Positions 1 through 64,000 of a stretch of DNA of 64,000 bases are shown piece by piece; the first letter of the stretch is position 1; each line of letters starts with the position of its first letter. This DNA comes from Halichondria panicea (Eukaryota; Porifera; Demospongiae; Suberitida; Halichondriidae): NCBI RefSeq assembly GCF_963675165.1, contig NC_087389.1, positions 2,452,001-2,516,000 of the forward strand, read 5' to 3'. Made by a program: the position numbers and the translations under genes. The notes under the pieces were generated by a model. It made no database searches. It saw only the letters and a program-made list of their open reading frames with translations, and was not told where the DNA came from.

Positions 1-3000
1 TCTCGAGTACTCACATTGAAGGCTGTTGCAAGTCTCTTCAGAATATTTCGTAGCATCATTAATTTTGTTTGCACAAACTTCTTATGAGTTAGCCTTGCAC
101 TAAAGCGCACTTTAGTAGCCATTAATTTTGTCCGCTTGACTTCTTGCAGACACACCCCTTATTCCTGTGGATCTAATGCGCATGCGCACTCATCTCCACG
201 TGGTCCTCCTGGTAAGCCACAAAACACTACATATTTGATACACACCAATGATACACACACAGACACACTAGCGTATACCTCGCTTGCGCATGCGCACCGA
301 GGCATTTGAATACTTGTGCATGAGGCTGGCAGAATGATATGAAGCCCACTTGCCCCACTTACCAGCCCACCAGCCAGAGAGAGAGAGAGAGAGAGACACA
401 CAAAGAGAGATCCAACAGAGGTAGAGAACAAAACGGTCTGCTTGCTCTCATTCAATGTACACTTCTTGAGTATTTTCGTAGGTTCTTCTGAACTACTATA
501 GCTAGCTAGCTTTGTTCAGATTTCGGATGCTGGTTTCAGGCTGGTGTTTCATCCCATCAATACTCAAGTTCATTCAATGATAGCATTATTTTTCTAATTA
601 TCCGTGCCCACCATCTCAAAGTGTGTGCAGAGGATTAATGCGATCTCTGAGCATACCAGGTACCAGCGCAGCCTTTACTAAATACCTTCAATATTCAATT
701 GAATCACTTCATGTTACATGTGTATTACTTTCCCATACTGTAAGGTGGTGACTCAAAAACGCTGATGATGGTACAAGTGTCCCCAGTGGAGAAAAATGCT
801 GGAGAAAGTGTATGTTCACTCAACTTCGCTCAGAGGGTCAGAGTGGTTGAACTGGGTCAGGCCACAAAGAAGACAAGCACCTCCACCCCCAAGCTAAAGA
901 GAACAATACTGTAGCTTCTGACCCACTGTTTTACACATCTATTCTAAAAACAGTCTTAAATTTTATACTGGCACGTACAATTGTACATTGTACAAATGTA
1001 ACAATTACAAATGTAACGATTATTTATTATGGGGACTGCTGCATAGTTGAAACTGTGTCCTTCTATGTGTGATTAATTATTAGGGTACACCAGATATTTA
1101 GTGTTCTATTAATAATTATAGTGATGCAATATCAGTAGAGAGACATAATTATGCTGTTTCAATAGAATAGTGCATTATGATGAATGATTATTAAGAGCAA
1201 GTAATTCAACAGTGGAGGTCTTAAAGACATCGTTGAGGATGAAGATGGAGAAAGGCTACTTTTACGTGCAAGGAAGACATCATCGAACGCATAGCCGTGG
1301 AGCTGGATCTACCTGGGAATGCTGGAAGGCAAGCGAATTAAGGAATGTGGTCACCATAGCTGAAGACTCATTACAGTCTGGTGGATGCTGAAGGGACATT
1401 CCTGCTGATAATTATAGCGGTCCCTGCTGAAGAGGGCTCAGGATCAGAGATATATAGGCGATGAGCGTGATGGCGATGAACACCTGCGGACTGAGGCCTG
1501 CTCTTTGAACGCAAACTTAAGATAGTATACATGCCGAGGCCGAGATTGAGCATCTTAGGGCTGCTGGTGCAGGCCAGATATAGAGAATCTTCAACTGTAC
1601 CAAATTGTTCCAGTAGTCAGTTACTAAGCAGGTAGGGCTGATCAGTGACACAACTTACCTACTCGCTGAAAAGACATTGAAGTGTATACTGGATCCAGGG
1701 AGTATACCCAAAAGTGCAGACAAGAACGGATGTTCTGCATAGTATAGGCCAGAGATACCTTGCACCACGTGTGTCTGGCGTTGACTCTTACTCAGCGTTA
1801 TGCATTGAGTGAGGAATGTAGGCTTGGGAAGTAAGAGACGTAAGGATAAGTGCGACCAACCCGGCCCCCCTATACGAACAAAGAGCCGGGGAAAGAATAA
1901 ACCAGGTGGCCAGAAAGCACCTAATGGAACTGATGACCCTGTTAGAACTGCTGAACAAGTAAATTGTAGATTATGTGATTAAGTTCCCATCAAAGTCTGA
2001 ATACCAAATGTTCATACTGCTATAATTATTACGCACTACATTCCACATGAAGTTCAATGTTTGTTTTTTGGAAAAAAACTAATTAGCTTAATTCAATTAG
2101 CCATGGTGATGAAAGAAAACTGCAAAAAGCGAATGCTATGATCAAGCTTCAAAACAAAAGCATAGCACAAAATTCTAAAATCCGGAAACATGCTGCACGT
2201 ATGAACAAAACATGCAGAATCTACCAAAAGTTGACATGGCAAAGAAAGTATAAAATCTTTGTAAAATCATTAAACATTTTATAGGGGCCAGTCAATGCTA
2301 CTTTGAATTTAAATTATGCTCAGTGCATTATGCAATAATTAAAAGTACCTAAGCTAGCTAGCTTTGCTGACACTCTGTACCATGCCCGTACATGTATAGT
2401 TGTAGTGTAGCTCTAATTAATGCACAGCGTCCCCTAAAATTAAATGTAGTTTAAGGTAGTTAACGAGGAGCGGCCCGGGCACTCAGACATACGGGCATGC
2501 TCAGGTAGGTTAAGGCAGCTTTTTAGCAAGTGTACTGTATACAACTCAGATTTATTGTATAATAATTATCTTACCTTTTTTCACCCAAAATGACATAAAT
2601 ACCATTAATTTGATAATGCTATTACCATAGTTACTATCTCGTTGTGTGCGTTAGCTGTGACCAAAAATGAACGACCTTAACCGAATAGCCGCGGTTATGA
2701 TTTCATACGTAGTACCGCCCACCGCGGAACCAAAATCTAATTAATTTTAAATTACTTTCATCAGAGATACAAAAGGGGATTGGAAACGAAATTTTTGCGT
2801 GAAGCATTCCGTGTTATAGGGCGTGGCTAGGCGTGGCTAACACTACAAAGGATTATATTTATAGTCAGCATGCTCATTACCTGTCTTGACTGCTCTACAA
2901 TGTGCTGTACATAGAAACAGTGAAATTGATCATTTTTAATGTTGATTTTTCTAAAAAGTAAAGAGAATTTAGCTCTAAAAAGTCGACTAAGCCATGCAGC

Positions 3001-3428
3001 CACTATTACTAGACAAATAAATGCTATGCAAGAAGAAATAGCCTTTACTATGAAGTCGTAGGAGGGACAGGCCCGTGGTGTGTCTAAAAGTATACTAAAG
3101 CAGTTTGAAGGACTATACTGCAAACGTTTATGAACAGTACAGCTTATTTATAGCATGAAGCCATTCTATGTAGCACTTAGATACATAATAACCAAGTCAA
3201 GCAATGTCCTTTGCTATTTTGACTTCACAGGAGGGACAGAGAAAAGTTGACATAGAGTAATTCAAGCTAAACTCAAAAAAATTGGAAACAGAGTAAAGAC
3301 AACGGACTTAGAGCTTGTCAGTGGTATAAGCTTACTTCTCTCAAGTATCTCCCAGGCCCTGAGTGATCTCTAGTGGATAGGAGAGCTAGAAACTTTCTTT
3401 TGTATCTCTGCTTTCATTATCAGCTCCT
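1..3428. other. Gene-poor stretch
   Basis: I see no credible coding exon here. Visible contents are a GA-rich microsatellite near 375-396, an AT-rich segment around 1990-2170 that resembles 49430-49640 (both contain an AACTAATTAGCTTAATTCAA core), and a short tandem duplication of GCGTGGCTAG near 2820-2840. Open frames at 1371-1553 and 2827-3123 on the minus strand have no recognisable motif and low-complexity composition, so I do not call them genes. Confidence 0.6.
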
Positions 3429-4335
3429 AGCAAAGAAAGATGCGTAGCTAAGAAGCAGTAGCAGTTTTCTGCAGGCAACTTTGTTGCAAACTAGTCTAGA
3501 ATAGTTACTCTGACAGGATCTCTAAGTTTCGAACTCAGGCGTATACCAGCCAAGGCCTCAGCGAAGGATCATTTCACAAGTAAGCTCTGTGTGTGTATAG
3601 CGATCATCATTTTCCTAGTTCAGCCCTTTGAGCTGATTTAATATGCTTGTCCACCTACCTAGATAGCCTCTGAGTGTGTGAAATATACTGGAAGAGTAGC
3701 TTCGTGAGTTTAGAGCCTGTTTTTAGAGTGTAGTCTACAACGTTTGATATTCAAATTATTTTCTCTTTTTCAGCATTCGCCTCTAGCAAAGAAAGATGCA
3801 TAACTTGGACACAGTGACAGTTTTCTTTATTCAACTTCTTAGCAAAGTAGTCTACAGTAGTTACTGTGTCAGGATCTCCTGGTTTCCAACGAAACAGTCA
3901 AGCAGCCAAGGGCCAGAGCAAGGGATCACTTCAGAGGTAAGCTGTGTGTGCGTATATAGCAAGCATTATGTAGCTAGTATAAGCCTTCATAAGCCTCTGA
4001 GCTGATATAATATGCTCTTGCACTTGCCTACATAGCTTATGAGTGTGTAAAGTATACTTGTGTAGAAGCTGAGTTAGTTTAGAGCCTGTTTTTAGAGTGT
4101 TAGTGTACAGTGTTTGATATTCAATTTATTTGTTTCAGTGTGGCAAAGAAAGATGCACCCCTTAGTATCAGTAACAGTTCTCTTCAAGCTACCTTGTAGT
4201 TCTATCTGAACAGTCGAAGAGTCAACCAGCCAAGGGCAGAGCGAGACATTACTTTAGAGGTAAGCTTTGTGTGCGTATGTTTTTAGCTGATAATACTAAT
4301 ACGCTTGCCTACGTAGCTTGTAAAGTATACTTGCT
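3429..4335 (+). repeat. Three tandem exon-like units, ~357 bp period
   Basis: Units begin at about 3429, 3785 and 4143, each with the block AGCAAAGAAAGATGC or a close variant. Each unit has a pyrimidine-rich tract ending in CAG just before the block and a GTAAGC donor-like site about 150 bp later (near 3580, 3938 and 4260), followed by a shared GTGTGTGYGTATA-type segment. The open frame seen in unit 2 (3796-4005) is closed by early stops in units 1 and 3, so the units are not conserved as protein. They look like tandemly duplicated noncoding exons plus intron, or a diverged satellite with splice-like sites. Confidence 0.6.
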
Positions 4336-4619
4336 CCAGCAGTGTGTTGAAGCCCGAGTTTAAAATACAGAAGCCTATATATGTATGCTCAGCAGTGTTG
4401 CAATGTAAAGGGGCTATGCTTAGCTATCTGTTGGTCTCATCCACAATGTATTCTGTTAATAGCTGTGAAGAATGCTGGGCTAACGGAGTCCATAGGCAGG
4501 CCAGGAGTGGAACTGCTTACAGTAAGTGGTGTTTGTGTGTGTGTGTGTCTGTGGCATGATACTTTATACTGCTAACAATTTACAGTATCAGTGCTGCCAA
4601 AAGTTAATTCTTATGCCTA
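4336..4619. other. No gene seen
   Basis: Holds a short TG run near 4536-4552 next to an ACAG/TAAGTG splice-like site. Nothing else is supportable. Confidence 0.5.
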
Positions 4620-4766
4620 GGCTTGTGTGGGTGTCTCTATTCACTGGACTGGACTACTGGACTCACCTTTGACCCCAATTTTAGATACGTATATTTTTGC
4701 AATTTTAAGTGATTTCAATGTGCAATTTTCATTTATATGAAGTGATCTACAAATTAATGTCAGATA

Positions 4767-5657
4767 TTAAACACCAAAATTTGTCAACAAATGCTCTCTG
4801 TGTACTTCTGTTAGTTCACTTGCAATGTCAGATAGAATTATTGAGGAAGGATTGAAGGATCCCCATCTAAGCCAGACACATTGGGGATTGCAGTGGTAGT
4901 AAACATTAGAGAATTTTTTTTGTGAGGTTCGACTTCCTGTTGGTATAAACTCCCCCCATTCTTGGTGCTCTATACAGATATCATTAGGTGGCTTCAGATT
5001 CTTTTCGTACTGATTTTTACACCCAAAGCATACTTTAATGTTTCCCTTGATAAAGGTAACAGTCCATGGAGCTCCACTTGAATGAGGTGGACCATATGGA
5101 GTGCTCGTACACCTTGGATAAGGCGAAAAATATGGAGATGGTGGACAGTACAGAGTGCTTAATCCACTTGGACAGTATGGATAAGATGGAGTGCTTGGTC
5201 CACTTGGAGTGCTTGATCCACTTGGACAGTATGGATAAGATGGAGTGCTTGATCCACTTGGACAGTGTGGATAAGATGGAGTGCTTGGCCCACTTGGAGT
5301 GCTTGATCCACTTGGACAGTATGGATAAGATGGAGTGCTTGATCCACTTGGAATGCTCGGTCCACTTGGACAGTACGGATAAGATGGATACGGTGCTATG
5401 GAAGTAAAGTGGTATGAAGGACTGCTTTTATCTTGAAACGTGGCTCCTACTGAAATACTTTGCGTATTCGATTCAATCGATTGTGTAACAGTCATTGGCA
5501 CACGGGTACAAGTTTCATCATCGCGATTCTGCTTTCTCTTGCGAGGAGGAACACTACCTTTTCTGCCTCTTCCTTTTGGCATGTTTGTGGTGACAAGGTA
5601 GAGGTAGGTAACATTGGGTGCCTTCTTCTTCTTCAAATACGAAATAAATTGCTTCAT
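4767..5657 (-). CDS. Pro/Ser-repeat protein with C-terminal Cys/His domain, inside TIR element
   Basis: A 296-residue uninterrupted frame. It could instead start at the internal Met near residue 26, where MPKGRGRKGSVPPRKRKQ gives a strongly basic, nuclear-localisation-like start. Residues about 80-170 are imperfect TPSYPYCPSGSS-type repeats. The last ~100 residues form a compact conserved-looking domain: CFGC, then CIEH, then YYHCNPQCVWLRW, then an amphipathic tail ending in FG, consistent with a small zinc-binding fold. I recall similar domains as uncharacterised multicopy proteins in cnidarians and sponges, but I know no name or function. It sits on the minus strand between the 4629 and 5915 TIRs with nothing else coding, so it is element cargo or an element-encoded DNA-binding protein. 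The frame is intact. Confidence 0.7.
   Translation of the reverse strand: MKQFISYLKKKKAPNVTYLYLVTTNMPKGRGRKGSVPPRKRKQNRDDETCTRVPMTVTQSIESNTQSISVGATFQDKSSPSYHFTSIAPYPSYPYCPSGPSIPSGSSTPSYPYCPSGSSTPSGPSTPSYPHCPSGSSTPSYPYCPSGSSTPSGPSTPSYPYCPSGLSTLYCPPSPYFSPYPRCTSTPYGPPHSSGAPWTVTFIKGNIKVCFGCKNQYEKNLKPPNDICIEHQEWGEFIPTGSRTSQKKFSNVYYHCNPQCVWLRWGSFNPSSIILSDIASELTEVHREHLLTNFGV
5150..5395. repeat. Coding minisatellite
   Basis: Imperfect direct repeats built from CACTTGGACAGTATGGATAA and GATGGAGTGCTTGATC blocks, mostly in 36-bp multiples, encode the SYPYCPSGSSTP repeats of the minus-strand gene. The repeat also opens meaningless frames on the plus strand and in the other minus frame. Confidence 0.85.
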
Positions 5658-5924
5658 TGTTTAGATAAATCTTGCTGACCTTCATCTTCTCCTTCTCCAT
5701 TAGACCATGTACACATGTACGGTACATACGTACCATGAGGTGTTTGGGATGGACGCATGTACGTGCAGTAGGAAAATAATGAGGTCAAAGGTAAAAAAAT
5801 TTGCTATACTAGAATATCTACTATACTTTTGTTCTATTAAAGAAAAATCTGGTAGTCCAGTAGTCCAGTCCAGGTAGTCCAGTCCAGTGGTCCAGTCCAG
5901 TGAATAGAGACACCCGGCTTGTGT

Positions 5925-6539
5925 GAAGTTTCTGCTTGCTTCCAAGGTTACAATTCAATTAGGCTACTACTCAATTAGGCTCACTACTCATTAGGTATAC
6001 ATGTACAGAGGTTGATTGCATAATAATGTTCTGACCTTTTCAGGGGAAAGCAAAGGCTTGTTGGGTTTATGAGTGTACTGTTTACTTGTGTAAGAAAATT
6101 TTCTTCCCAACATAATAGGCTTGTTGGTTGTGTTATGCTCCCCAGCCAGGATTAGGTCATAATTTGTCATTAGTTGGCTTGTGCGATTAGTTGGCTTGGG
6201 TGTTTGCTTGTGTGTTTGCCTGTGTGCCTGTGATATGCATTGTAATTCTTCTGTGCCCAAAGTTGAATCTTTTTATGAACTCCCAGTTTGTTGTAGGATC
6301 ACAATTGCTTTATAATTATGTGCCTATGAGTGCCATTGCATGCAAGTTTGCTTGTGGGAGCCTATACATAATTATGTCTAAGGTTGCATGATTCATAATT
6401 TTTTGTCACCCTTGTATGAGATGTACTGTACTTTGTGTATGGCTGTTCTCAGTATATTTCTTTAGGTTTATTGGCTTGTGAGTATCTACCCAATTTTTAG
6501 TGTGCTGTCTGTTATAGCAATTCAATTATAATTATGTGG
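5925..6539. other. No gene seen
   Basis: AT-rich intergenic DNA. The frames at 5991-6260 (-) and 6191-6391 (+) show no motif, and the second sits on a repetitive TTGCTTGTGTGTTTGC stretch. Confidence 0.5.
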
Positions 6540-7109
6540 CTGAATGAGACTGTTCTCCCAAAGGCTACCAGCTTTATGCCAGACGCTGATGAACCGTCTG
6601 GGACTGAGGACATGCATGACATGGACCTAGACGCTAGCGCTATGGACCAGGACGGTGAAAGACCAGGAGAGGGCTCACTGTGTGACTCTGGCAAGTAGTA
6701 TAGTATAGCTAGAATATCAGTAGTGTAAGTATAGTATAGCTAAAATAGAATTAGCAGTAATGAACAGTCTTTATGTGAGCTTGTAAATTTCATCGTTCAC
6801 CGATATAGTAATACATGTATGTATTGTACTTCAAATTGGCACTGTTACATTCATATGATGTGAAAATCAAGCTTAGTCAAGCCTTTATACCATATGATAG
6901 GGTGATCCATAAAAAAAAATTTTTGGATTTTATCTCACCGCTGGCCGAGCATTTAAAATGATAAAAACGGGTGAGCGTAATAACCGTGGTTGTTATGGCA
7001 ACACATGTTGCACCATTTTATTCCTTGTTGTATGGGCATTCTATTGGTATACGGTTGCTAGTGCTGACATTTCACTTCACTGTTAATTAAGAATCCGACG
7101 GTTAAAGGG
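6540..7109 (+). mobile_element. piggyBac-like remnant, 3' side
   Basis: Positions 6555-7020 are near-identical to 19010-19450, including a short coding piece (LPKATSFMPDADEPSGTED followed by an acidic D/M-rich run) and the downstream GTATAGTATAGCTAGAATATC segment. The right edge reads, in reverse complement, CCCTTTAACCGTC directly next to TTAA (7110-7113). The other copy has the matching left edge TTAA-CCTTTTAACCGCC at 18707. TTAA targets, a CCYTTTAACCG terminus and an acidic protein N-terminus fit the piggyBac superfamily. No catalytic domain is present, so this is a deletion derivative. The left border was not found. Confidence 0.5.
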
Positions 7110-7113
7110 TTAA

Positions 7114-7537
7114 ACAAGTACTATTAAACAAGTACGTTAAGCCTCACCTCAGAGTAGGTGCAAAAGAGGTCCACGTTGTTTTTGATAATCCTGATGGAGA
7201 CTCCAAAGGAGATAGAACATTGACGAAGGGACAAGATTCTCAGCACGTGTGTATAGAGTTTACTTCATCGACTCCAGTTTTTTTAACAAATGGAGATCAG
7301 TGCTTTGCTGCAGAGACTGTAAGAAAAAACTGACATCATTTATTGCTTCAGAGATACTCAAGATATGCCATGATTTTCTTAAAGATGGTCAAAAGTAATA
7401 GCTGAGCCAAACTCAAGGTCTAATGCAGATGAAGGTGATTTACGTGTATGGCTTCACATCACAGTAAACACTCTACAACGAATAAAAAGCTAATTCAGTC
7501 CAGACACAGATGTGTACATTAGGCACTAAACTGCACT
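7114..7537. other. No gene seen
   Basis: Between the piggyBac-like end and the gypsy LTR. Short plus-strand frames (for example around 7140-7340) have no recognisable motif. Confidence 0.45.
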
Positions 7538-7542
7538 CACAT

Positions 7543-7740
7543 TGTAGTATCGTGTAGATTTGTTGTCATTTGACTTTTAGACATAAAGACTCACAACACC
7601 AGAGTATTTATACAAAACACCAAAACACCAAAACAGTTCCTAGAAGGTTCTAGATCTAAATAACTAGCATAGTACAAACAATCTACCAGAACATTCTAGA
7701 ATACTCTACTAAATACATGATACAATTAGTTCACATTCCA
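7543..7740 (-). repeat. 3' LTR of gypsy element
   Basis: On the minus strand it begins TGGAATGTGAAC and ends CGATACTACA, giving TG...CA ends. It matches 15551-15758 along its whole length apart from small indels; one of these is a duplicated ACACCAAA unit present here and absent in the other LTR. Confidence 0.9.
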
Positions 7741-7756
7741 CATCCCCCTTTCTCTG
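7741..7756 (-). promoter_or_regulatory. Polypurine tract
   Basis: On the minus strand the bases just upstream of the 3' LTR read CAGAGAAAGGGGGATG, a purine run in the position expected for the plus-strand primer of reverse transcription. Confidence 0.75.
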
Positions 7757-7764
7757 GGATGGAA

Positions 7765-8830
7765 TTACAGTCTCTCTGGTGGGTGAATAGCTGTCCCAGT
7801 TCGGGATCTGGTTTGAATCACCCTGGTAGTTGTAATCGGGTCAGGTTCTTCGGTCCTGTTATCGGAGTGAGGTATTGGGTTAAGATGACTCCTGTTTCTC
7901 CTAATTTCTCCACTGGGTGTACTTACAACATAAGATCGAGGGGTAGTCACAATTTGTCCAGGTATCGGTTGGTTTCCTGTAGTAACCCACACTTCCGTTT
8001 CGTCAGGGAGTGCTGGGAGTGACTGGGTCCTGTGGCGGCAATCAAAATCTTTCTTTTGTCTGTCCTTGAACTCGATAAGCAAGTCTTTCTGAATAGGCAT
8101 GTTAGCTCGTATTCGTCTCCCCATCAGCAATTCAGCTGGTGAGAGCCCGCACCAAGGAAAAGGAGTTGACCTATAACTTAGTAAGGCCATGTTAGGGTCT
8201 TCTGCTTCTCGCAACAGTTTGCATAGTGAGAACTGCTTGTCAAGTGGCAGAATTGGTAGGAACTTGTGAAATCTTGAAACTCTCGAGATGAGTACTGAGG
8301 TCCATTGTTGCTCACTAGGGTTTCCGGAATTCCATGACGAGAAAATATTCTCTTCAGAACTTCAATGATTTGTCTGGAGGTAGTTGTTGGCAGTTTGACA
8401 ACTTCTGGGTACCTTGAGTAAAATGGGATCAGCCCTACAGCACCACCATGGGATGGATCAGATGCAGGCTGTCCTTCTCTCTCCTCAGATCAGCCATCAT
8501 GTGCATTAGGGGGGCCCGATCAAGCCAAGGGCACGCCACCAGACAGCCCCCTATCGACCTAGTGACAAGCGAGTCCCTGGTCCCACCACACCCATGAACT
8601 AACTACACATGACTTATTTGCCTGCATGGTTCCTCGTTATTATTATTATTCTTTTGTACATGTAATTCTTCTTAGCCCCGAAAAAAAAAAAAAAAAAAAA
8701 ATTATATTGTGCACCATCGAGTTGAAATAGGTCAGAGATACTTTTTGCCATGGGTAGTCAGGAAGTGGTGTTGGTATCATTGGTTCGCTCCTTGGTTTGA
8801 AGTGTTTCGAACATGTTGAACATTGCTTAA
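7765..8830 (-). pseudogene. gypsy integrase: end of zinc region, core and C-terminus
   Basis: Minus-strand pieces follow the integrase order. Just left of the TTAA transposon come the second CxxC of the HHCC finger (CSTCSKH) and a PLPDYPWQK motif (8700-8826). Then, after the poly(A)-tailed insertion, come the SRYPEVVKL and HGIPETLVSNNGPQY core motifs (about 8215-8440). The C-terminal region (7765-8214) contains ALLSYRSTPFPWCGLSPAELLMGRR, which is typical of gypsy integrases. The core and C-terminal blocks are in different frames, and the catalytic domain is physically split by the insertion. Function is lost. Confidence 0.85.
8440..8700 (+). mobile_element. SINE-like insertion with poly(A) tail
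   Basis: About 260 bp of sequence foreign to the integrase lies between two parts of the integrase core that are adjacent in the family. It ends at the right in a run of about 20 A (8680-8700), right where integrase coding resumes. It also contains a TTATTATTATTATT run (8637-8650). It encodes nothing. A 3' poly(A) tail at a target junction fits a retroposed SINE or 3' transcript fragment on the plus strand. The left border is approximate, I see no clear A/B box, and no target duplication could be fixed. Confidence 0.5.
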
Positions 8831-8844
8831 ACGAGAAGCGTGGG

Positions 8845-8862
8845 TATAAAAGGGGCGGGGCC
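8845..8862 (+). promoter_or_regulatory. TATA-box promoter, transposase side
   Basis: TATAAAAGGGGC followed by a GC-rich GGGCCCGG block, 14 bp inside the left end and about 205 bp before the transposase ATG. A near-identical block occurs in mirror image at the other end, and copy 2 has TATAAAAGGCC at the equivalent place. Confidence 0.6.
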
Positions 8863-9056
8863 CGGCCAAAAAAATGTCGCACGCAAAATTTATAAGGGAT
8901 AAAATGGCTACTCTTTGCGCTCAGGCTGTATCCCAGATTCACTGCCTTTAGCAACGCTTTTATGAGCGTAAAAGGGGCGTATTGAACGCTTGACATCCGC
9001 TTAGACACGTGGTATTTTAGTCAGTAAACAGTCAGTAAACAGTAAGCTAGTTTGCG

Positions 9057-11527
9057 ATGGCTACTTCAAGGAAACGGGTGCGCTACACAATGGACGTTCA
9101 CTTCGTTGATGAAGAGGAGAAGCAAGCGTTTCTTGGTCGCCTAAAGCATGTCCGTGAGCTGCTAAAGCCTCCTGGAAGCCCTCTGCTTGACAACTTTAGC
9201 CTGTTGAGCACACTCTGTGCTTCTGTTGAAGATGACCCAGATCACTCACACCCTCCCCCTACCCGTTACTGCAATCAGGAGCTTTATGAGCAACAATGGT
9301 AAGCAATACAAGCATCATAAGTAAATGCTCTATGAAGCATCATGCAGGTATGTACAAAAACGATACTTCCGATGGGCAACAACTCTTTGCCACGGAGTAT
9401 CATTGTTTCACTGACCTAGTGAAAGGGCTTGCCACGCCCTGTCCGTGTGGGGTAACTAGAAGTCCCTGGGAAGTCCAGTCAATAGTACAGGTGTGTGTTG
9501 AAAGTTGACTGTCAGTTTTATAAATTACACGTGTGTTTTTTTGTAGAGAGGACATGTGGTACGAGCTCTTTTTTGCTGCCGACGCTGTAAGGTGCAGAAG
9601 AGAAAGTGGTCTAGCTCCCGTGTATTTGGAGGACATTATTTGGTGAACCAGAAGTAAGCTTATGGATACCACACCATAGTTATGTGTTTACTGCATCTCT
9701 GGTATATTTTATATAGGGTTGTTCATGGGTTTACTTGTGCTGGAATTCTACCCTCCCAATACACCCACTTTAGTCAGTTCTGTGGTTTAGGGACTGTTGG
9801 TCAAAGTTACATCCGACAAGGTTAGCTCACTCCAACTATACCCAGAGTGTAAGTAAATTCATATGTTTCCTCAGTGTACGGAAAGCTAGGTTACCGTGAC
9901 ATTGTACAAAGATGTGAAGGCCCTTCTTGAGTATACCACCAACAAAGGAGAGGTGTGTTTATGTACCGTATTACTAGTAATAAATAATTTTATTATTGTT
10001 TTAAACTTAGTGGGTAATCACTGATGCCCGGCACGACTCAATAGCCAACGCATACCACGCATACCACACAACTGTGCCTTGCCTGTCTGGAAGGTGGGAA
10101 GTTAGTGTGTCTCTGTCGGTTTTGTATTTATTTTGTATATTTTCAGCAACAAGAAGATACTCGGCATATCAACTCTCTCTCGGGCCGAACACTCCACTGC
10201 ACAGACCAAAGAACTTGCGTGTACCAAGCTTGTTATCCCTTAAGTGCAAAGCAGAGGTTTATCCCATGAATGCACATAATAATTATTGCCAAATCTAGGT
10301 ATTGAAGTCATCGAGGTAGCTCATGATATGCAGGCGCAGGTCGCAAAGTACGTGTCAGACGAGTTGGAACTCATCAATTCCTACCTAAAATGTGTGGTAT
10401 GTGGTATGTTGTATCATTTTCACACACATTTTAGGAACGAAGAATGTGTCGAAGGAAATAAAGAAAGTAACACAGGGCCTAGTTCGGAAGGTTTGGTTTC
10501 CTGAATTATCAGATATATAAAACGTAAGAATCTACTAATTAAGCTTTCATGTACACTAGTAAGGTGTGCATTAATAGGAAGAAGTATAAAGATCCAGTAC
10601 CTGTATTGGGCAATGAAAAATTGCGGAGGGTCTGCTGAGAAACTGAAGGAGATAATAATGAATATCCCTAATCACTACCAGGTTAGTTATTATTGTTGCG
10701 TGTTTATTAGTAATACATTGATGTTTTTGTAGAGAATCCACACAAATTGCCACCCTTCCTCTACTTGCCACATGGACGACTACGAACCCAGTAGGGACAA
10801 GCTTGTTAGCAGAAAGGCTATAGAAGCTCTCATAAAGCAGCTCCATACGACGTACATTTACCGCTATGCTAAAGATTTCTGTTCGGTAAGGATTAAACAT
10901 GTGTTGTTTGTATAACATACCCGTATATTGTATAGTGTCGTGATACCTACTGGGTTGAGTCGTTTAACCATCAACTCCTCACCTACCTGCCCAAGCGCAT
11001 TCACTTTTCGACTGAGACGTTCATAATGCGAATGAATTTGGCTGTCTTGGATTGGGTACGTACATGGAGTATTATTATGTGTACACTATGTGGGGGGAGA
11101 GCTTCTCGTACACTAATTTGTAGTAGTATTTAGAGCTTACATTTACTTTAAATTTCAGTCTATACTATCGATAATTGCTTTATTCTAGAATGAGAACGTC
11201 AATCGCTCTTACACCAGTATGAGCAAAGTGAGTGACCTTCGACGACCAGATCGCCGCACAGCAATGAAAGCCTTAGTGAAGAAAGGTTTTAAATTTGTTG
11301 CTTTGCTATGGGCAATGTATATGTTGAACAAAACAAAGCTGATATGAGGTATGATTACAATGTGTACGTACATGTAAGGGCATTTGACATGTAACTTTCG
11401 TAGAGAATTGATCGAAGAAGATGACGTAGTAGAGGAGCAGAATGATGACGTGACCTTAGAAGACGGAGTGATGCCACCAGAATATTCTGACGAGTCAGAG
11501 GCTGAGGACAATGACATGGACGACTAA
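9057..11527 (+). CDS. DDE transposase of TTAA (Kolobok-like) element, copy 1
   Basis: Begins MATSRKRVRYTMDVHF, then a helical region with GSPLLDNFSLLSTL. About ten short exons with GT-AG borders follow; clear ones are 9057-9298, a second ending at 9490, a third starting near 9546, and one starting at 10011. In order I see a Cys-rich segment (CCRRCK), FGGHYLVNQK, FTCAGILPSQ, then WVITDARHDS (first Asp, exon from 10011), EVIEVAHDMQAQVAKYV (second Asp, about 10310), a GTKNVSKEIKK and HLYWAMKNC block, and YWVESFNHQLLTYLPKRIHF (likely catalytic Glu, about 10945). The tail is acidic (EDNDMDD). The order D-D-E with a Trp-rich insert matches animal DDE families found as multicopy genes. It would cut and paste the element at TTAA. 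Most exons look open, although one or two junctions are uncertain, so it may be recently active or slightly damaged. Confidence 0.75.
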
Positions 11528-11610
11528 CAATTAATGATGACATGGCCGACTAACAATTAATGAGTTTTATTTACTATGTAATTGGTGTGTACAGGATAAT
11601 TATAAGGCAG

Positions 11611-12627
11611 TCACTCTCTAGAGGTGGACTCGCTTTCCATACCAGCCTCTTCTGGCAAATACTCATCAGTTTCTGCCTCAAATGTTGATCTGTAATAGTA
11701 ATAAGGAATTAGTATTTGCTTTGCTCTTGTTAGCCCCCCTATGCTAAATTCCTAGTCTCTTAGCATAGTAGGCACACTATTCCATTTGATATCAAGGCCT
11801 TACCTGTAGTCACGGTATATGCCATTGTGGCTGGGGTACCTCCTCCTAATCTCCTACACAAGAGAAACAGTACATGTACATACCTGTAAAATTTTATCAC
11901 TTACTAAAACTACACATTTCGGGATTATTTCCCTCTTGTCATGTATCACTGTCCTCGTCTCATCATCTACCCACACTCTCAGTGTATTCAGCAACCTCCA
12001 GAACTTTCTGTACAGTTGATGTCTTTTCTCATCGTTGGCAGGATGGGGGCCACAAGATCCTCTTAGAAAGTCTGGAGGAAGCTGAATCACACACGGTGAA
12101 CACAGGCAGTGATCAATGCCACGGAGAACTGGAGTTGCTGGGTTGTGCTGGTAACCACGAACATGGTGCGGGTATTCTAATAAAAAAATTTGACTTGTGT
12201 GTTTATTTCTACTTTTATGTACATGTACCTTCTTGTGGTTCTGAGTCGTCGCTATGAGTGTCTAGTGCTAGTGTTGCATTCAACGTCAGCTGTACTGTTC
12301 GATTGCCGCTTGGTTGTTCCGGAGAAAGTCTGTCTGTCCACCCAATCACTTGGAACTGCTTCCCCACTCATTAGTATTAGCTAAAGTATGGATTTGTATG
12401 ACTTTTTACATTGTTCTATTGTGTTCTTACTGTTATATCTCTATTTCCATCGCTTTGTACCACAAAAAAAACCATATGGGTCTTGAAAAAACTTAGAAGT
12501 GTTGCTGCCATGTGTTCAGGCCTTCTAAGGCTACTTCTGGGCATGTGCAGTAAAATAAGTGTGGTTGTGTACTGTACGTGTGTGTGCATAGAGTCAGAGA
12601 GCAGCCAGAGTTTGAATTGGCCGCCAT
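11611..12627 (-). CDS. P2X7-ballast-like companion protein, copy 1
   Basis: Minus-strand gene converging on the transposase. Readable exons include WTDRLSPEQPSGNRTVQLTLNA (about 12255-12360), a domain exon (about 11935-12170) with CLCSPCVIQLPPDF, YRKFWRLLNTLRVW and DKREIIPKCVV, then EIRRRYPSHNGIYRDYR (about 11805-11855), and an acidic end STFEAETDEYLPEEAG before the stop at 11611. The Cys cluster, the aromatic YR-FW helix and the IIPKC/IRRRYP/GIYRDYR tail match the cytoplasmic C-terminal 'ballast' domain of the P2X7 receptor, which also occurs alone in many invertebrate proteins. The 5' end is uncertain: ATGs at 12627 and 12511 both fit. No membrane segment is seen, so it is not a receptor. 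Its job in transposition is unknown; the Cys cluster suggests metal or nucleic-acid binding. Confidence 0.7.
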
Positions 12628-12649
12628 TTGCAGCAGCATTCACTTCTCT

Positions 12650-12670
12650 CCGGGCCCTGCCCCTTTTATA
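12650..12670 (-). promoter_or_regulatory. Mirror TATA-box promoter, companion gene
   Basis: In reverse complement this reads TATAAAAGGGGC then AGGGCCCGG, matching the block at 8845-8862 with one difference. It is located 82 bp inside the right end and just upstream of the minus-strand gene, so each end of the element drives one gene inward. Confidence 0.6.
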
Positions 12671-12756
12671 CCGTGGGCGTAGCGCTCTAGCAACGAGTGC
12701 GTAAACGCGCAGTTCATAGATTGCGTATCAATTTTATGCGCAAGCTTCTCCTTTAA

Positions 12757-13100
12757 CCATGTCGTTGATGGTTTTTGATATTCCCGGCCACCAAATAGAG
12801 AGTTTGGCACGGAGACGACATCGTTGAATTCCTTGATGTCCCGTGTGAATCTTTTGTAGGGTCTGCCTTTGCAGTGCTTTTGGGACTACTATTCGTTGGT
12901 TGTAAAGCAAAAGTGTACCATTGGGTATCGTAAGGTCACCACGAGCTTTCCAGTAGGGTTTGATATCGGGAGTGATTTCACTTTGGTTTGTAAAGCAAAT
13001 AGGGTCAGCTGCTTGGGCTTTCCTATATTCGTTGAGTCTTTCTTTGCCAGCTGGAAGATGAGTAATGCATGCTACTATCTAATTCTCTGTCTCCTCTTGT
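12757..13100 (-). pseudogene. gypsy integrase: first part of HHCC finger
   Basis: Minus-strand reading gives HTGHQGIQRCRLRAKLSIWWPG followed by the approach to the first CxxC, the N-terminal zinc-binding segment of a gypsy integrase. The coding continues on the other side of the TTAA transposon at 8826. Confidence 0.75.
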
Positions 13101-14680
13101 AGTCTGGTGTCATTCTCAGTGGTTGCTTCAGGTGCTCTTGATAAAGCATCGGCTGTGTACAAATATTTTCCAGGAACATGCTCAATTGTGTACTGAAATC
13201 GTGCAAGTCGCAATCGAAATCTTAACACTTGGGGTGGAAGTTTGTCGAGATCTTTCGAACCGGTACTAGCGGTTTGTGATCTGTTTTGACATGGAATTTC
13301 ATTCCCAATATGTAGCTTGCAAACTTCTCACATGCCCAGGTGATAGCTAAAGCTTCCTTCTCGATCTGAGCATATCGTTGCTCTGTTTCAGACATTGACC
13401 GGGAGGCATATGCAACTGGCTTCCACATGGAATTGTCTTCTTGTAGTAAGACTGCTCCCAACCCGTATGCTGAGGCATCTGCAGAAACCTTTGTTGCTGC
13501 TAGTGGATTATAGAGTGCCAAGATTGTCGGTCTTGATAGCTCTTCTTTGAGATCTGTGAAGGCTTTCTCTTGGTCATGTCCCCACATCCAGGCTGTTCGT
13601 TTGCTAAGTAGCACTCGAAGTGGTTGGGATAATTCTGCTAGTTTGCTCGAAAACTTTCCCAATTGGTTTGCCATCCCCATGAAGCGTCGTACCTCAGATA
13701 CATTGGTGGGGGGTACCATATTCCGAATAGCTGATGTTTTGTCTGGGTCTCCCATCAGCATCTATCACATGACCGAGGAATTTCAATTTGCTCTTCTCAA
13801 ACTCGCATTTGCTTACGTTGAGTGTGACTCCGGCTTCTTTGATCCGTGTTAGAGCTGCTGCAAGTCTCTCGTCATGCTCGTGTTTGTCTTTTCCGAAGAC
13901 TAGCACATCAGACAGAGAACTCCTTCCAGTCCTGAGAGTATATTACTCATTCGTTTCTGAAAGTGTTCTGATATCCCAAATGGCAATTTGTTAAAGTAGT
14001 ACCGACCAAAAGGAGTCGTCAAGTGTCTTGAGGTCTTGGCTAGCGGAATTTGCCAGAACCCGCTGTTTGCATCCAGTTTGCTGAATACTTTAGCTCCTGT
14101 CATTTGAGCCAGTGTGTCATCCACTTTCGGCAGTGGATGTACTTCCCTGAGTACATGCTCGTTTAGTGGCTTGAGGTCGACACAAATTCAGATTGCTCCT
14201 GCCTTCTTTGGCACCACGACTATCCCTGCACACCATTGTGTCGGTTTGTCCACTTTGGATATGACACCCAGAGATTCCATTCTAGAGAGCTCCTCCTTCA
14301 GAGGTAATGCTATGTGTCTGGGAGCCATGAGTGAGTAAGGCTTAGCACCACCTTTCAGTTTTATCTCATACTCCTCTCCTAGATTGCCGAGACCTTGAAA
14401 AACAGATGGGTATTTCTGTATCACCATAGCTTGGGTGCTAACCTGACTACAAGATTCAAAGCAGATATAGCAGGTAGTCCAAGCAAATTAGTCTTCAGAC
14501 CATCCACTACAAATATGGGCTGTTTCGTCACGACGTCTCCACGACAAATTGATGCCACGAACATTCCCTTTACTTTCAACCTTCAACCTTTACTTTCAAC
14601 TTGACCTTTACTTTCAACTTGATTCTTGAAGGTCCATATAGAGCTTTGCTAGCTGTCGTCAGCTGCGGCTTCTTTAAGTG
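13101..14680 (-). pseudogene. gypsy protease end, reverse transcriptase, RNase H
   Basis: From right to left: the end of the protease and its linker, with KQPIFVVDGLKTNLLG-type sequence (about 14440-14640); RT fingers with VIQKYPSVFQGLG and WCAGIVVVPKK (14188-14427); FSKLDANSGFWQIPL and LPFGISEHFQKRM (13900-14124); the palm and thumb (KFLGHVIDADG, FMGMANQLGKF); RNase H (VSADASAYGLGAVLLQ, YAQIEKEALAITWACE, TDHKPL); and a HVPGKYLYTADALSRAP connection near 13150. The region around the catalytic aspartate pair (about 13905) is damaged by a small frame-shifting deletion, and the 14575-14625 segment has repeated CCTTTACTTTCAAC units. Not functional. Confidence 0.85.
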
Positions 14681-14699
14681 TCGGTAAGTATCCATCGAT

Positions 14700-15532
14700 A
14701 TCTTCCGCTCCTCTTAAACGAGGTTGTTTTCTGATTCACTTGAACCTGTGTCAGCATTTTGGCTGTTCGAAACTGTGTCCAGATAAGCTGCATCCATGTC
14801 ATTACCACTTTCCAACTCGGATACATTCTTGGAAAAACACTGTGCACTGTAGTGGCCTTTCTTCTGACATGTGTGACATGTAGCCTCCTTAGCAGGGCAT
14901 TTCTCACGAGTGTGTTGGCCTCTCCCACAGCGTTGGCAATTAGACTGTTGAGCTTGGCTTTTTGGCCTTCCATTGTTTACGGAATCCTTTTCGTTGTCGA
15001 AGCTGGTCTAAGCTTGATTCGTCCTTTACTGTTCCTTTGAGCTGTTCTCCCACTGCCTCTTGTTGACGTACCGTCTTTTTGGCTTTGTCCAGAGTGAGCG
15101 CTGCATCCAGTTGCAGTCGCTTTGACAGTGCATTGTCACGAATTCCCACTACTAGTCGATCACGGATCATCTCGTCCTTCATGTTGCCATAGTTACAGCT
15201 TTCGTGTACTGTTCCATCGTCTCTCCACTGAGTTGGTTCCTTTGGTTGAATCGTGCCCGTTCAAAAGTCACATTTCTTTCTCACTTGGAAAAAAGCGTTG
15301 AATTTCTCGAGAACAGTCTCATAGACAGCACACTCCTCTGCGGTTACATTCGTAGATGATAACACCGCATCTGCTTCTTCCCTGCTTCTTCCCCCATACA
15401 GTACAGAAGAGTATTAACTTGCTTTCTGGCACTGTCGTCTGTCAGAGAGGACGCTTCTCTGAACTGCTCAAACCGGCGTTTCCATCGAGAAAAGTTAAAG
15501 GGCTCAGAAGGTTGTAGACGTAAGTGGGCCAT
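14700..15532 (-). pseudogene. gypsy gag
   Basis: Starts at 15532 (MAHLRLQPSEPFNFSRWKRRFEQF), only 18 bp inside the 5' LTR and directly after the primer-binding site. It continues with DRLVVGIRDNALSKRLQLDA, typical of gypsy capsid, and ends in a double Cys-knuckle region (RCGRGQHTREKCPAK then CHTCQKKGHYSAQC, about 14830-14940). Frame changes occur near 15345 and 14940. Confidence 0.8.
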
Positions 15533-15535
15533 AGT

Positions 15536-15550
15536 TCACCGCTGCTACCA
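15536..15550 (-). promoter_or_regulatory. Primer-binding site, tRNA-Met-initiator-like
   Basis: Immediately next to the 5' LTR the minus strand reads TGGTAGCAGCGGTGA. The first nine bases match the complement of the usual 3' end of eukaryotic initiator tRNA-Met (…CTGCTACCA). Confidence 0.7.
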
Positions 15551-15758
15551 TGTAGTATCGTGTAGATTTGTTGTCATTTGACTTTTAGACATAAAGACTC
15601 ATCATTGTAACAACACCAGAGTATTTATACAAAACACCAAAACAGTTCCTAGAAGGTTCTCTAATCTAATAACAACTAGCATAGTATACAAACAATCTTC
15701 TTACCAGAACATTCTAGAATACTCTACTAAATACATGATACAATTAGTTCACATTCCA
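15551..15758 (-). repeat. 5' LTR of gypsy element
   Basis: A 208-bp partner of 7543-7740 with TG...CA ends on the minus strand. It differs mainly by small insertions (for example ATCATTGTA near 15600) rather than substitutions. Confidence 0.9.
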
Positions 15759-15763
15759 CACAT

Positions 15764-17037
15764 AAACACCACCACCAAAACACCACCACCATAAAGTCTA
15801 CAGAATCTCCAAAATTCTTAAGCTGCTTTGAATAATGACCCACCGCTATTACAAAGTCCGGCACTGGCATAGGCAAAGTAACGTTCTTAGACACTTTATT
15901 TTATTTATTTCAGCATGCCGCTGGGGACACTACCCTACCAGGATCAATAGGTAACATAGAGTTGGCTGTGCGTATTTCAAGAAGCACACATCTGGCTTCA
16001 AACCAAAGCTCTATACAACTCCAGTGTGGATTATAAGAAATCTGACAGGAACTGACTTATGTCAGACCACAACCAAAATGCTCTGTCATTGTAGTTTCTT
16101 GTTCTGCCATGACTGTCGCAAGGCCCGACTAATGAGGAAAGTCTAGGGTCTGATGCCCTGAGACATGGATCTACCATGCATTATTATTTATAGCTCATTG
16201 ACGTTCATTCTGATAAAATTAATTATGACAGTCTAATTATTAATATGCACAAGTGAAAATTTAGTCTTTGAACTATCCTATAAGTATTCAGCCAGTGAAA
16301 TGGTTGCTCATCTTCATCAGGACTGGTTGTAGAGCTAGATGTGCTTCTTTTGCTCAGATTCACAACACAGTCATGGTATAGTGTTTAGTGATCTTTCTCC
16401 AGTTCAATGGACTTGCCTCTTCCTATATAAACTTGTCTCTCAGGCTGTTTGACAGCTAAATGCTGAGAAGAGTGACGGTTAGAGGGCATAGCTAGGTAGC
16501 TACTTTACAATAATTATAATTAATTTCGCACGTGGCTATTTAGCTTGCTGAATCAGCATCCAATAGCAACTAATTAGCTTGCTGAATCAGCATGCTAGGG
16601 CGCATGCGCAACTAGATCTCGAGTACTGGCAGGTCATTGTGGCAGCCCAGAGCTAAACTGACCGGTTATTCAGGTTCTTGGGTCGGTAAATAGCCGAATG
16701 CCGACCGTTATAATCCACACTGCAACTCTATACAGGGAGCACTAGAACACCACTCTCAATGGCTTAATAAAATACGAGAGGTGGTATGGGAAAGGGCAGA
16801 CAACGAGGAACACGCTCTAAAGCTCCACTGGACAAGATGCCTATGGGTATTACAAATGTGGAAACAGGCTACAGAAAACGACATTGATTTACAGTACTGT
16901 TCCTCATTCTCTTTTCCTATAGGACACGGATGGACAAGAAGTGACACAAACGGGAGCTTACAAGCAAACTACCAGAAAGTACAAACAGACTGGACTATGT
17001 CTCAGATTATCAAACGGTAGATTATCAAACGGTCAAT
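15764..17037. other. No recognised gene
   Basis: A plus-strand frame at 16781-17020 (starting MVWERADNEEHALKLHWTR) is open but matches no family I know and has a rival frame on the other strand. There is one exon-like piece with CAG before and GTAACA after near 15913-15950. A short duplication of TAGCTTGCTGAATCAGCATC lies at 16541-16595. Confidence 0.4.
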
Positions 17038-17370
17038 CAAACGGTCACTTTTCGAAGCGTACCAAAATTCCCAGAGCAGCCGTGCGCATAGCATAGCTCC
17101 AACACAGTCACAGTGCCCACAACTTCCCACAACCCACAACTTCCCACAACTGAAAATTAAAATTATCACTACCGTTAAAGTGGTTGCAGCAAAAATGGTT
17201 GCAGCAAAAACAGTGTGTTCGACAGTGTGTTCGGTGGGCGCCTATAGCATATGGGGGTTAGGTACAGTGTATGTGTAAAAACGCCATCTTTTTTTGTTCC
17301 ACAATAGATGCTTACGTGACAGTACATGCTCATCTACTACCACAAAACAACTAGGTATAGTATTTCTCTG
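17038..17370 (+). repeat. Long inverted repeat, left arm
   Basis: In reverse complement this matches 20370-20662 with indels: shared blocks include GGTACGCTT-GAAAAGTGACCGTTT, ACTTTAACGGTAGTGATAATTTT, CACCGAACACACTGT, the run GGAACAAAAAAAGATGGCGT and TAGTTGTTTTGTGGTAG. The arms are about 3.0 kb apart and face each other, so they could be long TIRs of one element or two insertions of a MITE in opposite directions. Confidence 0.7.
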
Positions 17371-17550
17371 ACTTCCGCTGAGACTCACAAAGAGGTATAC
17401 TGCTGTTTCCACTTAGTTTATCACTTAGTTTATCCCGGAAGTAGTACAAGATAACACGTACCATGGAAGCTCAAGTTACTTGTGGCTTGATATGATGTCA
17501 AAAAGAAAGCCCTAGCTTTTAGCTATCTATTAGTCCAAGTTTCACCAAAA

Positions 17551-17850
17551 TTGAATGATGTATATCGCAGACTTTCAAGTACTTTATCAGAACCAGATCA
17601 AGAACAGAACAGATCAAGAACAGAACCAGAACCAGATCAAGAACATAATTGTGTGCACCTCATACACAAGCAGCCTAAGGTAGCAGTGTCGAGGCCTTCA
17701 CGAAGCCTGTATTTACTATTATGTAATACATTTTACGCACCAGTTTGTGAACTTTCTCTTAACTCTGTGCAGAGGCTAGCTAGTTGGGGGTCCTACCGAA
17801 CAAAGGTTGTTCAACCCGTCGATATCTTCCTGCAGTCTAATAATACTTGA
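17551..17850 (+). other. Open frame of unknown significance
   Basis: A 99-codon frame whose first third is a short tandem repeat (EPDQEQNRSR-type, from AGATCAAGAACAGAACC units). No domain is recognised. I doubt that it is a gene. Confidence 0.2.
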
Positions 17851-17964
17851 ATAGGACAGTTTACATGATAAATTTTCCCCCACCTTGTTGTAATCTCTTG
17901 CTGTCTTCTACTAACACCACCCTCATCTACGCCCACTACATCCAAGTCCGGCATTCATTTTCCA

Positions 17965-18560
17965 TCAAGACGGTAAAAGATGCCAAGAGTTATGTGCAGG
18001 CCAGGTGGACACACCTATACATGTAAATATGATCTTAGAAGTTGATATAGTAGTACACTTACTTGATTTACTTTTAAAGAAAGGGCAGTTGTGGAACTCC
18101 TTAGCCTTCTTTAAGTTCCCTTGAAACCTGTTGTAATCCCCTGCCTGCACTAGGTGGGTTCCTTAGCTCCTTAGCTCGCTGGACGTTATATGACAACATG
18201 TAATAATACACACAGTTGATTGCAGTAAGTCCTACCTGAGGACCCGCTCGCTTAGGAATACCCAAACTTCTTTCCCCCTATACCCCCTATACCAAAACAA
18301 CATTATGTATGACTTACCACAGCCCCAAGTTCGTTGATTTGCCCAGTTTTAGATTGTCCGGAGCAGAAGGCACATGTGTTAACAGGTGTGTTGGGGTGCT
18401 CAAGTTGGGGTGCTCAACATTGCATATCTGAAAGGACATCTTAAAGCCCTTGTCACCCCCAAGCTTAATCCACACTTCATTTTGGCGGTAATTTTCGGTG
18501 CACTCTAAATAGAGAAAATTAACTTGTATTTTACCCATAATATATTCCATAATATATTCC
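17965..18560 (-). pseudogene. Fragment of multicopy 'GGDKG' gene family
   Basis: Minus-strand pieces read NEVWIKLGGDKGFKMSFQ, ICNVEHPNL and APDNLKLGK, then after a gap KKAKEFHNCPFFK. The GGDKG-xFKMxFQ-xxNxxxPN pattern is one I know from uncharacterised repetitive invertebrate proteins, probably transposon-derived. Only a short central part remains and the frame closes downstream. It lies between the inverted-repeat arms at 17038 and 20662. Confidence 0.4.
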
Positions 18561-18710
18561 ACCTTCCATGAGTACTTGCAACATAGTCTTTGCAACATAG
18601 TCTTTGAATGAATTCTCAGAACAAATGCAACAAACATAGGCTTTGAATGAATTCTCTACATATTGGGAACAGCTCTCCCACAAAGCTAGTCAATATACTT
18701 TTAGTTTTAA

Positions 18711-19450
18711 CCTTTTAACCGCCACGGACCATGATCGTGGCCCGCAATAGTGACTTTTTTTGTAATTCTGCGATACTTAGGAACTAGCTCGAACTACGCA
18801 CATCCCTGTATAGAGGAAGAGCTGTAGAATCACGTGCAATTTAGTCTAGAAATTTCCAAGCCACGTTGCTATGTTAAAATTTCATTAGCATCTTTACCGC
18901 ACGAAGCGCTATGGCTAGGTTGTTTACTTGTTCCGATGTGCTTGAACAGCAGCAATGGCGATGTCTCCTCTGGTGATAACAGTGCCTATGAAGGAGAGGG
19001 GATAGTAGGATACCTCCCAAAGGCTACCAGCTTTATGCCAGACGCTGGTGAACTGTCTGGGACTGACCTAGACGCTAGCCAGGACAGTGAAAGACAGCTC
19101 ACTGTGTGACTCTGGCAAGTAGTATAGTATAGCTAGAATATCAGTAGTGTAAGTATAGTATAGCTAAAATAGAATTAGCAGTAATGAACAGTCTTTATGT
19201 GAGCTTGTAAATTTCATAGATCGTTCACACATGTACGTATTGTACTTCAAATTGATATAGCACTGTTACATTCATATGACTGTTACATTCATATGATGTG
19301 AAAATCAAGCTTAGTACTAGTCAAGCCTTTATACTAAAAAAAAATTTTGGATTTTATCTCACCGAGCATTTAAAATGATTGAGCGTATAAAATGATTGAG
19401 CGTAAAATAACCGTGGTTTTGTTATGGCAACACATGTTGCACCATTTTAT
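18711..19450 (+). mobile_element. piggyBac-like remnant, 5' side
   Basis: Starts CCTTTTAACCGCC directly after TTAA (18707-18710). About 250 bp in, a plus-strand reading gives GDNSAYEGEGIVGYLPKATS, FMPDAGELSGTDLDASQDSE and a stop near 19109, an acidic N-terminal-type segment. From 19010 the sequence parallels 6555-7020. No catalytic domain and no right terminus were found. Confidence 0.5.
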
Positions 19451-20369
19451 TGATGCTTTTTTCTGGGTATTTGCACTCATTTCGAGTGATCGGGGTCTGT
19501 ATACACATGTTTTTGAGGTATTTATATCACAGGATTGAGTTTTACCATTGTAAGAAAACCAGCAAATCAACAACGACTCCTCACCATAAGCCTGCCCTAG
19601 CAAACTCTATTCCAACAGGTTAGTGTGCCAATTTTGCTGTATAGTCCCCTGGTACGGTGTACCGGTGTACAACCTAAGACATTTTCTCGACACAAAACTT
19701 CCGCTGACTTCTTCTCAGCCGGACGGCCCATGTCTGCTTGCTTGCTTGCACCTGTACCTGGAGGGTCACACACCTGGAGGGTCACACCATAGTATGTTTG
19801 TCTCCGAACATCTAGAGCGGCATCTAGTCCGAGTCCGTCCTCTCCTGACATAACTTCTAATTTGACTTCTAATTTAAATTACCTGTCTAGCTCATCCTTG
19901 AGGGCTCATCTTCGAACCTAGGTTGGTAACGTCATAAGCAGCGTCATGTAAGCCGGTGCACTCACAGAATAAGCACAGTATCTTGAACATAGTTAATTGT
20001 ACCTTCTCTCTCTGGAACATAGTTATTATAATATACAAATTCTGCAGCTTCCATCAGCCTGCAGTTTTAACCCAGGGTGGAGGTGGCATCAGCTTACAAT
20101 ATACAATATATAATTATGTCAATATTGTAATTATGTCATTATTGTTTTTCGTCTTCGTCCAGTAGTTTCGTCCAGTTGTGTGTTGTGTGTGCATGCATGT
20201 GACACTCGATTACACAACACTTAACGCAGCTAGTCCATGTTGCAATCAACTTTTTGAGGTGTGTGTGATAGGGTGAATTGGATCCAAGTCGTCTGTAATA
20301 ATACCAAACAAACACCTCCAGGAGTTGTGCATGTGACCTATAATTATCGATAAAAATATGTTAGGCATA
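19451..20369. other. No gene seen
   Basis: Contains tandem CACACCTGGAGGGT copies near 19767-19795. The open frames on both strands at 19597-19853 overlap each other and lack motifs. Confidence 0.45.
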
Positions 20370-20662
20370 GAACTAGCCTATTTAGTTGTTTTGTGGTAGC
20401 ATGTACTGTAGTTTTCATCACGTAAGCATTTGTTGTGGAACAAAAAAAGATGGCGTTTTTACACATACACTGCGTCGAACCACTCGTCGAACCACCCATA
20501 TGCTACCCCATATGCTACATTTAGGCTAAACAAGCCGCGCAAGCACCCACCGAACACACTGTTTTTTCACTTTAACGGTAGTGATAATTTTGTTGTGAGC
20601 ACTCAGCTGCTCTTTCACGTGGTATTTTGGTACGCTTTGAAAAGTGACCGTTTCGTAGTACA
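20370..20662 (-). repeat. Long inverted repeat, right arm
   Basis: Partner of 17038-17370; see that entry. Contains local duplications GTCGAACCACTC and CATATGCTACCC that are absent from the left arm. Confidence 0.7.
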
Positions 20663-20989
20663 ACCTCAGCGAGGTTCTAGGGCTACTATACAGTTAGAAT
20701 AACAGGTAAGAGGAATGGACGGGGGACGTCATATTACGCCACAAATAAGATGAAAGATGCATGAATTTTAACTCAAGATTGATATTAAATACATCCACAC
20801 AAATCACACAAATATTATATACAAGGACATACACACATACACTATTTTATACACATACACCATTGTATTGTTTCGAGCATCGACACTGAGGTTCAAGTGA
20901 CACCAACTTATTTTATTTTCAAGCGAACATGCAATTGCAGTGAGAGTGAAATGAGTGATGCAATTGTTGCAGCAGCGATCTTTCTGGAA

Positions 20990-22314
20990 GAACGAATCTT
21001 CTTGAGCTTCAAAACGATCCACCGGTGGAGTTCCTGGGAGGAGACTTGCCTTTACACCTTGTGAGACACTTGTGATTGTAGTTTACTTAATCGTCAGCTG
21101 TTATTTTCTTAGTGGTTGATGACATGTAGAAAGGAGCCAGATTCCAGATCAGTTGACTCAATTAACACAGTGTCGCCTGGTAAGCAAAAAAATATATAAT
21201 TCAATACAATCAATCAACAGATCCTGATAATGCCTCTCTACCAAGAACTGTTCAGGTACATGTTTAGTAATTGTGTACTGTTAGTAATTGTGTACCGTAA
21301 GGCATTTACGTAGCATTCTTATAGATTACTGTCAGCTCACCCAGTAAGCAAATCAGTCACGAAGACTGTTGACAGCAGCCTGAGGAAGGTTGCACAAGTA
21401 CTGGCAGGTGGTCACCTTCCGTCCATCGCCAGAGCTGTATTTTCCGTGTCAGAGTTGAGAGAGTTGCTCTTAGAGAAGTTTATCAGTCTCCTTAATGATG
21501 AATGTGCTGCTCTGTTGCTCTGTGTAGAAAGTCCGGTGATGTCCCTTCCCTGTTCCGGAAGTTCCCTCTGGACACAGTTGATTCCTCCTTCTCCTGTGAG
21601 AGGTGCATTGATGAGCTGCGAGAGAAGGCTCCAAATCTCCTGAAGCTGATGGTATTCCTTGTTAGCAGGTCAGACCACAGAAATAAGACAAAGAAAGGAC
21701 CACCCCGACATCTGCATGGCTATCAGTGTCTTACTTAAGGAGCGGAATAGGGAAATGAGTGGACTCTAAACGTTCCTGTCACTCGTGCTCTTATCATCTA
21801 GAGTCAACAGAAAGGTGTGTGTGTGTGTGTGTTTGTGTTTTTGTGTGTGTGTGTGCATGCGTGCACAGAGTGGGATAGTTAGTGTATATGCAATTACACA
21901 TGTAAATGAAGTATACAAATGTATGTGTGTATAGTGTATAATTGTAACAGCAAGTACTGAAAATAGAATCATTGATAGAATCATTGCTGGGGCCTTAATT
22001 TTGATACGCAGGGTTACATACGTGTACAGAGATAGAGTTTAATATTCCCAGGTGTACACTCGGCTAAATCACCTGAATGTAACGCTCAGTTACACTGCGG
22101 TACTCGGGCTGGTCACACAAATCAGTGGGACCCCACTCAAGAAGTGGATCGATGATGGTGACTTGTTCAAGTTTGTAGGTGACAACGTCGACAAGACAAG
22201 AGGGGACATTAGGAGCGATCACCACAGCCAAATGATTAATATGTTCAGCCTCATAGCAGTTAAGTCTCGAGCAAAGGGTCCTTCTCCATTGTCTCAATTT
22301 AATCATAGATATAA
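20990..22314 (+). pseudogene. DUF6589-like gene A, N-terminal half
   Basis: Plus-strand exons read PDSRSVDSINTVSP (about 21130-21180), ITVSSPSKQISHE (about 21328), KVAQVLAGGHLPSIARAVFS and ELRELLLEKFISLLNDEC (21390-21510), then a KSGDVPSLFRKFPLDTVDSS exon with CERCIDELREKAPNLLKL (21530-21650). The diagnostic block is VYTRLNHLNVTLSYTAVLGL, then KWIDDGDLFKFVGDNVDKTRG and IRSDHHSQMINMFSLIAVKSR (22050-22270). GDNVDK and SDHH are hallmarks I associate with DUF6589 proteins of fungi and animals, whose function is unknown. Stops and frame changes occur near 21345, 21520 and 21725. The gene is cut by the P-like element at 22315 and resumes at 26873. Confidence 0.65.
21813..21860. repeat. (GT)n microsatellite
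   Basis: GTGTGTGTGTGTGT with TTTGTGTTTTTGTGT interruptions, inside an intron-like segment of DUF6589-like gene A. Confidence 0.9.
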
Positions 22315-22411
22315 GAGAGGGAGAGGGATGGGTAACGCAATGTAAAGGGCATTGACGATCCGCGTTTCGGTCAACAAACATGGCTAGCTAGTATAAACAG
22401 AAGCAGTACCA

Positions 22412-23438
22412 ATGGCCAGTGGAATAGTACGCAGCAATATAACTGCAATTGTTAGTGAGGCCCCTTCAAGTGGTGATCGTGGTCTCAAGTTAAAGCATCT
22501 TGGAGAGCAAATACTTGAGAGGAGTTGTGACAGAGAGAAAGGGCAGGAGGACTTCGACCATTTTTGTGATAATCTAGTTTCATGGTTACAAGAGAACATA
22601 CAGGCTACTGCAGGCAGGTATAAGGCTAAAAGTGGACAGAGAACTAAATTATGGACAACCTTTCATGAATTGCGTGTTCAGAGTAGTGGAATACTAAAAA
22701 CCAACTGGAATTGAGCGAAGAAGGTGACTGGTTATTGATGCAGCAAATAATTATTCCGAAGGGTGTTTGATGACTGTGTATGCAAGTATTTCACAGCTTT
22801 AGCTCCTAAAGTGGAGCAATCTGAAATACAAGTCATCCTGACTAGTGATGAACTTAATGCCTTAAGATATGCACGTGGATATGTAGCCCACTCTTTGCTA
22901 AAGAAATTCGAAAGACGAAAGAAGAAAGAGGCAAAGTTATTTCAATTCATAACCTGTCTGGGTGATATGGCTGTTGCAGGTGAAGGAGAAAGTGTACTGT
23001 CATACACAGAGAAATGGTTCGCTATTGTAATGGTTTGCTATTGTAAACCGAGGAGGACTCTTCCCATTAAACGATAACTCTTTCGCAATGTTTATAGAGA
23101 TTGAAAAATGTGTGCGGTATTACTTGCCCAAACATGTTTTGAGCTCTACTGCTGACAAACAAAGTTTTAAAAAAAATGTTCACAGCAAAGTGGTTGATAA
23201 TGATGAAATCCAATTTTACTGGACCCTGTTATCACAGGAGATTGACAACCCCCCCGATCATGCTCAAGAGTTACTTCAAGAAATTGTGAACTTATGGGTA
23301 ACTGTCAGAGGATTTTCACTTACAAACGAAAAGAGAAAAAGACAATACAAAAATCAACTGGCTTACGTAAAAGTATTAGTGGCACTTAATTTTAAAATCG
23401 ATTTTTTTTTTTTACTATTTACGTTTACGTTTAGGTAA
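22412..23438 (+). CDS. Companion gene of the P-like element, function unknown
   Basis: Starts MASGIVRSNITAIVSEAPSS 75 bp inside the left TIR. Main part: TSDELNALRYARGYVAHSLLKKFERR (about 22850-22920), then GDMAVAGEGESVLSYTEKWF, RGGLFPLNDNSFAMF, IEIEKCVRYYLPKHVLSS and LLQEIVNLWVTVRGFSL (to 23325). ALRYARGYV and RGGLF-ND recur in uncharacterised multicopy sponge and cnidarian proteins as I remember them; no enzyme motif is visible, and it is rich in helices and charged residues. The frame is broken near 22712 and near 23030, the latter by a tandem copy of TGGTTTGCTATTGTAA. Position between the TIRs, tail to tail with the transposase, argues that it belongs to the element. Confidence 0.6.
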
Positions 23439-23445
23439 GGGTGTA

Positions 23446-26290
23446 TCATCTAGTGTTATCACTGTAGTTCAGTCTCTTTCGCCTACAGTTGCCACGGATA
23501 GGATCTAAGGCTAAGGCCAAGGATTTTTGCACTCTAAGTGCTGCAGCATTATGTACACATTGATGCATGGGACACATTGATGCATGGGTTTTCATGGGTT
23601 TTCATTTCTCCTTCCTCGGGCTCTCTGTTTCCCAAAGTAGTTCTCAATTGGGTCTTGTGATATTCTCTCGCTCAAAAAGTACAATGATTCAGAATTTTCT
23701 GTAGACGTTTCTGACAAGATATACTTCGTCATCTCGACAAAAGACTTAACTGAAAAAAAGTTGAATTCATAAACAAATAAAATTACTCTTGATAATTGTA
23801 TATACCAGTAATTTGAAGGCCTTCCATGGTTTCCCTTGACAACATCATCTTGTTCTGATCTTGGGCTCTGAGATCTGTGTCTTTCACAGAATCTTTAAGG
23901 TACTTCAAAAATTCAGATTGTAGCCACTGTAATCAACACAAGTGAATCGTACATAACTTTTAATGCTGGAACTGCATGCGTACGAAACTTACCTCAAGCC
24001 GTTCATCTTCAATAGATGTGTAAGGCTTCAAATTAGGTTTCTTTTTTTTCCGCCATTCTGTGGTACTTCTGACATTCATGCAGTCAAAAAACTTGTCAAA
24101 GTATGACACAAACTTTTGAGTCTCAGTAGTAGAGGGATCGTTATAGTATGAGAACGCACTCGCAACACTCTGGCTCAACACCTATAAAAGAAGTACGAAG
24201 TGATAAAACAGAAGCAATTGGCAATTAAGCACGTACTTGAGCAGCTAGATCAACCCTCATACGAGAAAACGATGTAAGCTTTAGATGTTCAAACTTCAGC
24301 TTGGGGAGAATTGATATACCCCGGGAGGTGGCTGCCATCCCAGATACTTTGTCATAAACAGTCCACAGTTGCTTCCACTCGATGAACTGCCCATTGATCT
24401 ACATGTATACACATAATTGAGTAATACAAAAAATGCCATGCCTATACGTACACAAATTAACATCATTATACTTACCACCATGTGGCGAGTCCCAGTTATT
24501 CCTGATTTAGACCAACAGTTGCGGACTGTCTTGATCAAATGAGGTGGGTCAACAAAGAAGAAAAGAGATCTTTGGCCATCACATGAGTATGGATTAGGAG
24601 CTTTGTATGATACTGCAGACTTATCAATGTTAAACATAATTTTTATTGAACAGTTTTCTGTTAGGACTTGCACCATCCGCAGTAATTGAGATGATTTTAA
24701 TCCCTCTGGATTCTAAGCAATACAGGGCTTCATCGATAATAGGGAACATCAAGTCAGCTGTGATTCCCCTTGTACCAAAGTGAGCATTTGGAAATTCTAG
24801 CAATGTTCCACGCACCATTATTGCAAGGACATACTTCGCAAAAGGGGGATGTTCTTCTTGTTCTAGTCGAAGCAGGTCGTCATTTATAGTTCCCAGTTGT
24901 GTGAAACCAATGATCTTTCCCGAGTACTTGTTGAACACCAATCCTTCCTTAATCTTCATTTCATCTAACAAGATACAAAAAAACTTCCTGTTTTCAGGTA
25001 AACGAAGCAAAGAAATTTCTTGAGTGAGTTGCTCATCTACTTCATCTTGGAACCCGGTCTTTATTTCAAAGTAGTTGGCGTAGGGGATTTATAAATCGGA
25101 ACATTTATAAATCGGAACAGAGCCCAGTGGGGGCGCAATGACACTTACTGGTGATTGGACAGGAATGATGCAGAATAGCTACATTGTCATGACCCGATCG
25201 TACCGAGCATGCCACATGTCCTGGCACAGGTTGTAGTTGGTGTAGTCCCTTAGGGTTCTTTCTGAAGGGAGCTTTATAAATCCACTACTCCTCATCGCCC
25301 GATAAGAACAGCCAGACATCAACGATAAATTCAAACACCACTTTATCATGGCAGGATGCCATCGCATTTGCTTTGCGTCTGCCAATGATGCTGCCTTGAA
25401 CTGCTCCTCCCAAAACAGCCGAGCAAAACTTCCTTCAGTGTAAACATGATTAATTCGCTCTTGGTTATCCTTCATGATACTAGTAAGATCTGAGTGCAGT
25501 CCATCATCAATAGTTTCTCCGAACCTTTCACTCATCTCTTTTATTTTCTCTCTAAGCTTCCTTACTTGTTCCGTGGTTGACCGAACTTTGTTTCGTAACT
25601 TCGAGATCTTTCTTGTTTTCTGTGGCGTGTCTAAGTATCGCTCATTGATATGACTGGATGCAGATAGATGCAGATATATTCACAGAGAATTTTTTGGTCC
25701 ATCGACTATATATCCCACGGAGATTGTCTCTGTACCGTTTGCAATCATCACACTTCGTAAAATGGCCAATAATTTGGCACTTGGATGTGCGGATTGTCTC
25801 CAAATAAGTGGTTCCATTTAGTTCAATTGGGGAGCTATCAAGGAAGGCCACACTTTCACCATGGCTAGACATTATTTTCCCTTTCTTTGCTCGGATCATT
25901 TCAATAAAGTTACTGTCTGGTTGGCCAGCACAAATAGGCAAGCAGTCCAATGCCTTTAATAAATCAGGGACTCGGTCTGGCATCAGCTGTGAGGGAAATT
26001 CCTTCAATGCATCACATTTGCTTGGGTCCATCTGGTTTTTATAAACATAAAGAACCCAGGAAAAATCATCAAATACATTCAAACTGTGACTAACAGCCAT
26101 TGGAGAGGCACTGCTACAAGACACTGCTTGAGATAGCTTACAAAACGTGTGTTTTCCATTCACTTTTTGTTGAGTCCATCCCATCGGGAGGGGTACTACA
26201 GACAGATCGGAGTTACATGGAGGTAGAGGTGGGGGTGGGGAGGCAGATTTGCAGCATTTTGTTCTCCGCTTGCCGAGGCATGCCTACAAT
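23446..26290 (-). CDS. P-element-type (THAP9-like) transposase
   Basis: Minus-strand multi-exon gene. Order: a proline-rich start and GWTQQKVNGKHTFCKLSQ (about 26170-26230); a coiled-coil RKISKLRNKVRSTTEQVRKL (about 25580), where P transposases have their leucine zipper; a helical block RWHPAMIKWCLNLSLMSG with SGFIKLPSERTLRDY; FFCILLDEMKIKEGLVF with the first catalytic Asp (about 24970); IKIISITADGASPNRK with the second Asp (about 24680); FVDPPHLIKTVRNCWSKSGI (about 24500); SYFDKFFDCMNVRS; and ISQDPIENYFGKQRARG with the likely catalytic Glu (about 23640). No THAP zinc finger is visible at the N-terminus. Frame breaks near 25660 (duplicated GATGCAGATA) and the 154-bp insertion at 25079 mean this copy is probably dead. 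Confidence 0.8.
25079..25232. mobile_element. 154-bp insertion flanked by 8-bp direct repeats
   Basis: GTAGTTGG occurs at 25071-25078 and 25233-25240, and the DNA between them interrupts the P-like transposase exactly where the family reads on without a gap. No splice signals sit at the junctions. An 8-bp duplication fits a hAT- or P-type miniature element. Terminal inverted repeats are not obvious. Confidence 0.45.
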
Positions 26291-26872
26291 TTGAGTACCA
26301 ATAATAGATTTGTAATTATTGGTTATTATCAATAGAATTTTGGATACTTAAAAAAGAGTTTTGTTACTAAGTAATGTGCTCATACGATGAATCAACTACC
26401 ATGGAATATAAAGAGTTATTCACAATTTCTCAAAATACACAAAGCATGCTATGTTAAAACATGCTGGACACATCCAAAAATGACAATTTCAGACCATTGA
26501 AAGGCCTAAAACTTTGGCTTTTACTTGCATACAATGCCTGAGCTACTGAACAACAAATCTGTCAGCTTACTTTGTAATGTAGACACAGCCTCTTCTAGTA
26601 GCAGGTACCAAAAGTCACTAGATCACAGCCGAAACGAAATAAAACACTCGATTACTGCCTTCTGAAAGCTTCTGGACTTCTGGTACACTTAGCAATGCTT
26701 CCTAATGGTGCTCAGCCTATCCTTAGAACACATTATGGATGAACTAGGGAGCTATACAAAACGTTCCCGCTTAGTTGGCGGGGCAACTGGAGGCGAAACG
26801 CGGATCAACAGACATGCATTAACACAGAAGTGATTGTGCGCACGTGATCCGTTTCCCATCCCTTTCCCTCTC

Positions 26873-28310
26873 CTCCTGACATATCCAAGGACAATCCATC
26901 GAAGGCGGTGCTCGTTAGTCGTGTGTTGTGTGACCACATGAAGGTGTTCCGGTCTCAGAGAGCCAAGCACATTCCACATCCACAAAGTGCTGAAATGGCC
27001 AAGAAATCTGACGTCATAGTGCTCCACAAGAACGAGACAAAGCGAGCGGATATGATCAACATCATGATGGCATCGCAGGAGTTTCTTGGCAAAGAGTACA
27101 CACAGAGAGTGGCGTCAGGTGGGACGGTCGAGAGAGATGCTGACACACCTGAGGAGGGATTGGATCATCTAGAGCCAGTGGCGGGGAGGACCTCATGAAC
27201 TTTCTGATGGATATAGTACAATCATGTAAAATTAAACATAACGGTAAATTTATGATTAAATACATGTACATGTACACACGTGCAAAAGTATACTCTAATT
27301 AATGCCCTTGAGTGTACATGTATGTACTGCAGTAAATATGCACAACCAAACGTACATATATGTACACATGATTATACTAATTATGTACACTTTATGTACA
27401 CTTTATTATGTAGTGTGGAAGGGAGTGTGTGGAAGGAGATTAGTTCCGTTGATTTCGCCACTCTCAGTCTCAGAATCGGACGTCGGCCATGCATTCCTCT
27501 TTTGATGGACTGATGACAATCTTTAAAAGTCACCTCATTACAGCGGGGTGTATCGAGGTTGACGTCAGCAGTATGGACGATGATCTCCCTCCAACGGTAG
27601 AGGTTCCGTTAGTGTCTGACGTGGCATCAAAGGGGTTCACGATTGTGTCAGAGGCAGTACTGAGATTGCCTGTTGAGGACAGTAACGATAGAGTCCACAA
27701 CTACAGTCGAGTCCTGTGCCTGTGCCATCTAACGTCCCTAGCCATGGAGTTCACTGATGCTTGGAGTGAAGGTGGAGTTCTCTGGAAGTGTTGCTGCTTC
27801 ATTTCTTTGCCGGGAGACGAACCAAGTACGCACTGGAGGCTCTCAGGATTCAGGTGCAGTTGGCTACTCTCTCGGTTCACCAGCTGACCTGGGGGAGATT
27901 CGTGAATACACATGGCGGGAATATCCCATGTGATTTACATAATGAACATGTAAACATCACGGAGACTGCCAGTACACGAGCGGCAAGGAGTGTCACTACA
28001 ATATCTCACCTGGTCGAGTCGTTTGATTCCGAGATGGGGATCCACCCAGAATCATCGGCCCACTCGAGAAAGTCCACTCAAGAAAGTCCATTGTGACGGC
28101 ACTTCAGAACCAGAAGATCTTGGAAGTCCAGACCGAGCCACGATGTCACAGTGGATTCAAGAATATCACTCCAAACCCTCTCAACTCCCTCAACTGTACG
28201 AAGCTGGAGGAATGGATTGTCAGCAAGTTGAAACACTTCAACAAGCTGATAGTTATCACAACCCTTACAAATTGGAGTTTGAGCTTACTAGATTATGAGG
28301 AATTATGAGG
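26873..28310 (+). pseudogene. DUF6589-like gene A, C-terminal half
   Basis: Continues directly from the P-like element with VLVSRVLCDHMKVF and AKHIPHPQSAEMAKKSDV (26900-27020), then DTPEEGLDHLEPV (about 27150). After an intron-like gap comes the second half: FDGLMTIFKSHLI (27495), a conserved VHNYSRVLCLCHLTSLAMEF-TDAW block (27700), then after a frame change TKYALEALRIQVQLATLS, VHQLTWGRFVNTHGG and NIPCDLHNEHVN (27810-27955) and ETASTRAARSVTTISHLVES. The NTHGG-NIPCDLHNEHVN stretch is the most recognisable DUF6589 C-terminal signature. Several frames are needed to read it. It converges on the RecQ-like fragment at 29043-29330. Confidence 0.65.
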
Positions 28311-28348
28311 ATGAGTGTAAAATTGATTTCGACTCACTTATAGTGAGT

Positions 28349-28826
28349 CGGGTGCATGTGGGCTACTGGCTTAAAAAAAACGAGATGAAGCTCTTGGAAA
28401 CTGGCCTATAATTATACTGGCCTATAATTATACTACTTACAACATGTTGTACATAGTTATACATAAATTATACATGTACGAACAGCACATACATTTGTAT
28501 ACATGTACATGTAAGAACTATAGCTCCCACCTTTTATGTGTTGAATATGTGTTGAATATACTGACCACTCGAGGTAGTCACATAGACATGGAATGCATCG
28601 TGACGGCACTTCAGAACCACCAGAAGTTCTTGGAAGTCCATGCCAGACCGATGTCACAGCGAAATTAGGGCGGATCCACTCTTAACTTCCTCAACTGCAC
28701 AAACCTGTACCTGAATACAAATAGATTACCTACATGTAACACTTTGCATAATTATAGGCCAGTTTCCAAGACACCATGAGGTACAGCCTTTTCATCTCGT
28801 TTTTTTTTAAGGTACTTCGCCAGTAG
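28349..28826. repeat. Inverted repeat pair flanking 0.35 kb
   Basis: 28349-28425 (GTGGGCTACTGGCTTAAAAA … GGAAACTGGCCTATAATTAT) is repeated in reverse complement at 28742-28826 with small insertions. The spacer contains a second, degenerate copy of a DUF6589-like tail segment (GTGACGGCACTTCAGAACCA at 28080 and 28598). Looks like a small foldback element or a rearranged end of the DUF6589 locus. Confidence 0.6.
28590..28670 (+). pseudogene. Duplicated DUF6589-like tail fragment
   Basis: VTALQNHQKFLEVHARP parallels MTALQNQKILEVQTEP at 28093. Only this short block is duplicated. Confidence 0.5.
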
Positions 28827-29042
28827 CCCACAAGCACCACCTCTTAAGCTTACACGAACATGTCACCTTTTGGAGAACGTTGCCTTGCAGTTGTCGCAGC
28901 ATCTCAATCTGTCACGACTGTCAACGACTGTCAATACCCTCAGCAATCAGGTTCGAAGTAATGGAGAAGGAAATACCTCCGACAGATCTCAGTGTTCTCC
29001 AGGTACCGTCTCACCGTAGCCATCTCTACACCGTAGCCATCT

Positions 29043-29330
29043 CTACACTCTTGTGATCCTGGTCCGGGGAACATCAGACGGCCTCCAGTATATAGTGGAA
29101 GTTGACGACTCTACCACACTCCTGGAAGTAGTCATATTGATGGACCGAGGAGCACCATAGCGTATCGTCTGAGTGAGGCCAACACAATCGATTCCCATGC
29201 CTAATGCCATCGTAGCAAACACAACACGAACGACACCATCATCCTTTGTCAAACTTGCAATTATAACATCCTGACCGGCGACTTGCTTTGCGGGTCTTGT
29301 AGGCAGGGTTTGTGTGTGTGTGTACATATA
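29043..29330 (-). pseudogene. RecQ-like helicase fragment, C-terminal motifs
   Basis: Minus-strand reading DGVVRVVFATMALGMGIDCV followed by TIRYGAPRSIN, then, after damage, STIYWRPSDVP. ATMALGMGID is superfamily-2 helicase motif V in RecQ form, and HYGAPRSI-type sequence precedes motif VI. The N-terminal ATPase part is absent here. The orientation converges on DUF6589-like gene A, mirroring the arrangement at 56732-57094, where only the N-terminal part of the same kind of helicase remains. Confidence 0.7.
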
Positions 29331-29639
29331 TGTGTGCCCTGACCGGCGACTTGCGACTTGCAGGGTTTGTGTGTATATGTGCCCTGACCGGCGACTTGCA
29401 GAAGATGGCTACGAAGGCACGCCCGTAAGGATTTTCACCAAAGAGCAACAACCACGTTCGATAAGGGATCCATCCCATCCATCCCAAAGTGTAGGCACAT
29501 GTTAGTGTAGGCACAATGTTAGATTCTCAGGTGCAGAAGACAATGGCCAGCAACCTCAAGGTGATCGAGTCTCTTTTTAAAGTACAATGACAAAGTTGTA
29601 CCTTTGTTCAGTTAGTACGGTTTCGTGCAGAGACGGACA

Positions 29640-30130
29640 AAGATCTAGCTAATCACCGTCCAAGGAATGCTCCCAAAACCATTCAAAATGAGCTCCTCAC
29701 AGTACAAAATCCGCACTGACATTTTGGAAGAAGTGAAATCTGCAAAGTTTTACTCCATCATAGCAGACGAGGTATCCAACAATGAAGAGCTGTCCCTTGT
29801 CATTCGATACATCCACTACATCCACGATGGGTTCTTCAAGTTGAGAGGATTACTGAAAAGTTTTGGGTAATGCCATTCTGAAGTGGCTCAGGGATCATAG
29901 TATCTCTCCAGCTGATATGCGTGGCCAGTGCTACGATGGAAAACATGTCTGGAGCTAGATCTGGAGCTAGATCAGGAGTAAAGCAGTTGTCCAGAAAGAG
30001 GCTGCACATCGGTTAAACCTTTCCATCGTCTCTGCATCGTCTCTGCCTGTGGTATCCATATCAGAATCATATGTGGGTGAGATTGCAAGGTTTTTCAGCT
30101 ACTCAGCTACTCACCAAAGCGACAACGGTT
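29640..30130 (+). pseudogene. hAT transposase fragment (ZMYM1-like)
   Basis: RTDILEEVKSAKFYSIIADEVSNNEELSLVIRYI (29712-29820; Asp in IIADE is the expected first catalytic residue), then in shifted frames AILKWLRDHSISPADMRGQCYDG (29875-29945), AVVQKEAAHRLNLSIVSASS and ESYVGEIARFFSYSA. This is the DUF4371/hAT core common to ZMYM1-like proteins. Stops and duplicated words (GGAGCTAGATC, CATCGTCTCTG) break it. The C-terminal dimerisation domain is missing. Confidence 0.75.
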
Positions 30131-30759
30131 GCTAGCACAGCAAGCAAAATGTGCATGCACAAGGTTGAACAATATTGTGATACTTCAAGTTATCAAGAGG
30201 AGTTCCAAAATCTTGATTTCACAAGTTTCCAAGCATGCCAAGTTTCCAAGGCTAGTTTCCAAGCATAATTTCCTAGGCAAAGTGTGCAACGTGAGTTTCC
30301 AAGCACACGTCAAGTGCACAAGTTTGTGTACACCCCGTGTACCGCTGAAAGACTATATAGACTAGCCTCGAAACCAGGCCACTACATGTAGACGATGAGG
30401 GGTACATAGGCGTGGCGGAATACTCCCCTCATTATCCACCTGAAGTTGCATGTTGAAGGTGTTTTCAAACAAAATCCGAAAAGTGATATATTGGGGGTAT
30501 GATCTACAGATATTCAAGGTTGATATTCAAGGTTAAAGACGAAACGTTGTGGACAGTTTACGTAGCTTCTAAGTGTCGCTCCAGTAAGTATCTCGCCCGA
30601 CCAACTGCACAGGAGGCTCTAGACTTGATTCTAGAAATTGTCATGTAGGCATTATAGGCATTATAAGTTATGTGGTCACACGTCACTTAATAATAATTTA
30701 CCAATTCGAACATGCATGAACATGCATGTATGAATAAAATGCAGTACGAAGAATTTACC
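30131..30759. other. No gene seen
   Basis: Contains four copies of AGTTTCCAAGCA-like words (30225-30305) and a CTAGCCTCGAAACCAGGCC motif (30361-30380) whose reverse complement recurs at 57265-57283. Confidence 0.45.
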
Positions 30760-31757
30760 TATAGTCTAAAATGATAGCAAAGGTACAACAACAAAAACTG
30801 TATCACCAAGTAGCTGTCCAAAGTCTTGTCATACACAGTACGTAACTTAATTCTGTTAACAGGAATGAAATGTTCCGACTCCACAGTTGTCCAAACTTGT
30901 GTAGGATGACCGTTGTAGGGATGCTCAAGCACACAGGCGAACCACATTTTGAAGCACTGCGAACTGGACGAAGACACACAAGAACACTCCAGGAAATACT
31001 CCGAACGTTCTGCCAATACGAGAGCTGCCAAAATGCCGTGAACTTCGACCACCGATCACATTGAGATTCTGGTAGGGGACAGTATTCCCCAGCAGAAAGT
31101 TCAGTTTCTAAAACACTTTGCATTAATGAGCCTTTGTTATAATTATACAAAGCTCAGAGGGTAGTCCTGGGGCCAGTTTATCGAAGCGTACATTTTGCTT
31201 GAGAGAAACCTGTTCATGAATTGTACTGAAATATGCCTGTTGTTTGTAGAGTATGATCCAAGTACTCGCTCGTATGCAAAGCACCAAAAGGAATATACCG
31301 GACCAAACTCTCGAATGCAATCCAAAAGATGCGTGCATGTTCATTGTACAAGCTTCCTTATTGTACAAGCTTCCTTGCCAAAAAGTTTACCTCCCAAAAT
31401 TCAGTTAGCTTCTCATCAGCTTCTTTTAAATGTTCCTCCGTTTTAAATGTTCCTCCGTTATTGTTCTCCTACATAAGAGATAAGTTACTTTTACAAACAG
31501 AAGCCAGCAATCCTCCATGGTAAAATACCTTTCAGTGAATATAGCATCACCCAGTTTTTCCACTGTTCAGCAGTGATACCAGAAAAACCAGACGACAACT
31601 TGGATGGAATACAACATCAGACGGACATACAAAAGAATTGACACGGCCTTGAATTTTATCGAAATCTTTGCTAGTTAAAATGGACTGATTTTTCCACAGC
31701 TCAGTAATATGCTTAGCTGTGCCGAGTAATAAATTGTGCATAGCCCATATAGAAAAG
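30760..31757 (-). pseudogene. EnSpm/CACTA transposase fragment, C-terminal half
   Basis: Minus-strand frames give AMHNLLLGTAKHITELWKNQ (about 31700; the D/A-MHN-LLG motif of tnp2 transposases), FDKIQGRVNSFVCPSDV, FGPVYSFWCFAYERVLGSYS with NNRHISVQFMNRFL (31143-31310; the DUF4218-type region), and near 30850-30950 VWTTVESEHFIPVNRIKLRT, matching the C-terminal VW…FIPV-RI pattern. The N-terminal half is missing because the locus is cut off at about 31757 by the end of another EnSpm element. Confidence 0.7.
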
Positions 31758-32030
31758 CATAGGTTGTACAACCTTGCTACAAGGTTGTAACAAGCATGTT
31801 TACAATACACAATCTGCTGTTTGCACATTGTACAATGTTGCTTATAAATTGTACAAGGTTGTACAAGGTTGTAGAAAGACGTACGTTATATTGTATGAAA
31901 TAATTTAGGTTGTGTAACTACATTGTGAACTTTTATACAAGGTTGTACAAGGTTGTAGAAAGACCTACGTGAAATAATTTAGGTTGTCTATAGCTTGTAA
32001 AAGGTTTGTAACTACATTGTGAATTTGGTA
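31757..32030. repeat. Left subterminal repeats
   Basis: At least six copies of ACAAGGTTGTA and variants in about 270 bp, including duplicated GTACAAGGTTGTAGAAAGAC blocks. The motif is partly palindromic. Confidence 0.7.
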
Positions 32031-32088
32031 AAAAGTATAGTGATATAATTATTCAGCAACCATTTTTTTGCAATGAATAATATATGAC

Positions 32089-34912
32089 TCATTCAGGTTC
32101 TTTAGAGTTCGGTAGATAGCTTGCGTATAAATAGCCCAGATCCATCACAATGAACTTGTCAACAATACTCTCTAACGGTATGACATCTTTTTCCCTGGAT
32201 AAATAGTCCACTATAATATTATATACATGATACATCAGATTTTATAGCTTACTGTGTGGCCTTGAGCGAAACTATATGGTCATTTAGCCCACAGTTTGTA
32301 ACAAGGTCATTACAGAGCTTAGGATGATAAAACTTGAACAATAGCGTATCCAAGAGCATCAAAGACCAGCACCTTTTCAAGACGGCCGTAGTGACGGACA
32401 TCACTCTTTACATATTTACATAAACAACTCCTGAATTGTCTCGCAAATGTCCCCTGTATGATGAATTCAATGAATTCAAGGTGATAATTCTATTGCTCGT
32501 TGTTATAATTATGAACTTTGAAGTACAGTAGAACCTCGATTATCCGGCCCTCGATTATCCGGAACCTCAATTATCCGGCTTGGCAGTTTTCTTTTTAATC
32601 AGATTACATAATTCAGAAAATGGGCGTGTCCCTCAAATGCGCATGCGCGTTGCAGCTGTTACCATGGAGACATGCCTGCTTTTCTTTTGCGCATGCGCAG
32701 ACAACATGTGGCACTGCTGTTCATCAATAAAGTGGGTGGATCAAGGCGTGGTTTATCTATTCGATTATCCGGCATATTCACTTATCCGGCCAGCTTCTGG
32801 AACCAAGGTGTCCGGATAATCGAGGTTCTACTGTATTGTGAAATTTGCAAGCAATTCTGTAGTAAGAGATGTCAGACACACCGATTTTCCATGTACACAG
32901 ATACTCTGTGTTAATTGCTTGCTGTGAAAATTAATTATTATGTGCATATAACGTCTCACACACTCAGAACCATACCTACGAGTTCCTTTGAGAGATAAGT
33001 GCCTTGACAGTTCCTTTTGCGTAGTATCATCTGGTAAAGAGTATCATCTGGTAAAGTGTTAATAAGGCTGGGCATGGATTGCATCATTACGATATGTTGG
33101 ACCACCTGTATATGCATATAGAATATCTGCATATAGAATAGAAGTTAATTGCATGTTTCTTACTTGTTTCTCAACACTCTGTTTCTCAACACTCTTGGAA
33201 CCATGAACCATGAAACAATTTCAATAGGGCTGACTCAAATGGAAAGCAGGAATGTGCCGCCGAGGTTCCTTGTAGAAGACCATGAATATTAATGGTCATA
33301 AATTCACCTGTATATAGTACGAAAACTCAATTAAAAGCAGTGTATCATAAATAAGATTTAGTACGAACCATAAAAGTCACTGAATAAAAAACAGTAGTGA
33401 TGGAGCAGCTTTGTGCACTGAGCTAAGTCAGCCTCAAGCACAACATCTTGCAGAAGAAGATAAATACTCTCGACTAGAAGGAGGTGATGTTGATAGAAGT
33501 CATCTGGCAATATTTTGTAGAGGACCACTGGACTATAATGTAGCAGCCATGCCTTGAGTTCGTGTGCTGTTGAGTTCGTGTGCTGTACATAAGTACCATA
33601 ATAACATAAGTACCATAATAATAGTACATATAAATTATGGCAGTGCGAATGTGCAAAAAAAATTGCACTCTGCAGTGTACCTTTCCAAAATTTCCGGGAA
33701 TGCTCGATGCTACAAGGAGTTGCTACGAGGAGTTCTTTTTATCTCATCCGGTGGTTTGATGGACATCAAAAAAGAATCAATATCTTTTATTTTACTACCC
33801 AGGTACCACAATTTGCCATGATGGCAGGGAGTGAACCACAACTTAAGTAAGAGTCAAGTAAGAGTCTAGTAACTCCTAATAGCACACAATGCATGTAATC
33901 AAAACTTGTTCCTCTAATGATGTCATGTTTAGGGATTGGGATTGTAGACAGCCACGATGGACCTTTTACTCCCATAACTTAAGGAAAGATAAGGCTGGGT
34001 ACACTTTAATTCATAACAATCATGGTCAGTACATATGTAGTTAGCACAGTACATTTGTTATTGTGAGAGACTATTTCCATATTTGGCAACATCTACTGTA
34101 AACAAGCTAGACCATAATTAACACTACAAGTCATACAACCTAAAATGTGCTTGGGTAATCACACTGTAGAGCATCCTCCACATGTTTTAAATGTTGGGAA
34201 TTTGTTCTCTTTGGTCCAGAGGGAACTTACGTTCTAACAGTTTAACGAGCTGAGATGCCAGAGAAATCTCAATGAAAGCCCTGCTCCCAGACCCATTGCA
34301 AAGGGAGCAATCACAACGTGAAAGCTTCTGGTAGCACTCATTACAGAAATAGTGTAGAATTAAGGCGGAAAACTGCTTTTTAAAATGGTAAAGTGATGGT
34401 GGTATGCTATCGCAACAAAGCTTTAGCAAATCTGCAACGGCCTCTTGTGTTAGATTGTCCTTGAAGCTGTATTTGCACACTAGACTGAGGTATGTTGGTA
34501 TCAGAGCTAGAGCTAGAGCTAGAGGCAAACGAAAGAGAGGCACAGGGGCCGGTGCAAGTAGTATCAGTGCCTTCTTCATTGTCACACTCGTCTAACACGC
34601 TTTCTTCTGGTAAGAGGTCATTAAGGGGATCACTTGTAAAGTTCAAGTCAACGATTCCTTCCTGCTCGATTGTGATGTCAGTAGCAACACTACTTCGGTG
34701 TGTAGATCTACCATCAGGACTGTGCAGAGTAGCACTTTCGTCTTCAAAATCGAAGGTTGTCGTGTCATGCGTGTTCTCGACCTCACTAGAATCTCTTTCT
34801 GTTAGTTTTCGCTTCTTGAGTATCCGATATCTGTGTGTACCACTTGTTGCTTCTCAAGCCATTCATGCAGAAAACGTAGAGAATAGCTAGTTCTACTAGC
34901 ATTGCTTGCCAT
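32089..34912 (-). CDS. EnSpm/CACTA (tnp2-type) transposase
   Basis: Minus-strand multi-exon gene. It starts MASNASRTSYSLRFLHEWLE at 34912. A Ser- and acid-rich N-terminal region (ATLHSPDGRSTHRSS, LPEESVLDECDNEEG) precedes CKYSFKDNLTQEAVADLLKL and SLYHFKKQFSALILHYFCNEC (34300-34470), the usual tnp2 N-terminal zinc-like segment. Then GVKGPSWLSTIPIPKHDIIR with GTSFDYMHCVLLGVTRLLL (33810-33975; Asp-x-Met-His core), SFLMSIKPPDEIKRTPRS, KAWLLHYSPVVLYKILPDDF and LLLVESIYLLLQD (33440-33560), KELSRHLSLKGTRR, and a C-terminal exon VDYLSREKDVIPLESIVDKF ending SYLPNSKEPE at 32089. Stops or shifts near 34800, near 34520 (AGAGCT run) and near 33710 indicate decay. Confidence 0.75.
32526..32833. mobile_element. 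pogo/Tigger-like MITE
   Basis: Perfect inverted termini starting CAGTAGAACCTCGATTATCC on both ends, flanked by TA (32524-32525 and 32834-32835), with internal repeats of CGATTATCCGG. 308 bp, no coding capacity. CAGTAGAACC termini and TA targets are characteristic of pogo-class Tc1/mariner elements. Confidence 0.9.
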
Positions 34913-35230
34913 AATGTGTTATTTACTAGACTGTGCATGTGGACTTGTACAGTACTTGTACTGCTGTTTCTAGTTCTGATCTGAACATGGCTGGGCCACG
35001 CCCAGCTAGCACTTCCGGCAGCACTAAAGTTCTGTGGCTTCTGATTGCCAAGCCACGTGAGTAGCCTGGCTATTATGTAGATCTATTGCACCACGTGGCC
35101 AATTACCACCTGGCTATTTTTTGCTTAGCACCAGTTAGAACTATAGAAGTTGAACCAGATAGACACCAGTGCTAATTATTGTAAACCAGTTTAGACTAGT
35201 CTACATAATGCCTTCATTTGTTCTTTTAAG

Positions 35231-36753
35231 ATGGATTGGCGAAGAAAGTATGAGCGTTCGTCCTCAATCAACTATCAAGCTCAATCAACTATCAAGAAGG
35301 AACTATCAAGAAGGGACACAAAGTGTTCCTTGGTGCTTTTGCACACTTCAAGTGGGGAGGAAAGTATTATGAAGCAGAGGTGCTGGCGTTGTCAGGTAAT
35401 TTATATGCTGAAAGTAGACCTACGTATATACTTACGTATATACTTTATAAAAATTATCAGTCTACCATGAAGCTTTAATAATTTATATGTAATCCTGTAA
35501 TCCTGTAATCCTGTGTATGTTCGTACCTATATAGAGAATGAGCAGAACTTGATGAACATACTTGATTAATTGACAGATGGTGAGGTCACTCGTGATCTTG
35601 AAGGGTGGTGGTGAAGATGTTGTAGCTGACTCGACTACACCTGAAAAATTACCAACTAAACCTATTGACAAATTGCCTACTAAACCTGCTCCTACTAAAC
35701 CTGCTGACAAAGTGCCAATTAAAAAAAGTCTAAAAGCCAAAAAAGTTTCTTCAGCTAAGGCTCGTGCAAAGGATCTATTTAAACACCCCCGTTACAGTGA
35801 GACAATTCTACCATTGATGCTCAGGCAGTGGTGCGTTGTATTTATAATCCTCGTGCAATCAAAATATTGGGAGCATGCATGTGTGCAAATAGAAGCGTAC
35901 GTGTTACTTAATTGCAATTACTGTAGTCCCTCTATTCATGTATAGGTATCTCCTCAGACGGATGTGGTTAAAAGAAGTGACGAGCAACTACTTGAGGTAA
36001 TTATAAGTGTACAATAAAAAATTAATAATGTTTATAGGATTTGGATCAAGGTAATCAGCTGAACGATTCGGGGATGTTTGATGCGAGTTTCAATGTAAGT
36101 TTGCTTATAATTCAAGCTGCACATGTGTATACATTTCCACATTTTTCTAGGATCTTAAAGCCTTTGAACCATTAGCACCACCACCGAACCTGGCCAGTGA
36201 TCATACTATGAAGCAACGACCAAATGTAAGATATATACAATCATATACATAGCTTTTTTAATTTGCGCATATAACATAACTGATGGCATTATGTTATTAC
36301 TGTATAAGCAGGAAATATTGACAAGCTAGCATTATAATAACTAAAAATCGTTGTGCATGCATGCACAAGCAGGTCAGACGTATTGAGACAATTGAAGGTT
36401 ACGGCGTATATTTGACACAACGTCAACTTGATGAGGCTCTGCACCAAAGCTGCAGCTCGCCGACTCGCCTTGTAAACTTAATGTCGTGCTTTTTTCCACC
36501 GACACTGATGGCGAAATCCTCTTGCTTTGGAACGCGGAGATTCCCGAAACTAAACGAAGATATTGTTGGAGCATGCTTCAGTAAGTCATGGCTGTATGAA
36601 ATCTGTATGATAATTAAACTATGTCATATGCGTACAGGGTTTGTGCAGGTGCAGAAGAGGTATCCAGAAGTTGGAAGATCAACTCTCGTCAATGCTGTGA
36701 ACGACAAATGTGCCAATCATAGAAGGGCTGGCACAAAGTGGCTATACACGTAA
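35231..36753 (+). CDS. BEN-domain protein in EnSpm element
   Basis: Plus-strand exons: GAFAHFKWGGKYYEAEVLALS (about 35335-35395), resembling a Tudor/PWWP-like basic β-barrel strand pair; a Lys/Pro-rich linker with KLPTKPIDKLPTKPAPTKPAD and KSLKAKKVSSAKARAKDLFK (35640-35785); short exons DLDQGNQLNDSGMFDASFN and DLKAFEPLAPPPNLASDH; then a BEN domain, LDEALHQSC, PTRLVNLMSCFFPPTLMAKS, SCFGTRRFPKLNEDIVGAC, an intron, and VQKRYPEVGRSTLVNAVNDK-CANHRR ending at 36753. BEN domains bind DNA and chromatin proteins in animals. A companion gene divergent from the transposase suggests a role in element DNA binding or silencing escape; that part is inference. The frame changes near 35330 may be duplication errors. 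Confidence 0.7.
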
Positions 36754-36884
36754 AATGAACAATCCATTTGTCTCCCCTACTTATGTCATTTACTTACTTA
36801 TTTTGTCTCACTCTGACTCATTATTGATCATGAACGATTATTGGATGCAACATTGTTACATGTAGGTAGTGTACACAGATTGTT

Positions 36885-36990
36885 TACAACCTTGCTACAA
36901 CCTTGTCTACAACCAGGTCACAACCTAGTTACAGTTTCAATTACTACCTTGTCACAGTCTTGTCACAACCTTGTTCAACAGGTTGTGACA
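36885..36990. repeat. Right subterminal repeats
   Basis: Copies of ACAACCTTG, ACAACCAGG and ACAACCTAG in about 100 bp, inverse in orientation to the left cluster. Confidence 0.65.
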
Positions 36991-37015
36991 AGGGATGTTT
37001 GAAATTAGTGAAATT

Positions 37016-40000
37016 AGTGTTTAGTTTAGTGTAATTTAATATGAACTTTGAACTTTCCATTGAGAATTAATGAACGAGTAAAGATATAATTGAGGTAACA
37101 CAGGTAACACAATAATGATAACACCGAACCATTAATTATATGAAAACAAGAAGTCAGTCATAGTCAGTCATGTGACGTACAGTTGCCTGAAACCTTCTTG
37201 TGTCATTGTGTCATTGTGTCAGCGTAATTTCAGGATATGGTACTCATTGTATGAGTGTGAGTGATGCTTGCGTTCTGACTCCATTAGCCATGTTTTAAAA
37301 ATTAATTTATTATGTACAATGCTGAATCATGAATCACAACTGCGTGCTATCACTACATCATTGCCCAGATGAAATGTACAAGTTCAATTGTACACGGTAC
37401 ATCATATAGGTTGGCCTTGGCCGACTCTTAAAACCAAGCATTGTGCAAAGTATTTGTGGTTTTCATGGTTGGAGGTCTGACCACGAATATCACGAATGAA
37501 GCGACTTTGCCTACCTTTACCTCGTGCAAGCAGCAACCACGCACGAAATTATTTTGTCCCCCCGAAAATTGGGAGCTTCTGTTGCCATCTCGCGGCTGAG
37601 TGGTCTGACCGTACATCTGTTCGAGTGTACGGATTTTTCATACAAACCGATACAAACGGATCGCCATGCGGATAAGGGGGGGGGGGGGCTAAGGGGGGCG
37701 AGCACCAACAGAAGCAATAATCGTTGAGTGAATGGCTGGAACCAGTCAACGTTTAGTGCAAAGTTAGATGAAGTGCAAAATTATAATGGCAGTAAGGAAC
37801 AGTAAGGAAATCGTTCCCATCTCAGTGAAATCAGAAACTAATTACTACAGAATCTGTACCGTATGAATGGGGCTTGAACTTTGAACCTACAGATAGAGAT
37901 TGGCCAAAGCTGTAACGTTACCTTTTACAATAATACTATTGTCGATATGTGCAAGCTCTTGTCAGTTTTCTTTATGTTGATGTAGCAGAAATGTTGCATT
38001 TACACATGAGGTACACATGAGGTTTACACACACATGAGGTTTACACATGAGCTCGTCAGGAGCTCGGCAGGGCACTGCAGTGGCCATGTCTTGAGCAGTT
38101 TATTATTGCTGATTCAGATTCAGTTAAAGGGGTTCAGTTAAAGGGGTCCGGATTAGCGAGCTTTTGCTTCAACCCTCACTGAACTAGCGAGTCTTGAGTC
38201 CTTCCCTGATGTTTGTACAGACCTCATCTCCAGCACTCATGAGTACTGGGACGAAAGTGCGTAGTACCGCGGTCGTCGTCTTTGTAGCATCAAGAGGTAC
38301 GTGTTGTAGCTCTGTGTGTGTGGTTCTTAGCTGACCCCGTTGCATTGCATGTGACTGCAGATTTCTAAATGGGTGGACGTAGCAAGTTGCTACTACCTGA
38401 CCTGCACTATTATGCGTAGACTGTAGACTGTGTTTGTGTAGACTGTGTTTGTGTGGCTGTTGTGTGTGTGTCTGTTGTGTGTGTCTGTTGTGTGTATTTT
38501 GATTCGTGGATTAGCAACTTATTTCTTGACGGCTAGTTTGACTCAATAAAGTAGTCGTGGCGAATGTAGTCGTGGCGAATGACTCCATCCAACTGATCCA
38601 ATTTACACGTTGGGCACACAAAAAGAAATTGTTCAACTGGAGTGTCCAATATAATTATAGGAACAGACAAACATGCAACAGACAAACAGACAAACATGCA
38701 ATGAAAAAATTTGTGTGCATAAGCTTACCCTATCAATAGCAAATCTTCTGCTTTGACACAGAGATTGCACAGTTGGTATTTCCCGAAGTACAGTAAGCTA
38801 ACCATGCCCATGTTTTTAACTTTCTTTCTGGTACAGGTAGGGACTGGGTATGGAGTCAACTAAAATCTAGCAAACAAAATTAATATAGATGTGCAGATCT
38901 ACAGTCACCCCCAGTGTCACAACTGATATTTGAATACAAAAAGTTCAAACTTACTCAATCGAGCAGTTGATTTTGCTAGCTATAGTATTGTGTGCTTCAC
39001 TCTGTCTGACTTCACTCTGTCTGACGTTGACGTAGAGTAGAATCAATTTTGTTATTTCGATACGCTTCGTCTTCACAACTTGAAAGTCCGCTTCACAGTT
39101 ATCTTCTACCTGGTAGTCTGGCTAGAAGACTCGTGATGATTTTGTCAACTAACCATACATTCCTATTATACATTCCTATTATACGTACATGTTGCACTCT
39201 CACACTCTCACACTACTTATTAACACTACTTATTAACAAGTCTTTATAATTGTATAAAATTATATGCAGAAGCTACTATCACGAAAAAGTTTATGTCAAG
39301 TGAAGAAGGTGACACTGATCTTATCACGCGTGATCGGTAATAGTGCTGTATTATGAAAGACCAGACCAGGTAGATAGTTGTATGTATGTAAGATATTTAT
39401 TTACTCTGTGATGTGTGATGTGTTTGACAATTTGTGGTTTTCGTGTTTGGCGGTCTTGACCACGTATATTTTACCCCACGAATGAATGAATGAAGCGACC
39501 TTGCTACCCACGAAATCTCCACGAAATCTCCCAATATTGCTCCACGAAATATTTTGTCCCCCGAAAATTACCGCTAGAGTTTTTTTTTTTTTTTTTTTTT
39601 GTGATGCATATCGTATGATTATGATCTCGATCCCAGGCCGCTCTCAGAGGGCCCATAATAGAAAAGGGCCCATAATCCCCAGAAACTGGGGACTCCGTAT
39701 AATGCTCAGTAAAACAATGACGTCAAATCGATTGTGAATTTGCGATTGTGAATTAACTGCGATTGTGAATTAACAAAGAACTCACAGCAGAACTCACAGC
39801 AGAACTCACAGCCTGCAACAGTGTGGTTATTGTTATTGTTGCATCATAAAAATAAATGACATATGGCTTACCTACCAACTTGACCACACCGAGCCATCTT
39901 TCACGTGAGCCATCCTCTATGCATAAACTTCCAAAATTGTATCTCCACATCTGTACAATTTGAGGACACTAAAGTTAGCTTTGTTTTGCACTAAATAAAC

Positions 40001-40196
40001 CAGATTTCAAATTTGGAATCAATTGGACCAGGGGTTCTGAGTTTTAGAGTCGCCCACAAAAATTTACATTTTTTGTGGCCGATGACGTCATCAATTACGC
40101 GCGGTGACGTCGTCGCCACAGTAACAAATAAATTTTTTGGTAGTGAAATTTCAAGATTCTTTTGTCAAACTAAGCCACTTTGTTTGTGAACAGCAT
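37016..40196. other. Gene-poor stretch with dispersed repeats
   Basis: 37448-37580 and 39432-39572 are diverged copies of one repeat (GGTTTTCRTG, GTCTGACCACG, CGAAATTATTTTGTCCCCC, CGAAAATT), probably a MITE. 37165-37195 is the reverse complement of part of 50750-50795 (TCATGTGACGTACAGTTGCC). There is a G run at 37677-37690 and a T run at 39579-39600. An exon-like piece MSTGTKVRSTAVVVFVASR with a GTACGT donor begins at 38239, but I cannot link it to anything. Confidence 0.45.
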
Positions 40197-40518
40197 GCCT
40201 AGGAAAAGCAAGAGAGCTAGTGTCAAGAAGACTCTGGCTAGCACCTCATTACTAGATACATCACTTGATACAACATCACTTGATACAACACCTCACTTGA
40301 TAGCTTAGCATTTCTTGAATCAGAGGATGAGGATGACCGCACAAACTTCAAGCTTGTCGAAAGATTCCCTAAGATCGCTTGGTGTATTTCTCTGCAATGT
40401 ATTTACCAGCAATATCTTAACAGAAGCTGCCAAATTATCAGCAAGAATTGTTGGTAAAAGTGATAGAACTGTGAGGCAGTGGAGGACAAATGTCATTAAT
40501 AACAAAGGGAAGCGTTGA
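40197..40518 (+). pseudogene. Transposase N-terminal fragment (basic tail plus HTH)
   Basis: MPRKSKRASVKKTLASTSLL with a run of D-T-T-SLDTT repeats (from ACTTGATACAACATC duplications), then LESEDEDDRTNFKLVERFPK and, in the next frame, DSLRSLGVFLCNVFTSNILT with KSDRTVRQWRTNVINNKG. The VGKSDRTVRQWR segment looks like a helix-turn-helix followed by the start of a DDE enzyme in multicopy invertebrate genes. The rest is not found downstream. Confidence 0.45.
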
Positions 40519-40974
40519 TACGTGATACCCATGGAAACATAAGGTGGTGGGTTAGAGTAATAAAACAGTACAGCACAGCTAAGGTCCTAGATCAGTGCAT
40601 TCATGCTATCACTTGTAGTATTAGAGCGGTGCGGTAATTAGAAGGTACGTATAAAACTTTTTCACTACAATAAGTTGTATTATCATAACAATAACTGTGA
40701 TTTGGGATCTTGGATATCATTCAAGGAATATACATCGACGTAAATATTCCACTTGGCAGACCAACGTTGCAAAATGTAAGGAGAACCGCATCATCGACAA
40801 CACTGTCACTTAGAGAGTCCACACTCTTCACAATATCGAGAACAGCACAATATCGAGAACAGCCTACAGCCTTCTCAGTGAAAAGTTGGTTTCAATGGCC
40901 TTCGAGACCCACGCACTCTACCCAATGTCTGCTCCTTTAAATACGTGATGTCAACACCAAAAAGTTCATTTGTA

Positions 40975-41120
40975 TGAAAAACCACGTACGTTTATAATAA
41001 AACACATACGTATGTTTATAACAAATAACATTGCAGGAAACCACATACGTTTATAGAAAACACGTACGTTTATAGCCAAAACACGTAGGTTTTATTGTGG
41101 CGTAAAATGAAACACGTACC
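40975..41120. repeat. ACACGTACGTTTATA short repeats
   Basis: Six variants of CACRTACGTTTATA in 145 bp, resembling transposon subterminal repeats. No matching cluster was found on the other side. Confidence 0.6.
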
Positions 41121-42349
41121 GCATGCGCATGGAACAACCTTTTGAGTATGGTGCGAGAGGGTGAAGGAAATAGTTAGATAAATCTTATCCTTTCCTTGTC
41201 GCATTGATGGTGCACCCACGGACTGCGGACTGCTTGTTTGCACAGTTCGTCTACGTCTTTTCGTTGGGACGGTGTAGCGAGGTTTATAAAAGATTACCAC
41301 AGTACCAAAAAGAGTGACAATCCGCTGCTCTCCTGTAGTGTGTAGTTTTAGAGTCTACGGTGATATTTCTTATTGCAGGATATTCTTGCGGCTACAAATG
41401 TACCGTTTGTAGTATACACCACCGGCAGAAGAATGATGGGTTTCAGGGAATCTTTTTCAGCAAAAATTAATTATCAAGCTGACATTCAAGTTTTGCTTTG
41501 CTCAACTCCGGGAAATTTTGCTGCTAGCGTGTAGGACTGAAAGCCAACAGAACAGCAAGACACTGGTACTGCTATACGCATACTGCCCATCGATTGGGTC
41601 CCTAGATGGTGATACAGTTGTGGAATCGGATGGTGCCGCTCTCTTGCGATCCATTCAGTGCGTGTGCGCTAAGTTGCTTAGTAATAAAAATGAATCATTC
41701 TGCATAATTCAATTCTCTCTACAAATGGCTCTTCAAATGGCTGACATGCAGACGCTCTTACCGTTTCCCAATGAGTGGGCGCTGACACTGCACGATCTTC
41801 GTCGTCAGGATTGATCGTCATGGAACTCTGTAGTAACTAGCCCTATTTATAAGCTAGTCGGCCGCACGCTAGACTGTCACAAGTAGGCAAAAGCAGACGT
41901 GTCAAGAGCCTGGGCATCCATTGAATAAGCGATCACAGTAGGATCGGCTAATGGAACAGAGGATGCCTCTCAGGATGAGGACTCAGATGTAGACAGCAAC
42001 TGAGCTCACAAATTATTATGTTATTCGCTTTTTTATCTTGCATACATGTATCCTGTTATGTGTTGTTGATTTGGTGTTGTTGATTTGGTGTTAATTGAGT
42101 TTGGTGGGCGCTTTTGCACGGTTCAGTAGCCCCAGCCTAAATGTAGCGGTTCGGTGGTATCTGTCCAAAAGTGAACGTATCGGTGTTGGTCTCAGTGATA
42201 TGTTCTCATTGATATGATTGTTGTTTGAGACCATGTTGAAGGGAAAGAGTATTAAGTCTATCCCTGCTGAAGGATGCGATAGTGACAGGAGTGGCAAGGT
42301 GTGCCGGCTGTTTACACAACGTACTAGGATGCATTTTCGGGCTTTCGAA
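41121..42349. other. No recognised gene
   Basis: A plus frame at 41518-41814 and a minus frame at 41070-41300 are open but show no known motif. TGTTGTTGATTTGG is duplicated at 42061-42090. Confidence 0.35.
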
Positions 42350-42830
42350 TCAAGCATCACAGCCATCGATTTCTGAGATACACAGCCATTGACACTGCTT
42401 CAGCCCAATACCGTTTTGAGAGGTTTGCGTCCAGCAGCATCGATCGGGCAGACTCGACCAGGGTCCTGTTGTTCTGTTGTGGTCTCGTGTCTTATCCCCT
42501 CGTCTCTTCTCGAACGCGTTTGATGTATACACCTGTCCTGAGGGCTTCTGCTTGCTTTGCCTTTCATCAAGGGCTTTCCACTCGAGAAAACTTCAAACAC
42601 TTGGTCCTTGCTATTCAATACATACACCCATGTGTACCTAGATTTGTCGTCCGTGAATGTCAGAAAGTATTCTCCTCCTCCAAGGGACTTCTCCTGTATC
42701 TTTCCGCACACATCTGAGTGGACGACTTCAGTAGTTTGAGTTGTACTGCTCGAAAAGGGGCCGGACCTGTTGCATCCATGGACTCATCATCGTTGAATAC
42801 CATTTGTGACACACCATACTTCATTCAGAT
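42350..42830 (-). pseudogene. Ty1/copia integrase fragment
   Basis: Minus-strand pieces: TTEVVHSDVCGKIQEKSLGG, GEYFLTFTDDKSRYTWVYVL, KSKDQVFEVFS (42590-42740), and further on a YTSNAFEK / DEGIRHETT region in shifted frames (42440-42540). These are copia integrase core motifs; TDDKSRY contains a catalytic-core Asp region. No RT, RNase H or LTR is nearby. The first part is duplicated at 43314-43592. Confidence 0.8.
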
Positions 42831-44063
42831 CCATTGATAATAATGGGACCAGCATAACAAGCTAATTAGTACAACCATGACATTTAAACGAGCATGCGCC
42901 GTATAAAAGGCCAGCGCATAAGAAAAAAATGGCGACTGTTTGTGAGTCTTTTCTTTCTGACAAACCCTTCAGAATGAAGTGGTGGCCAGCACTTGTGTGA
43001 TCGTCACCAACTCACCCCCGTCCCAACTCACCCCCGTCACCAACTCACCCCAAACCTTCCACTGGGTTGGCATACCACAGCCAGTTGGTGTTGACCAGTG
43101 TCAACTAGGCAACTAGGCATCAAGGCCAGTGTAGCTGGACAGTACCAGTTTCCTGACAAATACGCGGGCCACGTGGGCATTACGCAACAGCTAGGACAAG
43201 ACTGCTAATCGTAGAAAACGACCGCGCCACAGTTTTGACTGCTCCTGAAGAGCTCTACAAGAGAGAGTGAGGAAGAAGCTATCGCCTGCTGGACGTATCA
43301 CCTTTCTCGCCAGCTTTCCACTCGAGAAAACTTCAAACACTTGGTCCTTGCTCTTCAATACATACACCCATGTGTACCTAGATTTGTCGTCCGTGAATGT
43401 CAGAAAGTATTCTCCTCCTCCAAGGGACTTCTCCTGTGGGACTTCTCCTGTGGGACTTCTCCTGTATCTTTCCGCACACATCTGAGTGGACGACTTCAGT
43501 AGTTTGAGTTGTACTGCTCGAAAAGGGGCCGGACCTGTTGCATCCATGGACTCATCATCGTTGAATACCATTTGTGACACACCATACTTCATTCAGATCC
43601 ATTGATAATATGATAATAATGGGACCAGCATAACAAGCTAATTAGTACAACCATGACATTTAAACGAGCATGCGCCGTATAAAAGGCCAGCGCATAAGAA
43701 AAAAATGGCGACTGTTTGTGAGTCTTTTCTTTCTGACAAACCCTTCAGAATGAAGTGGTGGCCAGCACTTGTGTGATCGTCACCAACTCACCCCCGTCCC
43801 AACTCACCCCAAACCTTCCACTGGGTTGGCATACCCCAGCCAGTTGGTGTTGACCAGTGTCAACTAGGCATCAAGGCCAGTGTAGCTGGACAGTACCAGT
43901 TTCCTGACAAATACGCGGGCCACGTGGGCATTACGCAACAGCTAGGACAAGACTGCTAATCGTAGAAAACGACCGCGGCACAGTTTTGACTGCTCCTGAA
44001 GAGCTCTACAAGAGAGAGTGAGGAAGAAGCTATCGCCTGCTGGACGTATCACCTTTCTCGCCA
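42574..44063. repeat. Direct tandem duplication, 740-750 bp units
   Basis: 42574-43313 and 43314-44063 are near-identical. Each contains part of the copia integrase, the TTAA border and promoter of the TTAA transposon, and its first transposase coding segment. Differences are few: one CT/CA change, an extra ATGATA, and a three-fold GGGACTTCTCCTGT in unit 2 against a triplet CACCAACTCACCCC in unit 1. The join is inside a coding exon (… LSPAGRITFLA). Confidence 0.85.
43314..43592 (-). pseudogene. Duplicated copia integrase fragment
   Basis: Repeats KSLGGGEYFLTFTDDKSRYT and WVYVLKSKDQVFEVFSS from 42590-42740, created by the 740-bp tandem duplication. Confidence 0.8.
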
Positions 44064-45582
44064 TGCTAGACGCGACTAGTGCTGATGAAGGAACGCCAGA
44101 GACAATGGTGAGTGTAATAGTAGATGTACACTAATAGTAGATGTACACTACAGTCCTCATCACTGAGAAGCACTGCTTTGATGATTTGAGACAGGGCTGG
44201 CGTCATCGTGCTCGGAGTGTTTGGTTCGAAGTTGTTGGCGACTGGACTCTGTGATTCAGGTAGTTGTTTTAGCTTGTTTGCGTGATTGTTTTATTAGAAA
44301 GGGTACTCTTGTCGTCACTGCCGGCACCAGCTAGCTCTGTTTGGAGGACACTTCCTTGTCAATCAGAAGTAAGCCGCACCATCACATTAATTGGCTCTTT
44401 CACTTGTGCTGGAATCATTCCATCCCAGTACATACATCGTTCGCTGGACTGGGCACAGTTGGTCATGCTTACATCCAGAGAGGTATATATGGTACAGAGG
44501 TATATATGGTACAAAGACTAACTTTGTCTTACAATAACAACACTCCATGCAGTCGGCTGTAGAGGCTCTGCCACACTACAGCACTAAGGGACAGCACTAA
44601 GGGAGAAGTATGTTGTGTGTTGTTGAATAATTTGTATTTATTTTATTGATTACTCTATTTCAGTGGGTGATAACCGACGCTAGGCATGATTCCACGGCCA
44701 ATGCGTATCATACGACTGTGCCTTGCCTTTCAGGAAGGTATGTTAGTTAGTGTTTAGTACATACATGTACTAAGTGTTGTAATTTTTAGCACTCTCTCCC
44801 GGACAGAGCACTCGGTAGCTCAGACCGAACTTCAGTGTATCAAGGGTATCAAGGGTAAATGTAACTAAAATCATTGTATACTCTCAGGTCTGAATGTTAT
44901 GTTACTGAGGTTGCTCAGGTTGCTAAGTACGTGACACACACACCCTCAATCTCATCAACTCCATGCATCGGTACTAAGAACGTCGTCACAGAGGGTCGGG
45001 TCAGAGGTGGTTCCCTAAACTCTCTGATGAACGTAAATGAAGATGATACGTCACTGATAAATGTCTGTTCATAAGAACTGTCCATGAAGAAGAACTGTGG
45101 TGAGGATCCTAACGTTCTACAGCAGATGGCTCTCAACATCCCTAGAGTCCACCAGCTGCTGTCCAAACGTATCCACTATTCTGACAAGACTTTTCTCATG
45201 AGAATGCAACTGGCCGTACTTGAGTAAGATGAAGATGTAAGATGAAGATGATAATTTATTTTAAAATTAATTTGTGTGTTGTCATTAGAACAAGAATGTG
45301 AATTGTGAATCGCCAGTAAGAGAAAGGTTAAAGACCTTCGCCGTCCTGACAGGCTCTCGTGAGTGACAGGCTCTCGTGAGTAAGGTACGCTAGTATGTCG
45401 CAAGGAACGGCGTCGATTTGAGGTATGTGTATATTATGTACGTGTGGAAAAGTGCAATCGGGTCACTGGCTCTCATATTGACCCCTCAGCTCAGCAGTGA
45501 GCAAGACTGGTTCACTGATGGCATTGTTACCCCCCCCCCTTCTGCCTAGTGATGATATGGAGTCAGATTCAGATAGAGAATA
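43945..45582 (+). pseudogene. Transposase of TTAA element, copy 2
   Basis: Reads in the same order as copy 1: basic start NRRKRPRHSFD and VRKKLSPAGRITFLAMLDAT (43950-44107), HCFDDL and SVWFEV-type segment (44175-44260), FGGHFLVNQK and FTCAGIIPSQY (44340-44450), WVITDARHDSTANAYHTTVP (44664-44730; first Asp), TLSRTEHSVAQTELQCIKG (44792-44855), EVAQVAKYV, GTKNVV, VLQQMALNIPRVHQLLSKRI-HYSDKTFLMRMQLAVLE (45110-45225), and an acidic end DDMESDSDRE at 45582. Several frames and short duplications (AGGTATATATGGTAC, CAGCACTAAGGGA) show it is broken. The second-Asp exon is eroded. Confidence 0.7.
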
Positions 45583-45699
45583 GGTATTATAATTAATTAC
45601 AACATTCTGAACATTCTGCGTCAAATGTCGACAAATAGTCCCCATCCTTCTTATTTCCTGTAATGATTGACAGTAACTAAAGTTATACTCACACATTTA

Positions 45700-46213
45700 G
45701 GTCCCTTTTGTCATGCCGCCTCTCCTTCCTCCTCAGGTACTCCTCATCTCCCAAACTTCCGATACAACCGGTGCCTCTTTGCCTCTTTTCATCATTTGCT
45801 GGATGCATGAGTTCGGAAGTCTAGAGGAAGAGCAATCACACACGGGCAGTGTGGACAGCAGTCCTGCAGTCCCTGTAAGACGGCAGAGCCCCGTGGATGA
45901 CATGGAGAGAGAGCTGCGGACACATAAGTTTTAATAAAATATCATTGATTATCATGTTTATTTTTTTACTAATAGGCTGATCTGGGACGCCTCCCACCTA
46001 AGCTTCACCGTCTGCCTGAGTCCTGCCTCCCGGACTACCTTGTTAATTTTACTAACGACCACTTGTGGTGGAGTGTCTTTATATTTTATGATGAGAAATG
46101 ATGACATTTTATTCTTACCTCGATCTCTTCTTTGGAAATCATAATTATGCACGTGGCCGCATGTTTTTGTTGGTTTATGTTGAGCTGTGTTTTCAAACTA
46201 GGCGCCATTTTGT
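45700..46213 (-). pseudogene. P2X7-ballast-like companion gene, copy 2
   Basis: Start MAPSLKTQLNINQQKHAAT at 46213, then DTPPQVVVSKINKVVREAGL (about 46030-46085), a Cys cluster CCPHCPCVIALPLDF (about 45830-45870), HRLYRKFG and DEEYLRRKERRHDKRDLNV (45700-45770). The order and the CPCVIALPLDF / LYRKF / HDKRD words match copy 1. The terminal IRRRYP-GIYRDYR exon was not found. Frame breaks are present. Confidence 0.6.
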
Positions 46214-46659
46214 GATTTTGCTTCCGGCCTGCTACTTTCCTGCATGAGAACGCGACATTCTTGTTCAAGGGTGCTGGAACACGTAGCTATGAAACTACCT
46301 GCAGGGATCCTTCACAGAATTATGAAGCAACACTCTACTAGTGTGCATTCCAAAAATGGAGAGGAAAACATGATGAGAACAGATTTTACACTACTTGATT
46401 AGCTAAAAGAAGATGAAGTTCCTTCTGGACTTGTTTGCAGGTACACAGGTCTTTTGTTGTAAAATCCCCCGTATATGGACAAAGTCAGCTCGTAACTTTG
46501 TTCACCTATATCTGGCTCTAGCGTACACGTACGTAAGCATGTAAGACCACGCCCCAATTTGCGTACGTAGAGTGCAGACTTTTATCATTGTGGTGGCTCT
46601 TAGAAGAGCCTGGTACTTAGAAGAGCCTGGTAGCAGCAGATGTAAGCCACTGTAGAGGA

Positions 46660-47018
46660 CTCTGACCATCACTGTGTTCCTTGGAGGTTCGAACTCATGT
46701 TCTTTTGATGATCTTCTATGCGATCTTCTACTCCTCCTGCTCCCTCATTAGTGACTATCTGAACAAGAGGTGCAAGGTTCTAGGAAAAAGTACTAATTAT
46801 CTTATGACAATAGTACGTGTTCACCAAGTACGTACCTTGTGACAAATAGCTTTGCAGGTGTAATGTACATGGCCTAAATCTGTTCGTTTTTCCCAGTATT
46901 TGTTGTCATGGTATAGTCCTGTCCTGGGGGTATGCACCCATTTCCTCAACCAGTCCCTTAAAGCCTTCGACTTTAGCCAGGCAGGTGAATTTGTGCTTTC
47001 CTCTGTATGGGCTGCCAT
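46660..47018 (-). pseudogene. Unrecognised two-exon gene fragment
   Basis: MAAHTEESTNSPAWLKSKAL then RDWLRKWVHTPRTGLYHDNK and YWEKRTDLGHVHYTCKAICH (46821-47018), an intron-like gap, and NLAPLVQIVTNEGAGGVEDR (about 46690-46785). The aromatic/Cys/His spacing looks like real protein, but I do not know the family. Its nearness to copy 2 of the TTAA element may be accidental. Confidence 0.35.
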
Positions 47019-47689
47019 CCTCCGTCAGCTATAAAAAAAGGTTTACGTACAGGGTGCTAGTAGTGCTGATAAAAGTTGAGAATTGCCGATGTAAACGCAT
47101 TTTCCTTTAGGCGATCAGGTTGCACCTTGACTGTCACCTACCGGTACACCTGTACTCGGAGGATTCGGATTCAATAGGTCAACTGCTTGCCGTAAAAGAT
47201 TATTGGCATGAGTAATCCTGTCAGCCATTCAAATGCTATAGCAAACGTAGTTGAGATCTCTGTGTTATTGATCTTTGGTTGGACATCTTTGGTTGGACAA
47301 TTGAGGAGGTAATCGGGGAACGTTCAGATCTCTGTGTTATTGATCTTTGGTTGGACAATTGATGAGGAGGTAATCGGGAACAAGGTCTGGTCTGATACTC
47401 TGCATGTACACGTGGAGTGGGCTTATATTTTTACCTCGCGCATGTACAATCAAGGTGTCAGTATCAGTTTTTAAAATATGGTTTGCGAGACACCTACTCC
47501 AGGTAGTTATAAATATTGCGGCGTTTTTTCAAGGCCAAATGGAGTCTTGCGGGTGAAACCAGAATGCATATTGAAATGTGTGTGTATGGTTATAATAATT
47601 ATGATGTATAATATAATATGGTAACTGACTGTAATGTATATGAATGTTGATGTATTATTGTAGCATGTATTGCCATGCGTATTATTTAT
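47019..47689. other. No gene seen
   Basis: Contains a duplicated ATCTCTGTGTTATTGATCTT block (47257 and 47330) and (AT)-rich runs at 47590-47690. Confidence 0.45.
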
Positions 47690-47840
47690 AATTATGAACG
47701 TGCATATGCATGGTGACATGTATATTGTAACGTGCATATGCTATGCATGTCACTTGTAACGTGTTGTAACGTGTTGTAACGTGCATATGCATGGTGACAT
47801 GCATGCATATTGTAACGTGCAACGTGCATATGCATGTGTA
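47690..47840. repeat. ACGTGCATATGCATGGTGAC tandem repeat
   Basis: About six imperfect copies with period 15-40 bp, each containing palindromic GCATATGC. Creates a low-complexity minus-strand frame. Confidence 0.8.
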
Positions 47841-48179
47841 CATTGTCAATTGTCATAGTCATTTTGACACAGATAACACCCCATATTTCGAACGTTAAAT
47901 TGGGTTCCTGAGTTATTAATTTGTGCCACATTCTCACTAACTTGCTGAAGGGGCCGGGGTAGATCTTGGGCTTTGGAGTAATCAAAGGTTGAGTTGGATG
48001 TACAGTTGATGCACGCCCAGCAGCAACTTGTCCCAATAACACAGCAAGGGTCCCTTTTCTTTCTTCAACTTCTTTCTTCAACAGCCTTTTCTCTGTGGCC
48101 AGCAAATCACGTGGAGATCATAAATCTGATTGCTGTTTAACAAAGTAACAAAGTCGCAAGCCACTAGAAAAACTCTGTA

Positions 48180-48600
48180 GCAAAGGCATTGATTTTTTGA
48201 GTTTGTGCTATCTGATTTTTGAGGAGCATGTACTACAATAGTTTCATTTGTACTAACCAGTCTCTTTGCTAGAGCGGCCCTTCCTGTCAAAAATGGTGAT
48301 TTTGCTCCATTTTGCTGCCCGTTTTTGCTGACGTAAGCAATGATATTCATTGATTTGTGACATCACAAATCCAAGCTCATGTGATGTCTAACCTGGCAAG
48401 TTGATCAGTCATAATGTGTCACAGGGGCGTGGCAATTTACACTACTACGCAACAGAAACCACCAAGAAATCAGCTAAAATCACGCCGCTCTAGCAAAGAA
48501 GAGACTGGTCTAGCTGAAAAGTATACTATTGTAGTACATGCTCCTCAAAAATCAGACCTTAACTAGCACAAACTCAAAAAATCAATGCCTAAATCAATGC
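48180..48600. repeat. Foldback element, ~110-bp arms
   Basis: 48180-48285 is repeated in reverse complement at 48483-48600: shared words GCCGCTCTAGCAAAG, ACTATTGTAGTACATGCTCC, TCAAAAATCAGA and CACAAACTCAAAAAATCAAT. The spacer is about 200 bp. This explains the open minus-strand frame at 48078-48350. Confidence 0.75.
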
Positions 48601-51600
48601 CTAACACATTTGCTACTAAAAATTTACAAAATTCTGTGTATCTCAGAACCTACAACCTACTAACAAGCCTGCACTTCCGCTGGAGCTCAAAAGATGTGCA
48701 AGGTAATGAAGTACTTGCACAACAAATTTCAGATCTTAACTCAAACATAATTATAAGATAGTTCCATGCCTAACATATTTTCCAATGTACACATATTGGA
48801 ATGATGATGTCATATGATGTAAAAGGTGGTGGTCCACTGGAAGCGCCAATAGTTGAACTTTCAGTACCTGCACTCAAATTGATCCAATCACATTTAGTTA
48901 TTTAGTTTAGAAGATATACACAAAAACGTAAAAAAACAAAAGTTCTACTCTCTTTGGTTGTTGCACTGTACTAGATATATAAAGTGTTTTAATTAACTGT
49001 ATAGGAATTAACTGTATAGGTATGTTCTACTATACTCCTGGGGGGGCGGCTGAATTCATGAGGGGGTTTAGAAGTTCATTAAGTTCATTGTCTATATCAG
49101 CTTGTCTATATCAGCACTATATCAGCACTCTTACGTCCAAGGTAGTATGGTTCTTTGTGGTTAACCAAGACTTAGTCAGCCACCGTGTTACACCTTCCAA
49201 AACTGCATGCATGTAGTCAACAGGTACAGAATCGACTTAAGTTGATCATAGATGTGAGCGGATATATGCCATTGACTGGTTGCTGACCAGCTTCAGCTTC
49301 TGTAGCATTCAGTATATGAGTGCTTTATTCGGCATTCTTTTGCCTGGATGGAGAGCAGCCATAACTCTCTGCGCACTTAAGGCCCGGGTCCAGATTTCAA
49401 CACCAAAATTTACACTATGTTCATACTGCTGTATTATTTGCAATATACAGTGTATGCTGCATCAAAATGATCCAAAATGAAGCTCGATGTTTTCTTTTTC
49501 CAAAAAACTAATTAGCTTAATTCAATTATGCTAATTAGTCCCATAAATGGTAATGACGTCATGCCACTTTCAGAAAGAGAAGTGCAAATACGGCGTTGAA
49601 GATGCCAAGATATCAAGCTTCAAAAACAAGGCTAGATGAACATCTCATAGCTAGGTACTAGTATCCTTGATGGGAAGAGTAGGAGTTATTGTATTCTTGA
49701 GATACACAAAATAGCCTACCTCTAGAGTGGCTGTCAGAGCTAAAGAAGCTAGCATAGCTAAGAAAGTTTTGGACATTTTTACTTCCCATCAAGGAAACAT
49801 AATCATAACAACATACTCTATCTTTTGAGGGCCTAAACAGCTACTCTTACCTTGTTTAAGTCCGCCGTATTTGTTGCCAAAGATAATCTATAATAGTTCT
49901 AGCAGCTAGCTAAGCAAATACATTGACCTTATGACGTCACATGCAATGAATAACATTCTCATTAACTCCATTCTCATTAACTCTACATGATCTACATAAA
50001 ATGTTGGCAATGAATAAAATTAATCTTATCAGTGCCTGACCCAGGCCTTAACTGCGCAGAGCTGGCTGTTTGGCACACAAAGCTGCAGGTAAATCAAATA
50101 ATTATTGCCAACACAACTGATGCTTTAAAACGTGTAGGTACTTGAAAAGTATTTACAAAAACGCGAATTTGACTTGCTAGGGGTTGTAAGAGGCGTTATT
50201 CATTCTAAAAAGGTTTTACATAATGATTTGAAACATGACAACATTAGCTCCACTAAACAATGTATACTTACTTACTTACCAGGGTTCGGAAAACTCATGA
50301 AAGAGTAGACACAAACAAGAAACAACTCATTTCTTTCTCATCGATGAGTAATAATTATAGTGTTACTATTCTTTGAGTCTAAACTTTCCATGGAGTGAAC
50401 ATCATGACATCTCTTGTCATGCTTCATGCATTGCTTCATGCATTAGTGTTCACACATGGAAAATACAATAAAGAATTGTCATAGAACAAGTGGAACAAGT
50501 GGGTGTATATTCGCTAGTCCCCTAATAAGCCACTTCTTGCAGAAAAGGGTGGGCGTATTTTCACGGTACGGTATATAAAAATTATTTAAATTGGTATCCT
50601 CAAGTCATACAAAGTCGCACTTTCCACACTGACGCACTTTCCACTTATACACACTGAATAAAATCAGGCCTGTGCTAATGGCTTTCGGATGAATGGGAGA
50701 CAGAATGGGAGACATACAATGAGTACCCCGTATCGTATCCTGAAAGAACAGTTGCGTTTCAGGCAACTGTACGGCAACTGTACGTCACATGACTAATTAT
50801 ATATCTGCCCAACAAATCATCATTGTTGCACATGTGCACCCAAAGTTTATGGTCTCAACTGAAGCTACTGTATGAAGAGAGACCCCTGGCCTTAAGTAGC
50901 CTTAAGTATGAGTTATCCAGCTTGATCTGGCAGCTCAATTAATGGTGCTGTTACATGCTGTTACAGATCTGTGTGTGTGTGCCCACATTTGTTTATGTCC
51001 CACATTTGTTTATGTCTTATATTTATGTTCTCAGTGAGATGAAGTTGCTGAGACCATAACGTAGTTGTTCGACACATTGAATGTCAGCGAAACTTGGGAG
51101 AAAAGCGTGGAAAGGCTTTACAAAAACCCCCAAAAAATTGATGATGCCCACACTATACTTTTATAGCAGTGAGGTCATTTGTGGAAATGGTTAAGTATCT
51201 ATTCACGATACCTGTTGTTGTGCCAAACAGTGTGCCAGGACCTTTTTTTGGTCAGCAAAGGTAAATCGAAAGGTAAATCGAACGAAAACCCAGTTTGCAA
51301 AGAACACACAGGTCCCTTTGCCTTTGCCTTTGCACTGTGGAAAATGTGTGTATAATGTATAATTGTGTATAATGTATAATACATAATACATACATGTTCA
51401 GTGTAGCTATGTACAATAAGAGTAGTAAATCTATGACAGTAAATCTATAAACGCAAGCACTCACCCAGAATTTTCTCTTATGGTTCAGACTACAGTGTAG
51501 CAACATCTATAATTATAACTTACTTAATTATAATAGTAGTGGTTTTATAATAGTAGTGGTTGTCTGTCTGTCCTCCATGCCTGGGCCTTGTACTGGCAGC

Positions 51601-51944
51601 ATTAATTTTATTCAGTTAATGAGATTTATAATCTTTATCAGTGCATGTGACGTCATGAGTCAATGTGTCAAGCTAGCTGCTGGAACTATTATACAATATA
51701 CAATCCAAGTGGACTTAGCCACCCTCTACTTAGCCACCCTCTACTTTATGCAAAAGCAGCAATGAGGTTTTGAAGCTTGATCACCAGCATAATTCATTTA
51801 AATTCATTATCTTGATGTAGCATAAATAAATACAGCAGTTGTTTTGACCCGTCTGTCTGTGTATTCTCAGCCTGGATGCGATAGCACTGTGTCTTTAAAT
51901 TTGGCAGATTTTGGTGTTACATCGAATAAAAGCGAATAACTTAC
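48601..51944. other. Gene-poor stretch
   Basis: No coding exon is recognised. 49430-49640 resembles 1990-2170. CCTTGATGGGAAG and CTTCCCATCAAGG (49667 and 49779) form a 13-bp inverted pair. 50750-50795 is inverse to 37165-37195. Several 10-20 bp duplications occur (GGAATTAACTGTATAG at 49000; CCCACATTTGTTTATGTC at 50990). Confidence 0.5.
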
Positions 51945-52440
51945 ATGTTGTTGGACACAAAGTTGAGTGACCGCTTAAGCACTTTATTGAATCACCAAGA
52001 ACGATACGTTACGTTGCCTCAGTACATTTGTAGGAAAGCCTTTCTTGTAGTGGAAAGAAAGTTGAAGTCCCAAGCCAAAGAGAGTTTTGACAAGTTTCAA
52101 GTTTCAACAAACAGTCCCTATGCACACATTTCACTATGCACATTTCACTATGCACTATGCACACATTTCAATGCACCTACATGTACCCGAAAGCGACCTA
52201 AAGACACTAGTAGCTTAACGGGAGTGTCACGTCCGCCATCTAAAAGGGCATCAAGAAGATTGTTTGAGCTTTGTAAGTAGCATTACATGTATACAAACAC
52301 ACATTAATTTATGACAACCTGTTCTTGCTGTAATTTTCTTTTCTTTAGCTCCAGAGAGACCGTAATTAGATACATGTTGCAATTTTCTTTTGTAGCTCCA
52401 GAGAGACCTCCTCCTTGTCCAAGTGAGAATCTCTCACCCA
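51945..52440 (+). pseudogene. DUF6589-like gene B, N-terminal exons
   Basis: MLLDTKLSDRLSTLLNHQER with LPQYICRKAFLVVERKLKSQ, then a basic/Ser region KRPKDTSSLTGVSRPPSKRA-SRRLFELCK (52185-52275), and after an intron APERPPPCPSENLSPTHG. Assigned to the DUF6589-like gene by position: coding recognisable as that family resumes right after the TTAA transposon that ends at 55908. The N-terminal part alone is not diagnostic. Confidence 0.45.
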
Positions 52441-52827
52441 CACATGGTATGCACAATGTCATGTACAAAGAACTTAATTATTATAATTATTATAATTATT
52501 ATTATAATTATTATGACGCAATTAGATAAAAAAACATGGGTTTAATCTTGCCTCGTATACATGCATTATGGCAAATCGATCTGTTCGACATCTGTTAAAC
52601 GAGCGTGTTGGCTTTAATTACCGCATTAGTCGCTTCCGGAATTCTGAGTATATGCGACCTTTGACCCCGAAATCTTTGACCCCGAATCTTTGACCCCGAA
52701 ATTTCCATTCAAGCCTTAGTAACGAGCTCTTTTTTCTTTTTTTCTCTTGCACAAAAACGGCACACTCAAAAATAATGCGCAAACACAAGGGAGAGGGGAA
52801 TACATTCCAGGAGTAACCAAGAAACTT

Positions 52828-53610
52828 ATGGCTGACAAAAAAATAAGGCTCAAGGTAAGTAGCTAGGTACAGCAAAAAGGCCATGTACAATAAATAAAAT
52901 GTGTGTTCAGCTTCAGGTCAGCTACAGTGAGCAACTTCCAGTGAAGTTTCTGGAGGAGTTTAGGAAGCTTGCTTCTTTTCATGGGTGTGTAGTAGACAGT
53001 ATTGCAACTACGTCGTTGGATAGTCTTGAAGAAGGTGAATCTGAAGAAGGTGAATCTGAAAATAATTTTGTCATTATTATATCAAACAAAATCTGTACTA
53101 CCATCAGGGTTGTCAAGTGGGTGCACGGCATCTCTCCCAGGTAACGCTAGATGAGAAAATGGGTATAATTATCACCTGATTACAAAAGTAAACGTAACTT
53201 ATCTTGGGTAGTGAATGTATAATAATGTACGACTTATCTTTATTATAGGTGGTAGTAGCCAGCACTGGGGGGAGACAACGCTTGTCCTATTTGCCACCTC
53301 TCACCCTGTGCTGTAGCCACTGGTTGATAGGAGCATCTGCACCAGATTTGGGGAACATGACAAAGAGGTACAGGCTGTACAAGAAGTTCTGGACCCTATT
53401 GGGAAAGTCTGGGGTGTGGAAACATCCAGAGTATAAAAGAATAGAACATGACAAGAGGCCTGCCTGATTGTGTGCTAAAAGTAAGTTTTAAATCATATGA
53501 AACTTACAGTGCAGGTACAATCCATTTTTGTTATCCAGGAGGTGCGTGGACGATTCCCTAACCCACCGGGTTTTCTGTACAAAGACTTTCAGTCAACATC
53601 TCGCTTTTGA
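52828..53610 (+). CDS. P2X7-ballast-like companion protein, copy 3
   Basis: First exon MADKKIRLK with a GTAAGT donor (52828-52854), second exon LQVSYSEQLPVKFLEEFRKL through HGISPR (52911-53141; includes a duplicated GEGESEEGESE), third exon with CSHWLIGASAPDLGNMTKRY, RLYKKFWTLLGKSGVW and KRIEHDKR (53310-53460), last exon EVRGRFPNPPGFLYKDF then stop near 53610. The YKKFW helix, HDKR and the RGRFPNPPGFLYKDF ending align with copy 1. The N-terminal half (S…LPVKFLEEFRKLA) is a separate region with no known domain. The best-preserved companion gene of the three; most exons are open. Confidence 0.7.
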
Positions 53611-54359
53611 GATCAATATATGTGAGATCAATATATGGCATGTTGCAAGGGCCAATAAACTGCTCATAGCCATGTAATAACTATTACATACAAGTTCATC
53701 GTCCATCGTTCGCCAGATCATCAATGGCTCTTCTGACGGTTGCTCAGCATCCCATATATTGTCCACAAATTTAAATCAAATTAGCACTTTCATGGCAGTC
53801 CTACGTTCAGGCCTCCTCACTTGTACTTTTTGTACTTTCTCTACATACTTTCTCTACATACATTCTCGTTCTGTAATGTAAATACTTCCATTGTAATACA
53901 GTAGGTTAGTACAACATATACCCAGTGCATAATAGTACTTGATCCAAAATGAATACGCTTTGGTATGTATGTGAGTAGCTGGTGATTGCAACACATGAAA
54001 TAAATCATCTATAATACTAATTGAAAATCCTCACTCAACAGTATGACTAGTGTCGCCTTATAAGCTTCGATGGCAGCAGGATCCTCAAGTTTGATCTGAA
54101 TGGTGGCAGAATGAGGTTTTGTCGAGGTTTTGTCACAGCCTTGTTCTGCAAACACAATAATTGTGTTTATAATAATGCAAACACAATAATAATAATAGGT
54201 TATAATACATGTAAACATAAGATACTCAGATACTCAGATATTTAAAATACTTTTCCGCAGCTTTTCTGCTGACTGAGCACAGTTCTTCATACAGTAGTAC
54301 AAGTGGATTTTTGTACTTTTACCTAATGGGGATTATATTTATGTGACTCAGCAATTTCA
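53611..54359. other. Intergenic space inside TTAA element copy 3
   Basis: Between the convergent genes. A minus-strand frame at 54009-54218 (… IQIKLEDPAAIEAYKATLVI) is open but not recognised; it might be the diverged tail of the transposase. Confidence 0.3.
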
Positions 54360-55722
54360 ACAAACAAAGCTTAGTTTGTCAGATAACTCTGGAAACCAGG
54401 TCTTTCCTTGAGCCTTCTTGGTCCCAACTGCTATTTTCGCCATTTTCTTTGCTACATTCTTGGTCCCTGCACCAACTCTGTTACAGAATATACGCTTACC
54501 GTGCCAGGTGTTGTACGAATTTCCAAGGTTCAGCTCATCAGTGACGTATTTCTTCACTACAGGTTGATTGTCATGAGCTACTTCAACTATTAAGGCATGG
54601 GCATGTTGCTACCTTTTTCCAGAACCTGCGGAAGAACTATCTTGGTACATGCAACTTCTCGAGTCTGTGCACAATGATGTTCGGTTCTGGACACATTTGA
54701 GCAGCCAACAATTCTTTTCGTACTATTGTGGGTTAGAGATAACAAGAACGAACGAGACATACCTTCCTGACAGACAAGGAACGGTGGTATTATACGCGTT
54801 GGCTGTAGAGTCGTGGCGAGCGTTATTACCCACTGTTGATAAAGTACACTTGTTTCAAATACGATAAAAAGACTCATAAAATATTTACCTCGCCATTGGT
54901 TGAGTAATTAGGTGTTGCTTTCACTTCCTCAACTGCCTTCAGCATGGATGACATGCGTCCACAGTACCTGTAACCATACAACCATTAGAGAAACTCCAAA
55001 TAAACAAACCTGAAGAAATGTACCATGCACCGACTTTTCACTCGGTAGAACTGTAGAACTCTAGCACACGTGAAAGCATGAACGATCTTGGACCAAAAAG
55101 TCAAGTAAATAAAAATAATGACAATGTATCGTATCGTCCACCTAGCTCGTATCGTCCACCTAGTGTTCGTGAGCTAGCCCACCACTGGCGCCTTCCGCAT
55201 TGAAATTCAATGCGGAGGACGTGCCCCTTCTACAAAAAAAAAGTTTACAGACACTCATATAAATTAGGCGCTACCTAAAGAGAGTATGACTGGCACTGAT
55301 ATGGTTGGCACACAGACGGGAAAATGTTTTTTGCTCACAAATGAACAACTGGTCGTCACTGGCGTTGGCATTGCCAGTGAAAATTCCTGAACGATACATA
55401 CAATTATTACATACAATTATTACGTCACATAAATATCAGAAATGACAAACCTGAATTCTCCAACATGGGCACGACATGAGCGATCAGAGCCAGGGCAAAC
55501 TCCTTCAGCTGCCAGTTCCTCCATATTGTCCAACAATCTAGAGAGAAGCTCTCCGTTGTCCAAGGGCAATGAGCCTCTGGCAGCAAGAACACGCTTAGCG
55601 CTGTCCATCCTATCCTTAAGTCTTCTTGGCCTCATCCGTGTTGAACATCAGCTCCATGTGGTGCCTAAAACCGTGCCTATAGCACGCTTCTTAGAAGAAG
55701 CTGAAAATAAGTTTGTAGCCAT
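54360..55722 (-). pseudogene. Transposase of TTAA element, copy 3
   Basis: Start MATNLFSASSKKRAIG at 55722; shifted frame MELMFNTDEAKK, then DRMDSAKRVLAARGSLPLDN-GELLSRLLDNMEEL (55470-55600) matching the GSPLLDN N-terminal helix of copy 1. Then MSSMLKAVEEVKATPNYSTN (about 54900-54965), SRTEHHCAQTREVACTKIVL (54640-54700), KYVTDELNLGNSYNTWHG and GTKNVAKKMAKIAVGTKKAQ-GKTWFPELSDKL (54360-54557). The central WVITDARHDS exon and the C-terminal Glu region were not found, so it is truncated as well as frameshifted. Confidence 0.65.
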
Positions 55723-55974
55723 TTTTTTGTTCTGGTTTGAACAAACTACCTCGTGCGAGAGCTCACGCTATACTCAGGAAGAAGGCGTATCAAAGGAAGT
55801 GTAAAGAATGGCGTCAAAAAGACTCAAACAAATTCATCGTTTGTTCATTTTCCCCATTTTCCCGTTGCATCCGGTCGGAGCTGCACACGGCATGCCCTTT
55901 TAGCTCGTTTAAGGTAAGAACACTTTCGAACACTTTCGAACCCTAACCCTTGTAGCTAAATATAATATTGCAGG

Positions 55975-56730
55975 TAACAGTTACCACCCCAAGTCACTCT
56001 GGTGGAATAATTAAGCAGCTAGATACCAAGTTGGAAAAAGTTGGAAGGGCATTAGCAGGAGGTCGCAGGAGGTCACATTCCTACAATTGCAATTGCAAAG
56101 GCCGTGCGCCAATCCTGACCAACTGAAAAGTAAATTCTTATCGGAAGTAGGTACTGAGTGTTCTACCATGTGCAGGATCCAAATATTAACGCACCATCAA
56201 TGATACCAGTCGATGCATTTTCTTGGAGAAAGTGCATCATCCGAGAGCTCGAGTTACATGCCTTCTTCAGATGCTCTTGGTAATTTTCGACTCACACCGA
56301 CCACAGCCCCTTTTACTTTCCAGGAATATGTATGTATGGCAGTAGCATGTATCCTAAAGGAGGTGGAATTCAGAGCATAATATCATTGATCCTACCGAGA
56401 AAAAGGTACGTATACTTTGATGTCACAAATATGGAACTGACATCTTTTTCTTTACGTTTCAGGTATACACGTTTCAGGTATACACACACGTCTGAACCAA
56501 GTAGGTGTTGCCGTCAGCTATGATACAACCATCGGCAAAATCGCCAAGCTTCATCAAAAGACTGGCTAAAGACTGGCTAAGTACGGGCACTGACATCAAG
56601 TTAGTTGGCGACAATGTCGATAAGAACGTTAGGGTACGTAACATTAGATCAGACCATAGGGGTGACATGTACAGTACGCTTGTGCCGAGTTCAATCAGCT
56701 GGTCTTTCAACAGCGAGTACAGTGAGTAAT
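55975..56730 (+). pseudogene. DUF6589-like gene B, central part
   Basis: VTVTTPSHSGGIIKQLDTKL then EKVGRALAGG (55977-56065), parallel to KVAQVLAGG of gene A; HIPTIAIAKAV; a Cys-rich exon INAPSMIPVDAFSWRKCIIR (56185-56250); GGGIQSIISLIL (56350); then, in shifted frames, a THTSEPSRCC-type exon and DWLSTGTDIKLVGDNVDKNV, RVRNIRSDHRGDMYS (56575-56675), the same GDNVDK/SDH signature as gene A. It is truncated at about 56730, where the opposite-strand RecQ-like fragment starts. Confidence 0.65.
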
Positions 56731-56731
56731 C

Positions 56732-57094
56732 TCACAGAAGGGGGAACCTGGTAATTCTTGTCAGTCGTATTCTGTGCAAGTACGCTATACGGTCAGAAAA
56801 TGTAGGTGTACTTCTCCATCTTTCAACTCCAATGACAGCTTCAGGAGAAGTAAATACTATTTTATATTTATCAATGTCCTTCTTATCGACAACACTGCGG
56901 TCACTCATTATGGCTCCTCTCTTTGCCAGACTCTTCGCTTGGTCCAACATTAGCGAAATCAGGAGAGAAACTACCAACACCACACTATTAGAAACATTCT
57001 TTAGCCGGTGAAACACAAAGGGCAAGCTCTCATAAATCATCGATTTTCCAAATCCAGTAGGCAGCCACACAAACACATCATTACCTTCCACTTA
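56732..57094 (-). pseudogene. RecQ-like helicase fragment, N-terminal ATPase part
   Basis: Minus strand: GNDVFVWLPTGFGKSMIYES (Walker A, GFGKS), LPFVFHRLK, VVLVVSLLISLMLDQAKSLA (motif Ia) and YKIVFTSPEAVIGVERWR (motif Ib region). Loss occurs before the DEAH box. A stop lies just upstream of VEGNDVF. It abuts DUF6589-like gene B tail to tail. Together with 29043-29330, which has the complementary C-terminal motifs, it implies a family of RecQ-like genes next to DUF6589-like genes. Confidence 0.75.
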
Positions 57095-57248
57095 ATACTG
57101 TCTAACTGAACTTGAATGTAGCTGTATCTAAGGCGTCTAAGGCGTAAGTAACTAAATCTTTTTTATATGGACCTATAGTACATTTACAAACAGTATCCAA
57201 ATTCCCAAGTTTTCTGGGAATTTTGACGCATGCGCATGCAATCCCTTC

Positions 57249-57283
57249 CAGGCCCAATTTTGGGCCTGGTTCGAGGCTAGTAT
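57249..57283. repeat. Palindrome plus shared terminal motif
   Basis: CCAGGCCCAA-TT-TTGGGCCTGG is a 10-bp-arm perfect hairpin, followed by TTCGAGGCTAG. In reverse complement CTAGCCTCGAACCAGGCC matches 30361-30380 with one extra A. It may mark a mobile-element end near the RecQ-like gene. Confidence 0.5.
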
Positions 57284-58200
57284 ATACACAACATGAATAA
57301 AATTAAATATAGTAATAGTAATATAAAGAAACAATAGCAATCAATACTTACTGATGTGCGTTTGCGTTTTTTTATATAGGTACATGACAGTTTTGAAAAG
57401 TGGTTTATTCGTGTCCCAAATCCCAAACCCCAAACTGATACGCAGCCAACTGTACGCAGCCAACTGGAGTCACCAATATACAGAAATTGGCTCATCCCTG
57501 GCTAGTTTCGGTTCCACAGTGCACAGTGCACTCTCAGACTGAAAAAATTCACATTCCTGACTAAATGATCAAAGTAGAAGTGATATTGTCCGTACCCTTG
57601 GTGACAAAGCCACCCAGATCGAAATATGAAGAGGATATGTGAGTGCTGCTAATAATACTGCTGCTAATACTGCTGCTAATAATACTTTGACTTTATTTAC
57701 TTGTACAGGTGATTGAGTGTATTGAATTAGGCAGTAGTGTTCTGGGACTGTACTTGCGCAGGTATTCATGTAACCCTATGTAACCCTATGTAATAAGCTG
57801 ATAGGTATCCTGTTCAAATTGAGGCTGAATGTGATGATTCCACAAGTGTGATGATTCCACGAGCATTGATCACCAGCCCTCTCCACTGAAATGGAAAATA
57901 GCAAACCTAGAGACCATATCTTGTTGCCTTTAATGAAAAGGACGTTTTCAAATAGACGAATGTACGACGCGACATCCGTGAAGGAGACACTAGAGCGACA
58001 GTCACATGTCTTTGTGTTACATTACTAACCCTCATAGCCCCCCCTCCACACACACACACACACACACACATATCGTTTGGAAATGCTTAATTGCAGATCT
58101 TTCCTCAGAGTACAGTTGGGGACTGCCTTTTCTTCTACTTCTCAAAATTTCTCAAAATTGTCGAAGAATGTCATCGCCTGTCAGTCGTGACTAATGTTGT
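57284..58200. other. No gene seen
   Basis: Contains duplicated GCTGCTAATA words (57650-57685), AACCCTATGT twice (57772-57790) and a CA microsatellite (58040-58070). Confidence 0.5.
58040..58070. repeat. (CA)n microsatellite
   Basis: About 15 CA units. Confidence 0.95.
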
Positions 58201-58253
58201 GTTATCTTGAGAGCCTGTGCTTCCAGCCAGGACCCATCCGGGCTGTGGGCGAA

Positions 58254-60440
58254 TCATGAGGTCCGGACCGTCGACCAAAGCGTATCTATTCCTTCCAACC
58301 AAGAGTAAGGCCGTGGTAGGTCGCCAGTAATCTGAGGTACTATGAAGGCATTGACCTTGTGCTTCTTTCCTGATGATTGCATAGAAGCCCTATCTGGACA
58401 GGGTAGGGCGCCAAAGTGAGATGTCGGATTGTCTGTCTGCCATTGTCTGTCACCACGGTCAGCGGCAGATCTCGAGGAGGCTGTACAGAAAGCACTTTGA
58501 GTGGGCATCGATCAGTACAAGATACATCTTTCCGTTCACGGGACCGGCGTAATCCAGGTGGAGTCGAGACCAGGGACGGGAGGGCCAACTCCACGGCTGT
58601 AGTGGTGCTTGTGGTGGATATACCTGGCTCCGAGACATTCCTGGGTGGGCCTCGTGTAGCTCTGCTAGGATGGCCTCTCGAAAATCACTAGGAATAACGA
58701 CTTGGGCCCCCCACAAGACGCATCCTTCAAAGAGTGAGAGTCCATGTGAACAGTGGGAACAGTGGGAACAGGCCTTTCCCAAGTTGTCGGGCCAACCCTG
58801 TTCTTAGATACTGCAATGTTTGGGCCAGTATGGGGTCTTTCCTGGTCCGTGCTCGGATCTGTCCTGCTGAGACTGGGGAGTTAGCCAGGTGTTCCGTCAA
58901 GAGTACTAATTCGGGAGGGGGTAGTCGACTAAGGGGGCGGTAGTACGACGGGTGTATTCGAACATTGAAAAATAAACAGACCACCTTCGGATTCAGGCGG
59001 ACGCTTGTGGGGAGGTTGAATTTCCTTCTTTTAGTAGTCCTAAGAGGGGTTGGTGATCCGTAATCAACTCGAAATGATTCCCAAAAAGGTAAGCATAAAA
59101 CTTCTTTATGTCAAAAATCAGGGATAGTCCCTCCTTCTCCAGCTGTGAATAGTTCGATTGAGTGTGCGGGAGACGTACCCAATTGGTTTGATCCATCTGG
59201 TAGGCGGTGGGCTCCAATACCGTAAGCAGAGGCGTCACAGGCGAGTGTCAAAGGGAGTCTGGGATCATACCAGGCTAGTAAGGCCTCAGAAGAGAGTAGC
59301 TTCTTAGACTCCTGGAACGCTCTGTCTCGAACAGCCGTCCACTTCCATTTGACGTCCTTCTTCAGCAGTTCGTAGAGTGGTGTCAATCGAGAAGGTAAGA
59401 ACTTGCTGTAGTATGTCAGTAGACCGAGGTACGCCGAGGGTATGGGGGCCGCCTCTATCGCTTCGATCTTGTCTTGCAGAGGGTGTAGGCCATCAGCATC
59501 AGCATCAATCTTGTGGCTCAAGAACACAACAGAGGATGCCAAAAACAGACATTTCTCCTTTTTCACTCGTAGGTTGGCCTCTGACAGACGCTTGAACACT
59601 TCTTCCAGTGTTTTGAGGTCATCTTCCCCAGTCACCAATATGTCATCGAGGTACACTACTACTCCTGCAATCCCGCTGAATAAGTGTTCCATTTCTCTCT
59701 GGAAAATAGCTGGGAAAATAGCTGGGGCTGATGAGATTCCGAACGGGAGCCCAATCCCTTGGTTGTGTTGACCACGACGTACTTCTTCGACGCTTCATCC
59801 ACGGAGGTCCAACTTAGTGAAGAGTCGTCCTTGTTTCAGGGTAGCGAACAGGTCTTCCACTTCACTTTCGGTACCGGATACCGATCCAACTTAGCCACGG
59901 GATTTACCGTAACCCGAAAGTCTCCGCGGAGTCAAATGGTCTTTTTATCGCTCGCCACTAATGGGGTTGACCACTCAGCATGGGCAACTGGTTCGATAAC
60001 ACCTTCTGCCACTAGCCTTGCAATATCGTGGGTTTGCTGTAGGGTCCACCTCGATCCTAGCTTTGCGTCCTCTGAAAGTGCCCAGACCATCGCGAAACAC
60101 CTCCTCGTATCTGAGGTCCTGCAATCCTGTACTGGGCATCTTGCCCCAATCAATCTTGCCCCAATCAAGGTGGATTACAGACATCCAATCTCGACCAAAA
60201 AGGTACTAAGAGGGGTAAGGTAGCAGATTGCTCCCCATACTCGACTTGCACATCCACTACCCACCACAGGCAGAGGCTCTTGAGAGTACTTTTTCAGTTT
60301 AATTGTCGAGGGTTCCAAAATCTTATTAGGCCACAACTCTTATTAGGCCACAACTTTTCATAATGGCTCCTGTATCAATTTCCATAGGTAAACTACAATC
60401 ATCCAAGACCTTTAACGGTGGCAAGGGCTTCTTGGGAGAT
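58254..60440 (-). pseudogene. Second Ty3/gypsy element, pol
   Basis: Minus strand, right to left: aspartic protease with SLPMEIDTGAIM (about 60360-60395), RT fingers and palm (EVDPTANPRY region 60020; VVVYLDDILVTGEDDLKTLE at 59590-59670 with an intact YLDD catalytic motif), thumb and RNase H (VFLSHKIDADADGLHP, TYYSKFLPSRLTPLYELLKK, LACDASAYGIGA, NYSQLEKEGLSLIF, LITDHQPLLGL; 58993-59560), integrase zinc and core (PSDFREAILAELHEAHPG, WSRLHLDYAGP, LVLIDAHSKC; 58459-58700) and a C-terminal piece to 58254. Frameshifts and small duplications (GGGAAAATAGCT, CAGTGGGAA) break it. No LTR pair was found in the window. Confidence 0.85.
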
Positions 60441-60447
60441 TTGACTG

Positions 60448-61200
60448 CTAGTTTTCGAAATCTTCCTCGGATTCTTCTGAGTCTTCACATATTCTTCCCA
60501 CCGGTCTCGCCTCTTGTTTAGTCTTGCTGCGACACACCCTAGCAATATGCTGGCAATTGTTACAGGTAACCTCTTTGAATCTACAGTCGCTTGGTTTGTT
60601 CGCTTGGTTTGTTAACACCCTGGGTTCTCTTCGTTTACCCTCAGTGTTCCTAGCCTGGTAGCTGGTCTGGAGTTGGTGTACAGGTTCTTGTTTAATCGTC
60701 ATGCTTGAGTGTTTGTCCGTGGGGCCCCTGAGGTTCCTATCAGCCTCTTCAGATTCTTGAGCTATCGCCAGTGCCCTCTCTCCCAACAGTTTCTTTTGGA
60801 TGCCTTCACTGTTCACCCCACTTCACCCCACTTACGAGTCGGTCTCGTATCGTTTTGTTGAGTGTTGAGTGTTGTTCCAAAATTGCCAACCGACGGAGGT
60901 CTGCTACGTAAGCTGCGACAGACTCACCGGCCTGTCGACATCTTGAGTTGAAACAAAATCGTTGTATCACTTCCGATGGTGGTGGGCTATAATGGCTGGA
61001 GAGGGTTTGGGCCAATTCCTCGAAAGTCTTGTCACCGGGTAGCTCGGGCGATAGCAAACTCCTTATTAGTTTGTAGGGTGCTGGTCCGATCAGAACGTTG
61101 ACCGTCGTTTCGCGTCGCCGACGATCCCATTGGCTTCGAAAAAATGTTCTAGTACTAGTTCTGGATCGAACGCGTCTACTTTCCCCAAGAGTCCTGCCAT
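60448..61200 (-). pseudogene. Second Ty3/gypsy element, gag
   Basis: Start MAGLLGKVDAFDPELVLEHF at 61200 in one frame, continuing in another with LIGPAPYKLIRSLLSPELPG, FEELAQTLSSHYSPPPSEVI and CRQAGESVAAYVADLRRLAI (60840-61100), a capsid typical of gypsy retroelements. A CxxC-type knuckle (CNNCQHIARVC) sits near 60535. Just upstream, TTGGCGACGAGGACGGGA (about 61212-61230, minus strand) is where a primer-binding site would lie. Confidence 0.8.
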
Positions 61201-61229
61201 CTGTATCCCATCTGTATCCCGTCCTCGTC

Positions 61230-61436
61230 GCCAATAAACAATAAACTGTCGTAGCTTTGGCTAGTTAGTTATAGTTCATTAATATAATCCAGTAACAAAA
61301 GAACTCACAAAAACCACATGGCATAAGTACACAAATGGCATAAGTACACAAATCACGTGAGGATAAAATATAGATAATGATAGGTAATACGTTCAAAGTC
61401 CAAAGTCCTAAGTATCAATTCAAGTTACTACAGATT
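61230..61436. other. No gene seen
   Basis: Probably what remains of the 5' LTR of the second gypsy element, but no matching 3' LTR was found. Contains a duplicated GGCATAAGTACACAAAT. Confidence 0.35.
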
Positions 61437-61875
61437 TGTTAATAGCACAATTATTTGTTAAGTTAACAATTTGTTAAGGTAACATTACACAGTTGATTTA
61501 ACAAACATATGCTAAAGTAACAGCTTGTGAACCTAAGTTGACAAAGTTAGATTGTTAAAACTACAAATGTTAGTTGAATATGTTACAGTAACCATGACGA
61601 TGTGTTTTAACATCATTTTGTTAAGGTAAAAATACATGTTGATTTAACAAACATATGCTAAAGTAACAGCTTGTGAACGATTGTTAAAACTATAAATGTT
61701 AGTATATCAATGTTACAGTAACATGTGTTTCAACATCATTTTGTTAAGGTAACTGTTGATTTAACAACAAAGTTATATTGTTAAAACTACAAAGTTGAAT
61801 ATGTATATATCAGAAATATTAACCCATGATAATGTGTTTTAACATCGGTTTGTTAAGTTAACAATACACAAATTG
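61437..61875. repeat. Satellite, 108-145 bp units
   Basis: Units start with TTGTTAAGGTAA or a variant at about 61474, 61618, 61742 and 61850, each followed by GATTTAACAAACATATGCTA, AAGTAACAGCTTGTGAAC, GATTGTTAAAACTA and TGTGTTTTAACATC, with progressive internal deletions. Confidence 0.85.
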
Positions 61876-62504
61876 GTAACAGTCATAAGGAGTATCTTAA
61901 TCTGCGTATCTACAATGTATGATACATACGTCCAGTAGTAGATTTAGCATTCTGAATTGCTCAGGGTGAAGTGGCTCATCAGTCAGGACTACTTGCTCCT
62001 CCCTCAATGTCACTCCTCACTCCTCTTTCTATCGCATTTTCATAAATACTTTCCATTATGTTAATGATAAGCATCACTTGATCTTTAATTTCCTCGTAAA
62101 AAGTTTCCACTTGCATCCTGCATCTAGCAATTAGTTTTCCTCAATTAGTTTTCCTCCAAAGGAATTGTGGCTTGCCATTTCCCATACTGCTAGGCTCTAT
62201 TTAGAAAAAAATAGGCTGGGCTCAGGCTGGGCTCTATTTAGGCAAGTAGAAAATAGGTGAGGTTGAAGTCCACCTGGATCTATCACGTGCACAATTTTGT
62301 CACACACACGTGTTAAGTACTTCAGATTGAGGATTATACCAATCCCGAGGTTCAGATGGATTTAGAATCAATGTCTACTGAGGGATGTCTGTGATTATCT
62401 GAAAGGAAGAAAGTTTAGAAAGGAAGAAAGTTTACTGAACACAGCTCCTGATAATATTAAGACATTTACACAAATAAATATGATTCTAGATCAAGAGTTA
62501 GATG
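61876..62504. other. No gene seen
   Basis: Contains duplicated CACTCCTC, AATTAGTTTTCCTC, GGCTGGGCTC and AAAGGAAGAAAGTTTA words. No coding motif. Confidence 0.45.
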
Positions 62505-63730
62505 GACCAGCCATAAAATTTGGTTTATGGCTTGGCCACAACTCCAGGGCCGGAGTGGCTTAAAGAAATTGTTCCTATTCTTGGAGAAAGTACACAATGT
62601 ACTGAGGTCTCTATGAATGAGTATCGGGACTCTCTGTCTGGACCTGTCCCAGAACCAGTGATGTTAGCCCTGGTGGTTCAACGGTATGTTCGTTTTTCTG
62701 TTTGCTGTTTACTTTTTTCTTCGACTAGATGTCAGTGTATTCCTCAGTTGAGAGGTCAAGGTCAACTTCAACGTCAAAATCAGCAAATCTCACAACTACA
62801 CCATCAAGAAAGAAGGTATTACAAGGTATTACAGCACATTACACATTCAAAATTGAAACTCTCTCATTCCCATTCCCTGTTCCTTTGTTCCGAACTTCGA
62901 CGGAAGAAAACCTTCGGAAGAAGAGACTGTTAACTGAAGATAGGAAATATATGGTTCAAGTGCTTGCGACTGTGACTGTTCTTATGACATATGACAAGAA
63001 TCCTATCAAGTATCACTGTGCACTTGCACTTGTCGCCAGGTCCTTGATTGAGAAAGTATCGTTCTTACAAGAGGGTGATTCTTACAAGAGGGTGATTCTG
63101 AAGCTGAGGTGATTAATTTAGTGTTCAAAAAGAATAAAAATTCCATTTTGAATGATTCAGCGTTTCAAGGAAGCAATTTCTACTGCTCACATTGTTACAC
63201 CTCCGGTAAACGCTGATGATGATGTTTCATTTGGTAGAAACTTGGAGGGCAAACCAAAACCTCGTTTTTTTGACGTCATAAGAGACTTTATGAAGAGAAC
63301 ATTCCCCAATCGATGGAAAAGATATTCAGATCCTATCAATCCTATAGGATCTATCCTAATCCCTAATCCCCCCACATTGCACCAGTACCTGACAGACTGA
63401 CTACCCATGCCTGAAGAAGTTCTCTGTTGTAAGTAATAGTGCAACATACATGTATCTATAATGCAGTGCGCTCAGGATTTTGCGCTCTTGACGTAACTTT
63501 GAAGAGCATTTCGTGAAGTGCATCAATGTTTACTGCAGAGACACAATACAAGCTGAAGTTGTTACGTACAGCGATGATCTCTCGGAGGGTAAAACATCTA
63601 TATATATAATTACACCCAGTGCTATGATTTTATACTCAGATTCTGTCTGTCTAATGGCTTTTCGTTGCCTGAGTCTTCTGAGAGAGGACATTCCGTACAT
63701 TCTAAAAGTTGTACCAGTAAGTAGCAAACA
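62505..63730 (+). pseudogene. Unrecognised multicopy-type gene, broken
   Basis: Plus-strand pieces: PGPEWLKEIVPILGESTQCT (62540-62600), SSVERSRSTSTSKSANLTTT (62735-62800), FPFPVPLFRTSTEENLRKKR then LLTEDRKYMVQVLATVTVLM-TYDKNPIKYHCAL and ARSLIEKVSFLQEGDS (62865-63080), GRNLEGKPKPRFFDVIRDFM-KRTFPNRWKRYS (63230-63330), and CLMAFRCLSLLREDIPYILK (63645-63705). The pattern (RKYMVQ-LA-VLMTY…, KPKPRFF…KRTFPNRW, …LLREDIPY) resembles uncharacterised repetitive proteins of cnidarians, sponges and fish, some annotated near SAM-domain proteins. I do not assign a function. Duplications such as TTCTTACAAGAGGGTGATT break the frame. Confidence 0.4.
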
Positions 63731-64000
63731 TATTACACACTCTTAATATTACACACTCTTATGCACAAGGCTATAGAAGGCTATAGAGCGGTTGTACACT
63801 CAGCCTTCATTTCGAGGAATTTCAACAGTACTTCGTCGCTATCGAAAACTCGCTCGTTTTGGAATCAAACAACTTTACAAAATGCTGTGTTTGCTGCAAT
63901 TTGTGCACACTACATTTACAACTTAAGTTATCACAAAAAATGCAGTGACTTTTGGTTGTTTCTCCAAGAGAATGTAGAAATCGCCAAATTGTTTTTCTGT
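63731..64000. other. No gene seen
   Basis: A plus-strand stretch near 63780-63950 may hold another exon of the preceding gene, but the window ends. Confidence 0.3.

Follow-up and report, generated by a model that had tools for sequence, protein, structure and literature searches.

Two questions are raised by a small sponge gene that converges, tail to tail, on the gene of a transposase: whether it belongs to a transposon, and whether the protein that it encodes is related to the ballast domain of the P2X7 receptor. The window analysed here is a whole stretch of 64,000 nt from Halichondria panicea (GCF_963675165.1, NC_087389.1, positions 2,452,001–2,516,000, forward strand), of which positions 8,831–55,974 are shown. 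A sequence-only reading of it had proposed three copies of a two-gene element and had suggested that ballast homologues outside the receptor are transposon accessory proteins. This suggestion is not new; Kojima and Bao (2022; PMC9587614) had already linked the ballast domain to Kolobok transposons through a protein called KolX. Theirs is the one paper in our literature searches that shows this link; PMC9319628 contains the words "Kolobok" and "P2X7" once each. The sponge elements, however, form a divergent branch with a slimmed-down KolX-type protein.

The three elements were confirmed, and all of them begin with TTAA-ACGAG (Table 1). The end motif TTAAACGAG occurs six times in the window, against 0.31 expected from shuffles. 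Three occurrences mark where copies 1, 2 and 3 start, one is the far end of copy 3, one belongs to the tandem duplication of the left end of copy 2 (43660; 776 columns, 92%), and the sixth lies at 14714. At this last site, where 200 bases were read, nothing points to an element: the 120 bp examined for a TATA box have none, and the motif search of the window shows no partner end close by. Copy 3 is inverted and keeps the tail-to-tail order, with its companion on the plus and its transposase on the minus strand, just as had been stated. The claim of shared transposase words held in part: GTKNV and ARHDS are found in all three copies, and the remaining words match loosely. GSPLLDN is exact in copy 1 alone (GSLPLDN in copy 3, none seen in copy 2), and FGGHYLVNQK is exact in copy 1 (FGGHFLVNQK in copy 2, none seen in copy 3). 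Likewise, copy 1 preserves the companion words, which copies 2 and 3 have in altered form. Decay is apparent in all three copies; both genes of copies 2 and 3 contain stops and disrupted words, and copy 1 has frame-breaking differences from its sister copies.

Table 1. Features of the three copies, in positions of the window.
Feature	Position	Strand	Basis or remark
Target site TTAA, left of copy 1	8827..8830	.	two empty sites with one TTAA each
Copy 1, whole element (ACGAG...CTCCT)	8831..12752	+	borders, sister copies, empty sites
TATA box, transposase-side end, position 15 inside terminus	8845..8850	+	
Copy 1 transposase gene, 14 exons, frame-broken	9057..11520	+	mapped from sister copy L004
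Copy 1 companion (KolX-like) gene, 4 exons, altered	11611..12371	-	mapped from L004
TATA box, companion-side end, position 83 from terminus	12665..12670	-	
Target site TTAA, right of copy 1	12753..12756	.	TTAA border and empty sites
Target site TTAA, left of copy 2	42884..42887	.	
Copy 2, decayed, left end tandemly duplicated at 43660	42888..46264	+	
Copy 2 recognisable transposase stretches, approximate span	44330..45500	+	
Copy 2 companion core exon, decayed	45747..45899	-	C13:2497747-2497899
Copy 2 right target site, TTAA decayed to TCAA (our reading)	46265..46268	.	
Target site TTAA, left of copy 3	52595..52598	.	
Copy 3, orientation opposite to that of copies 1 and 2	52599..55908	-	
Copy 3 companion core exon, decayed	53318..53458	+	
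Copy 3 transposase	53749..55678	-	span of tblastn matches
Target site TTAA, right of copy 3	55909..55912	.	

Copy 1 has four further near-full sister copies of about 97–98% identity, and it is absent, with both of its genes, from two empty sites that each hold a single TTAA. TTAA flanks four of the five near-full copies on both sides. Similarity starts at the TTAA-ACGAG border in 8 of the 12 locus pairs compared (three subfamilies), and between copies it spans both genes and ends at the TTAA border. The earlier view that the layout is a property of the element is in line with a genome-wide search for both genes: among the companion loci listed, 40 of 47 have a transposase tail to tail and seven do not. 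Companion loci number at least 47 and transposase matches at least as many as those listed, 75 of 295 candidates having been scored. In an orientation control on 36 companion loci, transposase matches lay solely on the opposite strand downstream in 31; four loci had no transposase matches, and one (L049, rearranged) had them elsewhere. The companion-side TTAA ends number 25, one of which (C1:9091184) is separated from the core exon by just 176 bp and could be the end of another insertion.

In an open sister copy the DDE transposase is 580 aa long and encoded by 14 exons, the companion is 192 aa long and encoded by four, and the RefSeq models of H. panicea agree closely with both spliced genes. 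By its sequence the transposase is assigned to Kolobok. The putative catalytic residues D242, D308 and E455 were assigned by motif; in an alignment of 38 of 65 homologues the second D and a DTWH motif are at least 90% conserved, and the first D and last E are clear by eye and fall below 90% because many rows are partial. DTWH represents the C/DxxH that Kolobok transposases carry between the second D and E, and it is followed, before the last E, by an H-H-C-C zinc finger (H381, H386, C389 and C395 of P0001, each at least 90%); the 4-bp TTAA target duplication of Kolobok is present as well. For Xenopus Kolobok, PMC6004289 names H2CH and AVPTIF motifs. The transposase matches Pfam PF20700 at 31 bits (cut-off 26.5), and its profile scores 63.2 bits against a THAP-bearing transposase of the same genome, the best of 909 scored shuffles (of 1000) reaching 11.5. 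We count this reference as Kolobok because it has TTAA ends, termini of the RR..YY type and a KolX gene. No THAP domain was detected in the window-type transposases scanned, whereas the canonical transposase has one at 75.3 bits.

This canonical element (C7; L001 and L063) exists as two 98%-identical copies, and the genome search for Pfam P2RX7_C gave just two matches, one in each of them. One copy has TTAA at both ends and the other at the single end examined, and the KolX of the element scores 45 bits against P2RX7_C. The canonical element resembles the window element in being TTAA-bounded with two tail-to-tail genes and a homologous transposase, and differs in its 30-bp AGGGAGGG terminal repeats, its THAP domain and its full ballast KolX. 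The same genome search placed no ballast match near the one P2X receptor gene found (C8). The proposal that ballast homologues serve as transposon accessories is supported in part: the canonical element agrees with it, while the window companion is divergent and stays under the cut-off: its P2RX7_C match, the comparison that had been suggested, reaches 19.6–19.8 bits against 23.5 and is limited to the C-terminal 30 residues. Among six further spliced companions P2RX7_C is the best family in five (16.8–23.5 bits, the highest being exactly the gathering score), and one has no match.

In common with the P2X7 ballast, the companion has a cluster resembling C.C..C and an (I/L)(I/L)P.C...IR..(Y/F)P tail that is preceded by an aromatic-basic stretch; it differs in having no receptor part. 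Across 50 rows C74 is invariant and C77, C79, C82 and C147 are at least 90% conserved, C79 being missing in L056, L058 and L069. These four to five conserved cysteines compare with seven in the canonical KolX, whose second cysteine cluster, also part of the ballast, has no counterpart in the alignments of the window-type companion. As long as the rows included metagenome ORFs with intron read-through, a profile–profile comparison gave no kinship (probability 0.4%, E 0.14). After cleaning, companion against canonical scored 34.9 (P 3.9e-5), and 100 column-shuffled controls reached at most 24.5. The companion side held 33 rows, namely seven spliced proteins and 26 of 54 metagenome proteins cut at the splice donor by pattern (the 28 that did not fit were dropped); the canonical side held 12, namely L001 and 11 of 34 hits without intron read-through. 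Because rows were cleaned and selected, we regard this score as moderate evidence. PDB sequence searches with the companion gave no matches, nor did Foldseek against the PDB with an AlphaFold model (pLDDT 74.2, pTM 0.52); a second model, built from rows that reach into the tail, was of lower quality (pLDDT 66.5, pTM 0.41). The structural comparison that had been suggested thus lends no support, although this negative is not decisive. The companion is likely, though not proven, to be a divergent homologue of KolX.

These results leave room for the companion to be an unrelated small zinc protein whose short basic tail (IPxC...IRxRYP) arose by convergence, as the sub-threshold Pfam score, the empty PDB and fold searches (model pLDDT 74) and the null uncleaned comparison would allow. 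We consider this unlikely, since P2RX7_C is the top family in five of six other members, the cleaned score exceeds every control, and the companion takes the position and orientation of canonical KolX beside a homologous transposase.

An origin of the element in another TTAA superfamily, piggyBac or Sola3, with a KolX-like gene acquired later, is less probable still. Sola3 elements carry a Sola transposase and also target TTAA. The cysteine-poor companion would suit such an origin, and so would the termini under the usual reading, in which TTAA is the duplication and they are AC..GT. If just the central TA of TTAA is duplicated they become AA..TT, and the two readings predict identical sequences. 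In PMC9587614, Kolobok termini are described as RR..YY and a few piggyBac families as carrying a cysteine-poor KolX-like protein. Yet the profile match is to a THAP-bearing Kolobok-type transposase, and Pfam scans with E values up to 1 showed no transposase domain of piggyBac (PF13843). Finally, the companion loci might be host genes, some domesticated, beside which transposons inserted by chance; the seven listed loci that lack the layout point this way, as does L040, an open companion with almost no transposase left. One fixed layout at 40 of 47 listed loci, similarity halting at the TTAA border only after covering both genes, and the absence of the two-gene copy 1 from its empty sites contradict this for the bulk of loci, and we give it a very slight chance, although it could hold for single loci such as L040. 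Both the piggyBac and the host-gene readings were set aside.

Very probably, these are copies of a Kolobok-superfamily DNA transposon that moves by cut and paste, with a companion that is likely homologous to KolX and would act with the transposase. The transposase would cut at the ACGAG termini, a chemistry presumed from the family, and insert into TTAA, the target seen at the empty sites. Each gene would be read inward from a TATA box near its own end until the two meet tail to tail. Such boxes stand at fixed offsets inside 39 of 43 ends, which are copies of one another of about nine kinds, against 10.6% of random 120-mers; neither end of copy 3 has one, and their promoter activity is putative. 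The companion, on the opposite strand and probably a relative of the accessory whose full form is the P2X7 ballast, would most likely work together with the transposase at the element ends, either as a basic co-factor stabilised by zinc or as a brake on transposition. We infer this role because the gene is under purifying selection and is retained in elements that have lost the transposase core. In all 21 pairs pN is below pS; dN/dS is 0.18–0.39 in three pairs (dS < 1.3) and 0.09–0.25 in four (dS 2.2–2.7), and in the other 14 it was not computable or useless through saturation.

Several observations were counted on the other side of the ledger: AC..GT termini if TTAA is duplicated, where Kolobok is described with RR..YY (PMC9587614); a ballast match that is C-terminal only, a further member without one, and empty PDB and fold searches; the null uncleaned comparison, the seven listed loci without the layout, and dN/dS saturation; and TATA-bearing ends that are interrelated, with copy 3 boxless.

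Among known systems, the Kol0 lineage shares the TTAA target, DDE with DxxH, the zinc finger before E and a KolX-type second gene. A THAP domain on the transposase marks Kol0. The window lineage lacks it, has ACGAG termini, and its companion keeps four to five conserved cysteines instead of the seven described for KolX in PMC9587614. The same source describes KolobokP, which likewise has an accessory gene downstream on the complementary strand but whose accessory is a His-Me finger nuclease and whose element has long terminal direct repeats. Our literature search did not find a THAP-less branch, a reduced companion or fixed-offset terminal TATA boxes in print.

The sponge provides an independent confirmation, from an early-branching animal, that ballast-domain genes travel as transposon cargo. 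It also suggests that KolX may be what is encoded by genes labelled "P2X purinoceptor 7-like", a name given in the fish Entelurus to four proteins that lie on four contigs and are 91–98% alike to one another's reference. More tentatively, and with a rather low probability, the companion could be a minimal ballast. If so, it would have kept one zinc site (C..C....C with IPxC) and the IRxRYP tail and lost everything else. What the ballast originally did would then reside in the tail and the preceding helix, used at transposon ends, where the terminal TATA boxes would let both proteins adjust the transcription of their own genes; and P2X7 would have, in its guanine-nucleotide-binding tail, a remade transposition cofactor. 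Provided that the companion is kin to the ballast, its reduced form narrows the choice of ballast parts that are essential.

Copy 1 has four near-full relatives elsewhere in the genome, and the five elements are 96.8–98.1% identical to one another (70-bp flanks counted in) and lie in differing flanking sequences. Four of the five carry TTAA on both sides, and the fifth is missing its right end. Two paralogous sequences cross the insertion point of copy 1 uninterrupted, with a single TTAA, identity being 246/262 and 216/221 positions. Twelve pairs of loci from three further subfamilies were also compared; in 8 of them the TTAA-ACGAG border marks, within a few bases, where similarity starts, and in the other four it does not. 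Copies 2 and 3 belong to different subfamilies from copy 1 and are more decayed; the left end of copy 2 is tandemly duplicated together with its flank. Five loci (L064, L065, L068, L071, L072) hold elements of about 2.4 kb that have lost the middle of the transposase (residues roughly 77–411); all five keep the companion core exon, three with TTAA ends on both sides and two on one.

Coordinates of the elements and related features in Halichondria panicea
Feature	Location	Remark
Window	C13:2452001-2516000	131-Mb genome
Copy 1	window 8831-12752	
Copy 2	window 42888-46264	
Copy 3	window 52599-55908	
23-bp inverted repeat with TATA box, copy 1	window 8843-8865 and 12650-12672	
Tandem duplication, copy 2 left end and flank	window 42572-44063	776 columns, 92%
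Sole P2X receptor gene found	C8:4267843-4272908	L081, L082
Inverted companion exon within element	C12:2463111	
Inverted companion exon within element	C12:2575191	
Marginal companion match	C17:3063555	25 residues
Companion cluster, no transposase found near	C1:9874933	
Companion cluster, no transposase found near	C4:4202023	L040
Companion cluster, no transposase found near	C4:5539022	L046
Companion cluster, no transposase found near	C6:7126413	

The sequence-only reading had taken the tail-to-tail layout of transposase and companion as a property of the element, and most companion loci in the genome show it. The companion gave at least 83 tblastn matches, which merge into 47 clusters, and 40 of these have tail-to-tail transposase matches within 5.5 kb among the matches listed (positions at six of the 47 come from a separate listing of transposase matches). 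The seven exceptions are the two inverted exons, the marginal match and the four clusters with no window-type transposase match among those listed within 5.5 kb. A companion-side TTAA end was seen for 25 of the 47, the sequence there being examined for 40. Transposase matches lie only downstream and on the opposite strand at 31 of 36 fetched companion loci, are absent at four, and at the rearranged L049 lie upstream on the same strand. L040 and L046 have companion genes and no transposase match at E 1e-4; the L040 companion is open, and of the transposase only the acidic tail has a trace there, over 17 residues (E 0.007). These two are possibly solo or domesticated KolX, the accessory protein related to the P2X7 ballast.

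Both genes are open in L004, a sister of copy 1: 14 exons encode a 580-aa transposase, and 4 exons on the opposite strand encode a 192-aa companion. Copy 1 itself carries frame-breaking differences. A RefSeq protein of equal length matches the companion at 99%, and one of 567 aa matches the transposase at 99% over 97%. The companion core exon, compared over 88–96 codons in 21 pairs from seven subfamily members, has pN below pS in every pair. dN/dS is 0.18–0.39 in three pairs with dS below 1.3 and 0.09–0.25 in four with dS of 2.2–2.7, dS being saturated elsewhere (26.7 in one pair, beyond calculation in 13 of 21); the ratio for L040 against L046 is 0.39.

The window-type transposase is assigned to PF20700. 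An alignment of 38 of its 65 homologues, from sponges, corals, molluscs and metagenome proteins, gives the order TDARH, HD, DTWHGTKN, an H-H-C-C finger and VESFN. Conservation is at least 90% at the second D, at DTWH and at the finger, and lower at the first D and the E owing to the many partial rows. Two Ds, a DxxH motif, the finger and an E are the features described for Kolobok in PMC9587614. The window-type profile also detects (63.2 bits) the transposase of a canonical element on contig C7, which carries a THAP domain (75.3 bits) and is bounded at two TTAA sites by 30-bp terminal repeats (AGGGAGGG...) of identical sequence.

The KolX of that canonical element matches the Pfam ballast family P2RX7_C at 45.2 bits over ~150 residues, and when its homologues are built into a profile, solved P2X7 chains are retrieved (best E 7.3e-12). 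All P2RX7_C matches found in this genome lie on C7; the sole P2X receptor gene found is on C8. For the companion of the window, the proposed kinship to the ballast stands in part. P2RX7_C is the top family for five of six other spliced members (16.8–23.5 bits; cut-off 23.5), the sixth matching no Pfam family. The companion itself scores 19.6–19.8 bits, confined to the last 30 profile positions, and a Foldseek search with its model gave no fold match. Profile-profile comparison with canonical KolX scored 34.9 (P 3.9e-5, probability 71%) against a maximum of 24.5 in 100 column-shuffled controls, with rows that we cleaned and selected; uncleaned rows gave no signal. The conserved cysteines are C74, C77, C79, C82 and C147 (C79 is missing from the L056/L058/L069 group). 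Those of the canonical CVCC and CIT motifs are lost, and by our reading the companion would have one zinc site against two in the ballast. Homology to ballast and KolX is likely, with a shared fold only putative. Four proteins of Entelurus aequoreus labelled 'P2X purinoceptor 7-like' (P0129-P0132), on four contigs and 91–98% identical to P0129, look like multi-copy transposon KolX rather than receptors.

The suggestion that the receptor domain descends from mobile DNA was already known, since Kojima and Bao report the ballast fold for KolX of the Kol0 lineage and propose that a P2X4-like gene fused with KolX to give P2X7 (PMC9587614). They also propose that Nanor is a product of domestication, and mention that a few piggyBac families have a KolX-like protein poor in cysteine. 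Rump et al. had already traced the ballast domain from sponges through vertebrates (PMC7016195); 'transpos' is absent from the main text of that paper. The present branch, which lacks THAP, has a reduced companion and bears TATA boxes at its ends, did not turn up in literature searches, none of which named it, and it may already be catalogued in Repbase.

Among the distinct TTAAACGAG ends whose sequence was examined, 39 of 43 have an inward TATAAA or TATAAG within 120 bp, compared with 10.6% of random 120-mers; these 39 group into about nine kinds whose members are copies of one another. The usual position of the box is 15 at transposase-side ends and 17, 50, 63 or 83 at companion-side ends. 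It was not found within 120 bp of either copy 3 end, the site at window 14714 or one site in L024, and the latter two may not be true element ends. Copy 1 also holds a 23-bp inverted repeat with a TATA box, which is unequally spaced from the ends (12 vs 80 bp) and therefore not the terminal repeat itself. Transcription of transposase and companion would each begin at a TATA box inside the gene's own terminus, so that proteins bound to a terminus could also repress that gene.
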